Below, piece after piece: positions 1 to 64,000 of a stretch of DNA of 64,000 nt. This DNA is from Harmothoe impar (lineage: Eukaryota > Annelida > Polychaeta > Phyllodocida > Polynoidae). The stretch lies in contig OX381705.1 in assembly GCA_947462335.1 (NCBI GenBank), positions 682,001 to 746,000 of the forward strand, in the 5' to 3' direction. The notes under the pieces are model-generated. The model was not told where the DNA came from and made no database searches. It worked only from the letters and a program-made list of their open reading frames with translations. The position numbers were made by a program, and so were the translations under genes. The number at the start of each line of letters is the position of its first letter. Position 1 is the stretch's first letter.

Positions 1-298
1 GACGCGAAACACGTCTTCTCTCCGAAGCCTAGAACACATGCGAGATGCTGAGTCAGCAGGATAGCACAGTGTCTCGGCGGTTTGATGGTGACGCGTTTCG
101 TTTTGGAGTCGTACGATAAGATCCCCATCGGTTTGAGCAGGAAGCTGGAGCCCCCTAGTCTGTCATCTCGCAACGTCTCACTCAAGCGCTCGACTAGGGT
201 GTAGTTGCTTCCGGTGAAAATAGGAGCTATCTTGAATATGTTTGGCATCAAAGTGCGCACTTCCATGTCTTTCTCCATCTTTTCGATCATCTGTTTGT
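1..298 (-). pseudogene. Polinton conserved structural-type protein, C-terminal part (broken gene, runs off left edge)
   Basis: On the minus strand a frame is open from about 298 to the window edge. It reads YKQMIEKMEKDMEVRTLMP near its start and later KRVTIKPP followed by ACVLGFGEKT. A basic beta-strand segment followed by 'LGF' is what I recall from the C-terminal half of the conserved Polinton protein whose N-terminal half lies at 3380-3853. The two halves are separated by the LINE at 300-3397. Near-identical 9-base flanks (291-299 and 3398-3406, one mismatch) mark the insertion as a target-site duplication, so this is one gene split by a retrotransposon. The role is not established; in these elements it is usually assumed to be a virion or attachment component. 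Whether the left part is still transcribed cannot be seen. Confidence 0.6.
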
Positions 299-639
299 AA
301 GATTTGTAAGATTGTAAGATTTGTAAGATTTTTTATTCAAACAGAGTCACGGTTTTCACTGCGATTTTCAAAAGTTGAAAAGAAACAAGTATGTACATTA
401 CAGTGATTTCATGCCATTGAAATACAATAATATTGTTGTGTTTGAAAGTATCACACATGTCAATGATAGCGGTATGCCTTTTAACATCAAACAAAGTAGA
501 AATAGGAGCAGTTAAGGGGGGAAAAATGAGAGTTGGTTTTCTCAAAATGCTGATGTTTTATGATATTTCTGTGGGAATTATACAAAGCGAGATAGGAGAA
601 AGAGAAAAAAAAAAAGAAAACAAAATAAAAATGAAATGA

Positions 640-1150
640 GTTTAAATATATATATATATGTAAATTATGAGGTAGGAGGGGGCATTGCTTGTGCAATGTA
701 CCGCCTATGAAATAGAATATAGAGATGCAGGTTGCTAGGCGTGGCAGTGCTTATGCTCTGTACCTAACACCATAGTAGCTTAATGTATGGTCATTTTATA
801 GTGTCTTCCTTCAGTTGAGCCGATATTATGACAGCGTCAGTTGATATGAGAGGGGCAGTGCTTATGCACTGTACTGTCCTCATTGATGAATATCTATATG
901 TTGTGTTAGAAGGGAGCAGTGCTGGTGCACTGTACTTGCCTGTATGCGTGTAATAGAGACATATAAAACAAAGAGAGGTGTTCCTTCAGGTGAGATGATA
1001 GTTATAATGGCATCAGCTGATGTGAGAGGGGCAATGCTTGTGCACTGTACTGTCCTCATTAATGAAATATATAGGGAGCAGTGCTGGTGCACTGTACTTG
1101 CCTGTATGCATGTAAATCGAATGTTAGAAATAATGTAACAATACATAGTT
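640..1150 (-). repeat. Six small stem-loops in the LINE 3' UTR
   Basis: Six copies of a 16-base stem-loop of the form CAGTGC-NNNN-GCACTG sit at 683-698, 745-760, 856-871, 917-932, 1032-1047 and 1079-1094. Copies 3 to 6 lie in longer direct repeats (851-950 and 1026-1112 are about 40-base repeat pairs). The copy at 683 has CATTGC paired with GCAATG, so both sides of the stem changed together, which supports real base pairing. Copies at 745 and 1032 each have one unpaired position. Confidence 0.7.
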
Positions 1151-1174
1151 TGGAACAGTAATGTTAGTCAGGAT

Positions 1175-3274
1175 TTATCGCCCAATAGCCGCGTGGCGTT
1201 GCTTTATCATTGTGAAATCAATTTTCTCTATTAAACCTCTAAATTGTGCTCGAGTCTCAGCTTCCTGGGTAGCCTTGTCTAATGAGTTCCAGAGTACTAC
1301 ACCTCTAAAGAGTGGTGATTTTTTTACCACATGTAGTTTGCCTCTACCAATTTTGAATTTAACTTTATTGTCACCTCTTGTTCTTGGATTTTCAGTAATT
1401 ATCACATTGTCTGGGACTTTTGACATTTTATACAAGAAAAGGAGAAGTTGAATGTCTCTTCTTTTGACTAGAGTGGGAAGGCTGCATTGAGTGTGCAAAT
1501 CCTCTTGGGTAATATCCCTTGGATTTCTTATTCTAAGACAACTTCTTAGGCCCCTATTTTGTATTGTCTGGACGCTTTTCTGGTCCAGGTAGGTGGCACT
1601 GTCAATCATAAAACTACAGTACTCAAGTGTGGGTAGGGTGCAATGTTTGTAAATTGTTAGGCATGTGTCATTATCTATAGAATCACGAATCCTGTGTGTT
1701 TGTTTTATCTTAAAATTACCACGTTTTCTGACGCCAGCCATGTGTGTCTTCATGGTGAGATTTTCATCTAAAGTTACACCCAGATAACAAAATGAGTTTA
1801 CTCTTTCAACATTGTTAATGCCTATTTTCAAAACAGGGTCAGTGACCCCACTCGTTTTTGCTGGGGTGCCATATATGACTAACATAGTTTTTTCACTATT
1901 GATAGTCAGCCTGTTGGTAGCACACCAGTCTAACAGGAGTTGGAGGTCTGGTTGACCAATGCGAGTCAGATCCTCTGCTTTACTACCTTCAGTGATCATG
2001 ACAGCATCATCGGCATATAAGATGACTTGAGAATTTTCAACAACCTCTGGCATGTCATTAATGTATACAGAGAAAAGTAGGGGCCCCAAGATTGATCCTT
2101 GGGGGACCCCGAAGGTAACTTTTGTGGGTTCTGAAAGTTTATTATTGGCCAGTGTACTGTGCACTCTGTTTCCTAAATAACTTGCGAACCACCTGAGTAC
2201 AGATCTGTTGGCGCCAATGGCGCCAAGTTTGTCTAGTAAACGAGCGTGGTGAACTGTGTCAAAAGCTTTCCTCATGTCAATATAGAGACATGAGGAAATC
2301 TTGCCTCTGTCCATAGCATTGTATATATTATGCGTTAATACATATACTGCGTCTGCAGTCGAACGACCTGGGGTGAAACCGAATTGTACTTTAGACAGGA
2401 GATCATTCTCCAGCAGGTAGTCCATAAGCTGTCCATGTACAACCCTTTCTATTATTTTACTCATGATGGGCAGTAGGGTAATTGGTCTCCAGTTACTGAG
2501 ATTTTGTAAATCACCTTTCTTGGGTATCGGGATAATAGTACCTTTAGCCCATTTATCGGGGAAGACTCCTTTGTCTAGGCAATTATCTATCAGTACCTTC
2601 AGTTGTGGGATTATCAATAGAAGAAAGTCCTTCATAACATTGGAGTTGGTGTAGTCAACACCTGAGGCTTTCTGCCTATCAACTTTCTTAATGTAAGAGG
2701 TGAGATCCTTGATGAGGACTTGCCGAAAAAGGAACTCACCCTCAGTGTATGTCGGGTTGGTTAAGACTGTTTGTGATTGTGTGTCACCAGCTAAATGGCT
2801 GAATTTATCGGCAAGTTTTACCCCAACATTGCCATAGAAGCCATTAATGTAATCACTAGTGTTGTCTGCTGTGACATCATTGCCATCATTATCTTTTAAG
2901 AAAATGGCGGTATTTCGTGATTTGTTATTTCCTAGTAAACGATTAATAATTGCCCAGAATTTGGCAGGATTATTTTTATGTGTTTCGACTGTAGCTTTGA
3001 CCTGATTAGAGAATTCAGTGTGAATACGTCTATTGGAGATAGTCCTTAATCTATGTGCAAGATTTAGACTCTCTAAGTCCATTCCTCTACTTGTATGAGC
3101 GCGCCTGTAGGCTTCATTTTTCCTACGTAGCAACTCTAATAGGTCAGGTGGGAACCATCTTGGGGTATCCTTCCTTACCATAAAAGTTTTAACGGGGCAT
3201 ACTTGGTCAAGGTAGACTATTAATACCTGCTCTATATGGTCCCATTGATCAGTAGGGTTTTCTATTGTGGCCAA
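1175..3274 (-). CDS. LINE ORF2 reverse transcriptase, endonuclease-less (truncated)
   Basis: Reverse transcriptase of a non-LTR retrotransposon, which would copy its RNA into DNA at a nicked target. All RT blocks are present in order: the IPIPKKGDLQNLSNWRPITL block, QFGFTPGRSTADAV, LYIDMRKAFDTVHH (motif A), GVPQGSILGPLL (motif B) and LYADDAVM (motif C, catalytic YADD). The 699-codon open frame starts at a TTG. The same frame is open upstream to about 3,350, so the marked start is only the limit of the frame. There is no apurinic-like endonuclease domain, so the copy is 5' truncated and probably cannot retrotranspose alone. The long intact frame suggests a recent insertion. It lies inside a Polinton gene. 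Confidence 0.9.
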   Translation of the reverse strand: MATIENPTDQWDHIEQVLIVYLDQVCPVKTFMVRKDTPRWFPPDLLELLRRKNEAYRRAHTSRGMDLESLNLAHRLRTISNRRIHTEFSNQVKATVETHKNNPAKFWAIINRLLGNNKSRNTAIFLKDNDGNDVTADNTSDYINGFYGNVGVKLADKFSHLAGDTQSQTVLTNPTYTEGEFLFRQVLIKDLTSYIKKVDRQKASGVDYTNSNVMKDFLLLIIPQLKVLIDNCLDKGVFPDKWAKGTIIPIPKKGDLQNLSNWRPITLLPIMSKIIERVVHGQLMDYLLENDLLSKVQFGFTPGRSTADAVYVLTHNIYNAMDRGKISSCLYIDMRKAFDTVHHARLLDKLGAIGANRSVLRWFASYLGNRVHSTLANNKLSEPTKVTFGVPQGSILGPLLFSVYINDMPEVVENSQVILYADDAVMITEGSKAEDLTRIGQPDLQLLLDWCATNRLTINSEKTMLVIYGTPAKTSGVTDPVLKIGINNVERVNSFCYLGVTLDENLTMKTHMAGVRKRGNFKIKQTHRIRDSIDNDTCLTIYKHCTLPTLEYCSFMIDSATYLDQKSVQTIQNRGLRSCLRIRNPRDITQEDLHTQCSLPTLVKRRDIQLLLFLYKMSKVPDNVIITENPRTRGDNKVKFKIGRGKLHVVKKSPLFRGVVLWNSLDKATQEAETRAQFRGLIEKIDFTMIKQRHAAIGR

Positions 3275-3379
3275 TGTGGCCCAATCATGTTCATGTATAT
3301 GTGTGGTTAGCTTTGCTACATCATGTTGTTTATAAACACGACTAGTAACTTTCTCAACAATCGCTGATCGCCTTCTTCT

Positions 3380-3853
3380 TCACGGCCGGGACAAGAACTG
3401 CTTGTATACGGCATTCGTCTGTCTCAAGTCGACCTCTCTCTTGAACCTTTTTGTTTCCGGTTTCAATCGCTGCTCTTCCGACGTGTCTGACATCTCTTCC
3501 ACCGTTACATAGCTCGCTTCCTTCACACTCAGCGGGTATTTTTCGCTGAGGATTAGCTTGTTCAGACCGATCGCGTCTTTCATTCCCCTCCAGTCTACGT
3601 CCGGTTTTCTTCTTTCGGGGAATTTAGCGCCTTTTAAAACGTTCATCGCCTCAGCTAGTGAACCCTTTGTGCGCAGAGGAACAACGATGATCAAGTCGTC
3701 GTTGTGCACGTTACTCCATTCTGTAGGGAGGATGATCTCAGTCAGAGCCGCTTCGGGCAGAAGGAGCGGCGAGTCGAAGTGAGTTCGGAAAGACGTCAAG
3801 CTGTTGTCAGGATAACACTCCATAGAGCTGTTGCTAGGTAGGGTGATGTTCAT
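3380..3853 (-). pseudogene. Polinton conserved structural-type protein, N-terminal part
   Basis: This 157-codon ORF begins with a TLPSNSSMECYPDNSLTSF-like segment, then a 'LTEIILPTEW' stretch. A small polar N-terminus with Ser-Met-x-x-Tyr-Pro-x-Asn followed by a 'variant of ALTEI' strand is a recurring N-terminal signature in uncharacterised Polinton proteins (from memory). The native frame is interrupted after the codons for Tyr-Lys-Gln at about 3,398, where the LINE begins; the last few codons and the stop are LINE-derived. The rest of the gene continues at 1-298. It starts six bases downstream of the integrase stop, consistent with compact virus-like gene packing. Function is unknown. Confidence 0.65.
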
Positions 3854-3859
3854 TTTTTT

Positions 3860-4894
3860 CTACGTTATTTTTTTGACGGGGATCCACTCGTTGAACTTGT
3901 TGTCGTAACCTAACCAACGTATGAAAGCTAGCTCTTTACCGTCGACGGTCTTGCGGTGCAACACCTCGTCTATCAGGTAGTTGTTGTCGTAACGACTCTT
4001 GTACACCTTCTGAACCTCTTCCGGGTAGAAGACGCCTTTTATCTCCTCGCCGCTGTCGTCTTTTAGCTCGAACCCTCTGCTTCCCAACGTTTTAGCAACG
4101 TCGACCACTTCCTCGCGCCAGTTTCCCTCGTACCCTTTGTCAAAGGCGCCTTTAGTTCTCCACATCCTCACTCTGTCACCCGGAGCGATGACGTCGACGG
4201 CAGACGTCTTTGTTTTTTTCTTCTTTTTCCATATTTCGTCGATTTGTTTGTTAGTTGGGAGATCTTGTCGGTAGAAAACTGTTTCGCTGTTTTCCGAGCT
4301 GACTTGAGCCGGCGCCATTTTCAACGTCTTGTGGTGAGTGCAATTGTAAGAAGACACTACATGGTGCAGTACGTCTACGTAGCGATACGTGCGCTTGTGT
4401 GTGAAATAACGCCACAGCTTCTCCAGACTGCGGTTCAAGCTCTCCACTAGACTAGCTTTGATGTCGTCGTTCTCGCCAGTGAAAAACTCTATGCCCTCGC
4501 TCTTCAAGTGATCTTGAAAGATCTTGTTCACAAACTCTTTCCCCTTGTCTGTCTGAACAGTGCGCGGTTGTCTCTCGCCAGTGTCTGTCATCTTTTGGAA
4601 GGCCTCGATAACAGCAGCACCACTCTTGGATTTAGTGGGAACGGCCCACGCATACCTAGAGAAAACGTCGATCGCCGTCACCACGTACCGGAAGCCGTCG
4701 TTGTGAGACGCCAAAGCCTGCATGTCCATCTGATCTAACTGCCACTGCTGATCGATTGCACCGGTTATAGTCTTGTTCCTTGCGAATTTTCTCTGAATGG
4801 GTTTATGTTTAGTGTAGGCGTCCAGCGACACTAAAGCATCTCGGATGACAGCCGGGTTTAGGTCGCGAAAATGATGTTTCTGGAGTTTAGTCAC
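3860..4894 (-). CDS. Polinton/Maverick integrase (DDE, chromodomain)
   Basis: Retroviral-type integrase of 344 aa that would insert the element into the host genome. The rve core shows the first Asp in WQLDQMDM (D54/D57), the second in VQTDKGKEF (D116) and Glu in LVESLNRSLE (E151). The D116 to E151 spacing is exactly 35 residues, the D,D-35-E pattern. A chromodomain closes the protein (about residues 305-344, YLIDEVLHRK ... RWLGYDNKFNEWIP) and may direct integration to certain chromatin. The catalytic triad and full length appear intact. An LTR-retrotransposon integrase is unlikely because there is no gag, protease or RT in frame, and the neighbours are Polinton genes. Confidence 0.9.
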   Translation of the reverse strand: MTKLQKHHFRDLNPAVIRDALVSLDAYTKHKPIQRKFARNKTITGAIDQQWQLDQMDMQALASHNDGFRYVVTAIDVFSRYAWAVPTKSKSGAAVIEAFQKMTDTGERQPRTVQTDKGKEFVNKIFQDHLKSEGIEFFTGENDDIKASLVESLNRSLEKLWRYFTHKRTYRYVDVLHHVVSSYNCTHHKTLKMAPAQVSSENSETVFYRQDLPTNKQIDEIWKKKKKTKTSAVDVIAPGDRVRMWRTKGAFDKGYEGNWREEVVDVAKTLGSRGFELKDDSGEEIKGVFYPEEVQKVYKSRYDNNYLIDEVLHRKTVDGKELAFIRWLGYDNKFNEWIPVKKIT

Positions 4895-4977
4895 GCTAGT
4901 GAAACTGGAGGGTGCTTTGACGTCGGTATATTAAGCTACTACGCGCTTCTTTTCTTTTTCCTTCTTGGTCAGTCTCT

Positions 4978-6177
4978 TCACCGCTTTTCCCATCGTCGGC
5001 CTGATGGAGTAGCACCAGGAGCGGGAGTGTACGACGCCTGCGCTTGGCGGTTGCGACCTTTCTTTTTCTTACTCGCCGCGCTGCTATATGACAACGGTTT
5101 CACTGTAGTCGGAGTTTGGAAAAGTTCACCGCCCTCGTCGTCGTCAGAGGATTGATCGTCCACCTGGAAAGAAGAGCCTGCTGCTGCTGCTTCTTCTTCT
5201 TCTTCTTCCGAGTCGGAGCTCGCTCGTTTCCGACCTCTGTCAGTAAGCCGTGTGTCCAAAGGTTGGCCAGGTCCGCACGCTTTATACAGATAGTTTCTGA
5301 TCAAGGAGTCTGTGGGATCTGTTTCGTGCAGCGCTTTTATGAACGGAGAGTAGCCCGCCGGTCTGTTCGCCGTCTTCCTGAACCTGGCGGCGTCGCTCAG
5401 TAATTCCACTATGTTGATGTGACGCTCAGGTTGTATTCTCCGACCCGACATCTCGCGCACCGTACCGTCCTCGTTCCACTTGACCAGACCGGATTTCTCC
5501 AATTTCTTGTACAGCGCAGCGGTCCGGATGCGATTCCTCTTGGGAACTTGGTTCACCAACCGCTCAAGTAGGGACGCGCTGGCTTCTTCAGCAGACTGAC
5601 GGAGGTGAGCCGGTGGCGAAGAAGTGTAGGATGAAGAGATGTTGCTGTTGTTGGGATTCGCGAGAAAAAATTGCAATCTATTCAACAACCTTCGGTATTT
5701 CAACATTTTCTCGCGCGATTCCAAAGTGGGATCGTTCAACACTAAGTCTAAGTCCCTGTAGATAAACTGTAGCACCTGGTGCAATGCCTCGTTGGGATGA
5801 AGGGATTGTTCTGCCTGCTTGTGGTAATAGGCCATATCGGTAGGTAGGCGGGCGGCGGTGGCAGGGGTGGAAGAGGAGGCGGCGGAACTCTCGTTCTTTT
5901 CACTACGCTCATCAGGAAGAGGAGGAAGGTTTGGAGCAGTAGAAGTACTAGCAGCAGCGACTGCAGTAGTAGCAGCGCTAGTAGTAGCAGCAGTGGGCAC
6001 ATGATGAAGTAGACCTCCTCGTGATGATTTGTAGAGCGTCTCAGGATCCACGAGCGCTAAGCGTTTGTAGTGTTGTTGCTGCTCTGAGTCTGTCATAGGG
6101 GCGACGGTGGCGATGGCGCTGGCGGTGGTGGTAGTGGTGGTAGTGTCGGCGAGTAGGTGTCGAATGAGGTGTCTCAT
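4978..6177 (-). CDS. Conserved Polinton protein, Ala/Thr/Ser-rich N-terminus
   Basis: This 399-codon ORF has a low-complexity N-terminal third (Thr run near residue 12, Ala/Ser/Thr runs to about residue 110). A conserved central block of about residues 205-310 follows, containing VPKRNRIRTAALYKKLEKSG, a 'VKWNEDGTV' turn and 'HINIVELLSDAARFRK'. From memory, the pattern of basic helix, short linker 'W-N-x-x-G' and 'N-I-V-x-L-L-x-D' is found in an uncharacterised protein of many Polintons. An acidic run (about residues 325-335) and a basic KKKKGRNR tail end the protein. The start codon overlaps the stop of the 110-aa gene upstream (6174-6177). The role is unknown; I infer a structural or DNA-associated protein. 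Confidence 0.7.
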   Translation of the reverse strand: MRHLIRHLLADTTTTTTTASAIATVAPMTDSEQQQHYKRLALVDPETLYKSSRGGLLHHVPTAATTSAATTAVAAASTSTAPNLPPLPDERSEKNESSAASSSTPATAARLPTDMAYYHKQAEQSLHPNEALHQVLQFIYRDLDLVLNDPTLESREKMLKYRRLLNRLQFFLANPNNSNISSSYTSSPPAHLRQSAEEASASLLERLVNQVPKRNRIRTAALYKKLEKSGLVKWNEDGTVREMSGRRIQPERHINIVELLSDAARFRKTANRPAGYSPFIKALHETDPTDSLIRNYLYKACGPGQPLDTRLTDRGRKRASSDSEEEEEEAAAAGSSFQVDDQSSDDDEGGELFQTPTTVKPLSYSSAASKKKKGRNRQAQASYTPAPGATPSGRRWEKR

Positions 6178-6506
6178 ATACGGAGAATGCTCTTTATAAG
6201 CGGTAAGGCCATCCCTATGAGAGCCGGAATGAGGAAACCTCCCTCTTGTACCAAGACGCGTCTCTTTTTTTTGATGGGAGTAGATTTTTTGCCGACCTCC
6301 CTCAACACGTCAGCCGATTCTCGAAGCTTGTCCAGTTGTTTGTCGCTGAGCGGGATGTTCCCTACGAGTAAATTGTGACAGATCTCACTCAACGCTGCGA
6401 TCAGATCGTCGCTTCCAGAGTCTATTAAATGCGAGCAGTCCTTTGGCGAGCACTTAGCTAAGTGCTTGAGAGTGCCAAAGTGTCTTTCGAGTAGATGAGA
6501 AGCCAT
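6174..6506 (-). CDS. Small Polinton protein with basic patch and hydrophobic C-terminal tail
   Basis: This 110-codon ORF has a helical N-terminal half, a dense basic cluster at about residues 73-83 (KKSTPIKKKRR), then QEGGFLIPALIGMALPLIKS as a hydrophobic tail (about residues 87-108). A basic segment followed by Gly-Gly-Phe and a hydrophobic helix resembles the small core or membrane-active proteins of adenovirus-like and Polinton elements. I infer a virion core or membrane-lytic role, but no catalytic motif is visible. It lies seven bases after the ATPase stop and overlaps the next gene's start, so it belongs to one tightly packed transcription unit. Confidence 0.65.
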   Translation of the reverse strand: MASHLLERHFGTLKHLAKCSPKDCSHLIDSGSDDLIAALSEICHNLLVGNIPLSDKQLDKLRESADVLREVGKKSTPIKKKRRVLVQEGGFLIPALIGMALPLIKSILRI

Positions 6507-6513
6507 TTTGCTA

Positions 6514-7230
6514 CTACTTTCTCTTCTTCTTTTTTTTGTCTAGCGGTACGAATACTAGCTGAGAGTGTATGGATGTCAAAGAGGAGCGTATTCTCAGATC
6601 GTCAGGTGTTGACTGCTTGAAGTCCAGAAGGAGGTATGAGTGAGGCCGCTTGAGTTCATGGGTAAATATACTAGAGAGGGCCGCCGCGTTGGAGGGAAAC
6701 ACCTGGCGAGACAGACTAGCTATTTGCCCCATGTCGCGCGGGTTCTTGAAAACGATCATGTAGTGAGCGTTCAGACTCATAGTTCGAAAGTCGGGTGATT
6801 TCTGGAATAGGTTCTGAGTGATATATATGACGCTCACGTTCCAGTGATGGGAGTATTTAGTAAAGATGTCAGCTACCACTTGCTGATTGGAACTGCTCAT
6901 CAGATCGTCCAATATCAGTAGAGTGTGTGGTCGTAAAGCGTCTTCTGCTACTTCCGAGTCTCCCGCTATAGACTCTTTGCTAGCAAGACCTTCTCTGAAT
7001 TCCACACCGTACTGATTTTGCATTTTTTCAAACAGAGGTTGCCACTCGCCGTAATGGTAAAAAGTCTTTTCCACCGGCGGCGTGACCAAATTGTTCACGT
7101 CGCTCAGAAATTGATCCACCAAGCGCGATTTTCCACAACCCGACGGACCGCTAATGATACAACTAAAGGGTCCTTGTAGTCGAGCGTCGAAATGAATTTC
7201 TGTGAAGAGTTTGCTTTTACTACTCGACAT
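6514..7230 (-). CDS. Polinton genome-packaging ATPase (FtsK/HerA-A32 type)
   Basis: P-loop ATPase of 238 aa, expected to pump the element's DNA into capsids. Walker A is GPSGCGKSR at residues 28-36, Walker B is LLILDD at residues 104-109. A downstream 'VSVIYITQNLFQKSPDFRT' stretch carries the Gln/Asn sensor typical of this family. Length and order match A32-like packaging ATPases of Polintons and adintoviruses. It ends in a lysine run (KKKKKRK) encoded by an A-rich tract, so the exact C-terminus may vary. It heads the compact minus-strand gene block. Confidence 0.9.
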   Translation of the reverse strand: MSSSKSKLFTEIHFDARLQGPFSCIISGPSGCGKSRLVDQFLSDVNNLVTPPVEKTFYHYGEWQPLFEKMQNQYGVEFREGLASKESIAGDSEVAEDALRPHTLLILDDLMSSSNQQVVADIFTKYSHHWNVSVIYITQNLFQKSPDFRTMSLNAHYMIVFKNPRDMGQIASLSRQVFPSNAAALSSIFTHELKRPHSYLLLDFKQSTPDDLRIRSSLTSIHSQLVFVPLDKKKKKRK

Positions 7231-7537
7231 TTTTTGTTTTTTTTCAGCACGCGTCAGAGAGTAGTTGTGTGTCTAACTGTCTGCTGTGTTTCTCACTCGA
7301 ACGTTCGGTAGTGAATGGTTGTGGAGAAAAGTCAGCGGACCTTTTTATTGATACCGGACGGTGTCACAGTAGCGGCGGCAGAAGTGTCTTTTTTTTTCTT
7401 TTTCTTTTTGCGATAAATTCTATTTTCACTCAATAGTCATAAATATTTATTTTTTTTAAAAAGAAGAGGAGGAGGAGGAGGAGGGGAGGAGGAGAGAAAA
7501 GCGCAGATCAATCTTTTTTTTTCTTTTTTTTGATCAT
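7231..7537. other. A/T- and purine-rich spacer in the Polinton region
   Basis: The stretch holds no convincing gene. It has long T runs, a GGA-rich run (about 7465-7495), and a likely upstream region for the ATPase gene block (poly-T tracts just before the ATG at 7,230). No TATA box was seen. Confidence 0.4.
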
Positions 7538-8191
7538 TTAGGCAAAGCTCGTCGCTTTGCCGCTTTTTTTTCTTTTTCTGTGTTGTGACACGATCGTCTC
7601 TAAAAAGCAATAAGGAGTGCGAGCGCGGCGGTGACAAATACATATTGGAGCGTATGGTTTAAAATAGTGCGTCCCTATCTTCTTCAATTCGGCTGCGTTG
7701 TAATATGCGGGATAACAAGTGACGACGTCGAAACGTTTAGAGACCGTGTTCACGTCGGCCACAACGCGCGCCCACCGAGTGGGAGCTGCAGTCACTCCCA
7801 AAAAACCGATCGACTTGTCGAATCGTTTCATAGCGCTTATTCTCACTTTATAAGAGGAGGCAGGGTGAGAGTAGCAGCGCTCTTTCTTTTCATGAAACGC
7901 CCAACGAGTGGGGGCGCTGAGAGCGGCTATTATGCATTGGTGGAGTAAATACTGTTCTGAGAAGACGGCTCTCGGCCATGTCGCTACGTTTTCCTTTTCC
8001 GCTCTTGTATAACGACGATTTCTTTGGCACTCAGCTTTGCTTTTCTCGAGAATTTGGAACGCTTCAAGAGAAGCGTGAGCCTCAACTACGTGACGCTCTC
8101 TACTTTGAGATAAAAAAATAGCCGGGCAGTTGAGGAGGGCACTTTGTTCGCGTGTCCGTCTTTTAAAAACTCGCGCCCTCTGCGGCCCCAT
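7538..8191 (-). CDS. Unidentified basic ORF, 217 aa, in the Polinton region
   Basis: The open frame extends from 8,269, but the upstream part is a Phe/Leu-rich translation of an A/T-rich tract. I place the start at the ATG of MGPQRARVF (8,191). The protein is basic, has two copies of the motif APTRWA about 50 residues apart, many cysteines and tyrosines in the last third (CYPAYYN, PICICHRRAR), and a basic tail (HRKRKKSGK). I do not recognise the family. Strand and position, upstream of the ATPase in the same direction, make it a plausible Polinton accessory gene. No other frame here is as long, but a chance ORF cannot be excluded. Confidence 0.4.
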   Translation of the reverse strand: MGPQRARVFKRRTREQSALLNCPAIFLSQSRERHVVEAHASLEAFQILEKSKAECQRNRRYTRAEKENVATWPRAVFSEQYLLHQCIIAALSAPTRWAFHEKKERCYSHPASSYKVRISAMKRFDKSIGFLGVTAAPTRWARVVADVNTVSKRFDVVTCYPAYYNAAELKKIGTHYFKPYAPICICHRRARTPYCFLETIVSQHRKRKKSGKATSFA

Positions 8192-8289
8192 ATTCTTTCC
8201 TCCGAAAAAAAAAAGACTGAGTGAAAATAAAAATTTTAAAACAAAAAGCTCAAAGAAAAAAATAAGCAATAAGCAGACTCAGCTCGAAA

Positions 8290-8455
8290 TTTCCTGCTGG
8301 CGTGTAAGTGTAGCGGTAGTAGTGATGGCGGTGACGGTAGGGGCGGCCGGGTGACTGGCGGTGGCGGCGGTCGGCTGGCCGGCGGTGGTAGTTAGTGACG
8401 GCGGTGGCGGTGGCGGTGGCGATGGCGGTGGCGGTGGCGGTGGTAGAAGGGTGTG
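8290..8455. repeat. GGCGGT-rich microsatellite
   Basis: Degenerate (GGTGGC)n repeat, purest at 8398-8442. It produces long spurious open frames on both strands. Confidence 0.85.
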
Positions 8456-8779
8456 TGGAAAGAGAATGCATCTCAGTCTTTTATAGGAGCAACGAGAGTT
8501 CGACTTAGTCTGACATTTTCAGCTGTCGCATGCTGACCTGCTGCTATCATAAGAGAAACAAAAGCCCTAATCACGCTTTTCAGCTGGATCCTTCCACCCA
8601 CCAGTTATGGATCCAGATGGGAGGGTGGTTTAAAATTAATCCATGTACCGACTGTCATACAATAGTGTAATTAGTTGAACGCGTGTTACCTGTATAAAGG
8701 ATTAGGAGGTCATGGGCTTAGAGTGTGTATAGAAAGCAACTACAGGTAGCGTGAACAAAGCGGCCCCCTCCCTTTCTGT

Positions 8780-8980
8780 CACTCTGTCTGTGACTAGAGG
8801 GTGCGCGTGTGGTAAGCGACTTAAATCTAAAGAAAAAAAATCACCCTCTCCTGTCGTCAGCAGTCAGCTGGCCGGCGGCTGGAAAATGTGATTAGAGGGG
8901 TGAGCGCGTAGTAAGCGACTTAAGTCTAATCTAAAGACCTGCCGTGAGTGGGCAGCTGGCCGGTGGCTTGAAAAAGGGAG
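8780..8980 (+). promoter_or_regulatory. Two direct repeats upstream of the TATA box
   Basis: Two similar blocks (about 8,797-8,882 and 8,897-8,974) each contain a GTAAGCGACTTAA-type element followed by CAGCTGGCCGGNGGCT. They lie just upstream of the TATA box at 9,009 and are candidate promoter-proximal elements of the alanine-rich gene. Confidence 0.45.
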
Positions 8981-9006
8981 GAGTCGCCGCCCTACCGCGG
9001 AGTAAG

Positions 9007-9018
9007 GGTATATAAGGG
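9007..9018 (+). promoter_or_regulatory. TATA box
   Basis: GGTATATAAGGGG is a near-consensus TATA box about 100 bases before the ATG pair at 9,118/9,121. A start of transcription about 30 bases downstream would exclude the earlier in-frame ATG at 9,022 from the mRNA. Confidence 0.6.
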
Positions 9019-9057
9019 GGAGTGAAACCGTCTTTATCATCATCATCATCATTCTCT

Positions 9058-9097
<40 letters not shown>

Positions 9098-9117
9098 GCC
9101 TCAATTTGCAGATCACC

Positions 9118-9789
9118 ATGATGGAAAGTTACGACCGTGACATGAAGTGGTATGATGAAGCAACGCGCGAATGTGAAGCTGCTGCTGTAGCCGCTGCTAC
9201 TGCTGCTGCTAGTGCTGCTCATCGTGCTACTGCTGCATTTACTGCGGCTGTTAGTGACGCTCGTTGTGATGGCGTTGTTGTTGTTGCCGCTGCGGCTGTG
9301 ACTGCTGCTGTTGCTGCTGCCGATGCAGCTACTAATGCCGCCGATGCCGACGCTGCTGCTGCTGATGCTGTTGCGGCTGCCGATGTCGCCGCTGATGTCG
9401 CTGCTGATGTTAGGACTGCTGCTGCTAGTGTACGCTCTGTTGCCCTTGCTACTGCCGCTGCTGCTGTTGTTGCTAATGCTCACGCTACTGCTGCTGCCGC
9501 TGCTACTGCTGCTGCTGCCGCTGCTGCCGATGCTGCTGCCGCTGCTGCCGATGCTGCTGATGCTGCTGCTGATGCTGCTAGTGCTGATGCTGCTGATGCT
9601 GCTGATGTTAGTAGTCGCGTCGACAAAGAATCGTCATTTGTCACACTTAAGCCTCCAGTTGAATGCGCGACGGGTAGTAGGGCTACCAACGTGACGGCCG
9701 GATGGTGCAAATGGTGTCGTCGCTTCTGCTCGTGCTCTTCCTTTTCTTCCTGCCCTACCTGCTGCTGCTACAGTATAATAGTGTTATAG
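9118..9789 (+). CDS. Alanine/aspartate-rich repetitive protein with Cys-rich tail (223 aa)
   Basis: The frame is open from 9,022, but the TATA box at 9,009 favours the ATG pair at 9,118/9,121 (context CACCATGATGG). A short acidic start (MMESYDRDMKWYDEATRE) leads into about 140 residues that are mostly Ala with regularly spaced Asp, Val and Thr, encoded by degenerate GCN codons dominated by GCT. An alternating pattern such as ADAADAAADAA suggests a long alanine-rich helix. The last 60 residues are ordinary, then Cys-rich (CKWCRRFCSCSSF ... CPTCCCY). It is on the strand opposite to the other Polinton genes. I recognise no family; origin from a GCT microsatellite is possible. The use of several Ala codons and a good promoter argue it may be a real gene. 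Confidence 0.45.
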   Translation: MMESYDRDMKWYDEATRECEAAAVAAATAAASAAHRATAAFTAAVSDARCDGVVVVAAAAVTAAVAAADAATNAADADAAAADAVAAADVAADVAADVRTAAASVRSVALATAAAAVVANAHATAAAAATAAAAAAADAAAAAADAADAAADAASADAADAADVSSRVDKESSFVTLKPPVECATGSRATNVTAGWCKWCRRFCSCSSFSSCPTCCCYSIIVL

Positions 9790-9959
9790 TGTTTGAATGA
9801 GAACGCGCGTACTTACCATCTGTTTTTTACACATAGACACTGTAACAGATGTGCTTTTTGAAAATATAATTTTAGCATAACATGAAAAAAAATGAAATTA
9901 TCTTGTTGTGTTTTATTTTCTATATATAAGTTATATAACTTTTTTTTGTTTACAAACAA

Positions 9960-10290
9960 AACACGTCACGTCACGTGTCACGTGGTGTTGTTTACAAACA
10001 AGAGAGCCACGTGGTGTTGTTCACAAACAAACCCTAAGTAGGTCACGTTACCATAGTTACCAGAATGCTGGCTTCTGATTGGCTGAGCCTAAGTAGGTCA
10101 CGTGATGTAAGTAGGTCACGTTACCATGGTTACCAGAATGCCGGCCTCTGATTGGCTGAGAGCTTCTAAGTAGGTCAGTAGGTCACCCAGAATGCTGGCT
10201 TCTGATTGGCTGAGAGTCCTAAGTAGGTCACGTCACCATGGCAACGGGTCACGTGACCAAATGGAGGCCTCTGATTGGCTGCATATCGAG
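9960..10290. promoter_or_regulatory. CCAAT/E-box repeat region at the Polinton right flank
   Basis: Four degenerate copies of a roughly 70-base unit carry CTAAGTAGGTCACGT, an (A/C)CAGAATGC(T/C)GG segment and TCTGATTGGCTG. ATTGG is an inverted CCAAT box, and CACGTG/GTCACGTGAC palindromes occur several times (for example near 9,978, 10,012, 10,098 and 10,251). Two TTTACAAACAA blocks precede them. This could be an enhancer or promoter, or the terminal region of the Polinton; the element's end cannot be fixed from this window. Confidence 0.45.
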
Positions 10291-10299
10291 TGAGTAATA

Positions 10300-13100
10300 A
10301 ACAGTACTTAAGCATAGTCCCGTTCCGATACAATATATACTACTTATATTAGTTCATTTTGGGGCTATTTTAGAGGCGACTTGATAATCCATGAATCTTG
10401 ATAATCCATGAATGGAGGCAGCCTTTGATGAATCTACGCCGAAGTTCAAGCGATTTTATTGCTCATGTAAATTAATTTTCTTAAGCAGCAGTTGGCTAGC
10501 CAACCTTCGTGCACTCGTCATTTTGTCAAGTACAGTCCCTTTTCCTTGAAGGTAATATGACATGCTTTTTACTTCGGAAAATACAGGTTAAATAGGATAT
10601 AACACATGTGCCTCTACATGGGTCCCCACCATTTTAACCGTGCCGCGCAGTGTCGTTTTTTTAGGAAAAAGGCAGTGTCACTGTGTCGATTTTTGCATAC
10701 CTAAGAATTAATAGAAAAATCTCTGTAGGTCGATTTTTACCTCAAATTTTCTGTGTCTGTCGATTTTAACACGGGCCTAAGGGCTAAAAGGGCCGTGTCG
10801 CCCAGCTTTAAGGCCTTGTGCCGGGCCTTGTACTACGTATTGTTAGTGTTAATGGCATGTATAGAAAAACGTTCACGTGCCTCACACTGACATGCTCTTT
10901 ACACTGATATTCCTAGGCTCCCTATACACCCAACCTCTCAGTCACTAGTGCCTAGCCTAGTTAGTCATTTTTTGGCTCCCTATACAACCAACCTAGATTA
11001 GTTATTATTGTCAGGTTGGTCACTACTGACCAACCCACCTTAGTCTTTTTAGTTACAAGGGGAGCCACTGAGTGGTCATCACAGGTGGCCCCAACTAGTG
11101 GTATACAAATACAACACACCAATGATGGACCTAGGCTAGCCACTACTGACTGACCCCTTGGTCATTTTTGAATATAACTTTGCCATTGTGACTAACACTC
11201 ATATGACCAACCTGGGTTAGTCAGTACTGACTAACCCTTTCAACCTATGGATTTTCAGTGTATATTACAGCCATAATAGTTATCTGAAAATGGAGTGGTA
11301 GCACCAGGGGCGGATTTAGGGGGGGGGGCGGACCCGGCGTGCGCCCCCCCTATTTTTCTGTATATTTCAATGTGACAATTTCCAATACCCCCAGTACATT
11401 GCCTATTTCACGCCCCCCCCCTTTTCCAAAATCCTGGATCCGCCCCTGAGCACTTTATACCCCTTATTGGATGACATGCTGACAGAGCTATGATGCATGA
11501 ATGCAGCCTTGGGGAGTGACCAGAGCAGCATGCATGCATGATGAATGCATCATGGCATTCAGATAAACCTCCCAAAGGATTAGCAAAATGCAATGATGCA
11601 TCTATGTATGGCATCAGTACATCATGAATTTGCTTAAAATAAGCATGCCTTCCTTAAAGTGCTATGTATCTTGTATCGATTGGTAACCATGGCAACCAAT
11701 TTCTTATTTATCCAATAGGTAGACTGCATGTTATGGTCATGGAGTCATCCCTGCCATTAGGAGTTTAGAATGTCCTTATATATGAGGGATTACAATAATG
11801 ATGATAATTTATGGATACCCCCCCCCCTCAAATCACAGAGGAAGGGGGCTGAATATATTTGGGTCCATCCCCAAAAATGTGTAAAGATCCTACACTATAA
11901 TAGATATAATTCCCTAACCTTACCTTTCCAACATAAGCTAACATAGGACAAAGTGGGTCAGAGGGGTTTGGACATTTTCAACATAAGGGTGTGTATGTGC
12001 CATCACCATAAAAGCTGACGCGTAATTTTTGGTTTGAGTGGGCGTCCATGGGCCCCCAATGAAGTTTTACTTCCTGCACCTCTGTACATTGGAACAAACT
12101 CCATGACCCACCCCCTACATGCCACCTATGCCTATTGGAGTGCGAAGACGACACATCTTTGCTAAGTTGGGTAAGTTGGGGCGGAGAGAGGGGAAGGTCT
12201 ACAGAGACAGACGGTGACAGACACATGGTTAGACCCGACATCTGGTGGCACATCGCACAACTAACGCCAGGTGCAGCTTTGAGGGACACCTAGTGGCGAC
12301 TATCAAATACTCCTTCTGTTCATGCATTATTTATCCAGGACCGTTTTTTTTTTCAATTTAATTTTTTTTAATTTACAACTTGGATTACGGATAGATCTAC
12401 AATGAAAAATTAAAATAATGATGACAAATGCAACACGTTTTAACATGGAGTTAACTTTATGTATCAACTTTATTTACATTTTTTCTGGTATTAGAATCAT
12501 AAATAATTCATCTATGCTTAGGAACTCAAAGTACAATTATCCCAGAATCAGAAGTTAGAAACTCTGAGTCTCACCCAGAGAACTAAACACGACTGTTGTA
12601 AGCTCAGTTAGGGGTTCTATAAGTCGTTCGTGAGGTGAGGAAGTATCTTATTAATATCTCTGGTTTTGTCCTCTCTGTTTTGGGGCCTCAAAGAACATGA
12701 AATCCTGGAAATGAAACATAGTGAAACATTTATATATTAAAGTGGCATCTTGTGAGTATCAACATGTAATCAACTTATTACTTGTTTTGTGGGGAGATAG
12801 GGACAAAAACTGTCATGATGATTGAAACTATTGAAAAGGATCACTATCAAATTTGACAATAACTCATGATAAATTGCATCACCCAGAAAAAAGAGGCCAG
12901 CACATTGTTGATGTATGTTGTCTAAAGGTAAATCTCAAGTTTTTCTAGGAAGGTCGAATCTTTCCTATTTTTGGTCAGAATAGGGGCTTACACGATGGAA
13001 TCTTCCACGAATATCTGAATGAAATTATTCTATTATGCACAGACATTATAATCAAAAGAAAAGGCAATGTTCAAAGAAAATTGCATTGCATTTATAATTA
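10300..13100. other. Gene-free stretch, right of the Polinton
   Basis: I see no coding exon. The stretch has a tandem pair of CTTGATAATCCATGAAT (10,382-10,414), a degenerate MITE with GTGTCGATTTTT motifs (about 10,615-10,810), degenerate repeats of 'CACTACTGAC' type (10,900-11,230) and a hAT-like MITE (11,305-11,448). A small palindromic ATGATGCATGAATGCA region lies at 11,490-11,620. The rest is A/T-rich and unremarkable. Confidence 0.5.
11305..11448. mobile_element. hAT-like MITE (CAGGGGCGGAT termini)
   Basis: The 144-base element starts CAGGGGCGGATTTAGG and ends with the near reverse complement CCTGGATCCGCCCCTG. CAGGGGCGGATC-type ends are common in non-autonomous hAT elements. AGCAC flanks both sides (11,300-11,304 and 11,449-11,453), shorter than the usual 8-base hAT duplication. 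Confidence 0.7.
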
Positions 13101-13104
13101 CTTT

Positions 13105-14875
13105 ATGACCAGTCCCCTATTAGAGCACCCCCCTGTAGTTACTGAATGACCAGTCCCCTATTAGAGCACCCCCCTGTAGTTACTAAATGACCAGTCCCCT
13201 ATTAGAGCACCCCCCTGTAGTCACTAAATGGGCCGTCCCCTATTAGAGCACCCCCCTGTAGTTACTAAATGGGCAGTCCCCTATTAGAGCACCCCCCTGT
13301 AGTTACTAAATGGGCAGTCCCCTATTAGAGCACCCCCCTGTAGTTACTAAATGACCAGTCCCCTATTAGAGCACCCCCCCCCCTGTAGTCACTAAATGGG
13401 CAGTCCCCTATTAGAGCACCCCCCTGTAGTTACTAAATGACCAGTCCCCTATTAGAGCACCCCCCCCCTGTAGTTACTAAATGGGCAGTCCCCTATTAGA
13501 GCACCCCCCTGTAGTCACTAAATGGGCAGTCCCCTATTAGAGCACCCCCCTGTAGTTACTAAATGGGCAGTCCCCTATTAGAGCACCCCCCCTGTAGTTA
13601 CTAAATGGGCAGTCCCCTATTAGAGCACCCCCCTGTAGTTACTAAATGGGCAGTCCCCTATTAGAGCACCCCCCCTGTAGTCACTAAATGGGCAGTCCCC
13701 TATTAGAGCACCCCCCTGTAGTTACTAAATGGGCAGTCCCCTATTAGAGCACCCCCCCTGTAGTTACTAAATGGGCAGTCCCCTATTAGAGCACCCCTCT
13801 GTAGTTACTAAATGGGCAGTCCCCTATTAGAGCACCCCCCCTGTAGTAACTAAATGGGTAGTCCCCTATTAGAGCACCCCCCTGTAGTTACTAAATGACC
13901 AGTCCCCTATTAGAGCACCCCCCTGTAGTTACTAAATGGGCAGTCCCCTATTAGAGCACCCCCCCCTGTAATTACTAAATGGGCAGTCCCCTATTAGAGC
14001 ACCCCCCTGTAGTTACTAAATGGGCAGTCCCCTATTAGAGCACCCCCCTGTAGTTACTAAATGGGCAGTCCCCTATTAGAGCAGCATGTACCCCCCCCTG
14101 TAGTTACTAAATAGGCAGTCCCCTATTAGAGCACCCCCTGTAGTGACTAAATGACCAGTCCCCTATTAGAGCACCCCCCTGTAGTTACTAAATGGGCAGT
14201 CCCCTATTAGAGCACCCCCCTGTAGTTACTAAATGGGCAGTCCCCTATTAGAGCACCCCCCTGTAGTTACTAAATGGGCAGTCCCCTATTAGAGCACCCC
14301 CCTGTAGTTACTAAATGGGCAGTCCCCTATTAGAGCACCCCCCTGTAGTTACTAAATGGGCAGTCCCCTATTAGAGCACCCCCCCCTGTAGTAACTAAAT
14401 GGGCAGTCCCCTATTAGAGCACCCCCCTGTAGTTACTAAATGGGCCGTCCCCTATTAGAGCACCCCCCTGTAGTTACTAAATGGGCAGTCCCCTATTAGA
14501 GCACCCCCCCCTGTAGTAACTAAATGGGCAGTCCCCTATTAGAGCACCCCCCTGTAGTTACTAAATGGGCCGTCCCCTATTAGAGCACCCCCCCCTGTAG
14601 TTACTAAATGGGCAGTCCCCTATTAGAGCACCCCCCTGTAGTTACTAAATGGGCAGTCCCCTATTAGAGCACCCCCCTGTAGTTACTAAATGGGCAGTCC
14701 CCTATTAGAGCACCCCCCTGTAGTTACTAAATGGGCAGTCCCCTATTAGAGCACCCCCCTGTAGTTACTAAATGGGCAGTCCCCTATTAGAGCACCCCCC
14801 TGTAGTTACTAAATGGGCAGTCCCCTATTAGAGCACCCCCCTGTAGTTACTAAATGGGCAGTCCCCTATTGGAGC
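13105..14875. repeat. 41-base minisatellite, about 42 copies, overlapping the scramblase stop codon
   Basis: Tandem array of a 41-44 base unit built of TTACTAAATGGGCAGTCCCC and TATTAGAGCACCCCCCTGTAG. Length varies mostly through the C run (5 to 9). The units are very similar, with GGGCAG/GACCAG/GGGCCG variants. The last units (from about 14,828) are read in frame as the C-terminus and stop codon of the scramblase gene on the minus strand. Confidence 0.95.
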
Positions 14876-17800
14876 AGTACTAACCACCAAGAAGACGGCA
14901 GCCAGGCAGGTGGCCTTCACACGGACGTCAAGGTCAGCAGGGACTGCAAGTACAACACAATGTATAAACAAGGAGCATACTATGGTGGCCCAGGAGGCTC
15001 ACGTAAAAAAAGAAATTCAAAGTGAAATTTCTTTTTTTCAAAGTAAAGTTGTTATTTTTTCAAAGTGAAGTGGGTTTTTTTCAAAGTGAAGCGTTTATTT
15101 TAAAGTAAAAAAATTTCTTTTCAAGTGAAGTGTTTATTTTTCAAAGTGGAGCTTGTTTCAAAGTAAAGTTTTTTCTTTCAAAGTGAAGTGTTGTTTTTGT
15201 CAAAGTGGAGTTTCTTTCAAAGAATTTTTTATTTTTCACTTAAAAAAAAAAAGCATTTCTAAATTTATCTTTGAGGTGAGCCTCCTTGGCCACCATAGCC
15301 CTCAGTACTCAGAACCATCAGGCCATGAATGCCATAAAACCTAGTGTAGAAACCGCGACTTATAGGATAAGCCCAATGTTGGCGTGCTGCTTATACAGGA
15401 GTTTTTACGGTACTAAATTAACAATTTTGGGACCCCTTGTTAGGCTTCTGGCATCCGTCAAAATTTGTGGGGTGGTTAATAGGCAAGTTAGGCTTATACG
15501 CAAGGTTTTACTGTGGATGTGTTTTGGGCGTTTTAGGCTTCAAAAATTAGGGTAGGAAGGTCAGATTCTTTTTTTTTTAATATTGTTCAACGTATCTGGA
15601 ATGAGTCCGGAATCGCTGCAACAACTTGCAATATTACAAAATTGTTAAATATTCTTGTTAAAAAAACAATTTTCTGAACTCAGACAATTATTTAGGCTAC
15701 TAAAGTCAGCTTGCTTTAACTAACCAAAAAATTACTAAAATCTAGAAAAATATGAATATTTAATGTTACATTTGTAATGGTTGTGGAAAAATTATCTGGA
15801 GAAAGCGGGACTCGAACCCCTGACCTTCAGATCCATGGACTAGCTGCTCCACCACTGACCGCGCTGTACGTTACTGGATCGGTATGGTTCAGAGGGGAGC
15901 AGGATTACATGAATGATATCTCCTTGCGGGTTTACCACTGAGGCACGGGGAATCCGACCCCTACCCAATCATAATTATCTATCGCCCATGCTTTACGATG
16001 CAATTATTGGCCGTATTACATGTAAGTATAACCAATATGAGTCTACATAGAATAATGAATTCCCCCTCCCCCCTTGCTCGTCCATCAGCAGACTTTGCTA
16101 CATGGTGTGTGAGTATAAAGTCCATGCTTACACTTGATGCCAAACATGTCAGCCTTAGTGAGGGCCTCTCGGATCATGCCGCCCCACTGCTTGGTGATCA
16201 TACCCACCTCAGACGTAGAGTCAGGTGTGAGGATCTGAAACAAGGGTTGGAAGTCAGCCATGTTTCATTACTTCTAGTTTTATGGAATTGTGTGTTTTGT
16301 TCAGACCAGATTGAGGAGCAAGTGTTGACAACTAAGGGGGTTACATGGCAGGTGTCATGGCCACCACCAGCTTAAAAGGAACAGCGATTGTGTGTGCCGC
16401 AGATCCCCGTTTATAAGCCCTGGCTTATACTGAATTTAAGTGGTATATTGACCAGGCTTATAATCGGGGCTGGTTTATACACGGGGTAGTCCAGTATTCA
16501 AAAATATGAATTTTGAATTCCTCCGGTCAGAATATAAGCTGCTCACTTTGTAAATGATTCTATTTTGTATGAATAGAATTCTGGGTTGTACTCATGCAAG
16601 AAATATGCATATCATACCTTGACAAGCTCCACATATATCTTAGTTACTAGGTTCAAGATTAAGTTACTAACTAGTGGTACAATTCTAATTTTGACAATTT
16701 TTTAATTTTTTAAAGTTTTATTATTTTCCACTGATTTTTACCTTATTTTCAAGCCTCTGTGCATCAAGACATAACACAAGGGGCATGATTTGATCATTTT
16801 CTCCAGATCTCTACTACAAGAAGTATGACACATAGACCTGTAACCCTGAGAGTTTTTCCATGGTGAAAATGGATGGAATAGAGGTTTTTCTTACTAGGGC
16901 AGACACCCCACCCCGACTGACCAAGCCGAAACCGGAAACTGTGGAAATGTCATTAAATGTTTTTAGAGGGACACTATGGAAACAATCAGAAAAAAAATAA
17001 CATGGAAATTGGAGATTGGTTGAATTGGCACAGAATCAGCCCACCCATATTTCTTACCATTTTAGCATCCTTAATGATAACGTACCGTCGCTTTTAAGCA
17101 CCGGGTATTGAATAAGCGCCGGTCTTGTATAAGCACCGGGGGTATGGGAGTCATGAAATAATTCTTAAGCACTAAAGATGGATCTTGAATAAGCGCCGGG
17201 GGTAACCAGCCCTCCAAAGTTATAAGTGCCGGGGCACTCATACACGACGGTATGGTAGTTGTGGCATTCAGTGCACGATGAGATGAATGTGACTTACGGG
17301 GAACGGAAGGTCGCCCAGGCAGCAGATACAGTGGCAGGGGAAGAGGGGGCCGGACACCTTCAGTACCGGTTGGTGGTCCGCGTCTAGTATAGCCAGGTTA
17401 GGCTTTAAGAAGCTGCACCTACATAATGTACCACACCAGAGTTAGTACCACATAGATGTAGCCCCAGGGCCATTGTTGATGTCATCTATAGACCATCGTA
17501 GCAAGAAAGGGTAGCAAGAAAGACTTTTTCATAATAAAGTTGTGTTCACCCTAGTTTAAGTAGACTTCTCATAAGACCGTCTGCAAAGGCTATGTTTGCG
17601 AACATCTCTAACAACAGCAGAGTTAGAACCACATACTGTAAACGTATTAATTTTCGCTCAGTACATATTTTCGCGTTTTTAGCGCACATGTTTAAATGCG
17701 CGAAATTATGATGTGCGCGAAAATTATGCCCAGGAAATTAGCTTTCCAATGATGTGTAGCACTACATTTTGTATATATTGTTATTTGTATTAATAATGCT

Positions 17801-20800
17801 AATAGACGACTCAATAAATACTGTAAAACCCCTCCTATAAGACAAATTTTATTTGGCGTTTTTATTTATTATAAGCCTAATTCTTTTTTGTAATTTGGAT
17901 TTGGGCTAATAGGTGGGGTTTTAATACATTAAAATGAAGAGAAAACGATTTTTAAATCTATTTTGTATAGGAAATCTTTTTTTTTCTCAAGTTGGGGATG
18001 GGTGTGAGCTAGGGTTATTGGAGTAGTAAGCACAGTAGTAATACTGATCACAGTAAATGTATTTTAGAATTAGAAAGCTCCCCTGCATAGGCTAACTTGT
18101 CTTCAGAAGATCTGAGTCCCAAGACCAGGCATAACAATGAAAAACTGATCAATTAGCACTTTCTACTAATCATAAAAGCCCATCAACCAATTGGCTCAAA
18201 TGATGCTTTATAAGCTCAAAAAAGCTCTTTAGTCTAGAGTTCCCTATATCCGATCCCTAGAAACCCACCCCTCCTTTGTGCATAACAGTCTATATAATTA
18301 TATAGGATCAAATTCTTTGGGCTCTAATATCCTTCATAATTGTCCAATTTACAAACTGTAAAAAATGACATGTGGCTAAACATGTGATGCTTACAGCTGG
18401 GCGAAAATATGATTGCGCGAACATGTCTTTTTATGGTAGGTGCGCGAAAGTTTAGCTGCGCGAAAATATATACGTTTACAGTAGATATAGATGGCCATCT
18501 AGCATACACCTACACCTACACAGTACAACACCAGAGTTAGTACCACATAGATATAGATGGTCATCTAGCATACACCTACACCTACACCTACATAATACAA
18601 CACCATAGTTAGTACCACATAGATATAGATGGTCATCTAGCATACACCTACACCTACACCTACATAATACAACACCAGAGTTAGTACCACATAGATATAG
18701 ATGGTCATCTAGCATACACCTACACCTACATAATGTACAACACCAGAGTTAGTGCCACATAGATATAGATGGTCATCTAGCATACACCTACACCTACACC
18801 TACATAATACAACACCAGAGTTAGTACCACATAGATATAGATGGTCATCTAGCATACACCTACACCTACATCATACAACACCATAGTTAGTACCACATAG
18901 ATATAGATGGCCATCTAGCATACACCTACACCTACATCATACAACACCAGAGTTAGTACCACATAGATATAGATGGTCATCTAGCATACACCTACACCTA
19001 CACCTACATAATACAACACCAGAGTTAGTACCACATAGATATAGATGGTCATCTAGCATACACCTACACCTACACCTACATAATACAACACCAGAGTTAG
19101 TACCACATAGATATAGATGGTCATCTAGCATACACCTACACCATGTACAACACCAGAGTTAGTACCACATAGATATAGATGGTCATCTAGCATACACCTA
19201 CACCTATATAATACAACAGTTAGTGCCACATAGATATAGATGGTCATCTAGCATACACCCACACCCATATAATGCAACACCAGAGTTTGTACCACATAGA
19301 TGTAGCCCCAGGGTCATCTAGCATACACCTACACTTATATAGTATAACAGCAGAGTTAGTACCACATAGATAGATAAATTATAATGATAACCCACTCTGA
19401 TATTTTGATATGTTACAGTATGGATAGGTCCCAACCTTTGACTAAGTCGGGTGAGGAGTCCATACACCATTCTTAATAAATGTCATTAGGACAGAACTTT
19501 CATTTTCAATGTAGATATATCCATTCTGTGGAAGGGTGCAGTATCAATATGGCGTGGTCAATCACTTCTATATTTGGGTTGAGCATTGATTATATGTTGT
19601 TAATGACCCATGAGAAGTCTCAAGGGGTTTATATGCTATTTTGAGATAGTCCTAATGATCCTTAACACCACATAGATATAGCCCCAGGGCCATTGTTGAT
19701 ATCATCTATGGACCATCGTAGCAAGGAAGGGTGGTTTTAGTAGACTTCTCATAAGACCGTCTGCAAAGGCTATGTTTGCAAACATCTCATATCAGGAGAT
19801 TCGACCCCATACCCCATATCCCCTAATACTAACTTTGGCCTGAGCTATAAGAGAAGTGAACAGTTACCCTTGTTTGACGTAGCCGATCACGGTTCCCACC
19901 GGAGCCTCCACGATGACCTGGAAGGCGCAGCAGTCGGAGCAGGCGCAGCAGGAGGTAGCACCCGCACAGCACTTGAAGTCACGTATGATGCGCAGCACTT
20001 CCTGTACGAGGCAATGAACCGTCGGATTAGGAAAATGTAATAAATCCATCATCTCAAGAATCATTGTTGCATTTAAGGCATTTACAAAACTCAGAACCCT
20101 CAACTCAAAACTTTCTTACATCAAATTCAGAAATATGATATGTGTCATGTTCATGTATACTCCTCTTTTTTCTTTTACTACATCACATAAAATCTGAAAT
20201 AATTTCTAAAACTTTTATTATAACTACAATGATCAATTTGATAATTCTTTTTATCATGGAACAAGTCTTGAAAGGATATACAGTGGCTTAGAACCTACCC
20301 AGCTAGCAAAACTCATGTAAATTACATCATTTTAACATCATTTTCTGATTGGTGGTGACATCATTGGATGATGTCAATTGTCGTTCCCAAGATGTCACAT
20401 ATGCAAGAAGTTTTTACGTGTCACTTTGCATGGGTATTTTACATAAGTATATTTACATTAAAAAAAATACATATCAACGATATGTTTGAACTTAATAATA
20501 ATGACGTATATAATTGACTGGCTGTAAAACATGTCTGAAACGTATAAATTTAGATATGTCAAAAAGATGTGATATGGAGATATGTCCATGACATGTTGCA
20601 GGGATGACATTTATACCAGTTTTGAGTATACCACTTCCAAGTATTGATTATAAATCAGATAGGATATTTAAAATAACTCTGAGAGATTGTAGACATCATA
20701 TATAGCTATGTCCATTTTATGTCAATGTATGACATGTCCACAAGCACTCTGCATAGGAAGCACACACCTACTCTGTGAAAGACACTTTGCAGGTCTTTTC

Positions 20801-23800
20801 CATTCCTTACAGACACATTTATCCTAGCCAGGAGGCCGAGATGTGATATCAGCCCAAAGCCGGAATTTCTTCTTATACAATTTGAAAGGACACAGAAAAG
20901 GTATCCCATTATGTGCCTTGGCTGTCCAACTATAATTCACCAAGTCACTGTAATACAAGTAACACATTAAATGTTACTGAAGAAATTGAGTCCAATTTTG
21001 ACTCTTATTGCAGTATATAGAATTAATTTCATCCAACTTTTAATCAAGAATGGGGGAATGCTGATCAAAATGTGATGACATTGCAAAATGAGACGCCTGG
21101 TGTTGGAGCTCAGAACTATGATAGGATATAGTAATGTCGACTTATAGATGTCATATTCTGACAAGATTGTGATGTCATAAATATGTCATATTGGAATTAA
21201 TCCATACTCCTATTATTTTGACATCACGATCTTGTCAGAATGTGACCTATTATAGTTCTGAACTTCAACACTAGGGGTCTCATTTTGCAAGGCTGTCACA
21301 TTTTGATCAGCATTCATTCATTCTTCATTGAAAAGTTGGATCAAATTAATTGTATAAACTGCAATGAGGGACAAGGTTGGACTAAATTTCCTCTGTTATA
21401 TATAAGGTGTCACTTGTGTTACAGAGGCTTGTTGAAATATAGTCGGATAACCAAGGCACATGGGTGGACACCTTTTCTGTGTCCTTTCAAATTGTATAAG
21501 AAGAAATTCTGGCTTTGGGCTGATATCACATCTGGGCCTCCTGGCTAGGATAAATGTGTCTGTAAGGAATGGAAAATGCCTGCAAAGTACCTTTCACAGA
21601 GCAGGTGTTTGTTTCCTATGCAGAATGCCCATGGACATGTCATACATTGACATAAAATGGACATAACTATATGTCTACAATCTCTCTCAGAGGTATCATA
21701 ATTATCCTATCTGATTTATAATCACTACTGGGGAGGGGGTATACTCAAAACTGGTATAAATATCATCCCTAGAACATGCTTGTAGATATCTCCATATCAC
21801 ACCTTTTTGACGTGTCTACATTTACATGTTTTAGACATCTTTTACAGCTAGTCATATATATGCCATTATTGTTAAGTCCAAAGGTATCACTGATAAATAT
21901 GTCTCTTTTATATAGATATGTTTATATAAAATACACATAAATATTGTTACATCAAAAACCCATGTAAAAGGACACGTAAAAACTTCTTGAGTATGTGACA
22001 TCTTGGGAACGAAAAATGATATCATGAAATTACTAGTTATTTTTATGTAAGGTGCTAGCTGGGTAACTGTCTAAATACCAACTTTATGGTGTGTATGGCA
22101 AAGGCCTGCTGCTTGTTCTGACACTATTCCTACCCTGAGCTCATAACAGCTCTACAGTTATTCTATCAAACATTCCCCATGACAGAATACTACAGTGGGT
22201 TATGTAGAAAGTGTACTTACATTGTCAAAGTTGTCTGTGATGTGGAGGGTGAACCCGCGTGATTGTCGACAACACTGCCGCATGCAGGCGTCAGACTCTA
22301 ACCAGAATGTAAACAAACACTATAATGATACCAGTATCTACATCTACAGTAACTCTAACCAGAATGTAAACAAACACTATAATGATACCAGTACCTGCAT
22401 CTACAGTAACTCCAACCACAATGTAAACAAACACTATAATGATACCAGTACCTACATCTACCTCACAGTAACTCTAACCACAATGTAAACAAACACTATA
22501 ATACCAGTACCTGCCTCTACCTCACAGTAACTACCAGAATGTAAAACAAATAAAGCACAATAATCTCACCAGTATTTGCCTCTACCAGACAGTAAATCTA
22601 ACCAGAATGTAAACAAACCCTATAATGATACCAGTACCTACATCTACAGTAACTCTAACCACAATGTAAACAAACACTATAATGATACCAGTACCTACAT
22701 CTACAGTAACTCTAACCACAATATAAACAAACACTATAATGATAATAATACCAGTACCTGTCTCTACCACATAGTATCTATAATCATACCAGTCTCTACC
22801 AGACAGTAAATCTAACCAGAATGTAAAACAAATAAAGCACAATAATCACATTTCCATATTTGTATTGAATAAAGAATTGCTTGTCTAGATGTATCCCATC
22901 TCCCCCCCCCTAAACAAAGAAAAAAAGAAAAGAGAAAAGAAAGGAAAAGAAAACACTGCCAAAAAACAATTTGAGTGTAAAGTCTTCAAAAGCAGAGTGG
23001 AAAGCCTTGGCTACCTTCAGCGCAGTAGTACACTTGTTGTCCAACCGAGTTCTTGATGACGTATTTGTTACATGTCTCAAAGTTGGTGAGAACTGGAAAT
23101 AACAAAGTGTTGTGGAACAGTTTGTGTAAGTAAAACAAGCCCAAAGAAAGAGCAGGTATTTACATCAGAATCAATTCTATTCTAATTATAGTGGATTAGA
23201 GAATTTTGAAATTTACTAGGCCTGATAATATCAATGTGTTTCAAAATCTAAAATCACATTGTTTTAGAATCTAAAATCATATCCACAACAGGTTTAGCTG
23301 AGCTTGTTCCATAGAACTTATGACTTCAGCATTTCTTACTGAAGCACTATTATCTAGTAAATAAATGACATTTTCAATAATTGACATGTGACCTACTTTC
23401 GAGCAGCTCCATCTGCTGGTGTATTAGGAGTTGGTCGACCGAGACGAGGTACTCGAGACCGGCGGGTACTCCGGGAATAGGCTCTGCCATGGGGACCTGT
23501 GGTGTCACGGGTGGCGGCAGCACAGCGGCTCCTGTATTGGGGGGTGGCAGACACCCAGATAACAAAACTCGCAGTAAATGGCATCATTTATACATAATTC
23601 TGTGATGGGTGATGACATCATTTAATGTCGGTTTTGGTCACCAAGATGTCTTATATGCAAACGGTTTTTACATGGCTTCTGGCATGGTTTTTTCATCTGT
23701 GTATTTTACATCAAAATATTTACATGAAAAAGACATGCTCAACTTTGATAGAAGACAATAGTGACATATACATGCCCAGCTGTAAAAGACATCTAAAACA

Positions 23801-26800
23801 TCACCTACCGGGGGGAGGGGGGGGGCATGCCCGGCTGCCCAGGGGGAGGGGGGGGCATGCCCGGCTGCCCGGTCTGCACGTGGTTAGAGTTGGTGTACTT
23901 ACCGGGGGGAGGGGGGGGCATGCCCGGCTGCCCGGACTGCATGTAGTTAGGGTTGGCGTACTTACCGGGGGGAGGAGGGGGCATGCCCGGCTGCCCGGTC
24001 TGCACGTGGTTAGGGTTGCTGTACTTACCGGGGGGAGGAGGGGGTATGCCCGGCTGCCCGGGGGGAGGAGGGGGCATGCCCGGCTGCCCGGTCTGCATGT
24101 AGTTAGGGTTGCTGTACTTACCGGGGGGAGGGGGGGGGCATGCCCGGCTGCCCGGGGGGAGGAGGGGGCGTGCCCGGCTGCCCGGTCTGTACGTGGTTAG
24201 GGTTGGTGTACCTACCGGGGGGAGGAGGGGGCATGCCCGGCTGCCCGGGGGGAGGAGGGGGCGTGCCCGGCTGCCCGGTCTGCACATAGTTAGGGTTGCT
24301 GTACTTACCGGGGGGAGGGGGGGGCATGCCCGGCTGTACTTACCGGGGGGAGGGGGGGGCATGCCCGGCTGCCCGGTCGGCACATAGTTAGGGTTGGTGT
24401 ACTTACCGGGGGGAGGGGGGGGCGTGCCCAGCTGCCCGGTCGGCACATAGTTAGGGTTGGTGTACTTACCGGGGGGAGGAGGGGGCATGCCCGGCTGCCC
24501 GGTCGGCACATAGTTAGGGTTGCTGTACTTACCGGGGGGAGGGGGGGGCGTGCCCAGCTGCCCGGTCGGCACATAGTTAGGGTTGGTGTACTTACCGGGG
24601 GGAGGGGGGGGCATGCCCGGCTGTACTTACCGGGGGGAGGGGGGGGCATGCCCGGCTGCCCGGTCGGCACATAGTTAGGGTTGCTGTACTTACCGGGGGG
24701 AGGGGGGGGCATGCCTGGCTGCCCGGTCTGTACGTAGTTAGGGTTGCTGTACTTACCGGGGGGAGGGGGGGGGCATGCCCGGCTGCCCGGTCTGTACGTA
24801 GTTAGGGTTGCTGTACTTACCGGGGGGAGGGGGGGGGCATGCCCGGCTGCCCGGTCTGTACGTAGTTAGGGTTGGTGTACTTACCGGGGGGAGGAGGGGG
24901 CATGCCCGGCTGTACTTACCGGGGGGAGGGGGGGGCATGCCCGGCTGCCCGGTCTGTACGTAGTTAGGGTTGGTGTACTTACCGGGGGGAGGAGGGGGCA
25001 TGCCCGGCTGTACTTACCGGGGGGAGGAGGGGGCATGCCCGGCTGTACTTACCGGGGGGAGGGGGGGGCATGCCCGGCTGCCTGGGGGGAGGAGGGGGCA
25101 TGCCCGGCTGCCCGGTCGGCACGTAGTTAGGGTTGCTGTACTTACCGGGGGGAGGGGGGGGCATGCCCGGCTGTCCGGTCTGTACGTAGTTAGGGTTGCT
25201 GTACTTACCGGGGGGAGGGGGGGGCATGCCCAGCTGCCCGGTCTGTACGTAGTTAGGGTTGGTGTACTTACCGGGGGGAGGGGGGGGCATGCCCGGCTGT
25301 ACTTACCGGGGGGAGGGGGGGGGCATGCCCGGCTGCCCGGTCGGCACGTAGTTAGGGTTGCTGTACCCGGCCATGGGCTGCATGTTGACAAGAGACGGCG
25401 TGTATCCTGACGGTTCGTGTAAAGAAAGGCAAAACTGGATATTAAAAACCCTGCCTTATAATGTTGCACTAAATCAGTAAGTATGATTGACTGGTAAGGG
25501 AGTGATCATATTTTAACAACAGGGGGGGTGGTGGATTTTTTACCCCCCCCCATCGAGGGGTCAAATTTTTTTACCCCCCCCTTACGGCCGAAAATCGGCT
25601 CGCACGCGGGCCCTTTGAAGCATAGTTACGTGCGGGCTTTTTGGCTCAAAACAGGTTTAATTATTTTGAACCCCTCCCCCCAAGAGGGGTCCAAATTCTT
25701 TTGCCCCCCCCCAGTCAAGGGGTCACAATTTTTTTGCCCCCCCCCCCCAAACCCACCACCCCTCCTGTTGTTAAAAAATGATCACTCCCTAAACTACCTT
25801 AATTTTAATCAAATTAAATTGTGCAAGTGTTGTGTATTTCATGATCTTCCTTTCAGTTTATTTCATGGTCAATACAACATTCACTAGTCTTTAGTACTAG
25901 AGATCCTGTATCTCATGCCTCCCCATGGGATACAGTGTTCCCGTATAACATGGCCTGTGACGTCATCATTTGTTTAGATTTCTATGGCCATTTAAATGCA
26001 ATTTAACATATTTCGGCCAGAAAAAAAAAACATGATTTAGGGCAAATGCCCATGGAGTCAATTTAGTATTGTTCTTACATCGGTGAGTCTAGCCCTGCAT
26101 CCCACTCAGCGTTTGGCTTTGTGGGATACGGCGGAACCTACCATAGTTTATATTAAGTGAGATCAGAAGAGATGCCTCACAAATGTAGCTGCCACACATT
26201 GTAATGTTCTCGTATGGAGGAGCATATTCTGGCATGCTTGGTTGCAAAATGTTGTTACACAAGACTACAGTAAATTCTCGTGTAGAAGCCACGGCTACCG
26301 TAAAATCTTGCGCATAATCCTAACTTGCACATTACTTTGACAAACCATATAAGCCTCAGGGAGGGTCTGAAATTTACTAATTTAATATTTTAGTATAAAA
26401 CTTGCATATAAGCCGCACCCGACTTTGGGCTGAACCTATAAGCCGCACCGGCAGTCTAACCCCTGTGCAGCCCTGATGAGACCTCTGTGCGGCTTATAGG
26501 ATTTTCCCAAATCCCTTGAGCGGCTTATACGTGAGTAATGATTAATAAGTGAGGTTTTACGGTAAGTGGCTTTGCTTCATTATTCCAACACTAGATGGCT
26601 CATGTGAGAAACCTCCCCTGTCTCTATAGGCCTGGCGTCACTAGGCCATCCGCCTCGTGTGCAATCGGAAACGGAACCGGAAGCGGAACCCGTGACCTTG
26701 ACCTTTGTAAATATTTCTAAAAGAGATTTGGGTGACGTTAGGGTAGGTAAAAGGGTTCGCCAACCGTAACTGAATCGTTTTTTTGTAGTTATGATAGATT

Positions 26801-29800
26801 AGGGTGACGTTAGGGTAGGTAAAAGGGTTCGCCAATCGTAACCAAAAGCGGAACCGGAAGCGGAACCCGTGACCTTAACCTTTGTAAATACGTCAGGGTG
26901 ATGGCCAAGAACGTCAACCCTCTATAGGAAGCTGTAGTGTGTGTTTTACTCACCAGGCGGCGGCCCTGGGTTGTCACCAGCGGGAGCTGCCAATTCAATT
27001 CAATACAATTAATTTTATTCACAACCTCATTGGAGGTAAAGGAATGGAGGAAAGAGATCAGATTTAGCCGATAGTTACATTGGCATTACTGTACAAAGAA
27101 TAATATATAGAGTATTATGTCATATGAAAATATATGCAAGTGTCTAATTAGCTAGCTAGCTGATAGGTATAACATTTTCGTATAGTAGATGGATATTCAA
27201 TCTTTTACAACTGGTTTCAGCTTTCGCGACTCTTCACAAGTATCATTCTACCAAGGTTTTGCTGGGGCCTTACGCTTTCTGTAACCACTTGTACCAGGCT
27301 TAGCCCATCTGCACTGTCTCTACATACTTGAATACCTAGCCTGATTAAAGAAGCCTCGTCCAAGAAGAAGTCATTGACGTGTCTCCCAGGCTGTGTATAG
27401 TCTTGTTGATTACCAGTCCTTGCGTCAGATCGCCAATAAGGCATACCTCAGAGTCCAATAAGGCATACCTCAGAGGCCAATAAGGCATACCTCAGAGGCC
27501 AATAAGGCATACCTCAGAGGCCAATAAGGCATACCTCAGAGTCCAATACCTCAGAGGCCAATAAGGCATACCTCAGAGTCCAATACCTCAGAGGCCAATA
27601 AGGCATACCTCAGAGTCCAATACCTCAGAGGCCAATAAGGCATACCTCAGAGTCCAATGCCTCAGAGGCCAATAAGGCATACCTCAGAGTCCAATGCCTC
27701 AGAGGCCAATAAGGCATACCTCAGAGGCCAATGCCTCAGAGGCCAATACCTCAGAGGCCAATAAGCCATACCTCAGAGTCTGCATGAAGGCTCTGGATGT
27801 GTATGAGGTCAGTCTGGACTTGTTCAAATTCCCTCCCCGTACTGTAGGGGGAGTCGGGTGGTGGGATGTACACTGACACTAGTATAAGATCATATCCTAA
27901 AATAGAACCCGGGACTGGTTTATTTCAAGAATTTAATGTCGTATTCCTTTATAAGTCTTTTTGATTTCAATATGAAAAGTAGGCTCCCCTATATGCATTC
28001 AATACCCAGCCTGTACAGATGTAAACAAACTGCCATTTGGATGCCGCCATAAGGCCGTGATGTCACAGGGGCATGAAATATGGCGTTCTTTGGACACTAG
28101 CGGACAGACTCTCCTGGGAACGTGGACAAGAAAATCTTTCCAATCTTAAAAGCGGTAATTTATAAAATAATAACATTTATTTCAGATTGTCCTAGAATGA
28201 CAATCTTAAATTGAAGATTCTAAACACCAGATGGCACCACCGTGTTATGCCTGGTGCAGTTGACCATAGTTGTGTTTGATATCAGTTTTGAAGAAGAAAG
28301 AAAAAAAGAAAGAAAGAAAAGGGGCTCCCGATACGATACAATATACTAACAACAATAAATAAATAAGGGTCAAAAAAGAAAAACGGTAAGCATAAGTGGC
28401 ACCATCTAGAGCGGGTTTACCAAGGCAATAAAAAGCATCTTAAAAGCGAGCAAAGTTTTTAAGATAATCGACTTAAAGATTATCGGTTTTAAGATTGGAA
28501 AGATTTTCTTGTCTACATTTCCAGGAGAGTCTGTCCTGACGAGCGTTCTTTGGCTTATTCTTTGGCTTATTGTATTCCATAAAAGGAATAAACGTCTACT
28601 GTGTATACAACCTGGGACATCCATGCTGTTTTAGTGGACCAATACAAAAGTCAAATCAGTTAATCAGTCAAATACAGATTGCAAATTATGTTATTCAGTA
28701 CATTATTTAAGTCCTTTTCCCAAAACCTGACCCTTTTGTGAAATTTGACAGTTTGTCTCGATACTGGCTTTCTCTGGCTTGTGAACCATACCCAATGCTA
28801 AAAGATACCTGTCACAAGCTGTTGACAGATCGACAGATTGACTTTGAAAGTTGAAACGTCAAACCTGAAATCTAAAAGCACTTTTACTGTTTTGGTTTTT
28901 CAATTTTTACGTTTTAAGTTTCAACTTTTGCGTTTTGAATTGATTCCATTTGGCCCTTCTGGGCCACTGTACTCAGGAGTGTATCAGCCCTGCAGTCCCC
29001 ACTATGCATGAATATAGCGCTGGTACATTTCTCACTAGGAATGCATTTATGCATCATGATGACTAAGGCCATACTATACATTAAAGCACCATTATCCTGA
29101 GCAGGACTACATTGTTGTGGCTCCAGAGGGGTCAAAAGCGACCTGGGCTGTTTTCCAGGCGACCTGGCGACCTGGCGACCTGGCGACCTGGCGACCTGGA
29201 GACCTGGCGACCTGGAGACCTGGCGACCTGGCGACCTGGGCTTTTGGAAATATTTGGTTATAGCACAAATGGTCCAAAAAAGTGACTTTGTGACCTGGGG
29301 CCCTTAATTTCGGCGACTTTCCGCCTGAGGGGAGACCCCTCTGCACCCCTTACATTACATCCACCTCAAACCTCACACTGGCCCCAGCACTCCGTCTGCA
29401 AACCTTTCTTGCTAGGGGCATAAAAAGCACCCTTTTAATGACTATTCCCTATACCAGTAATTAAAGGGAATTGCTAGTTCCGACACCCAGAAGCCACCGG
29501 GCGGCAAAAAGTCGAAGCTCATGAAAAGCATTCTTTAAGCTGTATTCATATTCCAACATAGACCACTTTCCCTAAATCAACTATTTGTATTTGCTATTTT
29601 GACAGCATACCTCCATTGTTCACATATATTCACTGCTAGGACACCCATAGGATCCTATAGTTAAGGCAAAAGAAATGTTTTTCCAAAATTCATGCCTTTC
29701 TCATTTCATCTGTGACCCTCTGTTTTATTAGTCCTAAAATGTTTGTATATATGTCCATTATACATTCCCAAGGTTTGGTTGCAATATCAATAGAAGAAGG

Positions 29801-30048
29801 GGATTATCTATGACAGACAATGTGAAAATGCTGTTTTCCTATTAATTTCTATAGTTAAGGTACTCCTTTGCTCAAATGGCCGTATCATGAAAGTTAGTAC
29901 CCTGACATGGCAATTTCTTTTGATTTTCTATTAGATAATAAATCAAACTAACATAATCCCCAGTTATATGCAAAAGTCAATAGAACATCAGTAATCCTGC
30001 GACAAGTAGCGCGTCCCTTTAATACTTACCATAGCCCTTTTCCTCCAT
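14828..30048 (-). CDS. Phospholipid scramblase (PLSCR family), ten exons
   Basis: Membrane protein that moves phospholipids between bilayer leaflets in a calcium-dependent way (family knowledge). Coding exons: 30048-30030, 26986-26954, 25406-25307 (or further into the repeat, to 23,809), 23531-23397, 23092-23015, 22297-22221, 20001-19868, 17418-17298, 16234-16132, 14943-14828; all junctions are GT-AG and phases match except as noted. Motifs include PAGLEYLVSVDQLLIHQQME, NFETCNKYVIKNSVGQQVYY, a Cys cluster (CCAGATSCCACSDCC, likely palmitoylated), APVGTVIGYVKQG, LAILDADHQPVLKVSGP, EVGMITKQWGGMIREAL and FPADLDVRVKATCLAAVFL (calcium-site/transmembrane end). About 300 aa. Odd points: the Pro-rich exon 3 is a minisatellite; its first unit has nine C where eight keep the frame, so the gene as assembled shifts frame; and the last 15 or so codons come from the 41-base minisatellite instead of the usual short tail. 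Confidence 0.88.
14980..15298. mobile_element. MITE with 23-base terminal inverted repeats
   Basis: Starts CTATGGTGGCCCAGGAGGC and ends with its near reverse complement (one or two mismatches). The interior is a degenerate 20-base tandem repeat of TTTTTTCAAAGTGAAGTG type (about 15,008-15,235). It sits in the last intron of the scramblase gene. Confidence 0.7.
15795..15975 (-). repeat. tRNA-derived SINE-like repeat
   Basis: On the minus strand there is an A-box-like CGGTCAGTGGTGGAGCA and a B-box GGTTCGAGTCCCG about 35 bases apart, the spacing of a tRNA promoter. The flank CGTTACTGGATCGGT is shared with a second copy at about 59,190, which marks a dispersed family and not a single tRNA gene. 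It lies in the last but one intron region of the scramblase gene. Confidence 0.55.
17083..17257. mobile_element. Small MITE, TACCGTCG ends, AAGCACCGG interior
   Basis: Imperfect terminal inverted repeats (TACCGTCGCTTTTAAGCACC against the reverse complement of the 17,231-17,257 end). The interior repeats AATAAGCGCCGG-like motifs. It lies just beyond exon 8 of the scramblase gene. Confidence 0.55.
17634..18483. mobile_element. MITE with TACTGTAAACGTAT ends and CGCGAAAATT motifs
   Basis: Ends TACTGTAAACGTATTAATTT and the reverse complement of AAATATATACGTTTACAGTA. Several GCGCGAAAAT-type motifs occur inside both ends. A second TACTGTAAAACCCC block at 17,819 may be a nested element. It splits a duplicated region (17,419-17,610 and 19,640-19,790) in the intron upstream of scramblase exon 8. 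Confidence 0.6.
18484..19375. repeat. About 70-base minisatellite (13 copies) carrying the exon 8 acceptor region
   Basis: Unit: ACACCAGAGTTAGTACCACA, TAGATATAGATGGTCATCTA, GCATACACCTACACCTACAT plus AATACA. The same sequence lies right at the acceptor of scramblase exon 8 (17,411-17,460). On the coding strand each unit therefore holds one to three TGTAG/GTG acceptor-like sites. Confidence 0.9.
20296..22065. mobile_element. 1.77-kb fold-back element (arms of about 870 bases)
   Basis: The ends TACCCAGCTAGCA and TGCTAGCTGGGTA are perfect 13-base inverted repeats. The two halves, meeting near 21,185, match as reverse complements over most of their length with point differences (for example the CACAGAAAAGG blocks at 20,891 and 21,475). 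Related half copies are at 23,564-23,805, 32,068-32,560 and 33,345-33,530. No protein is encoded. It lies in intron 6 of the scramblase gene, where a transcript could fold into long double-stranded RNA. Confidence 0.85.
22297..22830. repeat. About 55-base minisatellite (9 copies) starting at the exon 6 acceptor
   Basis: Unit CTCTAACCAGAATGTAAACA, AACACTATAATGATACCAGT, ACCTACATCTACAGTAA. The first unit abuts scramblase exon 6: the exon's acceptor is TTCTGGTTAG on the coding strand, and most units repeat that TGGTTAG/AG sequence. Confidence 0.9.
23564..23803. mobile_element. Partial copy of the fold-back element family
   Basis: ACCCAGATAACAAAA ... GATGTCTTATATGCAAACGG ... matches, as reverse complement, the sequence at 33,345-33,530 and resembles the end of the 20,296-22,065 element. 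It separates the Pro-rich repeat from scramblase exon 4. Confidence 0.7.
23805..25375 (-). repeat. Pro-rich coding minisatellite with about 25 splice donors (scramblase exon 3)
   Basis: Units of about 63 bases (some 36 or 92) read on the minus strand as MPPPPPGKY-(S/T)-NPNY-(V/M)-(P/Q)-(T/S)-GQ. Each unit holds CCGGTAAGTAC, which is either Gly-Lys-Tyr or a consensus 5' splice site. Units with eight C, or CCCCCTCCTCCCCCC, after ATG stay in frame; units with nine C run into TAA or TAG at the donor. The first unit after the exon 3 acceptor (25,301-25,325) and the last (near 23,806) both have nine. Confidence 0.9.
25498..25789. mobile_element. PIF/Harbinger-like MITE, TAA duplication (copy A)
   Basis: Terminal inverted repeats of about 38 bases begin GGGAGTGATCAT and TAACAACAGGGGGGG(T/-)GG. 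The 3-base duplication TAA is at 25,495-25,497 and 25,790-25,792. The interior is rich in C runs. A second copy with the same ends and target lies at 41,118-41,434. Confidence 0.85.
26296..26564. mobile_element. MITE with TACCGTAAAA ends and TATAAGCCGCA motifs
   Basis: Ends TACCGTAAAATCTTGCGC and AGTGAGGTTTTACGGTA are near inverted repeats. The motif CTTATA/TATAAGCCGCAC recurs inside in both orientations. It belongs to the TAC-N-GTA-ended group seen across the window, and lies in scramblase intron 2. Confidence 0.6.
26660..26920. repeat. Imperfect duplication near scramblase exon 2
   Basis: GGGTGACGTTAGGGTAGGTA and the following AAAGGGTTCGCCAA occur at about 26,730 and 26,801. GCGGAACCGGAAGCGGAACC-like sequence occurs at about 26,665 and 26,848. 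It ends about 35 bases before the exon 2 donor. Confidence 0.7.
27436..27780. repeat. 22-base minisatellite
   Basis: AATAAGGCATACCTCAGAGG-CC units, with shorter AATACCTCAGAGGCC variants, about 20 copies, in scramblase intron 1. Confidence 0.9.
28101..28538. mobile_element. MITE with about 60-base inverted repeats
   Basis: CGGACAGACTCTCCTGGGAA through AATCTTTCCAATCTTAAAA at the left pairs with its reverse complement at 28,480-28,538. No ORF. It lies in scramblase intron 1. Confidence 0.7.
29152..29240. repeat. 9-base tandem repeat (GCGACCTGG)n
   Basis: About ten copies, some GAGACCTGG. Confidence 0.85.
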
Positions 30049-30469
30049 GTTGGCAGCAACTATCTAGATGTACGGTTAAAGTGTGGTGTAATAAAAGTCT
30101 AATTGATACCGACAGCTTGTAGATGACCAATGTAGCTTTACAACTGAGTGGTGTGGGTGAGTGGAGTGTAATAAACTAACAGAGTGGTGTGGGTGAGTGG
30201 CCTGTCAGTCAGCATTAATGGTTAGGGGCGTGTAGCGTCAAGTGGTGGTAACCCTGGACGTCACTATCTACAGAGCCCTGCAGCAGCAAAGGCACCTTCT
30301 CAGGGAGCAATGGAAGTAGTTGATGTACTTAGACTTTGATACATCAAAACTGTGCCATCTAACCCTTTACTGTATTGGTGAGGTGAACTCAACGTGAACC
30401 CGCAGTCATCAGGCCATCCTTAAAAACAAGGATAATAACTATGTGAATTTTGAAGTTATTCGCATACAA

Positions 30470-30625
30470 AATTTACGACTTCCAGTGCTAGTTTTTGGAA
30501 AGAATAACACTTAAACGTTACCATTATTCACAAATAAAGAGATTAAAATGCTTTAATAACCACAAAATCAAGTGTCCGTCTCAAGTTATGTGTCCGACTC
30601 CAGGTGAATCTACCCTATTTGGTGC
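30470..30625. repeat. Dispersed element end, TGTGTCCGACT...TACCCT
   Basis: The segment from CATTATTCACAAATAAAGAG to TGTGTCCGACTCCAGGTG and AATCTACCCT is related to 62,540-62,643 and 63,913-64,000. The motif resembles the ends of the inverted-repeat element at 48,629-52,515 (TGTAGGGTGCATTCAGG). Confidence 0.55.
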
Positions 30626-31818
30626 GTTCTGAACACATATAAACACCTATCCTAATCAATGCAAAACCTCACTTTCTGGGATTTTGTTTAACTTTCTTCA
30701 GTATGGGCACTGTTGTACCACTCTTATGCACAGGGTTTCATATACATAGACACGTGGGCTGTCAATTTGAGGTTTGTAAGTGTAAGTATTTCAGATAACA
30801 GTGTGTAGAGATGTCCCCTTATCTTACCGTGAGGGTCTGTAGCAGGTCGGTGTCATGACTCCCCGTGGTTAATAGGACGTCCGTGTGTTATCTTTAAACC
30901 AATATTCAAAACCACATCCCCCTCATTTATCTCAATAACACTGTGGTTAGCATTTATTATTGACAAGTAAACATACAGATGAACAGAATAGTCGCTATTT
31001 AGGCCACTCCAAATAATATACTTGTTTCTCATCACTGCGCGCATCACCTAAATTGCCTTTCAGAGTTTTTTTTTCTTTTGCAAACATTAATGGAAAAAAA
31101 AGTCAAAATTAGAAAAATATGAGCATATTTGGGATCAAATTAGGGCTTGCAGTGCAGGAAATGGGGTGGAGAAAACATGCATATTTACAACTTTCACAGA
31201 TCCTTATTCTCTTCATTACTAAAATGTGAAATTGGTTTTCCGAGGGCTTGCAATACTCTATATGATTTAAGCCTCATAAAAAAGCAAGAAAAAAAGCGCC
31301 CTCATCACATTTCTCATCGTTTAGTGATTAGAAATAGGTATATTATTTGGAGAAAATCCTAAAACAATACATATAGGTATATGAGGGACATGAGGCCATA
31401 TCGGGGATCGGTCTGCATGTTGCCTCCATCCCATGACATTTGCTGCACTGTGAGCTTTAATTTGATACCAAATATGACCCCTGCCCCCATATCCCTGTTT
31501 TTCCCCCGTTTCTCTCTTTCTTAAACTGATAACATTACTATGACTAAACATATACCAACTACTTATCTCCTGACGCTTCTACTGGCACAGACTGTGTCGC
31601 CATCTAGGCATGTAGATCTGTACCATGACCACGAGCTATATGCCTAAGACTACAAGGTATATGCTTTTGTCCAGGCGATGCATTCAGTTAGTTGCTTCTG
31701 GCGTATCATACTGGACCCTAGAGTGCCTACCGTCCCCGTCTATGGCAAAGAGGAGAGGGGAGCAGTTGGGGGTAAGAGGAAGGAGTGGAACTACTCTTGT
31801 TCCCAAACCCTTCCGAAG

Positions 31819-32065
31819 GAAGGCTCTGGGGACAGCCAGTATGACCTTGAACTTGGGATTCTGCTGGGTTTGGGTAATCCCTTCTGGTAGCTTGGAACCA
31901 GTGGACAGGAACCAGAATGTATGATGGTAGTGTTACCTGTATTTCCCATCATACTTTCTGGTTCCATTTCTGGTTCCTGTTCGTTGGTTCCAAGCTAACT
32001 ACAGGGAGTCCCTAAACCCAGCAAAATCCAAGTTCAAGGTCATACTGGCTGTCCCCAGAGCCTTC
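31819..32065. mobile_element. 247-base hairpin MITE
   Basis: GAAGGCTCTGGGGACAGCCA at the left and its reverse complement at the right, with arms of about 105 bases (TATGACCTTGAACTTGG..., CTGCTGGGTTT..., GCTTGGAACCA...). It is inserted next to a piece of the fold-back family (32,068-32,560). Confidence 0.8.
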
Positions 32066-32067
32066 AA

Positions 32068-32560
32068 TCTTGTCAGAAGTTGACATCTATAAGTCGACAT
32101 AACTATATCCTATTCTAGTTCTGAGCTCTAACACCAGGGGTTTCATCTTTCAATGCAATGACATTTTATTCAGCATTCCCTGATCCTTGATTACAAGTTG
32201 TATGACATCAATTGTGTAAACTGCAATAAGGGACGAAGTTGGACTAAATTTCTTCTGTAATATATGTGGTGTTACTTGTGTTACAATGAATTGATAAATT
32301 ATGGCTGGACAATCAATGTAGATGCTGGGACACCTTTTCTGTGTCCTTTGAGATTGTATAAGTGAAAATACTGGCTTTGGGCTGATATCACATCTGCGCC
32401 TTTTGGCTAAGATAAATGTGTGATTGTGGAACGTGAAAATACCTGCAAACGTCTTTGACAGACCAGGCGTTACCAACTTCCTGTACAGAGTGCCTATGGA
32501 CATGTCAGATATTGACATAAAATAGACATCATTGTATGATGTCTAAAATGTCTCTCAGAG
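32068..32560. mobile_element. Half copy of the 1.77-kb fold-back family
   Basis: Sequence from CTTGTCAGAAGTTGACATC to GACATAAAATAGACAT matches the right arm of the 20,296-22,065 element (21,230-21,665) with moderate divergence. Confidence 0.8.
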
Positions 32561-32823
32561 GTCCCCAGAATGGAACCTTTCCCCTTGAACCATGTTCACA
32601 CATGGTAACCAAAGCTGACAGAGTGCCCCCCCCCCCCCGCCTCTGCAGTGGTCAGTGCCTTCCTCCCACTGGGTGTATCTGAACGGCCCACTGCATGTGG
32701 GCAGGGGAGGGGGTGGCCTTGTTTGCTGCTGGCTACCTGAGGGAGGGGGGGGGGCAGTATGGTCAGGTCAAGTGGCGGACTGTGGATGGGGTATAGCGAT
32801 GACTCGGGTGGCTCCGTATGGGC

Positions 32824-33008
32824 GGCCATGTTAGTTCTGTGCTCGCCATTTATCGTGAGACTTAGGCAGTGACCAGACACTCACACACCATAGCTTCCGG
32901 GGAACAGGCTACAATACGAGAGCAGAACCAAGGTCTCACGAGATTGCTGATGTCAGTGTACACAGAGTGGAAGCGGGAACAAGTCCGCACCAGTTAGAGA
33001 GCTATAGA
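32824..33008. repeat. Dispersed repeat, inverted relative to 61,155-61,340
   Basis: Shared blocks include GTGAGACTTAGGCAGTGACC, GAGAGCAGA(A/G)CCAAGGTCTC and GGAACAAGTC...TAACTGGTG-type sequence. On the minus strand both copies have an ATG followed by Ala-Ala-His-Thr-Glu codons, but I could not extend this to a gene. Confidence 0.6.
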
Positions 33009-33344
33009 CAGGCACCCACCTGTGATTACCCCTAGGTAGTACCCTCCCCCCCCCCCCCCACACACACACACACCTCACACATGTACTTCTGTCCTCAGCA
33101 ACGACCACACAGATGACCATTCACAGCAGTGCCCCCTTGTGCAAAGTGAGGAAAGCACACATTTACCAAATCCATATTTAGGGAGATCTACTATTTTTGC
33201 TAAAAACACCACTGTAAAACTGAGACTGTATCTACATATCTATGTAATACATATTAAAGGATTATTTAAAGCAGCATATCTGCAGTGCCATATTCTGGTT
33301 TTCTCATATTATTCAAAACCTCCGGATGTGGTCTTCAAAAGGTA

Positions 33345-33530
33345 TCACTACTGAACATGTCTTTTTCATGTAAATATTTTGATGTAAAATACAGACATGA
33401 AAAGCCATGTAAGAAACCACGTAAAAAACATTTGCATATAATTCATGTTGGTGACCAAAACCGCCATCATTAAATGATGTCATCACCCATCACAGAATTA
33501 TGTATAAAAGATGCCATTTACTTCGAGTTG
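33345..33530. mobile_element. Partial copy of the fold-back element family
   Basis: Reverse complement of much of 23,564-23,760 (CATGTAAATATTTTGATGTA, TTGGTGACCAAAACCG, GATGTCATCACCCATCACAG). Confidence 0.7.
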
Positions 33531-33795
33531 TGGGATGTGTCTGTGTACATCAAATTGATATCTTATGAGCAATTTATCATCCACGGTGGCATTAATTTGC
33601 TGGGCAAAGCTCCTCAGTATGATAGTGATTTAGTAGAATAAGAAAAAAAAATTCCTGTTATAAACCTGCAGACTGTATCCATCTCATATTTTTGTCAACT
33701 GTATTATCACATTTGTATAGATTGAATATATAATACTGGTATAGAGGCCATAACACAATCTATTATCATAATATAGTCAGACATGCATTATAGAA

Positions 33796-33900
33796 GGCCC
33801 GAGTGGCAGAGCGGTGAATGGCCACAGCTAGGGCTCCTAGGGGTTAGGCCATGGGGGCATCCATGTTCGGGGGTTAGAAGTTCAAGCAGGTAACACTGGG
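33796..33900 (+). repeat. tRNA-like (Ser/Leu-type) repeat
   Basis: GGCCCGAGTGGCAGAGCGGT is A-box-like, and GGGGTTAGAAGTTCAAG could be a degraded B box. The B box is imperfect, so this is a repeat or decayed copy more than a working tRNA. Confidence 0.35.
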
Positions 33901-34401
33901 TGGACACCTATAGACTCAGTACTGCCCTGTGACATCATAACCCCCGGTTAGCTGCTCCACCTACTGGCCAAGGGCCCGTACTGCAGGTTCTCAATTTACC
34001 ACAAGCGGTGCTGCTATCGACGGCCAGGTGCCCTATACTATGCTGTTATTACCTTAATAAAAATCTATAATAATTCTTTTTAAAAAGATGCTTTACCATT
34101 ACATATTTTGGGTTCAAGAAACATACATTATATTTGTTGATATAATTATGACGCAGAAAGTATGGCAGGAAACGCGTTACTTCCGGGAGGATGACAATTC
34201 GCCATTACGGCTCCAAGTATTAAGATAGGCGGACACTGTGTAAATTCTTTTTCTATATTATAGAAAAGGCAGGGGCAGAATTATAGGTACTTTTTTATAA
34301 ATCTCTGATTCTAATTGTAACTTTTTTACATAGAAATCTCGGGATGCTGATAGGAGGCAGCATAACCTCGCTCATTGAGGTACTAGATTTGTTAGTGATG
34401 T

Positions 34402-34599
34402 GACTATACATGGGTCCCTAAATAAATGACCATGTCGCCGTGTCGATTTTTAGCAAAGGGGCCGTGTCACTGTGTCGATTTTTATCTAATGCATTATGGT
34501 CTATTTGACTGTGTCCATCGATTCTTAAAGGGGCCATATCGCCCGTGTCGATTTTTAAAGGGGCCGCGTCGCCGTGTCGATTTTTACCCATGTATAGTC
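34402..34599. mobile_element. MITE with GACTATACATGGGT ends and GTGTCGATTTTT motifs (copy 1)
   Basis: Perfect 14-base inverted repeats GACTATACATGGGT / ACCCATGTATAGTC. The interior holds four or five repeats of CCGTGTCGATTTTTA with GGGGCC spacers. An opposite-orientation copy is at 53,071-53,247. Confidence 0.85.
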
Positions 34600-35439
34600 A
34601 TAGTGATGTACTGCTGTGGTCGCTTCTGGGTAAAGAAGAGGGAGGAGGAAGAAGACCCCACACCACAAGGAGATGACTTAGTCTGAAGTCCTCACGGTCA
34701 ACAAACAAGTGACAAGAGAGGGGGTCCATATGTCACATGCAAGTGTCACATTCATGTACATAATAGATGCATCATACAGGTGTTATTCCTATCCAAGAAT
34801 ATAATCATGTGCTAGACTATCTGTTGTGGATTCCAGTTATTTCTTTGCATTTTACTTCACATGTAATAGTCGTTGTCACTTCACAGATGTGCTGCTGCAT
34901 TTACAACCATTATATCAAATTTATGTATCTTATAATTGTAGTGTAAAACCATGGCTTACTCTCTTCAACTTAACTGGGACAGATCCTGAAATAAGCATAC
35001 GCACCCTTCTGGACTATTAACGAAACAAAATATCTAAATCTCTGAATCACAATCGGTCACTACAAATGTGTATCAGTTATGTCACCTGGGCGTGATGTAA
35101 GTACAGCAACCCTACAACGGAATACCTAGCAGTTGTTCCTTGTAATTACCTCAATGTGACCAGATGCTTCATATAAAGTACAACAGAAAAACAGAACCAG
35201 AAAAATATGTTGCTTACAAACAAGTGCTTGTTACATCCATGTTTGTTGTAAGGATGTTTTACTTAACCATCAATGTATGTAGCGTTCATTTAAAAAGTAT
35301 TAAAGCTTGAATTAATAAACAATTAGTTCATCCATATGTATGTCTACATATATTTTTATTTCCAAATACATATTTATATACATCTGCCACATTCTGTATC
35401 CACAAAGGAATCTTTCTTCATGAATGCAGCATGAAAGAC

Positions 35440-35975
35440 CACAGTACCTGGAACCTGTCCTAACCTTTGTCTGCCCAGTGTAAATAACAGCCATCTCAGT
35501 AACTGGAGCCTAAGTCCTAACCTTTGTCTGCCCAGTGTTACTAACTGCCCCGCCCTCTCAATATGTAACTGGAACCTAAGTCCTAACCTTTGTCTGCCCA
35601 GTGTTACTAACAGCCCAGCCATCTCAATATGTAACTGGAGCCTAAGTCCTAACCTTTGTCTGCCCAGTGTTACTAACTGCCCCGCCCTCTCAATATGTAA
35701 CTGGAACCTAAGTCCTAACCTTTGTCTGCCCAGTGTTACTAACAGCCCAGCCATCTCAATATGTAACTGGAACCTAAGTCCTAACCTTTGTCTGCCCAGT
35801 GTAACTAACTGCCCAGACATCTCAATATGTACCTGGAGCCTAAGTCCTAACCTTCGTCTGCCCAGTGTTACTAACAGCCCAGCCATCTCAATATGTAACT
35901 GGAACCTAAGTCCTAACCTTTGTCTGCCCAGTGTTACTAACAGCCATCTCAATATGTAACTGGAACCTGGTCCTA
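35440..35975. repeat. 62-base minisatellite (8 to 9 copies)
   Basis: Unit AACTGGAACCTAAGTCCTAA, CCTTTGTCTGCCCAGTGTTA, CTAACAGCCCAGCCATCTCA, ATATGT. Multiples of three make long spurious frames on the minus strand. Confidence 0.9.
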
Positions 35976-36089
35976 ACCAGTGTATGAGACAAGGGAGGCC
36001 TGTCAAAGTCCAGGCCTCTCAATATTACCTCTACATGTGTATTACCCCTGAAGTCTTTCCCTTCCCAGCCTGGTACATGTCAATATATT

Positions 36090-36385
36090 TCCTGAAGGAC
36101 CCCCCCCCAGTTCACACCCCATGATGCCTTAGTCTGTGGTGAGTTTCCTAAAGGACCCCCCCCCACTCCCACACCCCATGTTGGCTCAGTCTGTGGTGAG
36201 TTTCCTAACGGACCCCCCCCCCCCCAGTTCACACCCCATGTTGTCTCAGTCTGTGGTGAGTTTCCTAACGGACCCCCCCCCCCCCAGTTCACACCCCATG
36301 TTGTCTCAGTCTGTGGTGAGTTTCCTAAAGACCCCCCCCTTTCACACCCCATGTTGTTTAGTCTGTGGTGAGTTTCCTAAAGGAC
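36090..36385. repeat. About 60-base minisatellite overlapping the CRAL-TRIO stop codon
   Basis: Five units, each with GTCTGTGGTGAGTTTCCTAA (A/C)GG plus a C run plus TTCACACCCCATGTTG. On the minus strand GGTCC...TTAGGAAACTCACCACAGACT is the end of the CRAL-TRIO coding sequence, so the array repeats the last codons into the 3' UTR. Confidence 0.9.
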
Positions 36386-39300
36386 CCCATCAGCCCCCAG
36401 TCGCCCAGCTCATCCTCCACCTTGGTCGGCCGCTTACTCTCGTCTACCGCCATACTGCTCGCGTTCAGCTCCAACTCGGCACTCTTCTTTATCACCTCCT
36501 CTTTCCAGCTCTCTGTCGGGTAAATATGAAAAAGATTGTTTGAACAACCTCCCTTTGGAAACAGGTATAATGGTATCATGAGGATGGTTGGGTGAGTGGT
36601 AGAGGTCATACAGGTGTGTGGTAGAGGTCATACAGGTGTGTGGGTGAGTGGTAGAGGTCATACAGGTGTGTGGTAGAGGTCATACAGGTGTGTGGGTGAG
36701 TGGTAGAGGTCATGCAGGTGTGTGCGTGAGTGGTAGAGGTCATACATGTGTGTGGGTGAGTGGTAGAGGTCATACAGGTGTGTATGTGAGTGGTAGAGGT
36801 CATACATGTGTGTGGGTGAGTGGTAGAGGTCATACAGGTGTGTAGGTGAGTGGTAGAGGTCATACAGGTGTGTAGGTGAGTGGTAGAGGTCATACAGGTG
36901 AGTGGTAGAGGTCATACAGGTGTGTAGGTGTGTGGTAGAGGTCATACAGGTGTGTAGGTGAGTGGTAGAGGTCATACAGGTGTGTGGTAGAGGTCATACA
37001 GGTGTGTAGGTGTGTGGTAGAGGTCATACAGGTGTGTAGGTGAGTGGTAGAGGTCATACAGGTGTGTGGTAGAGGTCATACAGGTGTGTAGGTGAGTGGT
37101 AGAGGTCATACAGGTGTGTGGGTGTGTGGTAGAGGTCATACAGGTGTGTGTGTGAGTGGTAGAGGACATACAGGTGTGTAGGTGTGTGGTAGAGGTCATA
37201 GAGGTGTGTGGGTGAGTAGTAGAGGTCATACAGGTGTGTGGGTGAGTGGTAGAGGTCATACAGGTGTGTGGGTGAGTAGTAGAGGTCATACAGGTGTGTG
37301 GGTGAGTAGTAGAGGTCATACAGGTGTGTGGGTGAGTGGTAGAGGTCATACAGGTGTGTGGGTGAGTAGTAGAGGTCATACAGGTGTGTGGGTGAGTGGT
37401 AGAGGTCATACAGGTGTGTGGGTGAGTTGTAGAGGTCATACAGGTGTGTTGGTGTGTGGTAGAGGTCATACAGGTGTGTATGTGAGTGGTAGAGGTCATA
37501 CAGGTGTGTAGGTGAGTGGTAGAGGTCATGCAGGTGTGTGTGTGAGTGGTAGAGGACATACAGGTGTGTAGGTGTGTGGTAGAGGTCATACAGGTGTGTG
37601 GGTGAGTAGTAGAGGTCATACAGGTGTGTGGGTGAGTGGTAGAGGTCATACAGGTGTGTGGGTGAGTAGTAGAGGTCATACAGGTGTGTGGGTGAGTAGT
37701 AGAGGTCATACAGGTGTGTGGGTGAGTGGTAGAGGTCATACAGGTGTGTAGGTGAGTAGTAGAGGTCATACAGGTGTGTGGGTGAGTGGTAGAGGTCATA
37801 CAGGTGTGTGGGTGAGTTGTAGAGGTCATACAGGTGTGTTGGTGTGTGGTAGAGGTCATACAGGTGTGTAGGTGAGTGGTAGAGGTCATAGAGGTGTGTG
37901 GGTGAGTGTTAGAGGTCATACAGGTGTGTAGGTGCGTGGTAGAGGTCATAGCGGTGTGTGGTAGAGGTCATACAGGTGTGTAGGTGTGTGGTAGAAGTCA
38001 TACAGGTGTGTAGGTGAGTGGTAGAGGTCATACAGGTGCGTGGGTGAATAGTAGAGGTCATACAGGTGTATTTTCTTTCATGTCCTGTCTACAAGGGCAC
38101 TCCGTTCTGGAACATCTATAAAGCTAGTGATTCATAGAGTTCTATGCGGATGTACATTGAATACTCACTGACAATGTCCATAAGTGGACCCGCATCACCG
38201 CCGTACTCAGTGGGTAGCATCCGTTTGGGGATGGTTTTACGCAGAGATTCCTTCGAGCCTTTGTGGAAATGCAGCTGCAAGTTTTGAGAAATAGAAATAT
38301 AAGTTGAAAAATAGAAATATAAGTAAAATCCAAATTAAATAATTAAAACCATTCTTAAAGGAAATTTTTAATTGAGAGGCCGGACCACTATGCCTCATGT
38401 GAGATGTTGCCTCTGCTGCTTCTAGCCCTCCCCCTACTGACCGTCTGCGGGAATACTAGGCCTATTATAAAAAACTATTGTAACAACGTTCTATAAGTAC
38501 TTAACTTTATATATCAGTAGATAAGAAGAGTAATGGAATTGAATAATTTGCTTACGCGCTTCTTAATCTTCTCCTTCATGAAGATTTTGAGGAGTTCGTA
38601 GAAGGCGGTGAACAAGGACGGAGTGTCGTAGTAGTGGATAGCTTTGTTCCTGGTGGGGTACACGTCCTGAAAATACATCATGTTGAAGAAACAAAGGGAT
38701 TCAACAGAGAAGGGATAACAAATATTGGACAGCGTTGTTTTTATTATTATTATGTAAGGAGACCAACATAGTTTTAAATATATATGCTACAGTACAGTAT
38801 GTCTACAGTATTTCCCCGTGTATTAGCCCGGGCTTATACAAGTACTAACTGGTAAACTGACCAGGCTTAAACACGGGGCAGGCTTATACTCGGGGCAGGC
38901 TTATATTTCTTTAGCTGTAGAAACGCTCTGATACCTTCTTATAATTTTCAGAATTACCTAGTTTCCGACACATTTACTGCAATATTTCCAATAATTTTCT
39001 CACCAATTTAAGCTTTATTTCTCTTTAAAATGGCTAGGAACATAAATAGGGGTCATATTGCCGAAAGAATTATGTAAATACTGCAAGTAGGAGTGGAGTT
39101 ATGGCCTGAAATATGTTTTTTATTGAGCATATATTGCCCCCCCCCCCGGGCTTATACTCGGGGCCCGGCTTATACAACACTACCATAAAACCTTGTGTAT
39201 AAGCTGCGGCTAGTACGCAAATCAGATCGGCAGTGTGGCTTATAGCATCAACCCAGGGTCAGGGTGCGGCTTGTACGCGAGTTTTTGCCACTATGGTACT

Positions 39301-40508
39301 GTACTAAAATCGGCACATTCAGAGCGGCTTATAGGCTTGGCATTAACTCAGGGTGCGACTTATACGCCAGTTGGGCTTATACGCAAGGTTTTAGGGTAAG
39401 TCACCCTTTTGCCCAGGCTTATACAAGGGGCAGGCTTATACACGGGCCCCGGCTTATACACGGGGAATTACAGTAACTGCAGAAATGCGTGTTACCTGCC
39501 AGCACTTCATGCACTTTGAGAGCAGGTCCCGGGTGAACATCAAGACGTGCTCCTTCCCAAAGAGTCCAAAGTCGAGGAGGATGACGACGCCGTTCACCTG
39601 GACGCCTTCATCCAGCAGCATGATGTCAGAGTTCATGAAGCCCAGCTTCATCACCAGACCGTAGTCCAGGGTCGACGGGTCAAACGCACCTACAGGTAAT
39701 ATATATAGACTGCAGTACAGGGTCAAACGCACCTACAAGTAATACATATACACCGTAGTACAGGGTCAAACGCACCTACAAGTAATATATATACACCGTA
39801 GTACAGGGTCAAACGCACCTACAAGTAATATATATACACCATAGTACAGGGTCAAACGCACCTACAAGTAATATATATACACTGTAGTACAGGGTCAAAC
39901 GCACCTACAAGTAATATATATACACTGTAGTACAGGGTCAAACGCACCTACAAGTAACATATATATACACCGTAGTACAGGGTCAAACGCACCTACAAGT
40001 AATATGTATACACCGTAGTACAGGGTCAAACGCACCTACAAGTAATATGTATACACCGTAGTACAGGGTCAAACGCACCTACAAGTAATATATATACACC
40101 GTAGTACAGGGTCAAACGCACCTACAAGTAATATATATACACTGTAGTACAGGGTCAAACGCACCTACAAGTAATATATATACACTGTAGTACAGGATCA
40201 AACGCACCTACAATTAACATTTATACACCGTAGTACAGGGTCAAACGCACCTACAAGTAAACACATATACACTGTAGTACAGGGTCAAACGCACCTACAA
40301 TTAACATATACCGTACCATCGCGATTAAGCGCCGGGGCGCTGTTCAATTTGGCGAGGCTCTTACACAGGCGCTTATACAAGACAGGCGCTTATTCAAGGT
40401 CATGATTTTAGTCCTTCAGAAGAATTTGGGTACCCCTATACCCCCGCACTTATTCAAGACCAGGCGCTTTATCGCGACGGTACGGTATACACCGTAGTAC
40501 AGGGTCAA

Positions 40509-40548
<40 letters not shown>

Positions 40549-43500
40549 TATAGTCCAGGGTCTAACGCACAACAAGTAATACATGTAGACCGTAGTACAA
40601 GGTCAAACAAGTAATACAGGTAGATGCACATAGACATAGACGTAGACCGTTTTACAGAATCAAATGCACCTACGTACAACACACACGCACCATAATCATG
40701 GGTCAAACGCGCCTATAGGTAGACCTAGAGTTAAACACACCTACAAACAACACATATAGACCGTAGTATAGGGTCAAACGCACCTACAAGTAATCACATA
40801 GTTAATTTAGGGGGAAAAAGAGTAAAATTTGTGTCCTGGCCCAGAGCTGAAAATCCCGGCCCATAGGTTTCTTGAGCTACTGGCCTGAGTGGCCCACAGC
40901 TGAAAAAGTTAGTGTCTACCCCCTCCCTCCCTGCCAAGATGTGCCTCTCAGTTAAGTCCTATGACTAATGTTGACTTAATTGAACTCCCTCTCTCTGTCT
41001 ATGACTATGTCTCTATTTTGTTATTGTTTTACTATGACCAGTAGGTGGTATTACTAGCAGGTATATATATATATACCTGTCTATGACTATGTCTGTATTA
41101 TGTTATTGTTTTACTAAGGGAGTGATCATTTATTATCAACAGGGGGGGGTGGTGGGTTTGGGGGGGGGGCAAAAAAATTTGGACCCCTTGACCGGGGGGG
41201 GGCAAAAAAATTTGGACCCCTCTTGGGGGGGGGGGCAAAAAAATTTGACCTGTTTTGAGCCAAAAAGCCCGCGCGTTACTATGCTTCAAAGGGCCCGCGC
41301 GCGAGCCGATTTTCGACCCTAAGGGGGGGGGGTAAAAAATTTTGACCCCTTGACCGGGGGGGGTGTAAAAAATTTCGCGCGCTCCGCGCGGAAACCCACC
41401 ACCCCCCCCCTGTTGTTAAAAAATGATCACTCCCTAACACCAGTAGTAGGGGGGGTGGTTAACACAACATTTTTGGGGGGCCCATCCTAAAATATGGTAC
41501 TCATCTTCGCAAACAAGAATATCACCTTTGTTTTTGAATTTGAGGACTGTAACCCCCTTCGTCACCCCCTCCGAAAATAAAAAGTCGGAAAATATTAAAT
41601 TAATTCAATTTTAATTCATTTTTTGATTCTCTGAGGTATTTAGTCACTTGAAACATGCATGAAACCACTTTGGGATTCAATATAAAAATATGGTTCACTG
41701 AATTGAGTTATTTTGAAGTCCCCGAAAAATCCAAGATGGCCGCCATGAGCCATAAACACCCCTACAAAGGACTTTCCTGACTTAAAACATGTATAAAACC
41801 ACTTTGAGGTGTAATATAAAAGTAGGGTACACTAAACTGGGCTATTTAGAACTTTTTGAAAAATCAAAGATAGCCGCCTTCAGACATAAGGTGCTCACAT
41901 AGGCCTTGTCTCACACTAAACATCCTGCAAATTCTTGCACGGAAGCCTACTCCTTGTATAACATAGGAGAATCCTATAAGTTGTACCTTAATTGAGCCTG
42001 TTTCTTGGCAACCTTTTTTGGTACTATGGTATAATTCAAAAAGTCATAGTAATGGTGTGGACTAACTAGTTAGTACTAGTATTGATCGACAGGGGTAGTA
42101 CTAGCCTTCCCACCGGTGACGCTGTGTCATCACTACTAGCTTCTACTACTGCCAAACATGGACAATTAGAAATTCCATGCTGGAACTACATCGTTTTCTT
42201 GGACATTAGCCTAAAATAATGATAAAACCCAACAATTATTCTTCAACTTAGTTTAAATCGTTCCATTTCTTACATATGCAAAAAGGGTAATGCATATAAT
42301 CTATTTAGTCACTGTATATTGGTAAAGTGATATTGTATACTACCTACCTCAACCTGGTGCCTATTATTTCTAAGATTCATTGAGGGAATAGCTAATTCAT
42401 AGGTAACATAGCACTCATGTTAACCTGCTCTTTAAATCATAAATGTCAATGCATACATACAGACTAACTTAGCATTGTACTTTAACACCAATGGTTTGGG
42501 TTGACACGTTGTTAACAAGTAACAATGTGACCCAATCACTATCTGTACATCTCCATGTACATTTTTTTCATTCTTTGTGATTAACTGGTATTCTGAGACA
42601 TATCTCACATCACACTGTTTTGTGAATATGTTCCCATTGTTATTAGTTGCACTCATTAATCATAGTTTGGATTAGCTAGCTTTTTGATATGAACAGTTTA
42701 CCCTTTATCATGGGAACCAAATTCCCTTTGTTTGAGATTCTGTACATGTTGGCAGTGTAACATTCATTTTCCTCTTTACCTTTTCACTGCCATACAAAAG
42801 ATGAGTGCATTTTCTTGAACAGTCTATGGGGGTTGGTAATAGATTATTGGCACTGTCAACAAATAACATATCAACGAGCTGATTCTATATATTCCCCCAC
42901 CTCTCCCACTCAGCGATGCCCTCCTATCAGTATCTCCATTGGTAACTTATGGTATTTCCATTGGCAAACCACTTTATTGCTGAAATCCATGCCTGTATCA
43001 ACACTGAGGTATTTCCCCCATGGGGGGGGGGGTAGTCACTCTACGTTGGTAACTACCCACCGCCATACCACTGCATGCACCTAATACAGGATGTGACCGC
43101 CTGTCTCTTCCTCACACAACGCCTATGGATAGAGGGGAGGGGAGGGCGGTTAGAAGGTTCTGATGGCTAGGAGAGGGCAGGGGACTCACAGAAAGTTTAC
43201 ACAGCCTTGGCTGGGGAAGGAGGGAAGAGTCTATCCATATCCCCATCCCCTCCTCCCCTCTGTGCTCATGGCAGGACATCCCCAGGTACGATCTTCTAGT
43301 AAAACAAGCATAGGACACAGACCATTCCCCCACTCCTAAAGCAGCCAGTATGACTACTGTGATACAATCCCTCATCTTTCACTTCCAATGCTAATAAGTA
43401 TCTTCCTTTGATCTTATAGCTGTGTAAACATCATAGCCAGGATACTTATTGTAAAATGAAAGGGTAAAGGTTATAGGTTAGACTATGCCCCAGGGGCTAT

Positions 43501-46422
43501 CCCAATCAGCACCCTGCACATTTCAAAATACTGAATCCTCCCCTGCCTCCCTAGAGACAACAGTCACATGCAGGTATACAAATGAGTGCAATGAACAGGG
43601 GTATTCATGTACCATATGTATCATAGACACCTAAACAACACACATTTACTGCCTCTATTTCTGAGTTACCAGCCCCTATTTTTGAATTACTGCCCCTTTT
43701 TTTTGTAGGCCCACCACCCCCACCTTCCAGGATAGTTTGGGGTACTCATTTAAAACCTGAGTGAACCTCTCCGGTATTTCCCTTGATATAGCCACAGCCT
43801 GACTACACATGCTTGAAGTGGATGTCCTTTGTGGGAACGCTTTCTTTTGGGTGGGGGCATTTTCATCGGGCCGCTGTCTGTAGTATCTGATTAATATCTT
43901 ACCCTGGGATTCTGTAGACTTAATGTCCTTATGACCTTTGCTCTGCCTAACCCTACTATAGCTAGTTCGTCAGTAAATGAGCTCAATTCATTTTGCAATG
44001 CAGTGATTGTATTTCTGAAGCTCACACCTGGTGGTTTCAGCTACATTATGTTTTCACATAAATGCATCAGCTTGTTTGAGAGTGAGAACCCATGTGCGCA
44101 TGTTGTAGTGTTCTCTTGATGTGAGGGGTGGCTTATACTATGAATTTTTGAATTATACCACAGTACTAAAAAAAAAGTTGCCAAGTACCAGACTCAAGGT
44201 ACAACTTATAGGATTTTCCTATGCTATACAAGGATCAGACTTCTGTGCAAGAATTTGCAGGATGTTTAGTGTGAGACAAGGCCTATGTGAGGACCTTATG
44301 TCTGAAGGCGGCCATCTTTGATTTTTCAAAAAGCTCAAAATAGCCCCGTTTAGTGTATTCTACTTTTATATTACATCTCAAAGTGTAGTTTTATAACATG
44401 ATTTAAGTCAGGAAAGTCCTTTATAGGGGCGTTTATGGCTCATGGCGGCCATCTTGGATTTTTTGAGGACTTCAAAATAACTCAGTTTAGTGAACCATAT
44501 TTTTATATTGCATCCCAAAGTGGTTTCATGCATGTCTCAAGTGAGTACATACCTCAGAGAATCAAAAAATGAATTAAAATTGATTTATTTTAATATTTTC
44601 CGACTTTTTATTTTCGGAGGGGGTGACGAAGGGGGTTACAGTCGTCAAATTCAAAAACGAAGGTGATATTCTTGTTTGCGACGATGAGTACCATATTTTA
44701 GGATGGGCCCCGCAATCTTAACTCCAATTTTCCAGATTAACCACCCCCCCTACCAGTAGGTGGTATAACTAGCAGGTGTATATATATATATATATATATA
44801 TATACCTGTCTATGACTATGTCTGTATTATGTTATTGTTTTACTAAGACCAGTAGGTGGTATTACTAGCTGGTTTATATATATATATAACTGTCTATGAC
44901 TATGTCTGTATTATGTTATTGTTTTACTAAGACCAGTAGGTGGTATTACTAGCTGGTATATATATATATATATACCTGTCTATGACTATGTCTCTAGTAG
45001 GTTATTGTTTTACTAAGACCAGTAGGTGGTATTACTAGCAGGTGTATACATACCTGTTCTGATGAGCACCACTTTCCTGCCTTCATCATCCTTACCGGGT
45101 AGAGGAACGTTTAACCTGCAAGTTACCGATCACGGTAAGGAAATTCACATGAACGACTGATCTGTGAAGGATGTGGCAAACTGATTGGGAAAATTGGGAA
45201 AGCTATTCAATACATGATTTTTCGAATGACATAGAGTTTTGCATGTCCCACACCATGATACATCTAAAATTGTTAGTGCATGCCCTCTTATCATAGTGAA
45301 GGGCTTTTTTTATTTCACTGAAAACAGCTCCCCCAAGGTTCAAATACTCCCTACTTAAATGGGCATTCTCACCACTCACACTTAACCACATAGTAGACTA
45401 GAACAGTACTAAAATTATGAGTGGGATACGCTTGGTGATTATGCCACTTTAACCCAAATGGACCTGTTCAACACTAGAGAAGCTTCTTATTAACAAGACT
45501 AAATTAACGACAGTAAACTCACGCCATGTCCAGCAGTTTGTCCATGGTGGGGTCGAGGGGGTCCATGCCACAGAACCAGTCAGGGACCCCCTTAGTGGGA
45601 CTGCAGCGTACAGTCAGGAAGTTATCCAGCTTCTCCTGTGCCTTCAGCTGGCTGAACTTACCCGACCGCAGGAACCGTAACAAGAAGTCATCGTCTGAAA
45701 CAGGAACCGTAACAAGGTTAGGTCCAGTTAGTGTTAATTCAGCAGCAGGAACCGTAGCAAGAAGTCATCATCTGAAACAGGAACCGTAACAAGGTTAGGT
45801 CCAGTTAGTGTTAACTCAGCAGCAGGAACCGTAGCAAGAAGTCATCGTCTGAAACAGGAACCGTAACAAGGTTAGGTCCAGTTAGTGTTAGGAACCTGGC
45901 AGCTAGAACAGTGAGGTGGTATTTACTAAAAGTGACAGGAACCGTGACAGGAACCGTGACAGGAACCGTGACAGGAACCGTGACTGGAACCGTGATGGAA
46001 CCGTGACTGGAACCGTGACTGGAACCCTGACAGGAGCCGTGACAGGAACCATGACAGGAACCGTAACTGGGACCGTGACTGGAACCGTGACTGGAACCGT
46101 GACAGGAACCATGACAGGAACCGTAACTGGGACCGTGACTGGGACCATGACTGGAACCGTGACTGGAACCAGTTTAGTTAAAGAAGGATAAGCAACTCTT
46201 TTTTTTTCTTGACTTTAAGAAGACAACAGACTGTCTCAAAGTGAAGAAGGTTGTTTCTATTGCCTTACCTGTCCTACAGGTGAGGTGGGGCTGTGCCTTG
46301 ACCCATGTCCTGAAGGTCTCTATCTGTGAGGCGCGTTGTTTGGGATCCTCCCCTAGCTCCTTCTTGGCCTTCTTTAATGACGCTGCGTCTAAGGTACACG
46401 TGTAACCACCCTCCTCAGACAT
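36358..46422 (-). CDS. CRAL-TRIO lipid-transfer protein (alpha-tocopherol transfer protein/clavesin-like), seven exons
   Basis: Cytosolic carrier of a hydrophobic ligand such as tocopherol, retinoid or phosphoinositide (family knowledge; ligand unknown). Coding exons: 46422-46269, 45694-45523, 45115-45054, 39689-39496, 38666-38556, 38274-38169, 36512-36358. All junctions are GT-AG with matching phases, giving 317 aa. The CRAL-TRIO-N helix part includes TLDAASLKKAKKELGEDP and DDDFLLRFLRSGKFSQ. The lipid-binding domain runs from LNVPLPGKDDEGRKVVLIRT through GVQVNGVVILLDF, AIHYYDTPSLFTAFYELLK, FHKGSKESLRKTIPKRMLP and TEYGGDAGPLMD, then KSWKEEVIKKSAEL. This order fits alpha-TTP-like and clavesin-like proteins; which subfamily is unclear. 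The start MSEEGGYTC has no better upstream ATG. Minisatellites sit on exon 2 and 4 acceptors, the exon 3 donor and the stop; intron 3 (5.4 kb) holds nested transposons. Confidence 0.9.
36593..38070. repeat. 30-base minisatellite, about 48 copies
   Basis: Unit GTGTGTGGGTGAGTGGTAGA-GGTCATACAG, with 18-base short units. It fills most of CRAL-TRIO intron 6. On the minus strand the 30-base period gives a long artificial frame of Thr-His-rich repeats. Larger-scale duplication is visible (37,143-37,460 resembles 37,540-37,850). Confidence 0.95.
38804..39475. mobile_element. MITE with TACAGTATTTCCCCGTG ends, CTTATAC motifs, containing a nested MITE
   Basis: Ends TACAGTATTTCCCCGTGTAT and the reverse complement of ATACACGGGGAATTACAGTA. 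GGCTTATAC(A/T)CGGGG motifs recur inside. A related element with ends TACCATAAAACCTTGTGTAT / ACGCAAGGTTTTAGGGTA is nested at 39,181-39,398. It ends about 20 bases before CRAL-TRIO exon 4's donor. Confidence 0.7.
39671..40305. repeat. 43-base minisatellite (about 15 copies) repeating the exon 4 acceptor
   Basis: Unit AGGGTCAAACGCACCTACAA-GTAATATATATACACCGTAGTAC. The plus-strand CAAACGCAC/CTAC is the 5' edge of CRAL-TRIO exon 4 (GTAG/GTGCGTTTGACCC on the coding strand). Every unit in intron 3 keeps that acceptor with 13 exon bases. Decayed units continue to about 40,800. Confidence 0.95.
40309..40487. mobile_element. MITE with TACCGTACCATCGCGAT ends and GCGCTTAT motifs
   Basis: Inverted repeats of about 25 bases (TACCGTACCATCGCGATTAA / TTTATCGCGACGGTACGGTA). 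GGCGCTTAT motifs recur inside. It is inserted in the 43-base minisatellite. Confidence 0.75.
41118..41434. mobile_element. PIF/Harbinger-like MITE, TAA duplication (copy B)
   Basis: Same ends (GGGAGTGATCATTT...) as 25,498-25,789, with TAA at 41,115-41,117 and 41,435-41,437. The empty site can be read from intact minisatellite units (TTTTACTAAGACCAG). Confidence 0.85.
41447..44752. mobile_element. 3.3-kb element with about 600-base terminal inverted repeats
   Basis: Arms at about 41,447-42,042 and 44,142-44,752 are reverse complements with scattered differences. Both carry GGATGGGCCC..., TTTTTATTTTCGGAGGGGG, a CCAAGATGGCCGCCAT-type YY1-like block and ATACCATAGTACC-like inner edges. The ends are TAGGGGGGGTGG / CCACCCCCCCTA. 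CCAGTAG flanks both sides (41,440-41,446 and 44,753-44,759), a 7-base duplication confirmed by intact minisatellite units. The 2.1-kb interior has no long ORF, so it is non-autonomous. The class is uncertain; hAT-like is possible. Confidence 0.85.
45694..45890. repeat. 79-base tandem repeat carrying the exon 2 acceptor and exon start
   Basis: Two extra copies of TTTCAG/ACGATGACTTCTTG plus the next dozen exon bases lie upstream of the true CRAL-TRIO exon 2. The decoy junctions are at 45,771/45,772 and 45,848/45,849. The copies run into in-frame stops with no donor near, so they are decoy acceptors and not exons. Confidence 0.9.
45936..46172. repeat. 12-base minisatellite (GGAACCGTGACT)n
   Basis: About 19 copies. 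GGAACCGT also occurs at the exon 2 edge and in the 79-base repeat next door, from which the array may have grown. Spurious Val/Thr-rich frames result. Confidence 0.85.
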
Positions 46423-46801
46423 CTTGAATTCTCTGTCAAATTGTAAAATAATAATCATTTAAAACGCATATCACCAAGTTGTTGGCTAGTTTCAATAATA
46501 ACAATGTTAAAGCGGCAGTCCCACCACTCGCGTGGCTACCACATAGTAGACTAGAACAGTACTAGAATTGTGAGGGGGATACACTCGGTGGTTATGCCGC
46601 TTTAATGCTTGGCAGGGTTAGTTAGTTAGTTTTTGGGCTTTGCTTTACGCTCTAATTAACCGCTATAGTCATTTAAGGGTGGGGATCAGATATATGAGGT
46701 GACTGGAGGTAGAAATTATGTCCCTACACTTTACCGAGGCAATGGTTCTTTTACAGCCCATACTACATAAGCACAGTGTGAGATGAACAGGCATTTCTAT
46801 A

Positions 46802-47101
46802 CAGGGGTAGACACTAACGCTGGCCCGGGAGCCAATGGCCCGTAGTTTTGGGTCCAGGCCCGCAGTTTTCAGACTATTTACCTTGCTACGGGCCCGGGTG
46901 GCCCGTAGCAAGGCCCTCATTTTGCTCTACATGCCAGTTTTTACGGCTTGTGAATCGGACCGTTATTAAAGTTTCTAGAGAGTAAAACATTTTATGTAGG
47001 CCCTAAGAAATATCCGGGCCCACAGCATTAATCCCGGGCACACAACTTTCAGAAGCTGCGGGCCCGGGTGGCCCATGGTCTAAAATGTTAGTCTACCCCT
47101 G
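46802..47101. mobile_element. hAT-like MITE (CAGGGGTAGAC ends), GGCCCG-rich interior
   Basis: Ends CAGGGGTAGACACTAAC and GTTAGTCTACCCCTG. The flanks TTCTATA / TGCTATA are a near duplication. Repeated GGGCCCGGGTGGCCC blocks lie inside. A decayed relative is at about 40,835-40,920. Confidence 0.7.
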
Positions 47102-47104
47102 TGC

Positions 47105-47215
47105 TATATGTCAACCACAGCAGGGGGTCACAGCTTAATCAGTAGGGTGCTACTGAGACGATCACGGCCATTTACGTCCGAGGCAAACACCCTACCACTG
47201 TGCTACTCCCCACCC
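47105..47215 (-). repeat. tRNA-like repeat
   Basis: On the minus strand GGAGTAGCACAGTGGTAGGGTG resembles an A box. A clear B box is missing, so it is probably a SINE fragment. Confidence 0.3.
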
Positions 47216-47259
47216 CCTGTTTGGCAGGGAGTTGTACAGAACATATGCAGAGTCAAAGA

Positions 47260-47650
47260 CGTTACTTATATACAGAGTCAGACCTGACTCTCTCATACAG
47301 AGTCAGAGACCTGACTCCCTTATATACAGGGTCAGACCTGACATTTATATAAAAAGTCAGACATCCTGACTCCCTCACACAGAGTCACACAGAGACCTGA
47401 CTCCCTTACACAGAGTCAGAGACCTGACTCCCTTACACAGAGTCAGAGACCTGACTCCCTTATACACAGAGTCAGAGACCTGACTCCCTTATATACAGAG
47501 TCAAAGACCTGACTCCCTTATATACAGAGTCAGAGACCTGACTCCCTTACACAGAGTCAGAGACCTGACTCCCTTATACACAGAGTCAGAGACCTGACTC
47601 CCTTATATACAGAGTCAGAGACCTGACTTATATACAAAGTCAGAAACCTG
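47260..47650. repeat. About 28-base minisatellite
   Basis: CAGAGTCAGAGACCTGACTC plus CCTTATATA, about 14 copies. Each unit contains the inverted pair GAGTCAG/CTGACTC and so can fold on itself. Confidence 0.9.
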
Positions 47651-47778
47651 ACTACTTTAGAGTGACAGAATCGGAGCTTAGTGATGGCTGAACACACTCG
47701 TCTGCGACTCACTCATGATCAGCCTTGACTGTGGTCTATATCCTCAGTACAAGCGTCTAGCTGTGGTTTAACTACAAC

Positions 47779-48010
47779 ATGACAGTGAGACCCACAGGAC
47801 CCCCCGCAGCCCTAACAGTGAGACCCACAGGACCCCCCGCAGCCCTAACAGTGAGACCCACAGGACCCCCCGCAGCCCTAACAGTGAGACCCACAGGACC
47901 CCCCGCAGCCCTAACAGTGAGACCCACAGGACCCCCCGCAGCCCTAACAGTGAGACCCACAGGACCCCCCGCAGCCCTAACAGTGAGACCCACAGGACCC
48001 CCTGCAGCCC
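47779..48010. repeat. 33-base minisatellite (7 copies)
   Basis: ACAGTGAGACCCACAGGACC-CCCCGCAGCCCTA, nearly identical copies. The 33-base period keeps all frames open (11-residue repeats); I see no reason to call it coding. Confidence 0.9.
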
Positions 48011-48201
48011 TGTGGGAGCTGGTGTAGTGGGAGTCACTACTGTAAACAGACTTATTTTTTTGAAAATACAAGATCTCCTATGCTTGAGCACTGGATGGCC
48101 GTATTCAATGCCCCCCATTGAATACAATGTGGCTGTATTCAATGAGCTAAGAAAATGTTGTTTTTCCTTCATTAAATGGCTTCAAATTAAAAAATAAACA
48201 C

Positions 48202-48348
48202 AAATGCCAACTACATTGATACCAATCTGATGTATTTCATGAGTGAGGGCTGGGGCGCATCCCACTCAGCCTGCGGCTTCATGGGATACTATCCCAGCCC
48301 CCACTCCTGAAATACAACAGAGACGGTATCAATGGGCGTTGGCATTTG
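48202..48348. mobile_element. Hairpin repeat
   Basis: AAATGCCAACTACATTGATACC pairs with GGTATCAATGGGCGTTGGCATTT, and inside it GTATTTCATGAGTGAGGGC pairs with the opposite arm. The loop GCATCCCACTCAGC...GGGATAC is related to 26,095-26,130. Confidence 0.65.
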
Positions 48349-48628
48349 TCTATATATTTCCGTGCATGTTCAGTTTCGTGGATTTCCCACAAAACATTTT
48401 TTTTAGGTATTTAAATTCGCGGATTTCCGCAATTTGTCACTTCACTTCAAAATTGGATAAATATTTATGCTGTACATATTTTCGCAGAAATTCATTTCTT
48501 TGAAATTCACCAAAATGTGTACAGTGTGAAGTAAAAGAGGTTTACAGCAGTGGGAGCCCCTGGGTGTCTTCAATGAGGCCCACTGGGGGCAGCCAGCCGT
48601 GATCTTAAGCTTACCATAACTCATCCCA

Positions 48629-51600
48629 TGTAGGGTGCATTCAGGTTAAGTGGCATATCAGGTAAAGTGGGACAATTAACATTAAGGCCGCTTTTAAGAG
48701 GTGTTTTTTTCTTTTTAAATATGTGACATCAATGCACCTTGCAGTAAGGTCCTTTTTCGCAGATCATGTCATGTATGTTTGACCCCTCTTAACTGTGCCT
48801 ATATTACTGGAGGTTTTCCTGCGACCTGAGAAATAGAGTAAATAAATTTATAAGAAAGGCGAAAGCAAAGTTTATTAGAGATAGCTTAGAGGCAAATCGT
48901 AATGATAGCAAAAAATTTTGGAAAATAATGAACAAATTAATTAGAGGTGATAGAGGTCATACCAACTTTCAGCTGAGGGACATGGACTCTGGTGCATCCA
49001 TCCTTGAGGAAGACACTCCTAACTTCATAAATTCTTATTTTCTAAATATAGGACCAAACCTTGCGAATAATTATGATGTTGTCTGGAGTTATGATGGGAC
49101 GACATATGATACCGGTATTGAAGAAATATCGACAAATATGGTTGAGGTTTTGGCCCTAATAAAGGAGATAGATATTAATAAGTCCTCTGCTGTGGAGGGG
49201 GTGTCAGCTTGTGCATTAAGAGATTGTTTGCTTGCTATCCCAGGTAGAATTGTAGCCCTATTTAATGAATCTTTGACCACCCACACTGTACCGGCTAAAT
49301 GGAAGATAGGAACTGTGGTGCCGCTACAGAAGGATGGTTGTAAAAGTGATGTGGCAAACCTAAGACCTGTGACTCTGCTACCGGTAGTGGGTAAATTATT
49401 GGAAAAAATTGTGAATAATAGATTGGTAAATTATTTGGAAGAAAATGATATTTTGGATGAGAAACAGGGAGGGTTTCGAAAGGGCCACTCGACCATATCC
49501 ACGGTTGCTTATTTCACTAATGATATTTATGAAGGGTTGAATAAGAGACACATGACCTTGTCAACCTTTGTGGACCTGAAGAAGGCTTTCGACACAGTAA
49601 ATCACTCTATCTTATTAAAAAAGCTGAAAAGGGTTGGTGTCGGAGGCCTTCTTCAGGGGTGGTTAAAAGACTACCTGTCTGAGCGAAAACAGAAAACCTC
49701 TGCGAATGGAAAAATTTCTGAGGAAGGTATGGTTACTTGTGGAGTGCCTCAGGGCTCCATATTGGGGCCTACCCTGTTTTTAGTATATATTAATGACCTG
49801 AAAAATGTGTTAAAAAATTGTGATGTTTATTTATATGCCGATGATACTGTTATATCCAGAACCGGCCCTCATATTGGGGATCTGACGCTTAAAATGGAGG
49901 AAGATCTCAGAGCACTCGATATCTGGTTCAGAAAAAATAAGTTAACCCTAAATGCCAAAAAAACTAATTACATGATTTTTGGATTAAGATCGTCCTTAAA
50001 AAATATAATAGGCCATAAGCTAAATTTCGGAAACAACCAGATTGAAAGAACGCTCAGTATGAAATATTTAGGTATTATATTGGATCCGGTATTAAACTTC
50101 AATATGCATGCAGAAAACACTTGTAAAAAGGTTATTTATAGGGTACATTTAATGGCTAGACTACGTGAGTCAATGGATAATCACACGCTCCTTGATATGT
50201 ATAGGACGATGGTTCTGCCCTATGCGGACTATGGAGACATTTTCTATGGGGTAGCCAGGAAAGCAATCACAGATAAACTTCAAACAGTACAGAATAAGGC
50301 ACTCAGAATATCTCTTGGTCTTGACTACAGGTATCCAACCATCCTCACTCATCAACAGGCCTCTATATCAAAATTAGAACCAAGACGGGTTATGCATTTG
50401 CAAAACTTTATGTATAAGCAGCAGTGTAACATTAACATAGTAAATGATAGAGAAGTATATACTCGAGCCCATGATGCCACCCTGTTCTTTACAACAAAAC
50501 CAAAGAACGAGACATTCAAGAAGAGTGCTCTATATAGGGGTGCTATGTCATGGAACCATCTAGATGTAGACACAAGAAATATTCCTGAATTTGAAATGTT
50601 TAAATTAAATAGGAAAAGGTGGCTCGGTACGACAAATTATGCCTTAAAATAATTTATCAAGTGTATTGTATAACGATTGAGAGATTATCGTCATTATCTA
50701 TTTATCCCAGAGTTTTATGTACGGATGCTACTCTATAACAACTGTGTGTCAATATTGATGTGTATTTCTTATTTCGAGGGGGTGCCCGCCCCTTAAATCC
50801 CACCCACCTATATCATATAATATGTTACGTAAAATTGATAAAACGAGGTAAAGTAACTTGTATAAACTTGACTCTGTATAATTAATCATATATTACAACA
50901 TAGAACAGTGAATATTTGTTAGCGTTGTATTATATTAGGTATACATGATATACTTGTTATTTTTATACGGACCTTAACTTCAGCAAATGTGTATGTAAGA
51001 CTGGAGCAGGATCTTTTCCGAGCTGAATAAGCTCTTTTCTGTTTCTCCAGTATAAATAAACGGGAATGGTATACTCTACCTTCTCAAATCAAAAAAAAAT
51101 CTCACCAAAGTAAAGAGGTAATTATACCTTTTAAATTTCAAAAAGATATGGGTGGACACCTTTTGTCGCTAAAAAGTACATAAGAAATAGTACAATTATT
51201 TGTTAGTAGTGGTGTTAAGAAGAATAACATGATATTTCAAAATGTATGTATATATAAGATAAATATATTGTTTCTTTACATCTTGGAATTTTTTTTATTA
51301 GTCAGATATTGAAATAAAGTACACTGAGACCTTACATGTAAGTGTTCCACTTTTAATAGTTGAAGGTGTTAGGTAAAGTGGGACAGGCAGATTCCATTTA
51401 AGTGGGACACAGTATTAATCCCATCTCTCAGAGTAGCATTACCCGATAAGCCTATATTTTGAATTATAATGAGAAGAAACATCATAGTAAATATCACTAC
51501 AATACTTAGTTGTATAAATAATACCAAATTATTAAGTATGACAGCCAGAATAGGGCTTTGTTAGTGCTCCAGATTGTGGTTTATCTAGTGACTTCACTCA

Positions 51601-52515
51601 TGGTCATTATAAAATTTAGATGAGTGAACCATTGACTTCCATCATAATTTAGATAATCATCATGAGATTTCTTACCTTTGATGATTTAATCATACATTAT
51701 GGTAAATTTCTGTAGTAAATTCATTTAGAATTGGTATTTGATATATATTGAGGCTAAAGCCATAGGAATCATTCACCAATACTACTTTATTGCCATTTAT
51801 AATCATTTATAGTGAGTGATATGCCCTTGAAATGCCCCTGAACTGCTACCTCATTAACAAAATGTTTCATTGTAAATGCTTACAATCAAGAGTATGAGCT
51901 ATATAATTGTGCATAAAATTATCTAGCAATTTGTGAAATTTAATTGAGGATCGGGATTCAGTACAAATATGTTGTTATTTGACATAATGCAGTGTAGCCT
52001 AGCCACATGCACAGTATTTTGGCAGTTTTACATTTGTACTTGCTTCATTCCTGTAAAGGACCCTACGTACATTTCCTCAGCACTTCTGATGTAGTGCATC
52101 AAAATATATATCTCACCTTCAGAAATTGACATTTACCACTTTTGTCATATGGATTGTATTGCATGGGGGTCAATTCTTATAAATTATCCCACTTCACATG
52201 AAGCAAGTGTCCCACTTTACCAAAAATACAAAAAAAAGTGGGACACTTCAATTTTGAAATGGCATCTCTAAGAAATTTAGGCTGCATTGGTTAAGGTATT
52301 TATATATTTTTACATTTTTCTTTAAAGGAATAAACACTGAACCTATTTGATGTGTTTGACATTTTCTACTATTTGTACCAAATGTGTGAATGGCACATAA
52401 AGTGTGAGTATGGCTTTGGTGTTCTTTTGGCGTACCCTTCGCAGCGATATACGGGACCGGAGTGAAATGCATGAAGAAGAAGTAGGTGTCCCACCTTACC
52501 TGAATCAACCCTACA
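48629..52515. mobile_element. 3.9-kb inverted-repeat element with AAGTGGGACA motifs, containing a LINE
   Basis: Ends TGTAGGGTGCATTCAGGT and ACCTGAATCAACCCTACA are near inverted repeats. AGGTAAAGTGGGACA or its complement recurs at about 48,660, 51,373, 51,400, 52,203, 52,235 and 52,488. The truncated LINE at about 48,800-51,100 lies inside. No transposase was seen, so it is non-autonomous. Confidence 0.6.
48793..50652 (+). CDS. LINE reverse transcriptase (second family), endonuclease-less
   Basis: The first ATG is at 48,928 (574 codons), but the frame is open from 48,793 with LINE-like sequence from about 48,823 (VNKFIRKAKAKFIRDSLEAN). Non-LTR RT blocks in order: VPLQKDGCKSDVANLRPVTL, QGGFRKGHSTIST, TFVDLKKAFDTVNH, GVPQGSILGPTL and YLYADDTVIS (catalytic YADD). 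The C-terminal part ends SALYRGAMSWNHLDVDTR, a common ending in this type of LINE. The endonuclease domain is absent, so it is a 5'-truncated copy. Codon use is A/T-rich and it differs clearly from the LINE at 1,175-3,274, so it is a distinct family. Confidence 0.88.
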   Translation: MCLYYWRFSCDLRNRVNKFIRKAKAKFIRDSLEANRNDSKKFWKIMNKLIRGDRGHTNFQLRDMDSGASILEEDTPNFINSYFLNIGPNLANNYDVVWSYDGTTYDTGIEEISTNMVEVLALIKEIDINKSSAVEGVSACALRDCLLAIPGRIVALFNESLTTHTVPAKWKIGTVVPLQKDGCKSDVANLRPVTLLPVVGKLLEKIVNNRLVNYLEENDILDEKQGGFRKGHSTISTVAYFTNDIYEGLNKRHMTLSTFVDLKKAFDTVNHSILLKKLKRVGVGGLLQGWLKDYLSERKQKTSANGKISEEGMVTCGVPQGSILGPTLFLVYINDLKNVLKNCDVYLYADDTVISRTGPHIGDLTLKMEEDLRALDIWFRKNKLTLNAKKTNYMIFGLRSSLKNIIGHKLNFGNNQIERTLSMKYLGIILDPVLNFNMHAENTCKKVIYRVHLMARLRESMDNHTLLDMYRTMVLPYADYGDIFYGVARKAITDKLQTVQNKALRISLGLDYRYPTILTHQQASISKLEPRRVMHLQNFMYKQQCNINIVNDREVYTRAHDATLFFTTKPKNETFKKSALYRGAMSWNHLDVDTRNIPEFEMFKLNRKRWLGTTNYALK

Positions 52516-52549
52516 CCGACAAGTTATAAAACACGCCTTTTGTTGGCAC

Positions 52550-52920
52550 TCCCAAAGCAGCCGTCAGAGTGGAGCTGGGACAGGTACTCAGCCCTATATA
52601 TAGGGTGGGTGGGGGTTTAAAGGCCCACATGTTGGTGCCCCTACAGCAGCCGTCAGAGTAGAGCTGGGACAGGTACTCAGCCCTATATATAGGGTGGGTG
52701 GGGGTTTAAAGGCCCACATGTTGGCACCCCTACAGCAACAGTCAGGGTAGGGCCTGGACAGGTACTCAGCCCTATATATAGGGTGGGTGGGGGTTTAAAG
52801 GCCCACATGTTGGCACCCCTACAGCAGCAGTCAGAGTGGTGACAGGACAGGTACTCAGCCCTATATATAGGGTGGGTGGGGGTTTAAAGGCCACATGTTG
52901 GTACCCCTGCAGCAACAGGC
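52550..52920. repeat. About 91-base minisatellite (4 copies)
   Basis: GGACAGGTACTCAGCCCTAT, ATATAGGGTGGGTGGGGGTT, TAAAGGCCCACATGTTGG and following. Each unit holds a CCCTATATATAGGG palindrome. Confidence 0.9.
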
Positions 52921-53070
52921 GGGACATGGACGCTACCCGTTATATAACCCTATATAGCCTGGGTGGTAGAAAACACAATATGTGTACAGAACATTTTGAA
53001 CAAGTCCCAAAAAGTCCCAAAAAGACCCAAAAATAGGCTGAAATTTCTCATTTTTAAGTAAGAAATACAT

Positions 53071-53247
53071 GACTATACATGGGTAAAAATCGACACGATC
53101 AACACGGTGACACAGCCCCTTTAAAAATCGATGGACACAGTCAAATAGACCGTGATGTATTAGATAAAAATCGACACGGCGACATGGCCTCTTTGCTAAA
53201 AATCAACACGGCGACATGGTCAATTATTTGGGGACCCATGTATAGTC
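53071..53247. mobile_element. MITE with GACTATACATGGGT ends (copy 2)
   Basis: Same ends and AAAAATCGACACGG motifs as 34,402-34,599, in opposite orientation. Confidence 0.85.
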
Positions 53248-53249
53248 AC

Positions 53250-56200
53250 AATACTTCCAATGGGCTTACCCCCACTTTCTTTACCTCAAAATGACGCCCA
53301 CAGTGTCCCGCTTGCCATGCTAACATTCCTCCAACGACGTGGGAGCGGAATCGGTGTGTCACCCAGGGCTGCATGGCTACGCACTGATGAAAGGTGCCAC
53401 ACTCCTATTTTTAGAGAACTTCACGGTGGTATATAGACGTATGGTGCACCTATCCTGATACACCTCAGTGATGCACATACATTAAAGAGGGTAGCTACAC
53501 TTGTCCACAGACATCCAGTCTGCGCAGCCTGTGGGTATACAGGGGAGCATACACACTGGTCACCTGTACTACAGGCAGCAGGCAGTGGAAGTGCTGCAGT
53601 GGCTCAAAATGATCTCGAGAAATGCCTAGAATGATATTTTGTAGATTAGCAACATGTTATATATGATTGAATCAGTGGATTGTAGTCATTATAAACCTCA
53701 GATAAAGTAAGGTAATTCCTTTCCAGAAAAGGAATTATCATTTAAATCAACCCCTTAAACTTACCCCTTTTTCAGAATAATCTCTACTTCAGATAACAAT
53801 TTTTTGTGGAAAAACGAGTGCCGCTACATGCCATTTTTATTTTTTCATGTTGTGCCCAAGTGTAAAGTTGTTCCAGATTTCTAATATAGACAGGATATAT
53901 TGGTAGGATCTTTTTTATTTTGGATGACATCTAAAGGAAATGTGTTTTTTCCCTGTCATCGTTGTGACTAGTGAGCCAATGCCCTACTATGGTTATGTCA
54001 ACCGCAAGGTCCTATTTTCTTTTCACTTTTATACAGTAAATGCATGTAAGAATTAACTGCTGAAACCTTGGGTAAATCTATTGGTGGGAAGTAAAGAGTA
54101 TCGTACCCCCTTAAAGCTTTCTGTAGGATATTTTAAATATGCATTACTCCATATAGTATTGATGGGACAGCATTATAAAAGTGCATGATTTAGTGAGGTT
54201 TTATGTGAGGGCATGGCATGGGTCCACCTATAGTGATACCTGCTAGTACTGTGGGTGTCCTGACCATTTAACGCCAATACAATGGCCCTAGACCCCTAAA
54301 TTCGACACTGCCACATAGGCCTTTTTGGGCCTTAGTGACATGAGACATGGTGAATAAGTAGATAGTGACATGGGACATGGACCATTTCTTAAAATCGACA
54401 TGGGACATGGGGACCCCCCCCCCCCCCCATCAAGGGCCCCAATACAGATGTAGAATGCCTCAATGCACAATGCCCCCTTAGTCAGCATGATGCGTGAATG
54501 CAGCTCTGGTGAGTAACTCGCGGTGGGTAGCTTAGAAGCGCTGCATTCGTGCATCATACTAACCCGAATGTTTGATACCAGTCTGTCCCAAAGCCCAATG
54601 GGTCTAGAAGACCAAATCTGATGTTACCATCCCCCTGGTCGTAAATTCAATTATAAAGCAATATGCTTGACAGAGGTCCTTCTCCAGCCACTGTTTGTAG
54701 TAACCTGACACCTACTTATCACTTTCTGGCAGTGCCTGAAAACCCAAAGAAATTGAGGGCTTCATCAAGTTGATGATATTATTAGCTAGCTATGCTATGC
54801 ATTTCATGTGCTTCACATAGATACTTTATTTATGACTCAACTCCTACCAGAAGTAATTATACAAACACTGTTTGAAGTAATGTTATCATGTTATCAGTTT
54901 TCATATTAATACTTCTAGTAGAAGTAGAGACTTGATTAAATAGAGCACAGCACATACTCAATACAACTGTTTCTAACTATCATCAACTTGATGAATAACT
55001 TAATTAAATTATGTCGTCAGGCATACCAGTTTATTTTACAAAACAGCTGTTGGTCATCAAATGTCGGAGGGGACAGATTAATGACCCCCATCCTCCCCCT
55101 CCTCACTCTGATGATGAGCTTTTCTGCTGAGAGGTTGCGGTCACAGACATTCCGGTAGATGGAAAATCGGATTCTCAAAAGGCATTGGTTTAGACTGATA
55201 CACTCCTATGTGTCGGCCTGATGCACGGATGCAGTTACATGACGACACCATAATACATGTAGTACATAATACCTTGAGGAACAGAAACTAGCTGTACGTA
55301 CGTCAGGCTACCTATATACAGCATGGGCCAACTATGGACAGGTCAATTAGCGTGACATTTGATGGATCAGGGGAAGAACAGCTTTCTGTGTGGGGACACC
55401 ACATACGTGTATAGCAGGAAGAGTGGAATCATGTTAATACTGTGACGCCGCTGACCAGTTGTGTACAGTTGTGGGGTGATGGTCAAAAGACAGCAAGTGT
55501 GTTTTGCTATCAACACATCGGGAGGCCCGACCTGAGTCCTGAGTCTGGCCCTCACGTTGTTTGGTAATCAGACCAGGCCCGGTCTGCATCATGGCTGGGA
55601 GATATGGGGCTTGAATAACGGGAACAAAAGGTTAAACTCTAGAACTGGGGTCCCTGAACTAGGCTAAAGTGTGTGTGAGAGGAAACAGAAGTTAACCAGA
55701 GAGGGTGTTAGATCCCGGACACACGGTGGGTGGTACACACAGGTGTACAATCTGTAGTACTAGGGACGTTCGGTGGTTTTTGTTTTACAAGAAAATATAT
55801 AATGTAATATGGGAATCTGGTGAAGGAGACTCTGAGAAGTCCATTGCCACAACCCAGAAGAAAATACATTATCTCTGTAAAGAGCAAAAGCAGTTTGAAG
55901 GTGTATTTTCAAACCCCAATCTGCCTAGTACTTGTAGCACTCACAGGTACACTGTGAGTAGACCGCTCATGCATGACAGTCAACGCTCGGATGAATAGTG
56001 TTTCATAACAACTGCTTATGCATTTGATTTCTCATATTTGGGCTTTCCTAACTACAAGCCTTTCATTGCATATTCCAAAGAATTATGAGTCATAATGAAA
56101 GGCTTGTAGTTATTAAAGTCCCTTTATGACAGATCACTAATAAGCACCCCACTACTGAAAAAAGTAGTTATTTTGATTTCCTTAAAAACCTCATGTGTCT

Positions 56201-56340
56201 ATGTCTAATATTATGATGATACACTGTACCTTGCACATTGCCATTTATGAAAACCACAGGCCCGTTCATGATACCTAGTTCTTCCCTGTAGAATTAGAGG
56301 ATGTAAATCTCTTTTCTTGTGTAGAATCTCTCCTGCTTGT
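53250..56340. other. Gene-free stretch
   Basis: I see no supported exon. It holds a small palindrome, GCATGATGCGTGAATGCAGC with its inverse, at 54,486-54,565, related in type to 11,490-11,560 and 60,890-61,000. A hairpin (ACTACAAGCCTTTCATT and inverse) lies at 56,050-56,112. Confidence 0.45.
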
Positions 56341-56344
56341 CCAA

Positions 56345-56425
56345 TTTTAAGATTGTAAGATTTGTAAGATTTTTTTATTCAAACAATGTCACGGTTCACA
56401 CTGCGATTTTCAAGAGTTGAAAGGG
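56345..56425 (-). mobile_element. 3'-end fragment of the CR1/L2-type LINE
   Basis: About 75 bases match the 3' tail of the LINE at 300-385: GATTGTAAGATTTGTAAGAT, a T run, TTATTCAAACA, GTCACGGTT and CACTGCGATTTTCAA. It is in the same orientation and is a very short 5'-truncated copy. Confidence 0.8.
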
Positions 56426-57036
56426 GCTTTTTAAGGGGTCTAGGTGCGAAATGACCGCATGTTAATTTTACTTGTTCCTGTGGTCTAAATATTGATGGGA
56501 AGACCTATGATTTCAAGGAAATGACTTCATAGGCAAAGCCCCCAGTACACATATACATGTACCACCACTGTTGGGGCCAGTGAGTGCCCCCCTGAGGTGT
56601 GTGAGTAGTGGGTCCTGTCAGAGCCGTGTGTTGGGCGTCCTAGGTAGTACATACATGACAGGTGTAGAGAATAGCATCTCCCTTTAGTTGTCAATAAAGG
56701 TTATTATTATCAATAACAATAACTACAAGTGTTACCTGTGTGTGAGGTGTGTGTGGTGTGAGGTGAGTGGTGGGAGGCGTACAGAGGTGTGTCAGGTGCC
56801 CACAGTGGTGTAGGGTGTAGAGAGGTGTGTAAGGGGTAGGTGTAGAGGTACAGAGTGGTGTCGGCCCTACAGGTGTAGAGGACGGTCAGCTGAGAACCTG
56901 CTCCCCCCGTCACGGTCCCTGCACCTCCTGTATGGACGCCCACGGAGCGATCACTTACAGTCCAGCAGGGGGGGGGGGGGGCATTACTGTATGTACAACA
57001 TGATAAACTAATACAGATTATACATGTGTGTTATCC

Positions 57037-57236
57037 NNNNNNNNNNNNNNNNNNNNNNNNNNNNNNNNNNNNNNNNNNNNNNNNNNNNNNNNNNNNNNNN
57101 NNNNNNNNNNNNNNNNNNNNNNNNNNNNNNNNNNNNNNNNNNNNNNNNNNNNNNNNNNNNNNNNNNNNNNNNNNNNNNNNNNNNNNNNNNNNNNNNNNNN
57201 NNNNNNNNNNNNNNNNNNNNNNNNNNNNNNNNNNNN
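57037..57236. other. Assembly gap (200 N)
   Basis: A run of exactly 200 N, a standard placeholder length. It lies just left of a minisatellite that probably broke the assembly. Confidence 0.98.
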
Positions 57237-57525
57237 CCAACACCTGACCCACACCTGACCCACTCCTGACCTACACCTGACCCACACCTGACCCACACCT
57301 GACCCACACCTGACCCACACCTGACCCACACCTGACCCACACCTGACCCACACCTGACCCACACCTGACCAACACCTGACCCACACCTGACCCACACCTG
57401 ACCCACACCTGACCCACACCTGACCCACACCTGACCCACTCCTGACCCACACCTGACCCACACCTGACCCACACCTGACCCACACCTGACCCACACCTGA
57501 CCCACTCCTGACCCACACCTGAGGC
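57237..57525. repeat. 11-base minisatellite (ACCTGACCCAC)n
   Basis: About 26 copies directly after the gap; the true array is probably longer. Confidence 0.95.
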
Positions 57526-57542
57526 TCCTTCAATACGAGATG

Positions 57543-57654
57543 TTACCGTAAAACCTCACATACAGACCGCGGCTAGTACACAAGGCTGATTCAGGACAAA
57601 GTCAAGGTGCGGCTAATATGTAAGTTAGGCTTCTACGGGAGGTTTAACGGTAAT
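57543..57654. mobile_element. Short MITE with TTACCGTAAAACCTC ends
   Basis: Ends TTACCGTAAAACCTC and GAGGTTTAACGGTAA are inverted repeats. The interior has GCGGCTA motifs; same group as 26,296-26,564. Confidence 0.65.
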
Positions 57655-58558
57655 CCTTTTAGGACAGCATCATATCTCAATTAAAACCTGCCAACCCTAG
57701 GGTACCACATATTGATGAGTGTACGTTAAGTCCCTCACCGTTGTTAATTGTGCACATTATAAATATTGACGTTAAGTTTGTGTCAGCGATTTCACTATAG
57801 AATCATAACCTCAAAAGAAGCGAGATACCGGCGAATTGATGATTCATGTTCACCAATGTACAAGTTAATTTATCTGGTCCGTCATCAGTTTTATTACCAC
57901 CAATGTGAGGTCAGCATGACGTGGTTACTTTGTGTGAATCAGTATATCGTCAATGAGCGTGATACGGGTTAACCCAAGCGCTGTCTGTAAGAGGGTGAGC
58001 TCCCTGTACCCGGCTATGGTGGAGTCCTTACCAGACGCGGCACCCAGCGGAATGCCGGTACAGCCCTCAGCACGGTCCTACAGGCTCCTAGCGGCAGCCG
58101 CACATACATCTACACAGTAACAACAACACTCACACAGCGGCACACGCTACATCACACCACAAAGGTGTGGTCAGATAAGGTACAAGGCTTAAAACTAGCA
58201 AAAGGGAAAGTACTCTATCAGAAATTTTAGAAGAAAAGTTTTAAAGTCTTAAAACTATTAAAAGTGGTAAAGTGGTAAAGCACTCAGACAAAGGAAAGAG
58301 ATAAAATATAAAACTGGTAGATCTAATGGTTTTAATAAAGTTAATTAGGTCTTGAACACAAGTTGAAAATATCACTGCATTCATGTGAGAGCAGTTTTAA
58401 TTGAACAGAAAAATGTATGTAATCCATCCTCAACATTCTACAAGGGTCGCATGCTCCATGTGAGAGACATGCAGAGACAGCAGTAGATTACATGATTCAT
58501 GTATAGAGACAGTAGTATATGGTATAACAGAGACAGTAGTAGATGTAGTATAACTCAC

Positions 58559-61500
58559 CCTGGTTTTGCGTTCTGCGGTGCGCACCCACTCGGCCCCCGT
58601 CCACTCCATCCCCTGCTCTAGCAGGTAGCCGGCAGGGTGGCCGTAGCCTCCCGGCAGCTGGCAGTCCGCGGGGGGAGGGGGCGGGTAGGGGCCCCCCCAG
58701 CCCCCCGGCCCCCCCAGCACGTGGGGGTGGTGGTAGGGGGGGTAGTGGTGGTGGTAGGGGGGGGTAGTAGCCCCCCTGGCCCCCCATGGGGAGGGGTCCG
58801 GCCGGGTACCCCCCCATGAGGTGCCCCCCGGGGTAGGGCCCCCCGCGAGGCATCATGCCGGGGCGCATCCCGCGCACACTGAAGTTCTGGGGGCCCGGGG
58901 GCCGCGTGCCCGGGAAGTTATAGCCACCTGAAACATAACGAGATATTGTAGGAGGCATTTCAAACATGTTACATAGAACCTGTTACAGGCAGTGATTATT
59001 TCAGTTGGAAAATGTTTTGACAATTTTTTGTGGTTTGTCAGGGGGATAATCTATTGCATTTGTGAGGGACGAGGTTTCTCCGAAAATGATGTTTCTTGGG
59101 AGACACCGGGACTCGAACCTGTGCCCTCCCACTAAGCTGGTGCTCTACCACTGAGCTGCATCCCCTGCCACACCAGATAGACCCTGTCCCACGTTACTGG
59201 ATCGGTTTGGTACCGAGGGGGCAGGATGACCCTAGTGCTGCGCCCCTGTGGGCTCTACATATTCAGCGTACTTAGCACACATCCCCTAATGAGCGTGCAT
59301 CATGTTCTATGTCTATAAGGGTTTAGATTAACGAAGTTGGATGCTTCCTTCTGCCGGCCAGAGCTACCTTGTTATGATGGCTCCAAGTGCCGTAACCAAC
59401 CGCCGTTGTCATGGTCTCCAGGCAATCTTCCTTTGTTGTGGTTGGATTGCTATGGTCACACAGGAAGCTTGATTGTTGAATCTACTTCCAGGTCATGAGG
59501 TCACTGCGTGACCCCTTGACCTCATGTCCTGTCAAATTTATGATTTTAGGATCCACTGACTTTGTCAGTGGCTGTGACTAACAGGTTTCGATCTTTGGAT
59601 CTCTTCAGGCTCTATACTGGCGTATACAAGGCTTATGACAATTGTCACTATTTAATCCCCTGCACCATTGGGGCAAGGGATATTAATTAATTCAATAATT
59701 TACATTGGATTAATTAATATTTGGGTAATTATCAATTTCAAAAAAATTAATAAATCCAAATTTATTTATAGGTGGGGTCAGGTCTGTGTTAGACGCTACT
59801 CCCAACACTCAAAATAGTCCCATAAAGGGACGCCATGTGACGCTATGTCTATAAGGGTGTAGTCATCGACTGTAGTTACCTGGGTGGGGTGTGGCTTTTT
59901 TATTGATTGAGTTTAACGTCCCAGTGCACAATGAGTACCTAACTGGACATAAGCTTCCGTTAACATGTGTTAACCTGTGCTACACGGTAATTAGGCCACA
60001 CTTTTTCTTTTTTGGGGGGTTACGGATACCTCAGGAAATTTCAAAAGCACGGAGGATGAAATAAAATTATATCAAAAATCAAATATAAGTCGGACTCTTG
60101 GCATTTTACTTACGTATACCGTATTCGACGTAATAAGCGCCCAGGGCGCTTATAAAATTATAAAATTATTTTTATGACGTTTTTAGTACTTAAGAGTTTA
60201 AATGTACCCAAAATCGCGAAATTTGACCCTTTGTTCAAGTGTAAAAATGCCTCAAAAAAGGGGGGGGGGGGGCGCTTATTAAGGGGAGGGCGCTTATTAC
60301 GTCGAATACGGTATGTGGTAAATTTGGATATTCCAATTCAAATAAGAAAAATAGAAGGATGATCCAACAATAGAAAATCAATAATGTTTTAGTAAACTGA
60401 TATTCTGCTGCTGTCTTTTCTTTCAAAGATTGAGAAAATTTAAATAAACATTTCATCACTATGAGAGGTAGATCATTGTTTTCCTGTTCATTTTACCTTT
60501 CTAACGAAATATTATACTGCATATAACGTTTATTTTTTCTTTGGATTGTTTTCTCATCAACCCATATCGGAGGGAATAAAAGAAGTTGATTTTCCCAATT
60601 TTATTTTTATTCTGGTTTTGGGCATTTCTAGTGTGGCGGGCCCTTAAACCCCCCCCCCCCCCCCAAAAAAAAAGGTATGGCCTTAGTGCTAACCCCGGTC
60701 TAGTACTTACTCTAATGTTAGGTTTAATGTGACTTTCTGTACGTCTGAAGAGGCAGGTAGTCTGTATGTATCTATATTTAGGTGTCCTTTGAAGGGAGCG
60801 CGTGTGGTATCGGTATGTGGAGGCGGCTTTGTCAGGGTCTATACGGGAGATGCGGCTCTATGTCAGCCAGTACCACTGTGAGGACGGCATGATGCCTCGA
60901 GGCAGCACCCAGCATGATGCACTCCCTGCAGTGCTGGTGATGCATTGGTGCATCATGCAGACAGTGTAGTAGGTGCATCATGCTGCATGATGCAGCAGTG
61001 AGTTACTCAGTAGGGCTGCAGCTGCTGACTAGGGTACAGTACAGCAGCCCGTGCTGGGTGCAGCAGTTACAGCACACACCTGTCTGTAGGCGTGGTGCCT
61101 GTAGTGCGCAGTACCCGCTGCTACCCGCGTCTAACACAAGGCCACACCTACACTACCGATAGCTCTCTAACTGGTGCCGACTTGTTCCCGCAACTGCAGT
61201 GTTTACACTGACACCAGCCATCTCGTGAGACCTTGGCTCTGCTCTCGTACTGCAGCTTGTTGCCTGGAAGTTATGGGTTGTGAGTGTCTGGTCACTGCCT
61301 AAGTCTCACGATACATTGCGAGCTTAGAACTAACATGGCTGCCCATACAGAGAAATCCGAGACTTCGCTATACACCACTACACATCCACACCTACACTAC
61401 CTACTAGATGCTCTTACAGCACTACACAGCCAGCTGCACTAATCCTCATTAAAGAAATAAAAAGGTGTATTTCAATAAACTTTTTCATGAGGACCTTTTT

Positions 61501-61911
61501 TTTCTTTTTTTTTTAATATCTTGAAAAAGAAAGTATTCTCTTAAATCCAAAGATGATTTTGTCAGTAGATGAAAAAATAGCTGTACCCCAAGTTGTGAGT
61601 AAAACATTCCTACTTGAATCTTTAAAAACAGATCTTTTTCAAAATTTGCCTTACTCTTTAGCTGTATCTTTTCTCTCTTGACTCATGTGAAACTTTCGTT
61701 GCATTAAGATACAAGAATTCCAGTAGTGATATCAAAATATGGATAAAAAAGTGATTTCACAGATTTATGTCTAAAATCCATCAACATATCTATAAAACAC
61801 AACAGACATTTTTCTCTCTCCTAATCTTCTCATAATGGGAAATCCCTGGAGAGTGTAATTGTCGGGGTGTGGCTGCGTGGCGCGTTACGAATCCCTACCT
61901 GAGTCAGACAT
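58559..61911 (-). CDS. First two coding exons of an unidentified Gly/Pro/Tyr-rich protein
   Basis: Exon 1 (61911-61899) encodes Met-Ser-Asp-Ser-Gly with a GTAGGG donor. Exon 2 (58927-58559) follows a good TTTCAG acceptor in matching phase 1 and ends at GTGAGT. Exon 2 starts GGYNFPGTRPPGPQNFSVRG, then is rich in Met-Pro-Arg-Gly and Tyr-Pro-Gly. A run of eight C (58,757-58,764) shifts the frame. With seven C, both halves would read naturally (Tyr/His-rich, then GYLLEQGMEWTGAEWVRTAE and a GTGAGT donor in phase 0). I suspect a homopolymer error. I do not recognise the family; composition suggests a disordered nuclear or RNA-associated protein. Further exons should lie left of 58,559, but I could not identify them. 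Confidence 0.5.
59096..59240 (-). repeat. tRNA-derived SINE-like repeat (second copy)
   Basis: On the minus strand, GCAGCTCAGTGGTAGAGCA (A box) and GGTTCGAGTCCCG (B box) have correct spacing. The CGTTACTGGATCGGT flank is shared with 15,868-15,885. Confidence 0.65.
59490..59522. promoter_or_regulatory. Inverted pair of DR2 nuclear-receptor-like half sites
   Basis: AGGTCA-TG-AGGTCA, five bases, then TGACCC-CT-TGACCT. Two direct repeats with 2-base spacing face each other. DR2 is a known RAR/RXR spacing. It lies in intron 1 of the Gly/Pro/Tyr-rich gene; function is only inferred. Confidence 0.35.
60116..60314. mobile_element. MITE with perfect 27-base inverted repeats
   Basis: ATACCGTATTCGACGTAATA followed by AGCGCCC at the left is exactly inverted at the right. 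GCGCTTAT motifs are repeated near both ends. The perfect ends suggest recent activity. Confidence 0.85.
61155..61340. repeat. Dispersed repeat, inverted copy of 32,824-33,008
   Basis: See the shared blocks GTCTCACGA, GGTCACTGCCTAAGTCTCAC and TCTCTAACTGGTGC. No gene assigned. Confidence 0.6.
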
Positions 61912-62640
61912 GCTGAATAACGGTGCGTCCCTCCCCCCCCCCCCTGCAATACACCCTGCTAATTCAAACCTGCAGCCTGCCGTACAAGTGCTGTAACTGC
62001 ACTATGACAGTTACAGCATAGGTCGAGTTACATATACAGTTCTACTACGTCACAGTGTGGGCAAACAAAGCCAACACGTGCTTAGGTAACCTCACCATGA
62101 TAGCTACACTCAAGTCGCATTACATTACAATCTATTTTTAATTGTCCCTGGGTTATAGTAATAGAGAGTTCTCACTCTACAATATACTATATTAAATGTA
62201 GTTATTTATGTGCATCTCATGATACATGTATGGCTATTTGTGTAAATAAACATTTATATATAACTGGTTGCTTTAGAGCTACTCTACCTAGTGGTCACAG
62301 TTCAGTGGTCTGTTTGCCCACCGCACCTCACATATAAATAGAAAAATCAAGTATATGTAACTCGACCTATTAACAAGGGCCGTCAGTTCTGCACCTCTAA
62401 CAGCGTTACCCAACGACACTCTACTAGCCTACTAGGGTAGATGAGTCAGACATACCTTGAGACGGACACGGGTAGTTTGAATTATTCATGCATGATGAGA
62501 CACAATTGCACCAGTGATTTATTGGAAAAAAATGTAACCAAAACTTTACTATTGTTCACAAATTTAGATCTTAAATGCTTTAAAAACCATAAAATCATGT
62601 TTGTCTGAAGGTATGTGTCCGACTTGAGGTGAGTGCACCC
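61345..62640. other. Stretch around and beyond exon 1 of the Gly/Pro/Tyr-rich gene
   Basis: Apart from the 13-base coding exon at 61,899-61,911 I see no gene. A TATATAAATAG-like sequence and repeated TGTAACTCGACCTA blocks (62,020 in inverse, 62,356) flank 62,020-62,370, perhaps another inverted-repeat element. Confidence 0.35.
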
Positions 62641-62643
62641 TAC
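62540..62643. repeat. Dispersed element end flanking the 26-base array (left)
   Basis: TATTGTTCACAAATTTAGAT ... TGTTTGTCTGAAGGTATGTG-TCCGACTTGAGGTG ... CACCCTACAG. A close copy lies at 63,913-64,000 and a diverged one at 30,513-30,625. The array therefore sits between two direct repeats of this element end. Confidence 0.7.
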
Positions 62644-62670
62644 AGGTGTGAGAGTGGGGTTGGCCCTGGG

Positions 62671-63862
62671 GGTGCTGGGGTCTGACAGGTATGGGGGGTG
62701 CTAGGGTCTGACAGGTATGGGGGGTGCTAGGGTCTGACAGGTATGGGGGGTGCTAGGGTCTGACAGGTATGGGGGGTGCTAGGGTCTGACAGGTATGGGG
62801 GGTGCTAGGGTCTGACAGGTATGGGGGGTGCTAGGGTCTGACAGGTATGGGGGGTGCTAGGGTCTGACAGGTATGGGGGGTGCTAGGGTCTGACAGGTAT
62901 TGGGGGTGCTAGGGTCTGACAGGTATGGGGGGTGCTAGGGTCTGACAGGTATGGGGGGTGCTAGGGTCTGACAGGTATGGGGGGTGCTAGGGTCTGACAG
63001 GTATGGGGGGTGCTAGGGTCTGACAGGTATGGGGGGTGCTAGGGTCTGACAGGTATGGGGGGTGCTAGGGTCTGACAGGTATGGGGGGTGCTAGGGTCTG
63101 ACAGGTATGGGGGGTGCTAGGGTCTGACAGGTATGGGGGGTGCTAGGGTCTGACAGGTATGGGGGGTGCTAGGGTCTGACAGGTATGGGGGGTGCTAGGG
63201 TCTGACAGGTATGGGGGGTGCTAGGGTCTGACAGGTATGGGGGGTGCTAGGGTCTGACAGGTATGGGGGGTGCTAGGGTCTGACAGGTATGGGGGGTGCT
63301 AGGGTCTGACAGGTATGGGGGGTGCTAGGGTCTGACAGGTATGGGGGGTGCTAGGGTCTGACAGGTATGGGGGGTGCTAGGGTCTGACAGGTATGGGGGG
63401 TGCTAGGGTCTGACAGGTATGGGGGGTGCTAGGGTCTGACAGGTATGGGGGGTGCTAGGGTCTGACAGGTATTGGGGGTGCTGGGGTCTGACAGGTATGG
63501 GGGGTGCTAGGGTCTGACAGGTATGGGGGGTGCTAGGGTCTGACAGGTATGGGGGGTGCTAGGGTCTGACAGGTATGGGGGGTGCTAGGGTCTGACAGGT
63601 ATTGGGGGTGCTAGGGTCTGACAGGTATGGGGGGTGCTGGGGTCTGACAGGTATGGGGGGTGCTAGGGTCTGACAGGTATGGGGGGTGCTGGGGTCTGAC
63701 AGGTATGGGGGGTGCTAGGGTCTGACAGGTATGGGGGGTGCTGGGGTCTGACAGGTATGGGGGGTGCTAGGGTCTGACAGGTATGGGGGGTGCTGGGGTC
63801 TGACAGGTATGGGGGGTGCTAGGGTCTGACAGGTATGGGGGGTGCTAGGGTCTGACAGGTAG
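62671..63862. repeat. 26-base minisatellite, about 46 copies
   Basis: GGGGGGTGCTAGGGTCTGAC-AGGTAT, very homogeneous, with CTGGGG and TATTGG variants concentrated in the last third. The homogeneity suggests recent expansion. Confidence 0.97.
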
Positions 63863-63892
63863 GGGTACCCATAGGTGTATTCACATCTCTTG

Positions 63893-64000
63893 GTAGGTCA
63901 TTAAAAACTTTTCCATTGTTCACAATTAAAGAGCTTAAAACACAAAATCATGTGTTTGTCTGAAGGTATGTGTCCGACTTAGGGTGGGTCCACCCTACAG
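63893..64000. repeat. Dispersed element end flanking the 26-base array (right)
   Basis: Near-direct copy of 62,540-62,643, ending CCACCCTACAG at the window edge. Confidence 0.7.

Follow-up and report, generated by a model that had tools for sequence, protein, structure and literature searches.

Do tandem repeats gather at exon edges in this locus and, if so, what becomes of the splice signals and final codons that they copy? We addressed this in a window of 64,000 nucleotides, the whole stretch of DNA analysed here, from one haplotype of the polychaete Harmothoe impar. Two adjacent genes were rebuilt on its minus strand: a scramblase gene (SCR) of 11 coding exons running from 30048 to 12651, and a CRAL-TRIO gene (CRL) of seven exons running from 46422 to 36358, with 32 splice junctions between them. 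CRL forms a single open frame of 317 residues that matches Pfam CRAL_TRIO (E 1.5e-28) and structures of alpha-tocopherol transfer protein (E 1.6e-23). The C-terminal GSFRKL(A/T)xD is common to all five CRL homologues fetched (of 72), and because CRL ends as they do, we take its stop to be correct. SCR gives a 268-residue open frame without exon 3, and the joined protein (exon 3 omitted) matches positions 6-220 of the 221 in Pfam Scramblase (E 2.9e-74). In this assembly the frame of exon 3, which contains a C9 run, is off by one; omission of the exon preserves the frame. The closest named relatives were hemichordate proteins for SCR and Lingula proteins for CRL, at 54-59% identity. Two plus-strand frames of 12-27 kb (stops read as X) returned no Pfam family, because SCR and CRL both lie on the minus strand.

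The end of SCR had to be redrawn. A preliminary description of this DNA had put the SCR stop inside a 41-bp array. All five SCR homologues fetched (of 56), however, continue through ...(A/S)xFL(I/V)DFM(F/Y)FE, and within the window a C-terminal end of the FLIDFMFFE type was obtained only when exon 10 (last base 14885) was spliced to exon 11 (12704-12651), whose acceptor reads ttcatttccag/GATTTC. The C-terminus of the homologues, the Pfam match and the in-frame exon 11 together place the stop beyond the array. Since exon 11 lies past the array and in frame with exon 10, the array sits in intron 10, which is 2.2 kb long and opens with it; the first, partial unit starts at the exon 10 donor. SCR is a warning that arrays can mislead gene finders into placing a stop or an exon end within them.

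Table 1. Exons and tandem arrays of the two genes, in window coordinates (a slash marks the exon-intron junction).
Feature	Coordinates	Strand	Basis and remarks
SCR exon 11, last coding exon	12651..12704	-	encodes DFMFFEAPKQRGQNQRY*; joins exon 10 in frame
41-bp array, ~42 copies, SCR intron 10	13110..14876	-	TRF and unit listing
SCR exon 10	14885..14943	-	gene model; donor GTG/GTTAGT
SCR exon 8	17298..17412	-	gene model
72-bp array, ~13 copies	18482..19372	-	TRF; ~1 kb from SCR exon 8 acceptor
SCR exon 6	22221..22297	-	gene model
57-bp array, ends at SCR exon 6 acceptor	22295..22744	-	TRF and unit listing; 3 exon bases per unit
63-bp array with shortened 35-bp units, SCR exon 3 end plus donor	23811..25366	-	TRF
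SCR exon 3, to first GTAAGT donor	25307..25406	-	gene model
60-bp array across CRL stop codon, into 3' flank	36100..36388	-	TRF
CRL exon 7, ends in true stop	36358..36512	-	gene model and homologue ends
CRL exon 4	39496..39689	-	gene model
43-bp array across CRL exon 4 acceptor	39677..40310	-	TRF
84-bp array starting at CRL exon 3 donor	44787..45052	-	TRF
CRL exon 3	45054..45115	-	gene model
CRL exon 2	45523..45694	-	gene model
77-bp array across CRL exon 2 acceptor	45668..45890	-	TRF; 27 exon bp per unit
12-bp array, upstream of 77-bp array	45932..46170	-	TRF; outside the edge-array count

Arrays were taken from 76 TRF rows. After overlaps were merged, 15 arrays had a score of at least 100, a period of at least 10 and a position inside 12651-46422; (CA) and (TA) runs and arrays outside the SCR and CRL genes were left uncounted. 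An extended set of 25 adds ten weaker or period-8 arrays, among them a two-copy 20-bp repeat at 38284-38324, 10 bp upstream of the CRL exon 6 acceptor, which was counted in this set only. Seven of the 15 strong arrays contact an edge within 10 bp, namely the donors of SCR exons 3 and 10 and of CRL exon 3, the acceptors of SCR exon 6 and of CRL exons 2 and 4, and the CRL stop; the other eight touch no edge. Eight array-bearing boundaries had originally been described. The seven contacts uphold most of that list, but the array assigned to SCR exon 8 lies about 1 kb off, and the supposed SCR stop is the exon 10 donor. The SCR exon 8 acceptor itself sits in a lone copy of the 72-bp unit (17452-17413). 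This copy carries TACTAAC, a branch-site consensus, and the 72-bp array contains 10 exact TACTAAC.

Elsewhere in the window, the segment 3380-8269 contains an integrase gene (Pfam rve, E 7.7e-14), a packaging-ATPase-like sequence with a weak match (Adeno_IVa2, E 3.3e-5) and further long ORFs on the minus strand, and we take its genes to be those of a probable Polinton/Maverick-like element. Long reverse-transcriptase ORFs (RVT_1) occur at 1175-3274 (E 3.2e-39), adjoining the integrase-bearing element, and at 48928-50652 (E 5.9e-37). Related repeats at 20307-22015 and 32065-33532, in inverted and direct orientation, are 71-80% alike. Upstream of SCR and CRL lie five more strong arrays (47265-48011, 52541-52956, 57240-57522 and 62668-63865), beside which no adjacent exon was recognised; the 26-bp unit of the array at 62668-63865 includes CTGACAGGTATG, and an assembly gap of 200 N (57037-57236) stands beside an 11-bp array.

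How much of each exon do the units contain? At four edges the answer was clear, as each match beat 1000 of 1000 shuffles: the unit at the SCR exon 3 donor holds a 60-bp stretch of the exon with one gap, that at the CRL exon 2 acceptor 27 bp of coding sequence, that at the CRL exon 4 acceptor 24 bp of a 32-bp stretch, and that at the CRL stop 29 identical bp. This last 60-bp unit encodes GSFRKLTTD plus the stop. At SCR exons 6, 8 and 10 and CRL exon 3, units had 0-4 exon bases and an exon match not above shuffles, and the arrays there may merely abut the edge. The claim that the unit includes the splice signal or final codons each time is too strong: units at four edges have 24 or more coding bp, those at the other four 0-4 exon bases. 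As a control, arrays away from edges were set against the exon edges nearby; p was ≥0.32 in four of the five comparisons and 0.059 in the fifth (a 66-bp array against the CRL end).

Without exception, the edge arrays have their extra copies beyond the functional exon, towards the intron or the 3' flank. The direction of copying could be read at CRL exon 4, where the array has 15 matching sites and its unit contains exon sequence that lacks 8 bp. The undeleted length was found, by eye, in four of five fetched homologues; because the decoys carry the deletion and these homologues do not, copying ran from the exon, as source, into the intron. The unit of the 12-bp array resembles ACGGTTCCTG of CRL exon 2 with a score of 27, reached by none of 1000 shuffles. 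In CRL intron 3, an additional copy of the 84-bp unit lies near 41081, past a probable inserted element (41117-44757) that splits the array. The inverted ends of the element (41473-42051 versus 44136-44715) are 92% alike, and 41117-41438 also matches 25494-25790 at 83%. Since this array was apparently split by an insertion, some arrays are not new.

Copies of an edge bring copies of its splice signal. The array at SCR exon 3 has 23 copies of GTAAGTAC, and GTAAGT was present at all 23 of its donor sites, whereas GT was present at two of three sites in the CRL exon 3 array. At acceptors, AG was found in 15 of 15 sites for CRL exon 4, 5 of 5 for SCR exon 6 and 2 of 2 for CRL exon 2. In the SCR exon 10 array, the first units listed have TT where the donor GT would fall, and thus no splice signal there. 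We then took each copy as the real site and read the resulting frame. Among acceptor copies, the full frame was obtained from 1 of 15 (CRL exon 4), 1 of 2 (CRL exon 2; the unit listing has three copies, one of them unmatched by the site search, so two were tested) and 1 of 5 (SCR exon 6; five sites tested, with seven similar sites present), in each case from the exon-proximal copy only. At the CRL exon 3 donor, none of three decoy sites gave the full frame.

None of the 23 donors at SCR exon 3 gave the full frame in this assembly, the exon-proximal one included, because the C9 run moves exon 3 by one base. The stretch at 58505-58926 holds what is probably an exon, rich in proline and glycine, of a third gene on the minus strand, and was uncounted in all tests; a two-copy 24-bp repeat begins 3 bp past its donor, its frame changes at a C run, and the 72-residue part tested had no Pfam match. 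As this exon (58558-58926), like SCR exon 3, shifts frame where Cs run together, either an assembly error or an allele could be responsible. The 23 units at SCR exon 3 include six of 35 bp and two of 64 bp. A reading of this array as one long coding exon or in-frame repeat domain was rejected, given these unit lengths and stops in three of three frames; because it breaks the frame and has stops in all three, we regard the array as mostly intronic.

Are seven contacts more than chance would give? By coverage there was no excess: arrays cover 27% of the region and touched 6 of the 32 junctions (19%), and 4 of 32 junction-centred 40-bp windows had a close local copy. Junction-centred self-similarity, tried as proof of an excess, came out opposite, since 32% of 800 random non-coding windows had such a copy; among 600 random windows outside arrays, 5% did. 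Arrays lengthen after birth, however, and we therefore judged origins to be a better count than coverage. In an origin-event null, each array was collapsed to a single unit and placed at random, with up to 60 bp of exon allowed. Over all edges, 1.13 contacts were expected versus 7 observed for the 15 arrays (P 5e-5; 10 bp tolerance), and full-length arrays in the present-day sequence gave a similar expectation of 1.11 (P 5.5e-5). When non-array non-coding DNA was scaled to 50% or 33%, allowing for later insertions, the expectation rose to 2.13 (P 0.0024) and 3.06 (P 0.02), respectively. For splice edges alone, 6 contacts were observed versus 1.08, 2.05 and 2.94 expected (unscaled, 50% and 33%; P 4.3e-4, 0.01 and 0.054). 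Four units extended across an edge by 10 or more exon bp versus 0.65, 1.23 and 1.76 expected (P 0.003, 0.028 and 0.086), and the 25-array set had 8 edge contacts versus 1.51, 2.84 and 4.07 (P 4e-5, 0.0046 and 0.038).

Counted as origins, arrays at exon edges are in moderate excess in this window, which was picked because the pattern had been seen. The earlier judgement of too many for chance is therefore borne out by the origin-event null, weakening to P 0.02-0.09 with scaling, and contradicted by the coverage count. These results do not establish the proposed cause, a duplicating process aimed at splice junctions: a stop codon is among the four clear cases, other arrays in the two genes and upstream are unconnected with any exon edge, and four of the eight edges contribute four exon bases or fewer.

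We put at roughly 0.6 the probability that the SCR and CRL edge arrays are mirage-type minisatellites, a kind already known from amphioxus. Coding sequence in the units at four edges and copies that always lie outward of the exon argue for this reading. The boundary-spanning unit, one criterion for a mirage, was clear at the SCR exon 3 donor, at the acceptors of CRL exons 2 and 4 and at the CRL stop. The analysis establishes that the arrays exist, how both genes are built, that four units derive from coding sequence and what the tested decoys do to the frame. The proposed mechanism is as follows. Tandem duplications of about 10-90 bp would arise in many places of a repeat-rich genome and would expand via slippage or unequal exchange. 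If a duplication spanned an edge, the outermost, exon-proximal copy would remain functional and the extras would land in the intron or 3' flank; because a functional copy is kept next to the exon, selection would tolerate the event, and duplications within exons would be purged. The arrays would later lengthen, lose frame and keep their decoy splice signals, which the spliceosome must ignore because their use would truncate the protein. We infer this duplication and expansion, its neutrality and that the animal itself splices at the right copy. As the array at the CRL stop codon behaves like the others, the pattern appears to concern exon edges in general, not splicing as such.

A neutral account predicts about one to three edge arrays versus the seven seen and so may be incomplete. 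One rival account, which we regard as unlikely, is survivorship: arrays would have been born at random in introns that were once short, and later insertions would have diluted or removed the interior arrays, those at edges being anchored by the exon. The expectation rises to 3.06 of 15 once non-coding DNA is shrunk to a third, CRL intron 3 resembles an insertion-split array, and dispersed or inverted repeats make up at least 6441 (28%) of the 22954 bases that are neither coding nor in arrays, as judged by comparison within the window alone. Even so, P remains 0.02 for all edges and 0.054 for splice edges only, and survivorship alone leaves unexplained why some units hold 24-60 coding bp. Exon edges could instead be mutational hot spots favoured for tandem duplication, for example if sequence or transcription made AG/GT borders prone to breakage. 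Such a preference would fit the 7 of 15 arrays at edges, a 2- to 6-fold excess over the origin-event nulls, and the several unrelated amphioxus genes described in the available portions of two reports (PMC3087553, PMC3902484). It is quite improbable in our view, however, given that the clear cases include a stop codon, that coverage shows no excess, that the strict crossing count gives P 0.003-0.086 with 8 of 15 arrays off edges, and that the one window was selected after the pattern was noticed.

Two further accounts fared less well. Under the Rogers model of intron gain, the arrays would mark introns born from the duplication of AG/GT-bearing exon sequence; the units do carry AG and GT, and the available portion of the globin paper puts such gain forward for amphioxus (PMC3087553). 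Yet when seven units were compared with the opposite intron end, p was 0.32-0.85 save for one TA-run match (0.012). Because the units are unlike the far end of their own intron, intron gain receives no support, and we consider it very improbable here. It is equally hard to credit that the contacts are coincidental and the copy numbers or frame shifts assembly errors. The absence of excess by coverage, the N gap and the frame shifts at C runs, seen in SCR exon 3 and in the 58.6-58.9 kb exon, speak for this reading, but the coding-sequence units at four edges beat all 1000 shuffles and the origin-event P ranges from 5e-5 to 0.02.

The mirage reading has a bolder extension, that exon edges, stop codons included, are favoured birthplaces of minisatellites in this genome, with coding sequence spreading outward time and again into introns and 3' flanks, and that the spliceosome always picks the exon-proximal copy among dozens of decoys. 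We find this extension doubtful as a whole. The decoys at issue are near-perfect, with 23 GTAAGT donors in the SCR exon 3 array and 14 decoy acceptors in the CRL exon 4 intron. If edges were preferred birthplaces, the genome would be a natural test bed for splice-site choice among identical neighbours; if edge arrays were common, their length variation could change splicing between individuals or tissues.

How do these arrays compare with known systems? Our search of the openly licensed literature, which omits most subscription papers, found no genome-wide test of edge arrays. The available parts of the accounts of amphioxus huntingtin and VCBP mention tandem repeats and no edge arrays; in those parts, amphioxus VCBP3 introns contain partial exons with splice sites. 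An intronic VNTR of ABCA7 likewise is an intron array bearing on splicing, and the portion of its description compared here does not derive its unit from an exon edge (PMC5954066). As in the Rogers model, cited in the accessible part of PMC3087553, exon edges bearing AG/GT are duplicated in SCR and CRL; unlike in that model, no unit is common to both ends of one intron.

The closest parallels come from amphioxus, and the lead to its "mirages" in the preliminary description was right in kind: the available portions of the literature describe boundary-spanning repeats in Adh3, globin genes and PGBD5, and somatic instability at Adh3. In the globin report, as far as its text was available, tandem repeats occur at exon-intron boundaries of globin genes, the somatically variable repeats of Adh3 (units of 10-72 bp) are cited under the name mirages, RT-PCR suggested normal splicing despite the boundary repeats, and such repeats are considered possibly general in cephalochordates, with intron gain proposed (PMC3087553). 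The SCR and CRL arrays resemble those of Adh3 and of the globins BflGb6 and BflGb9, as excerpted there, in having boundary-spanning units at both acceptors and donors and many copies of AG or GT with the functional one at the exon (PMC3087553). They also resemble lancelet PGBD5, whose boundary tandem repeats are described, with troponin C cited, in the accessible part of a second report: repeats of 60 and 108 bp overlap exons 3 and 4 and abut splice sites, in 2-3 copies in one assembly and 7 and 6 in another (PMC3902484), whereas the arrays described here are longer and the edges more numerous. Unlike the amphioxus mirages, those of SCR and CRL involve eight edges in two adjacent genes, including one stop codon, with up to about 42 copies, and they thereby enlarge a small set of reported genes.
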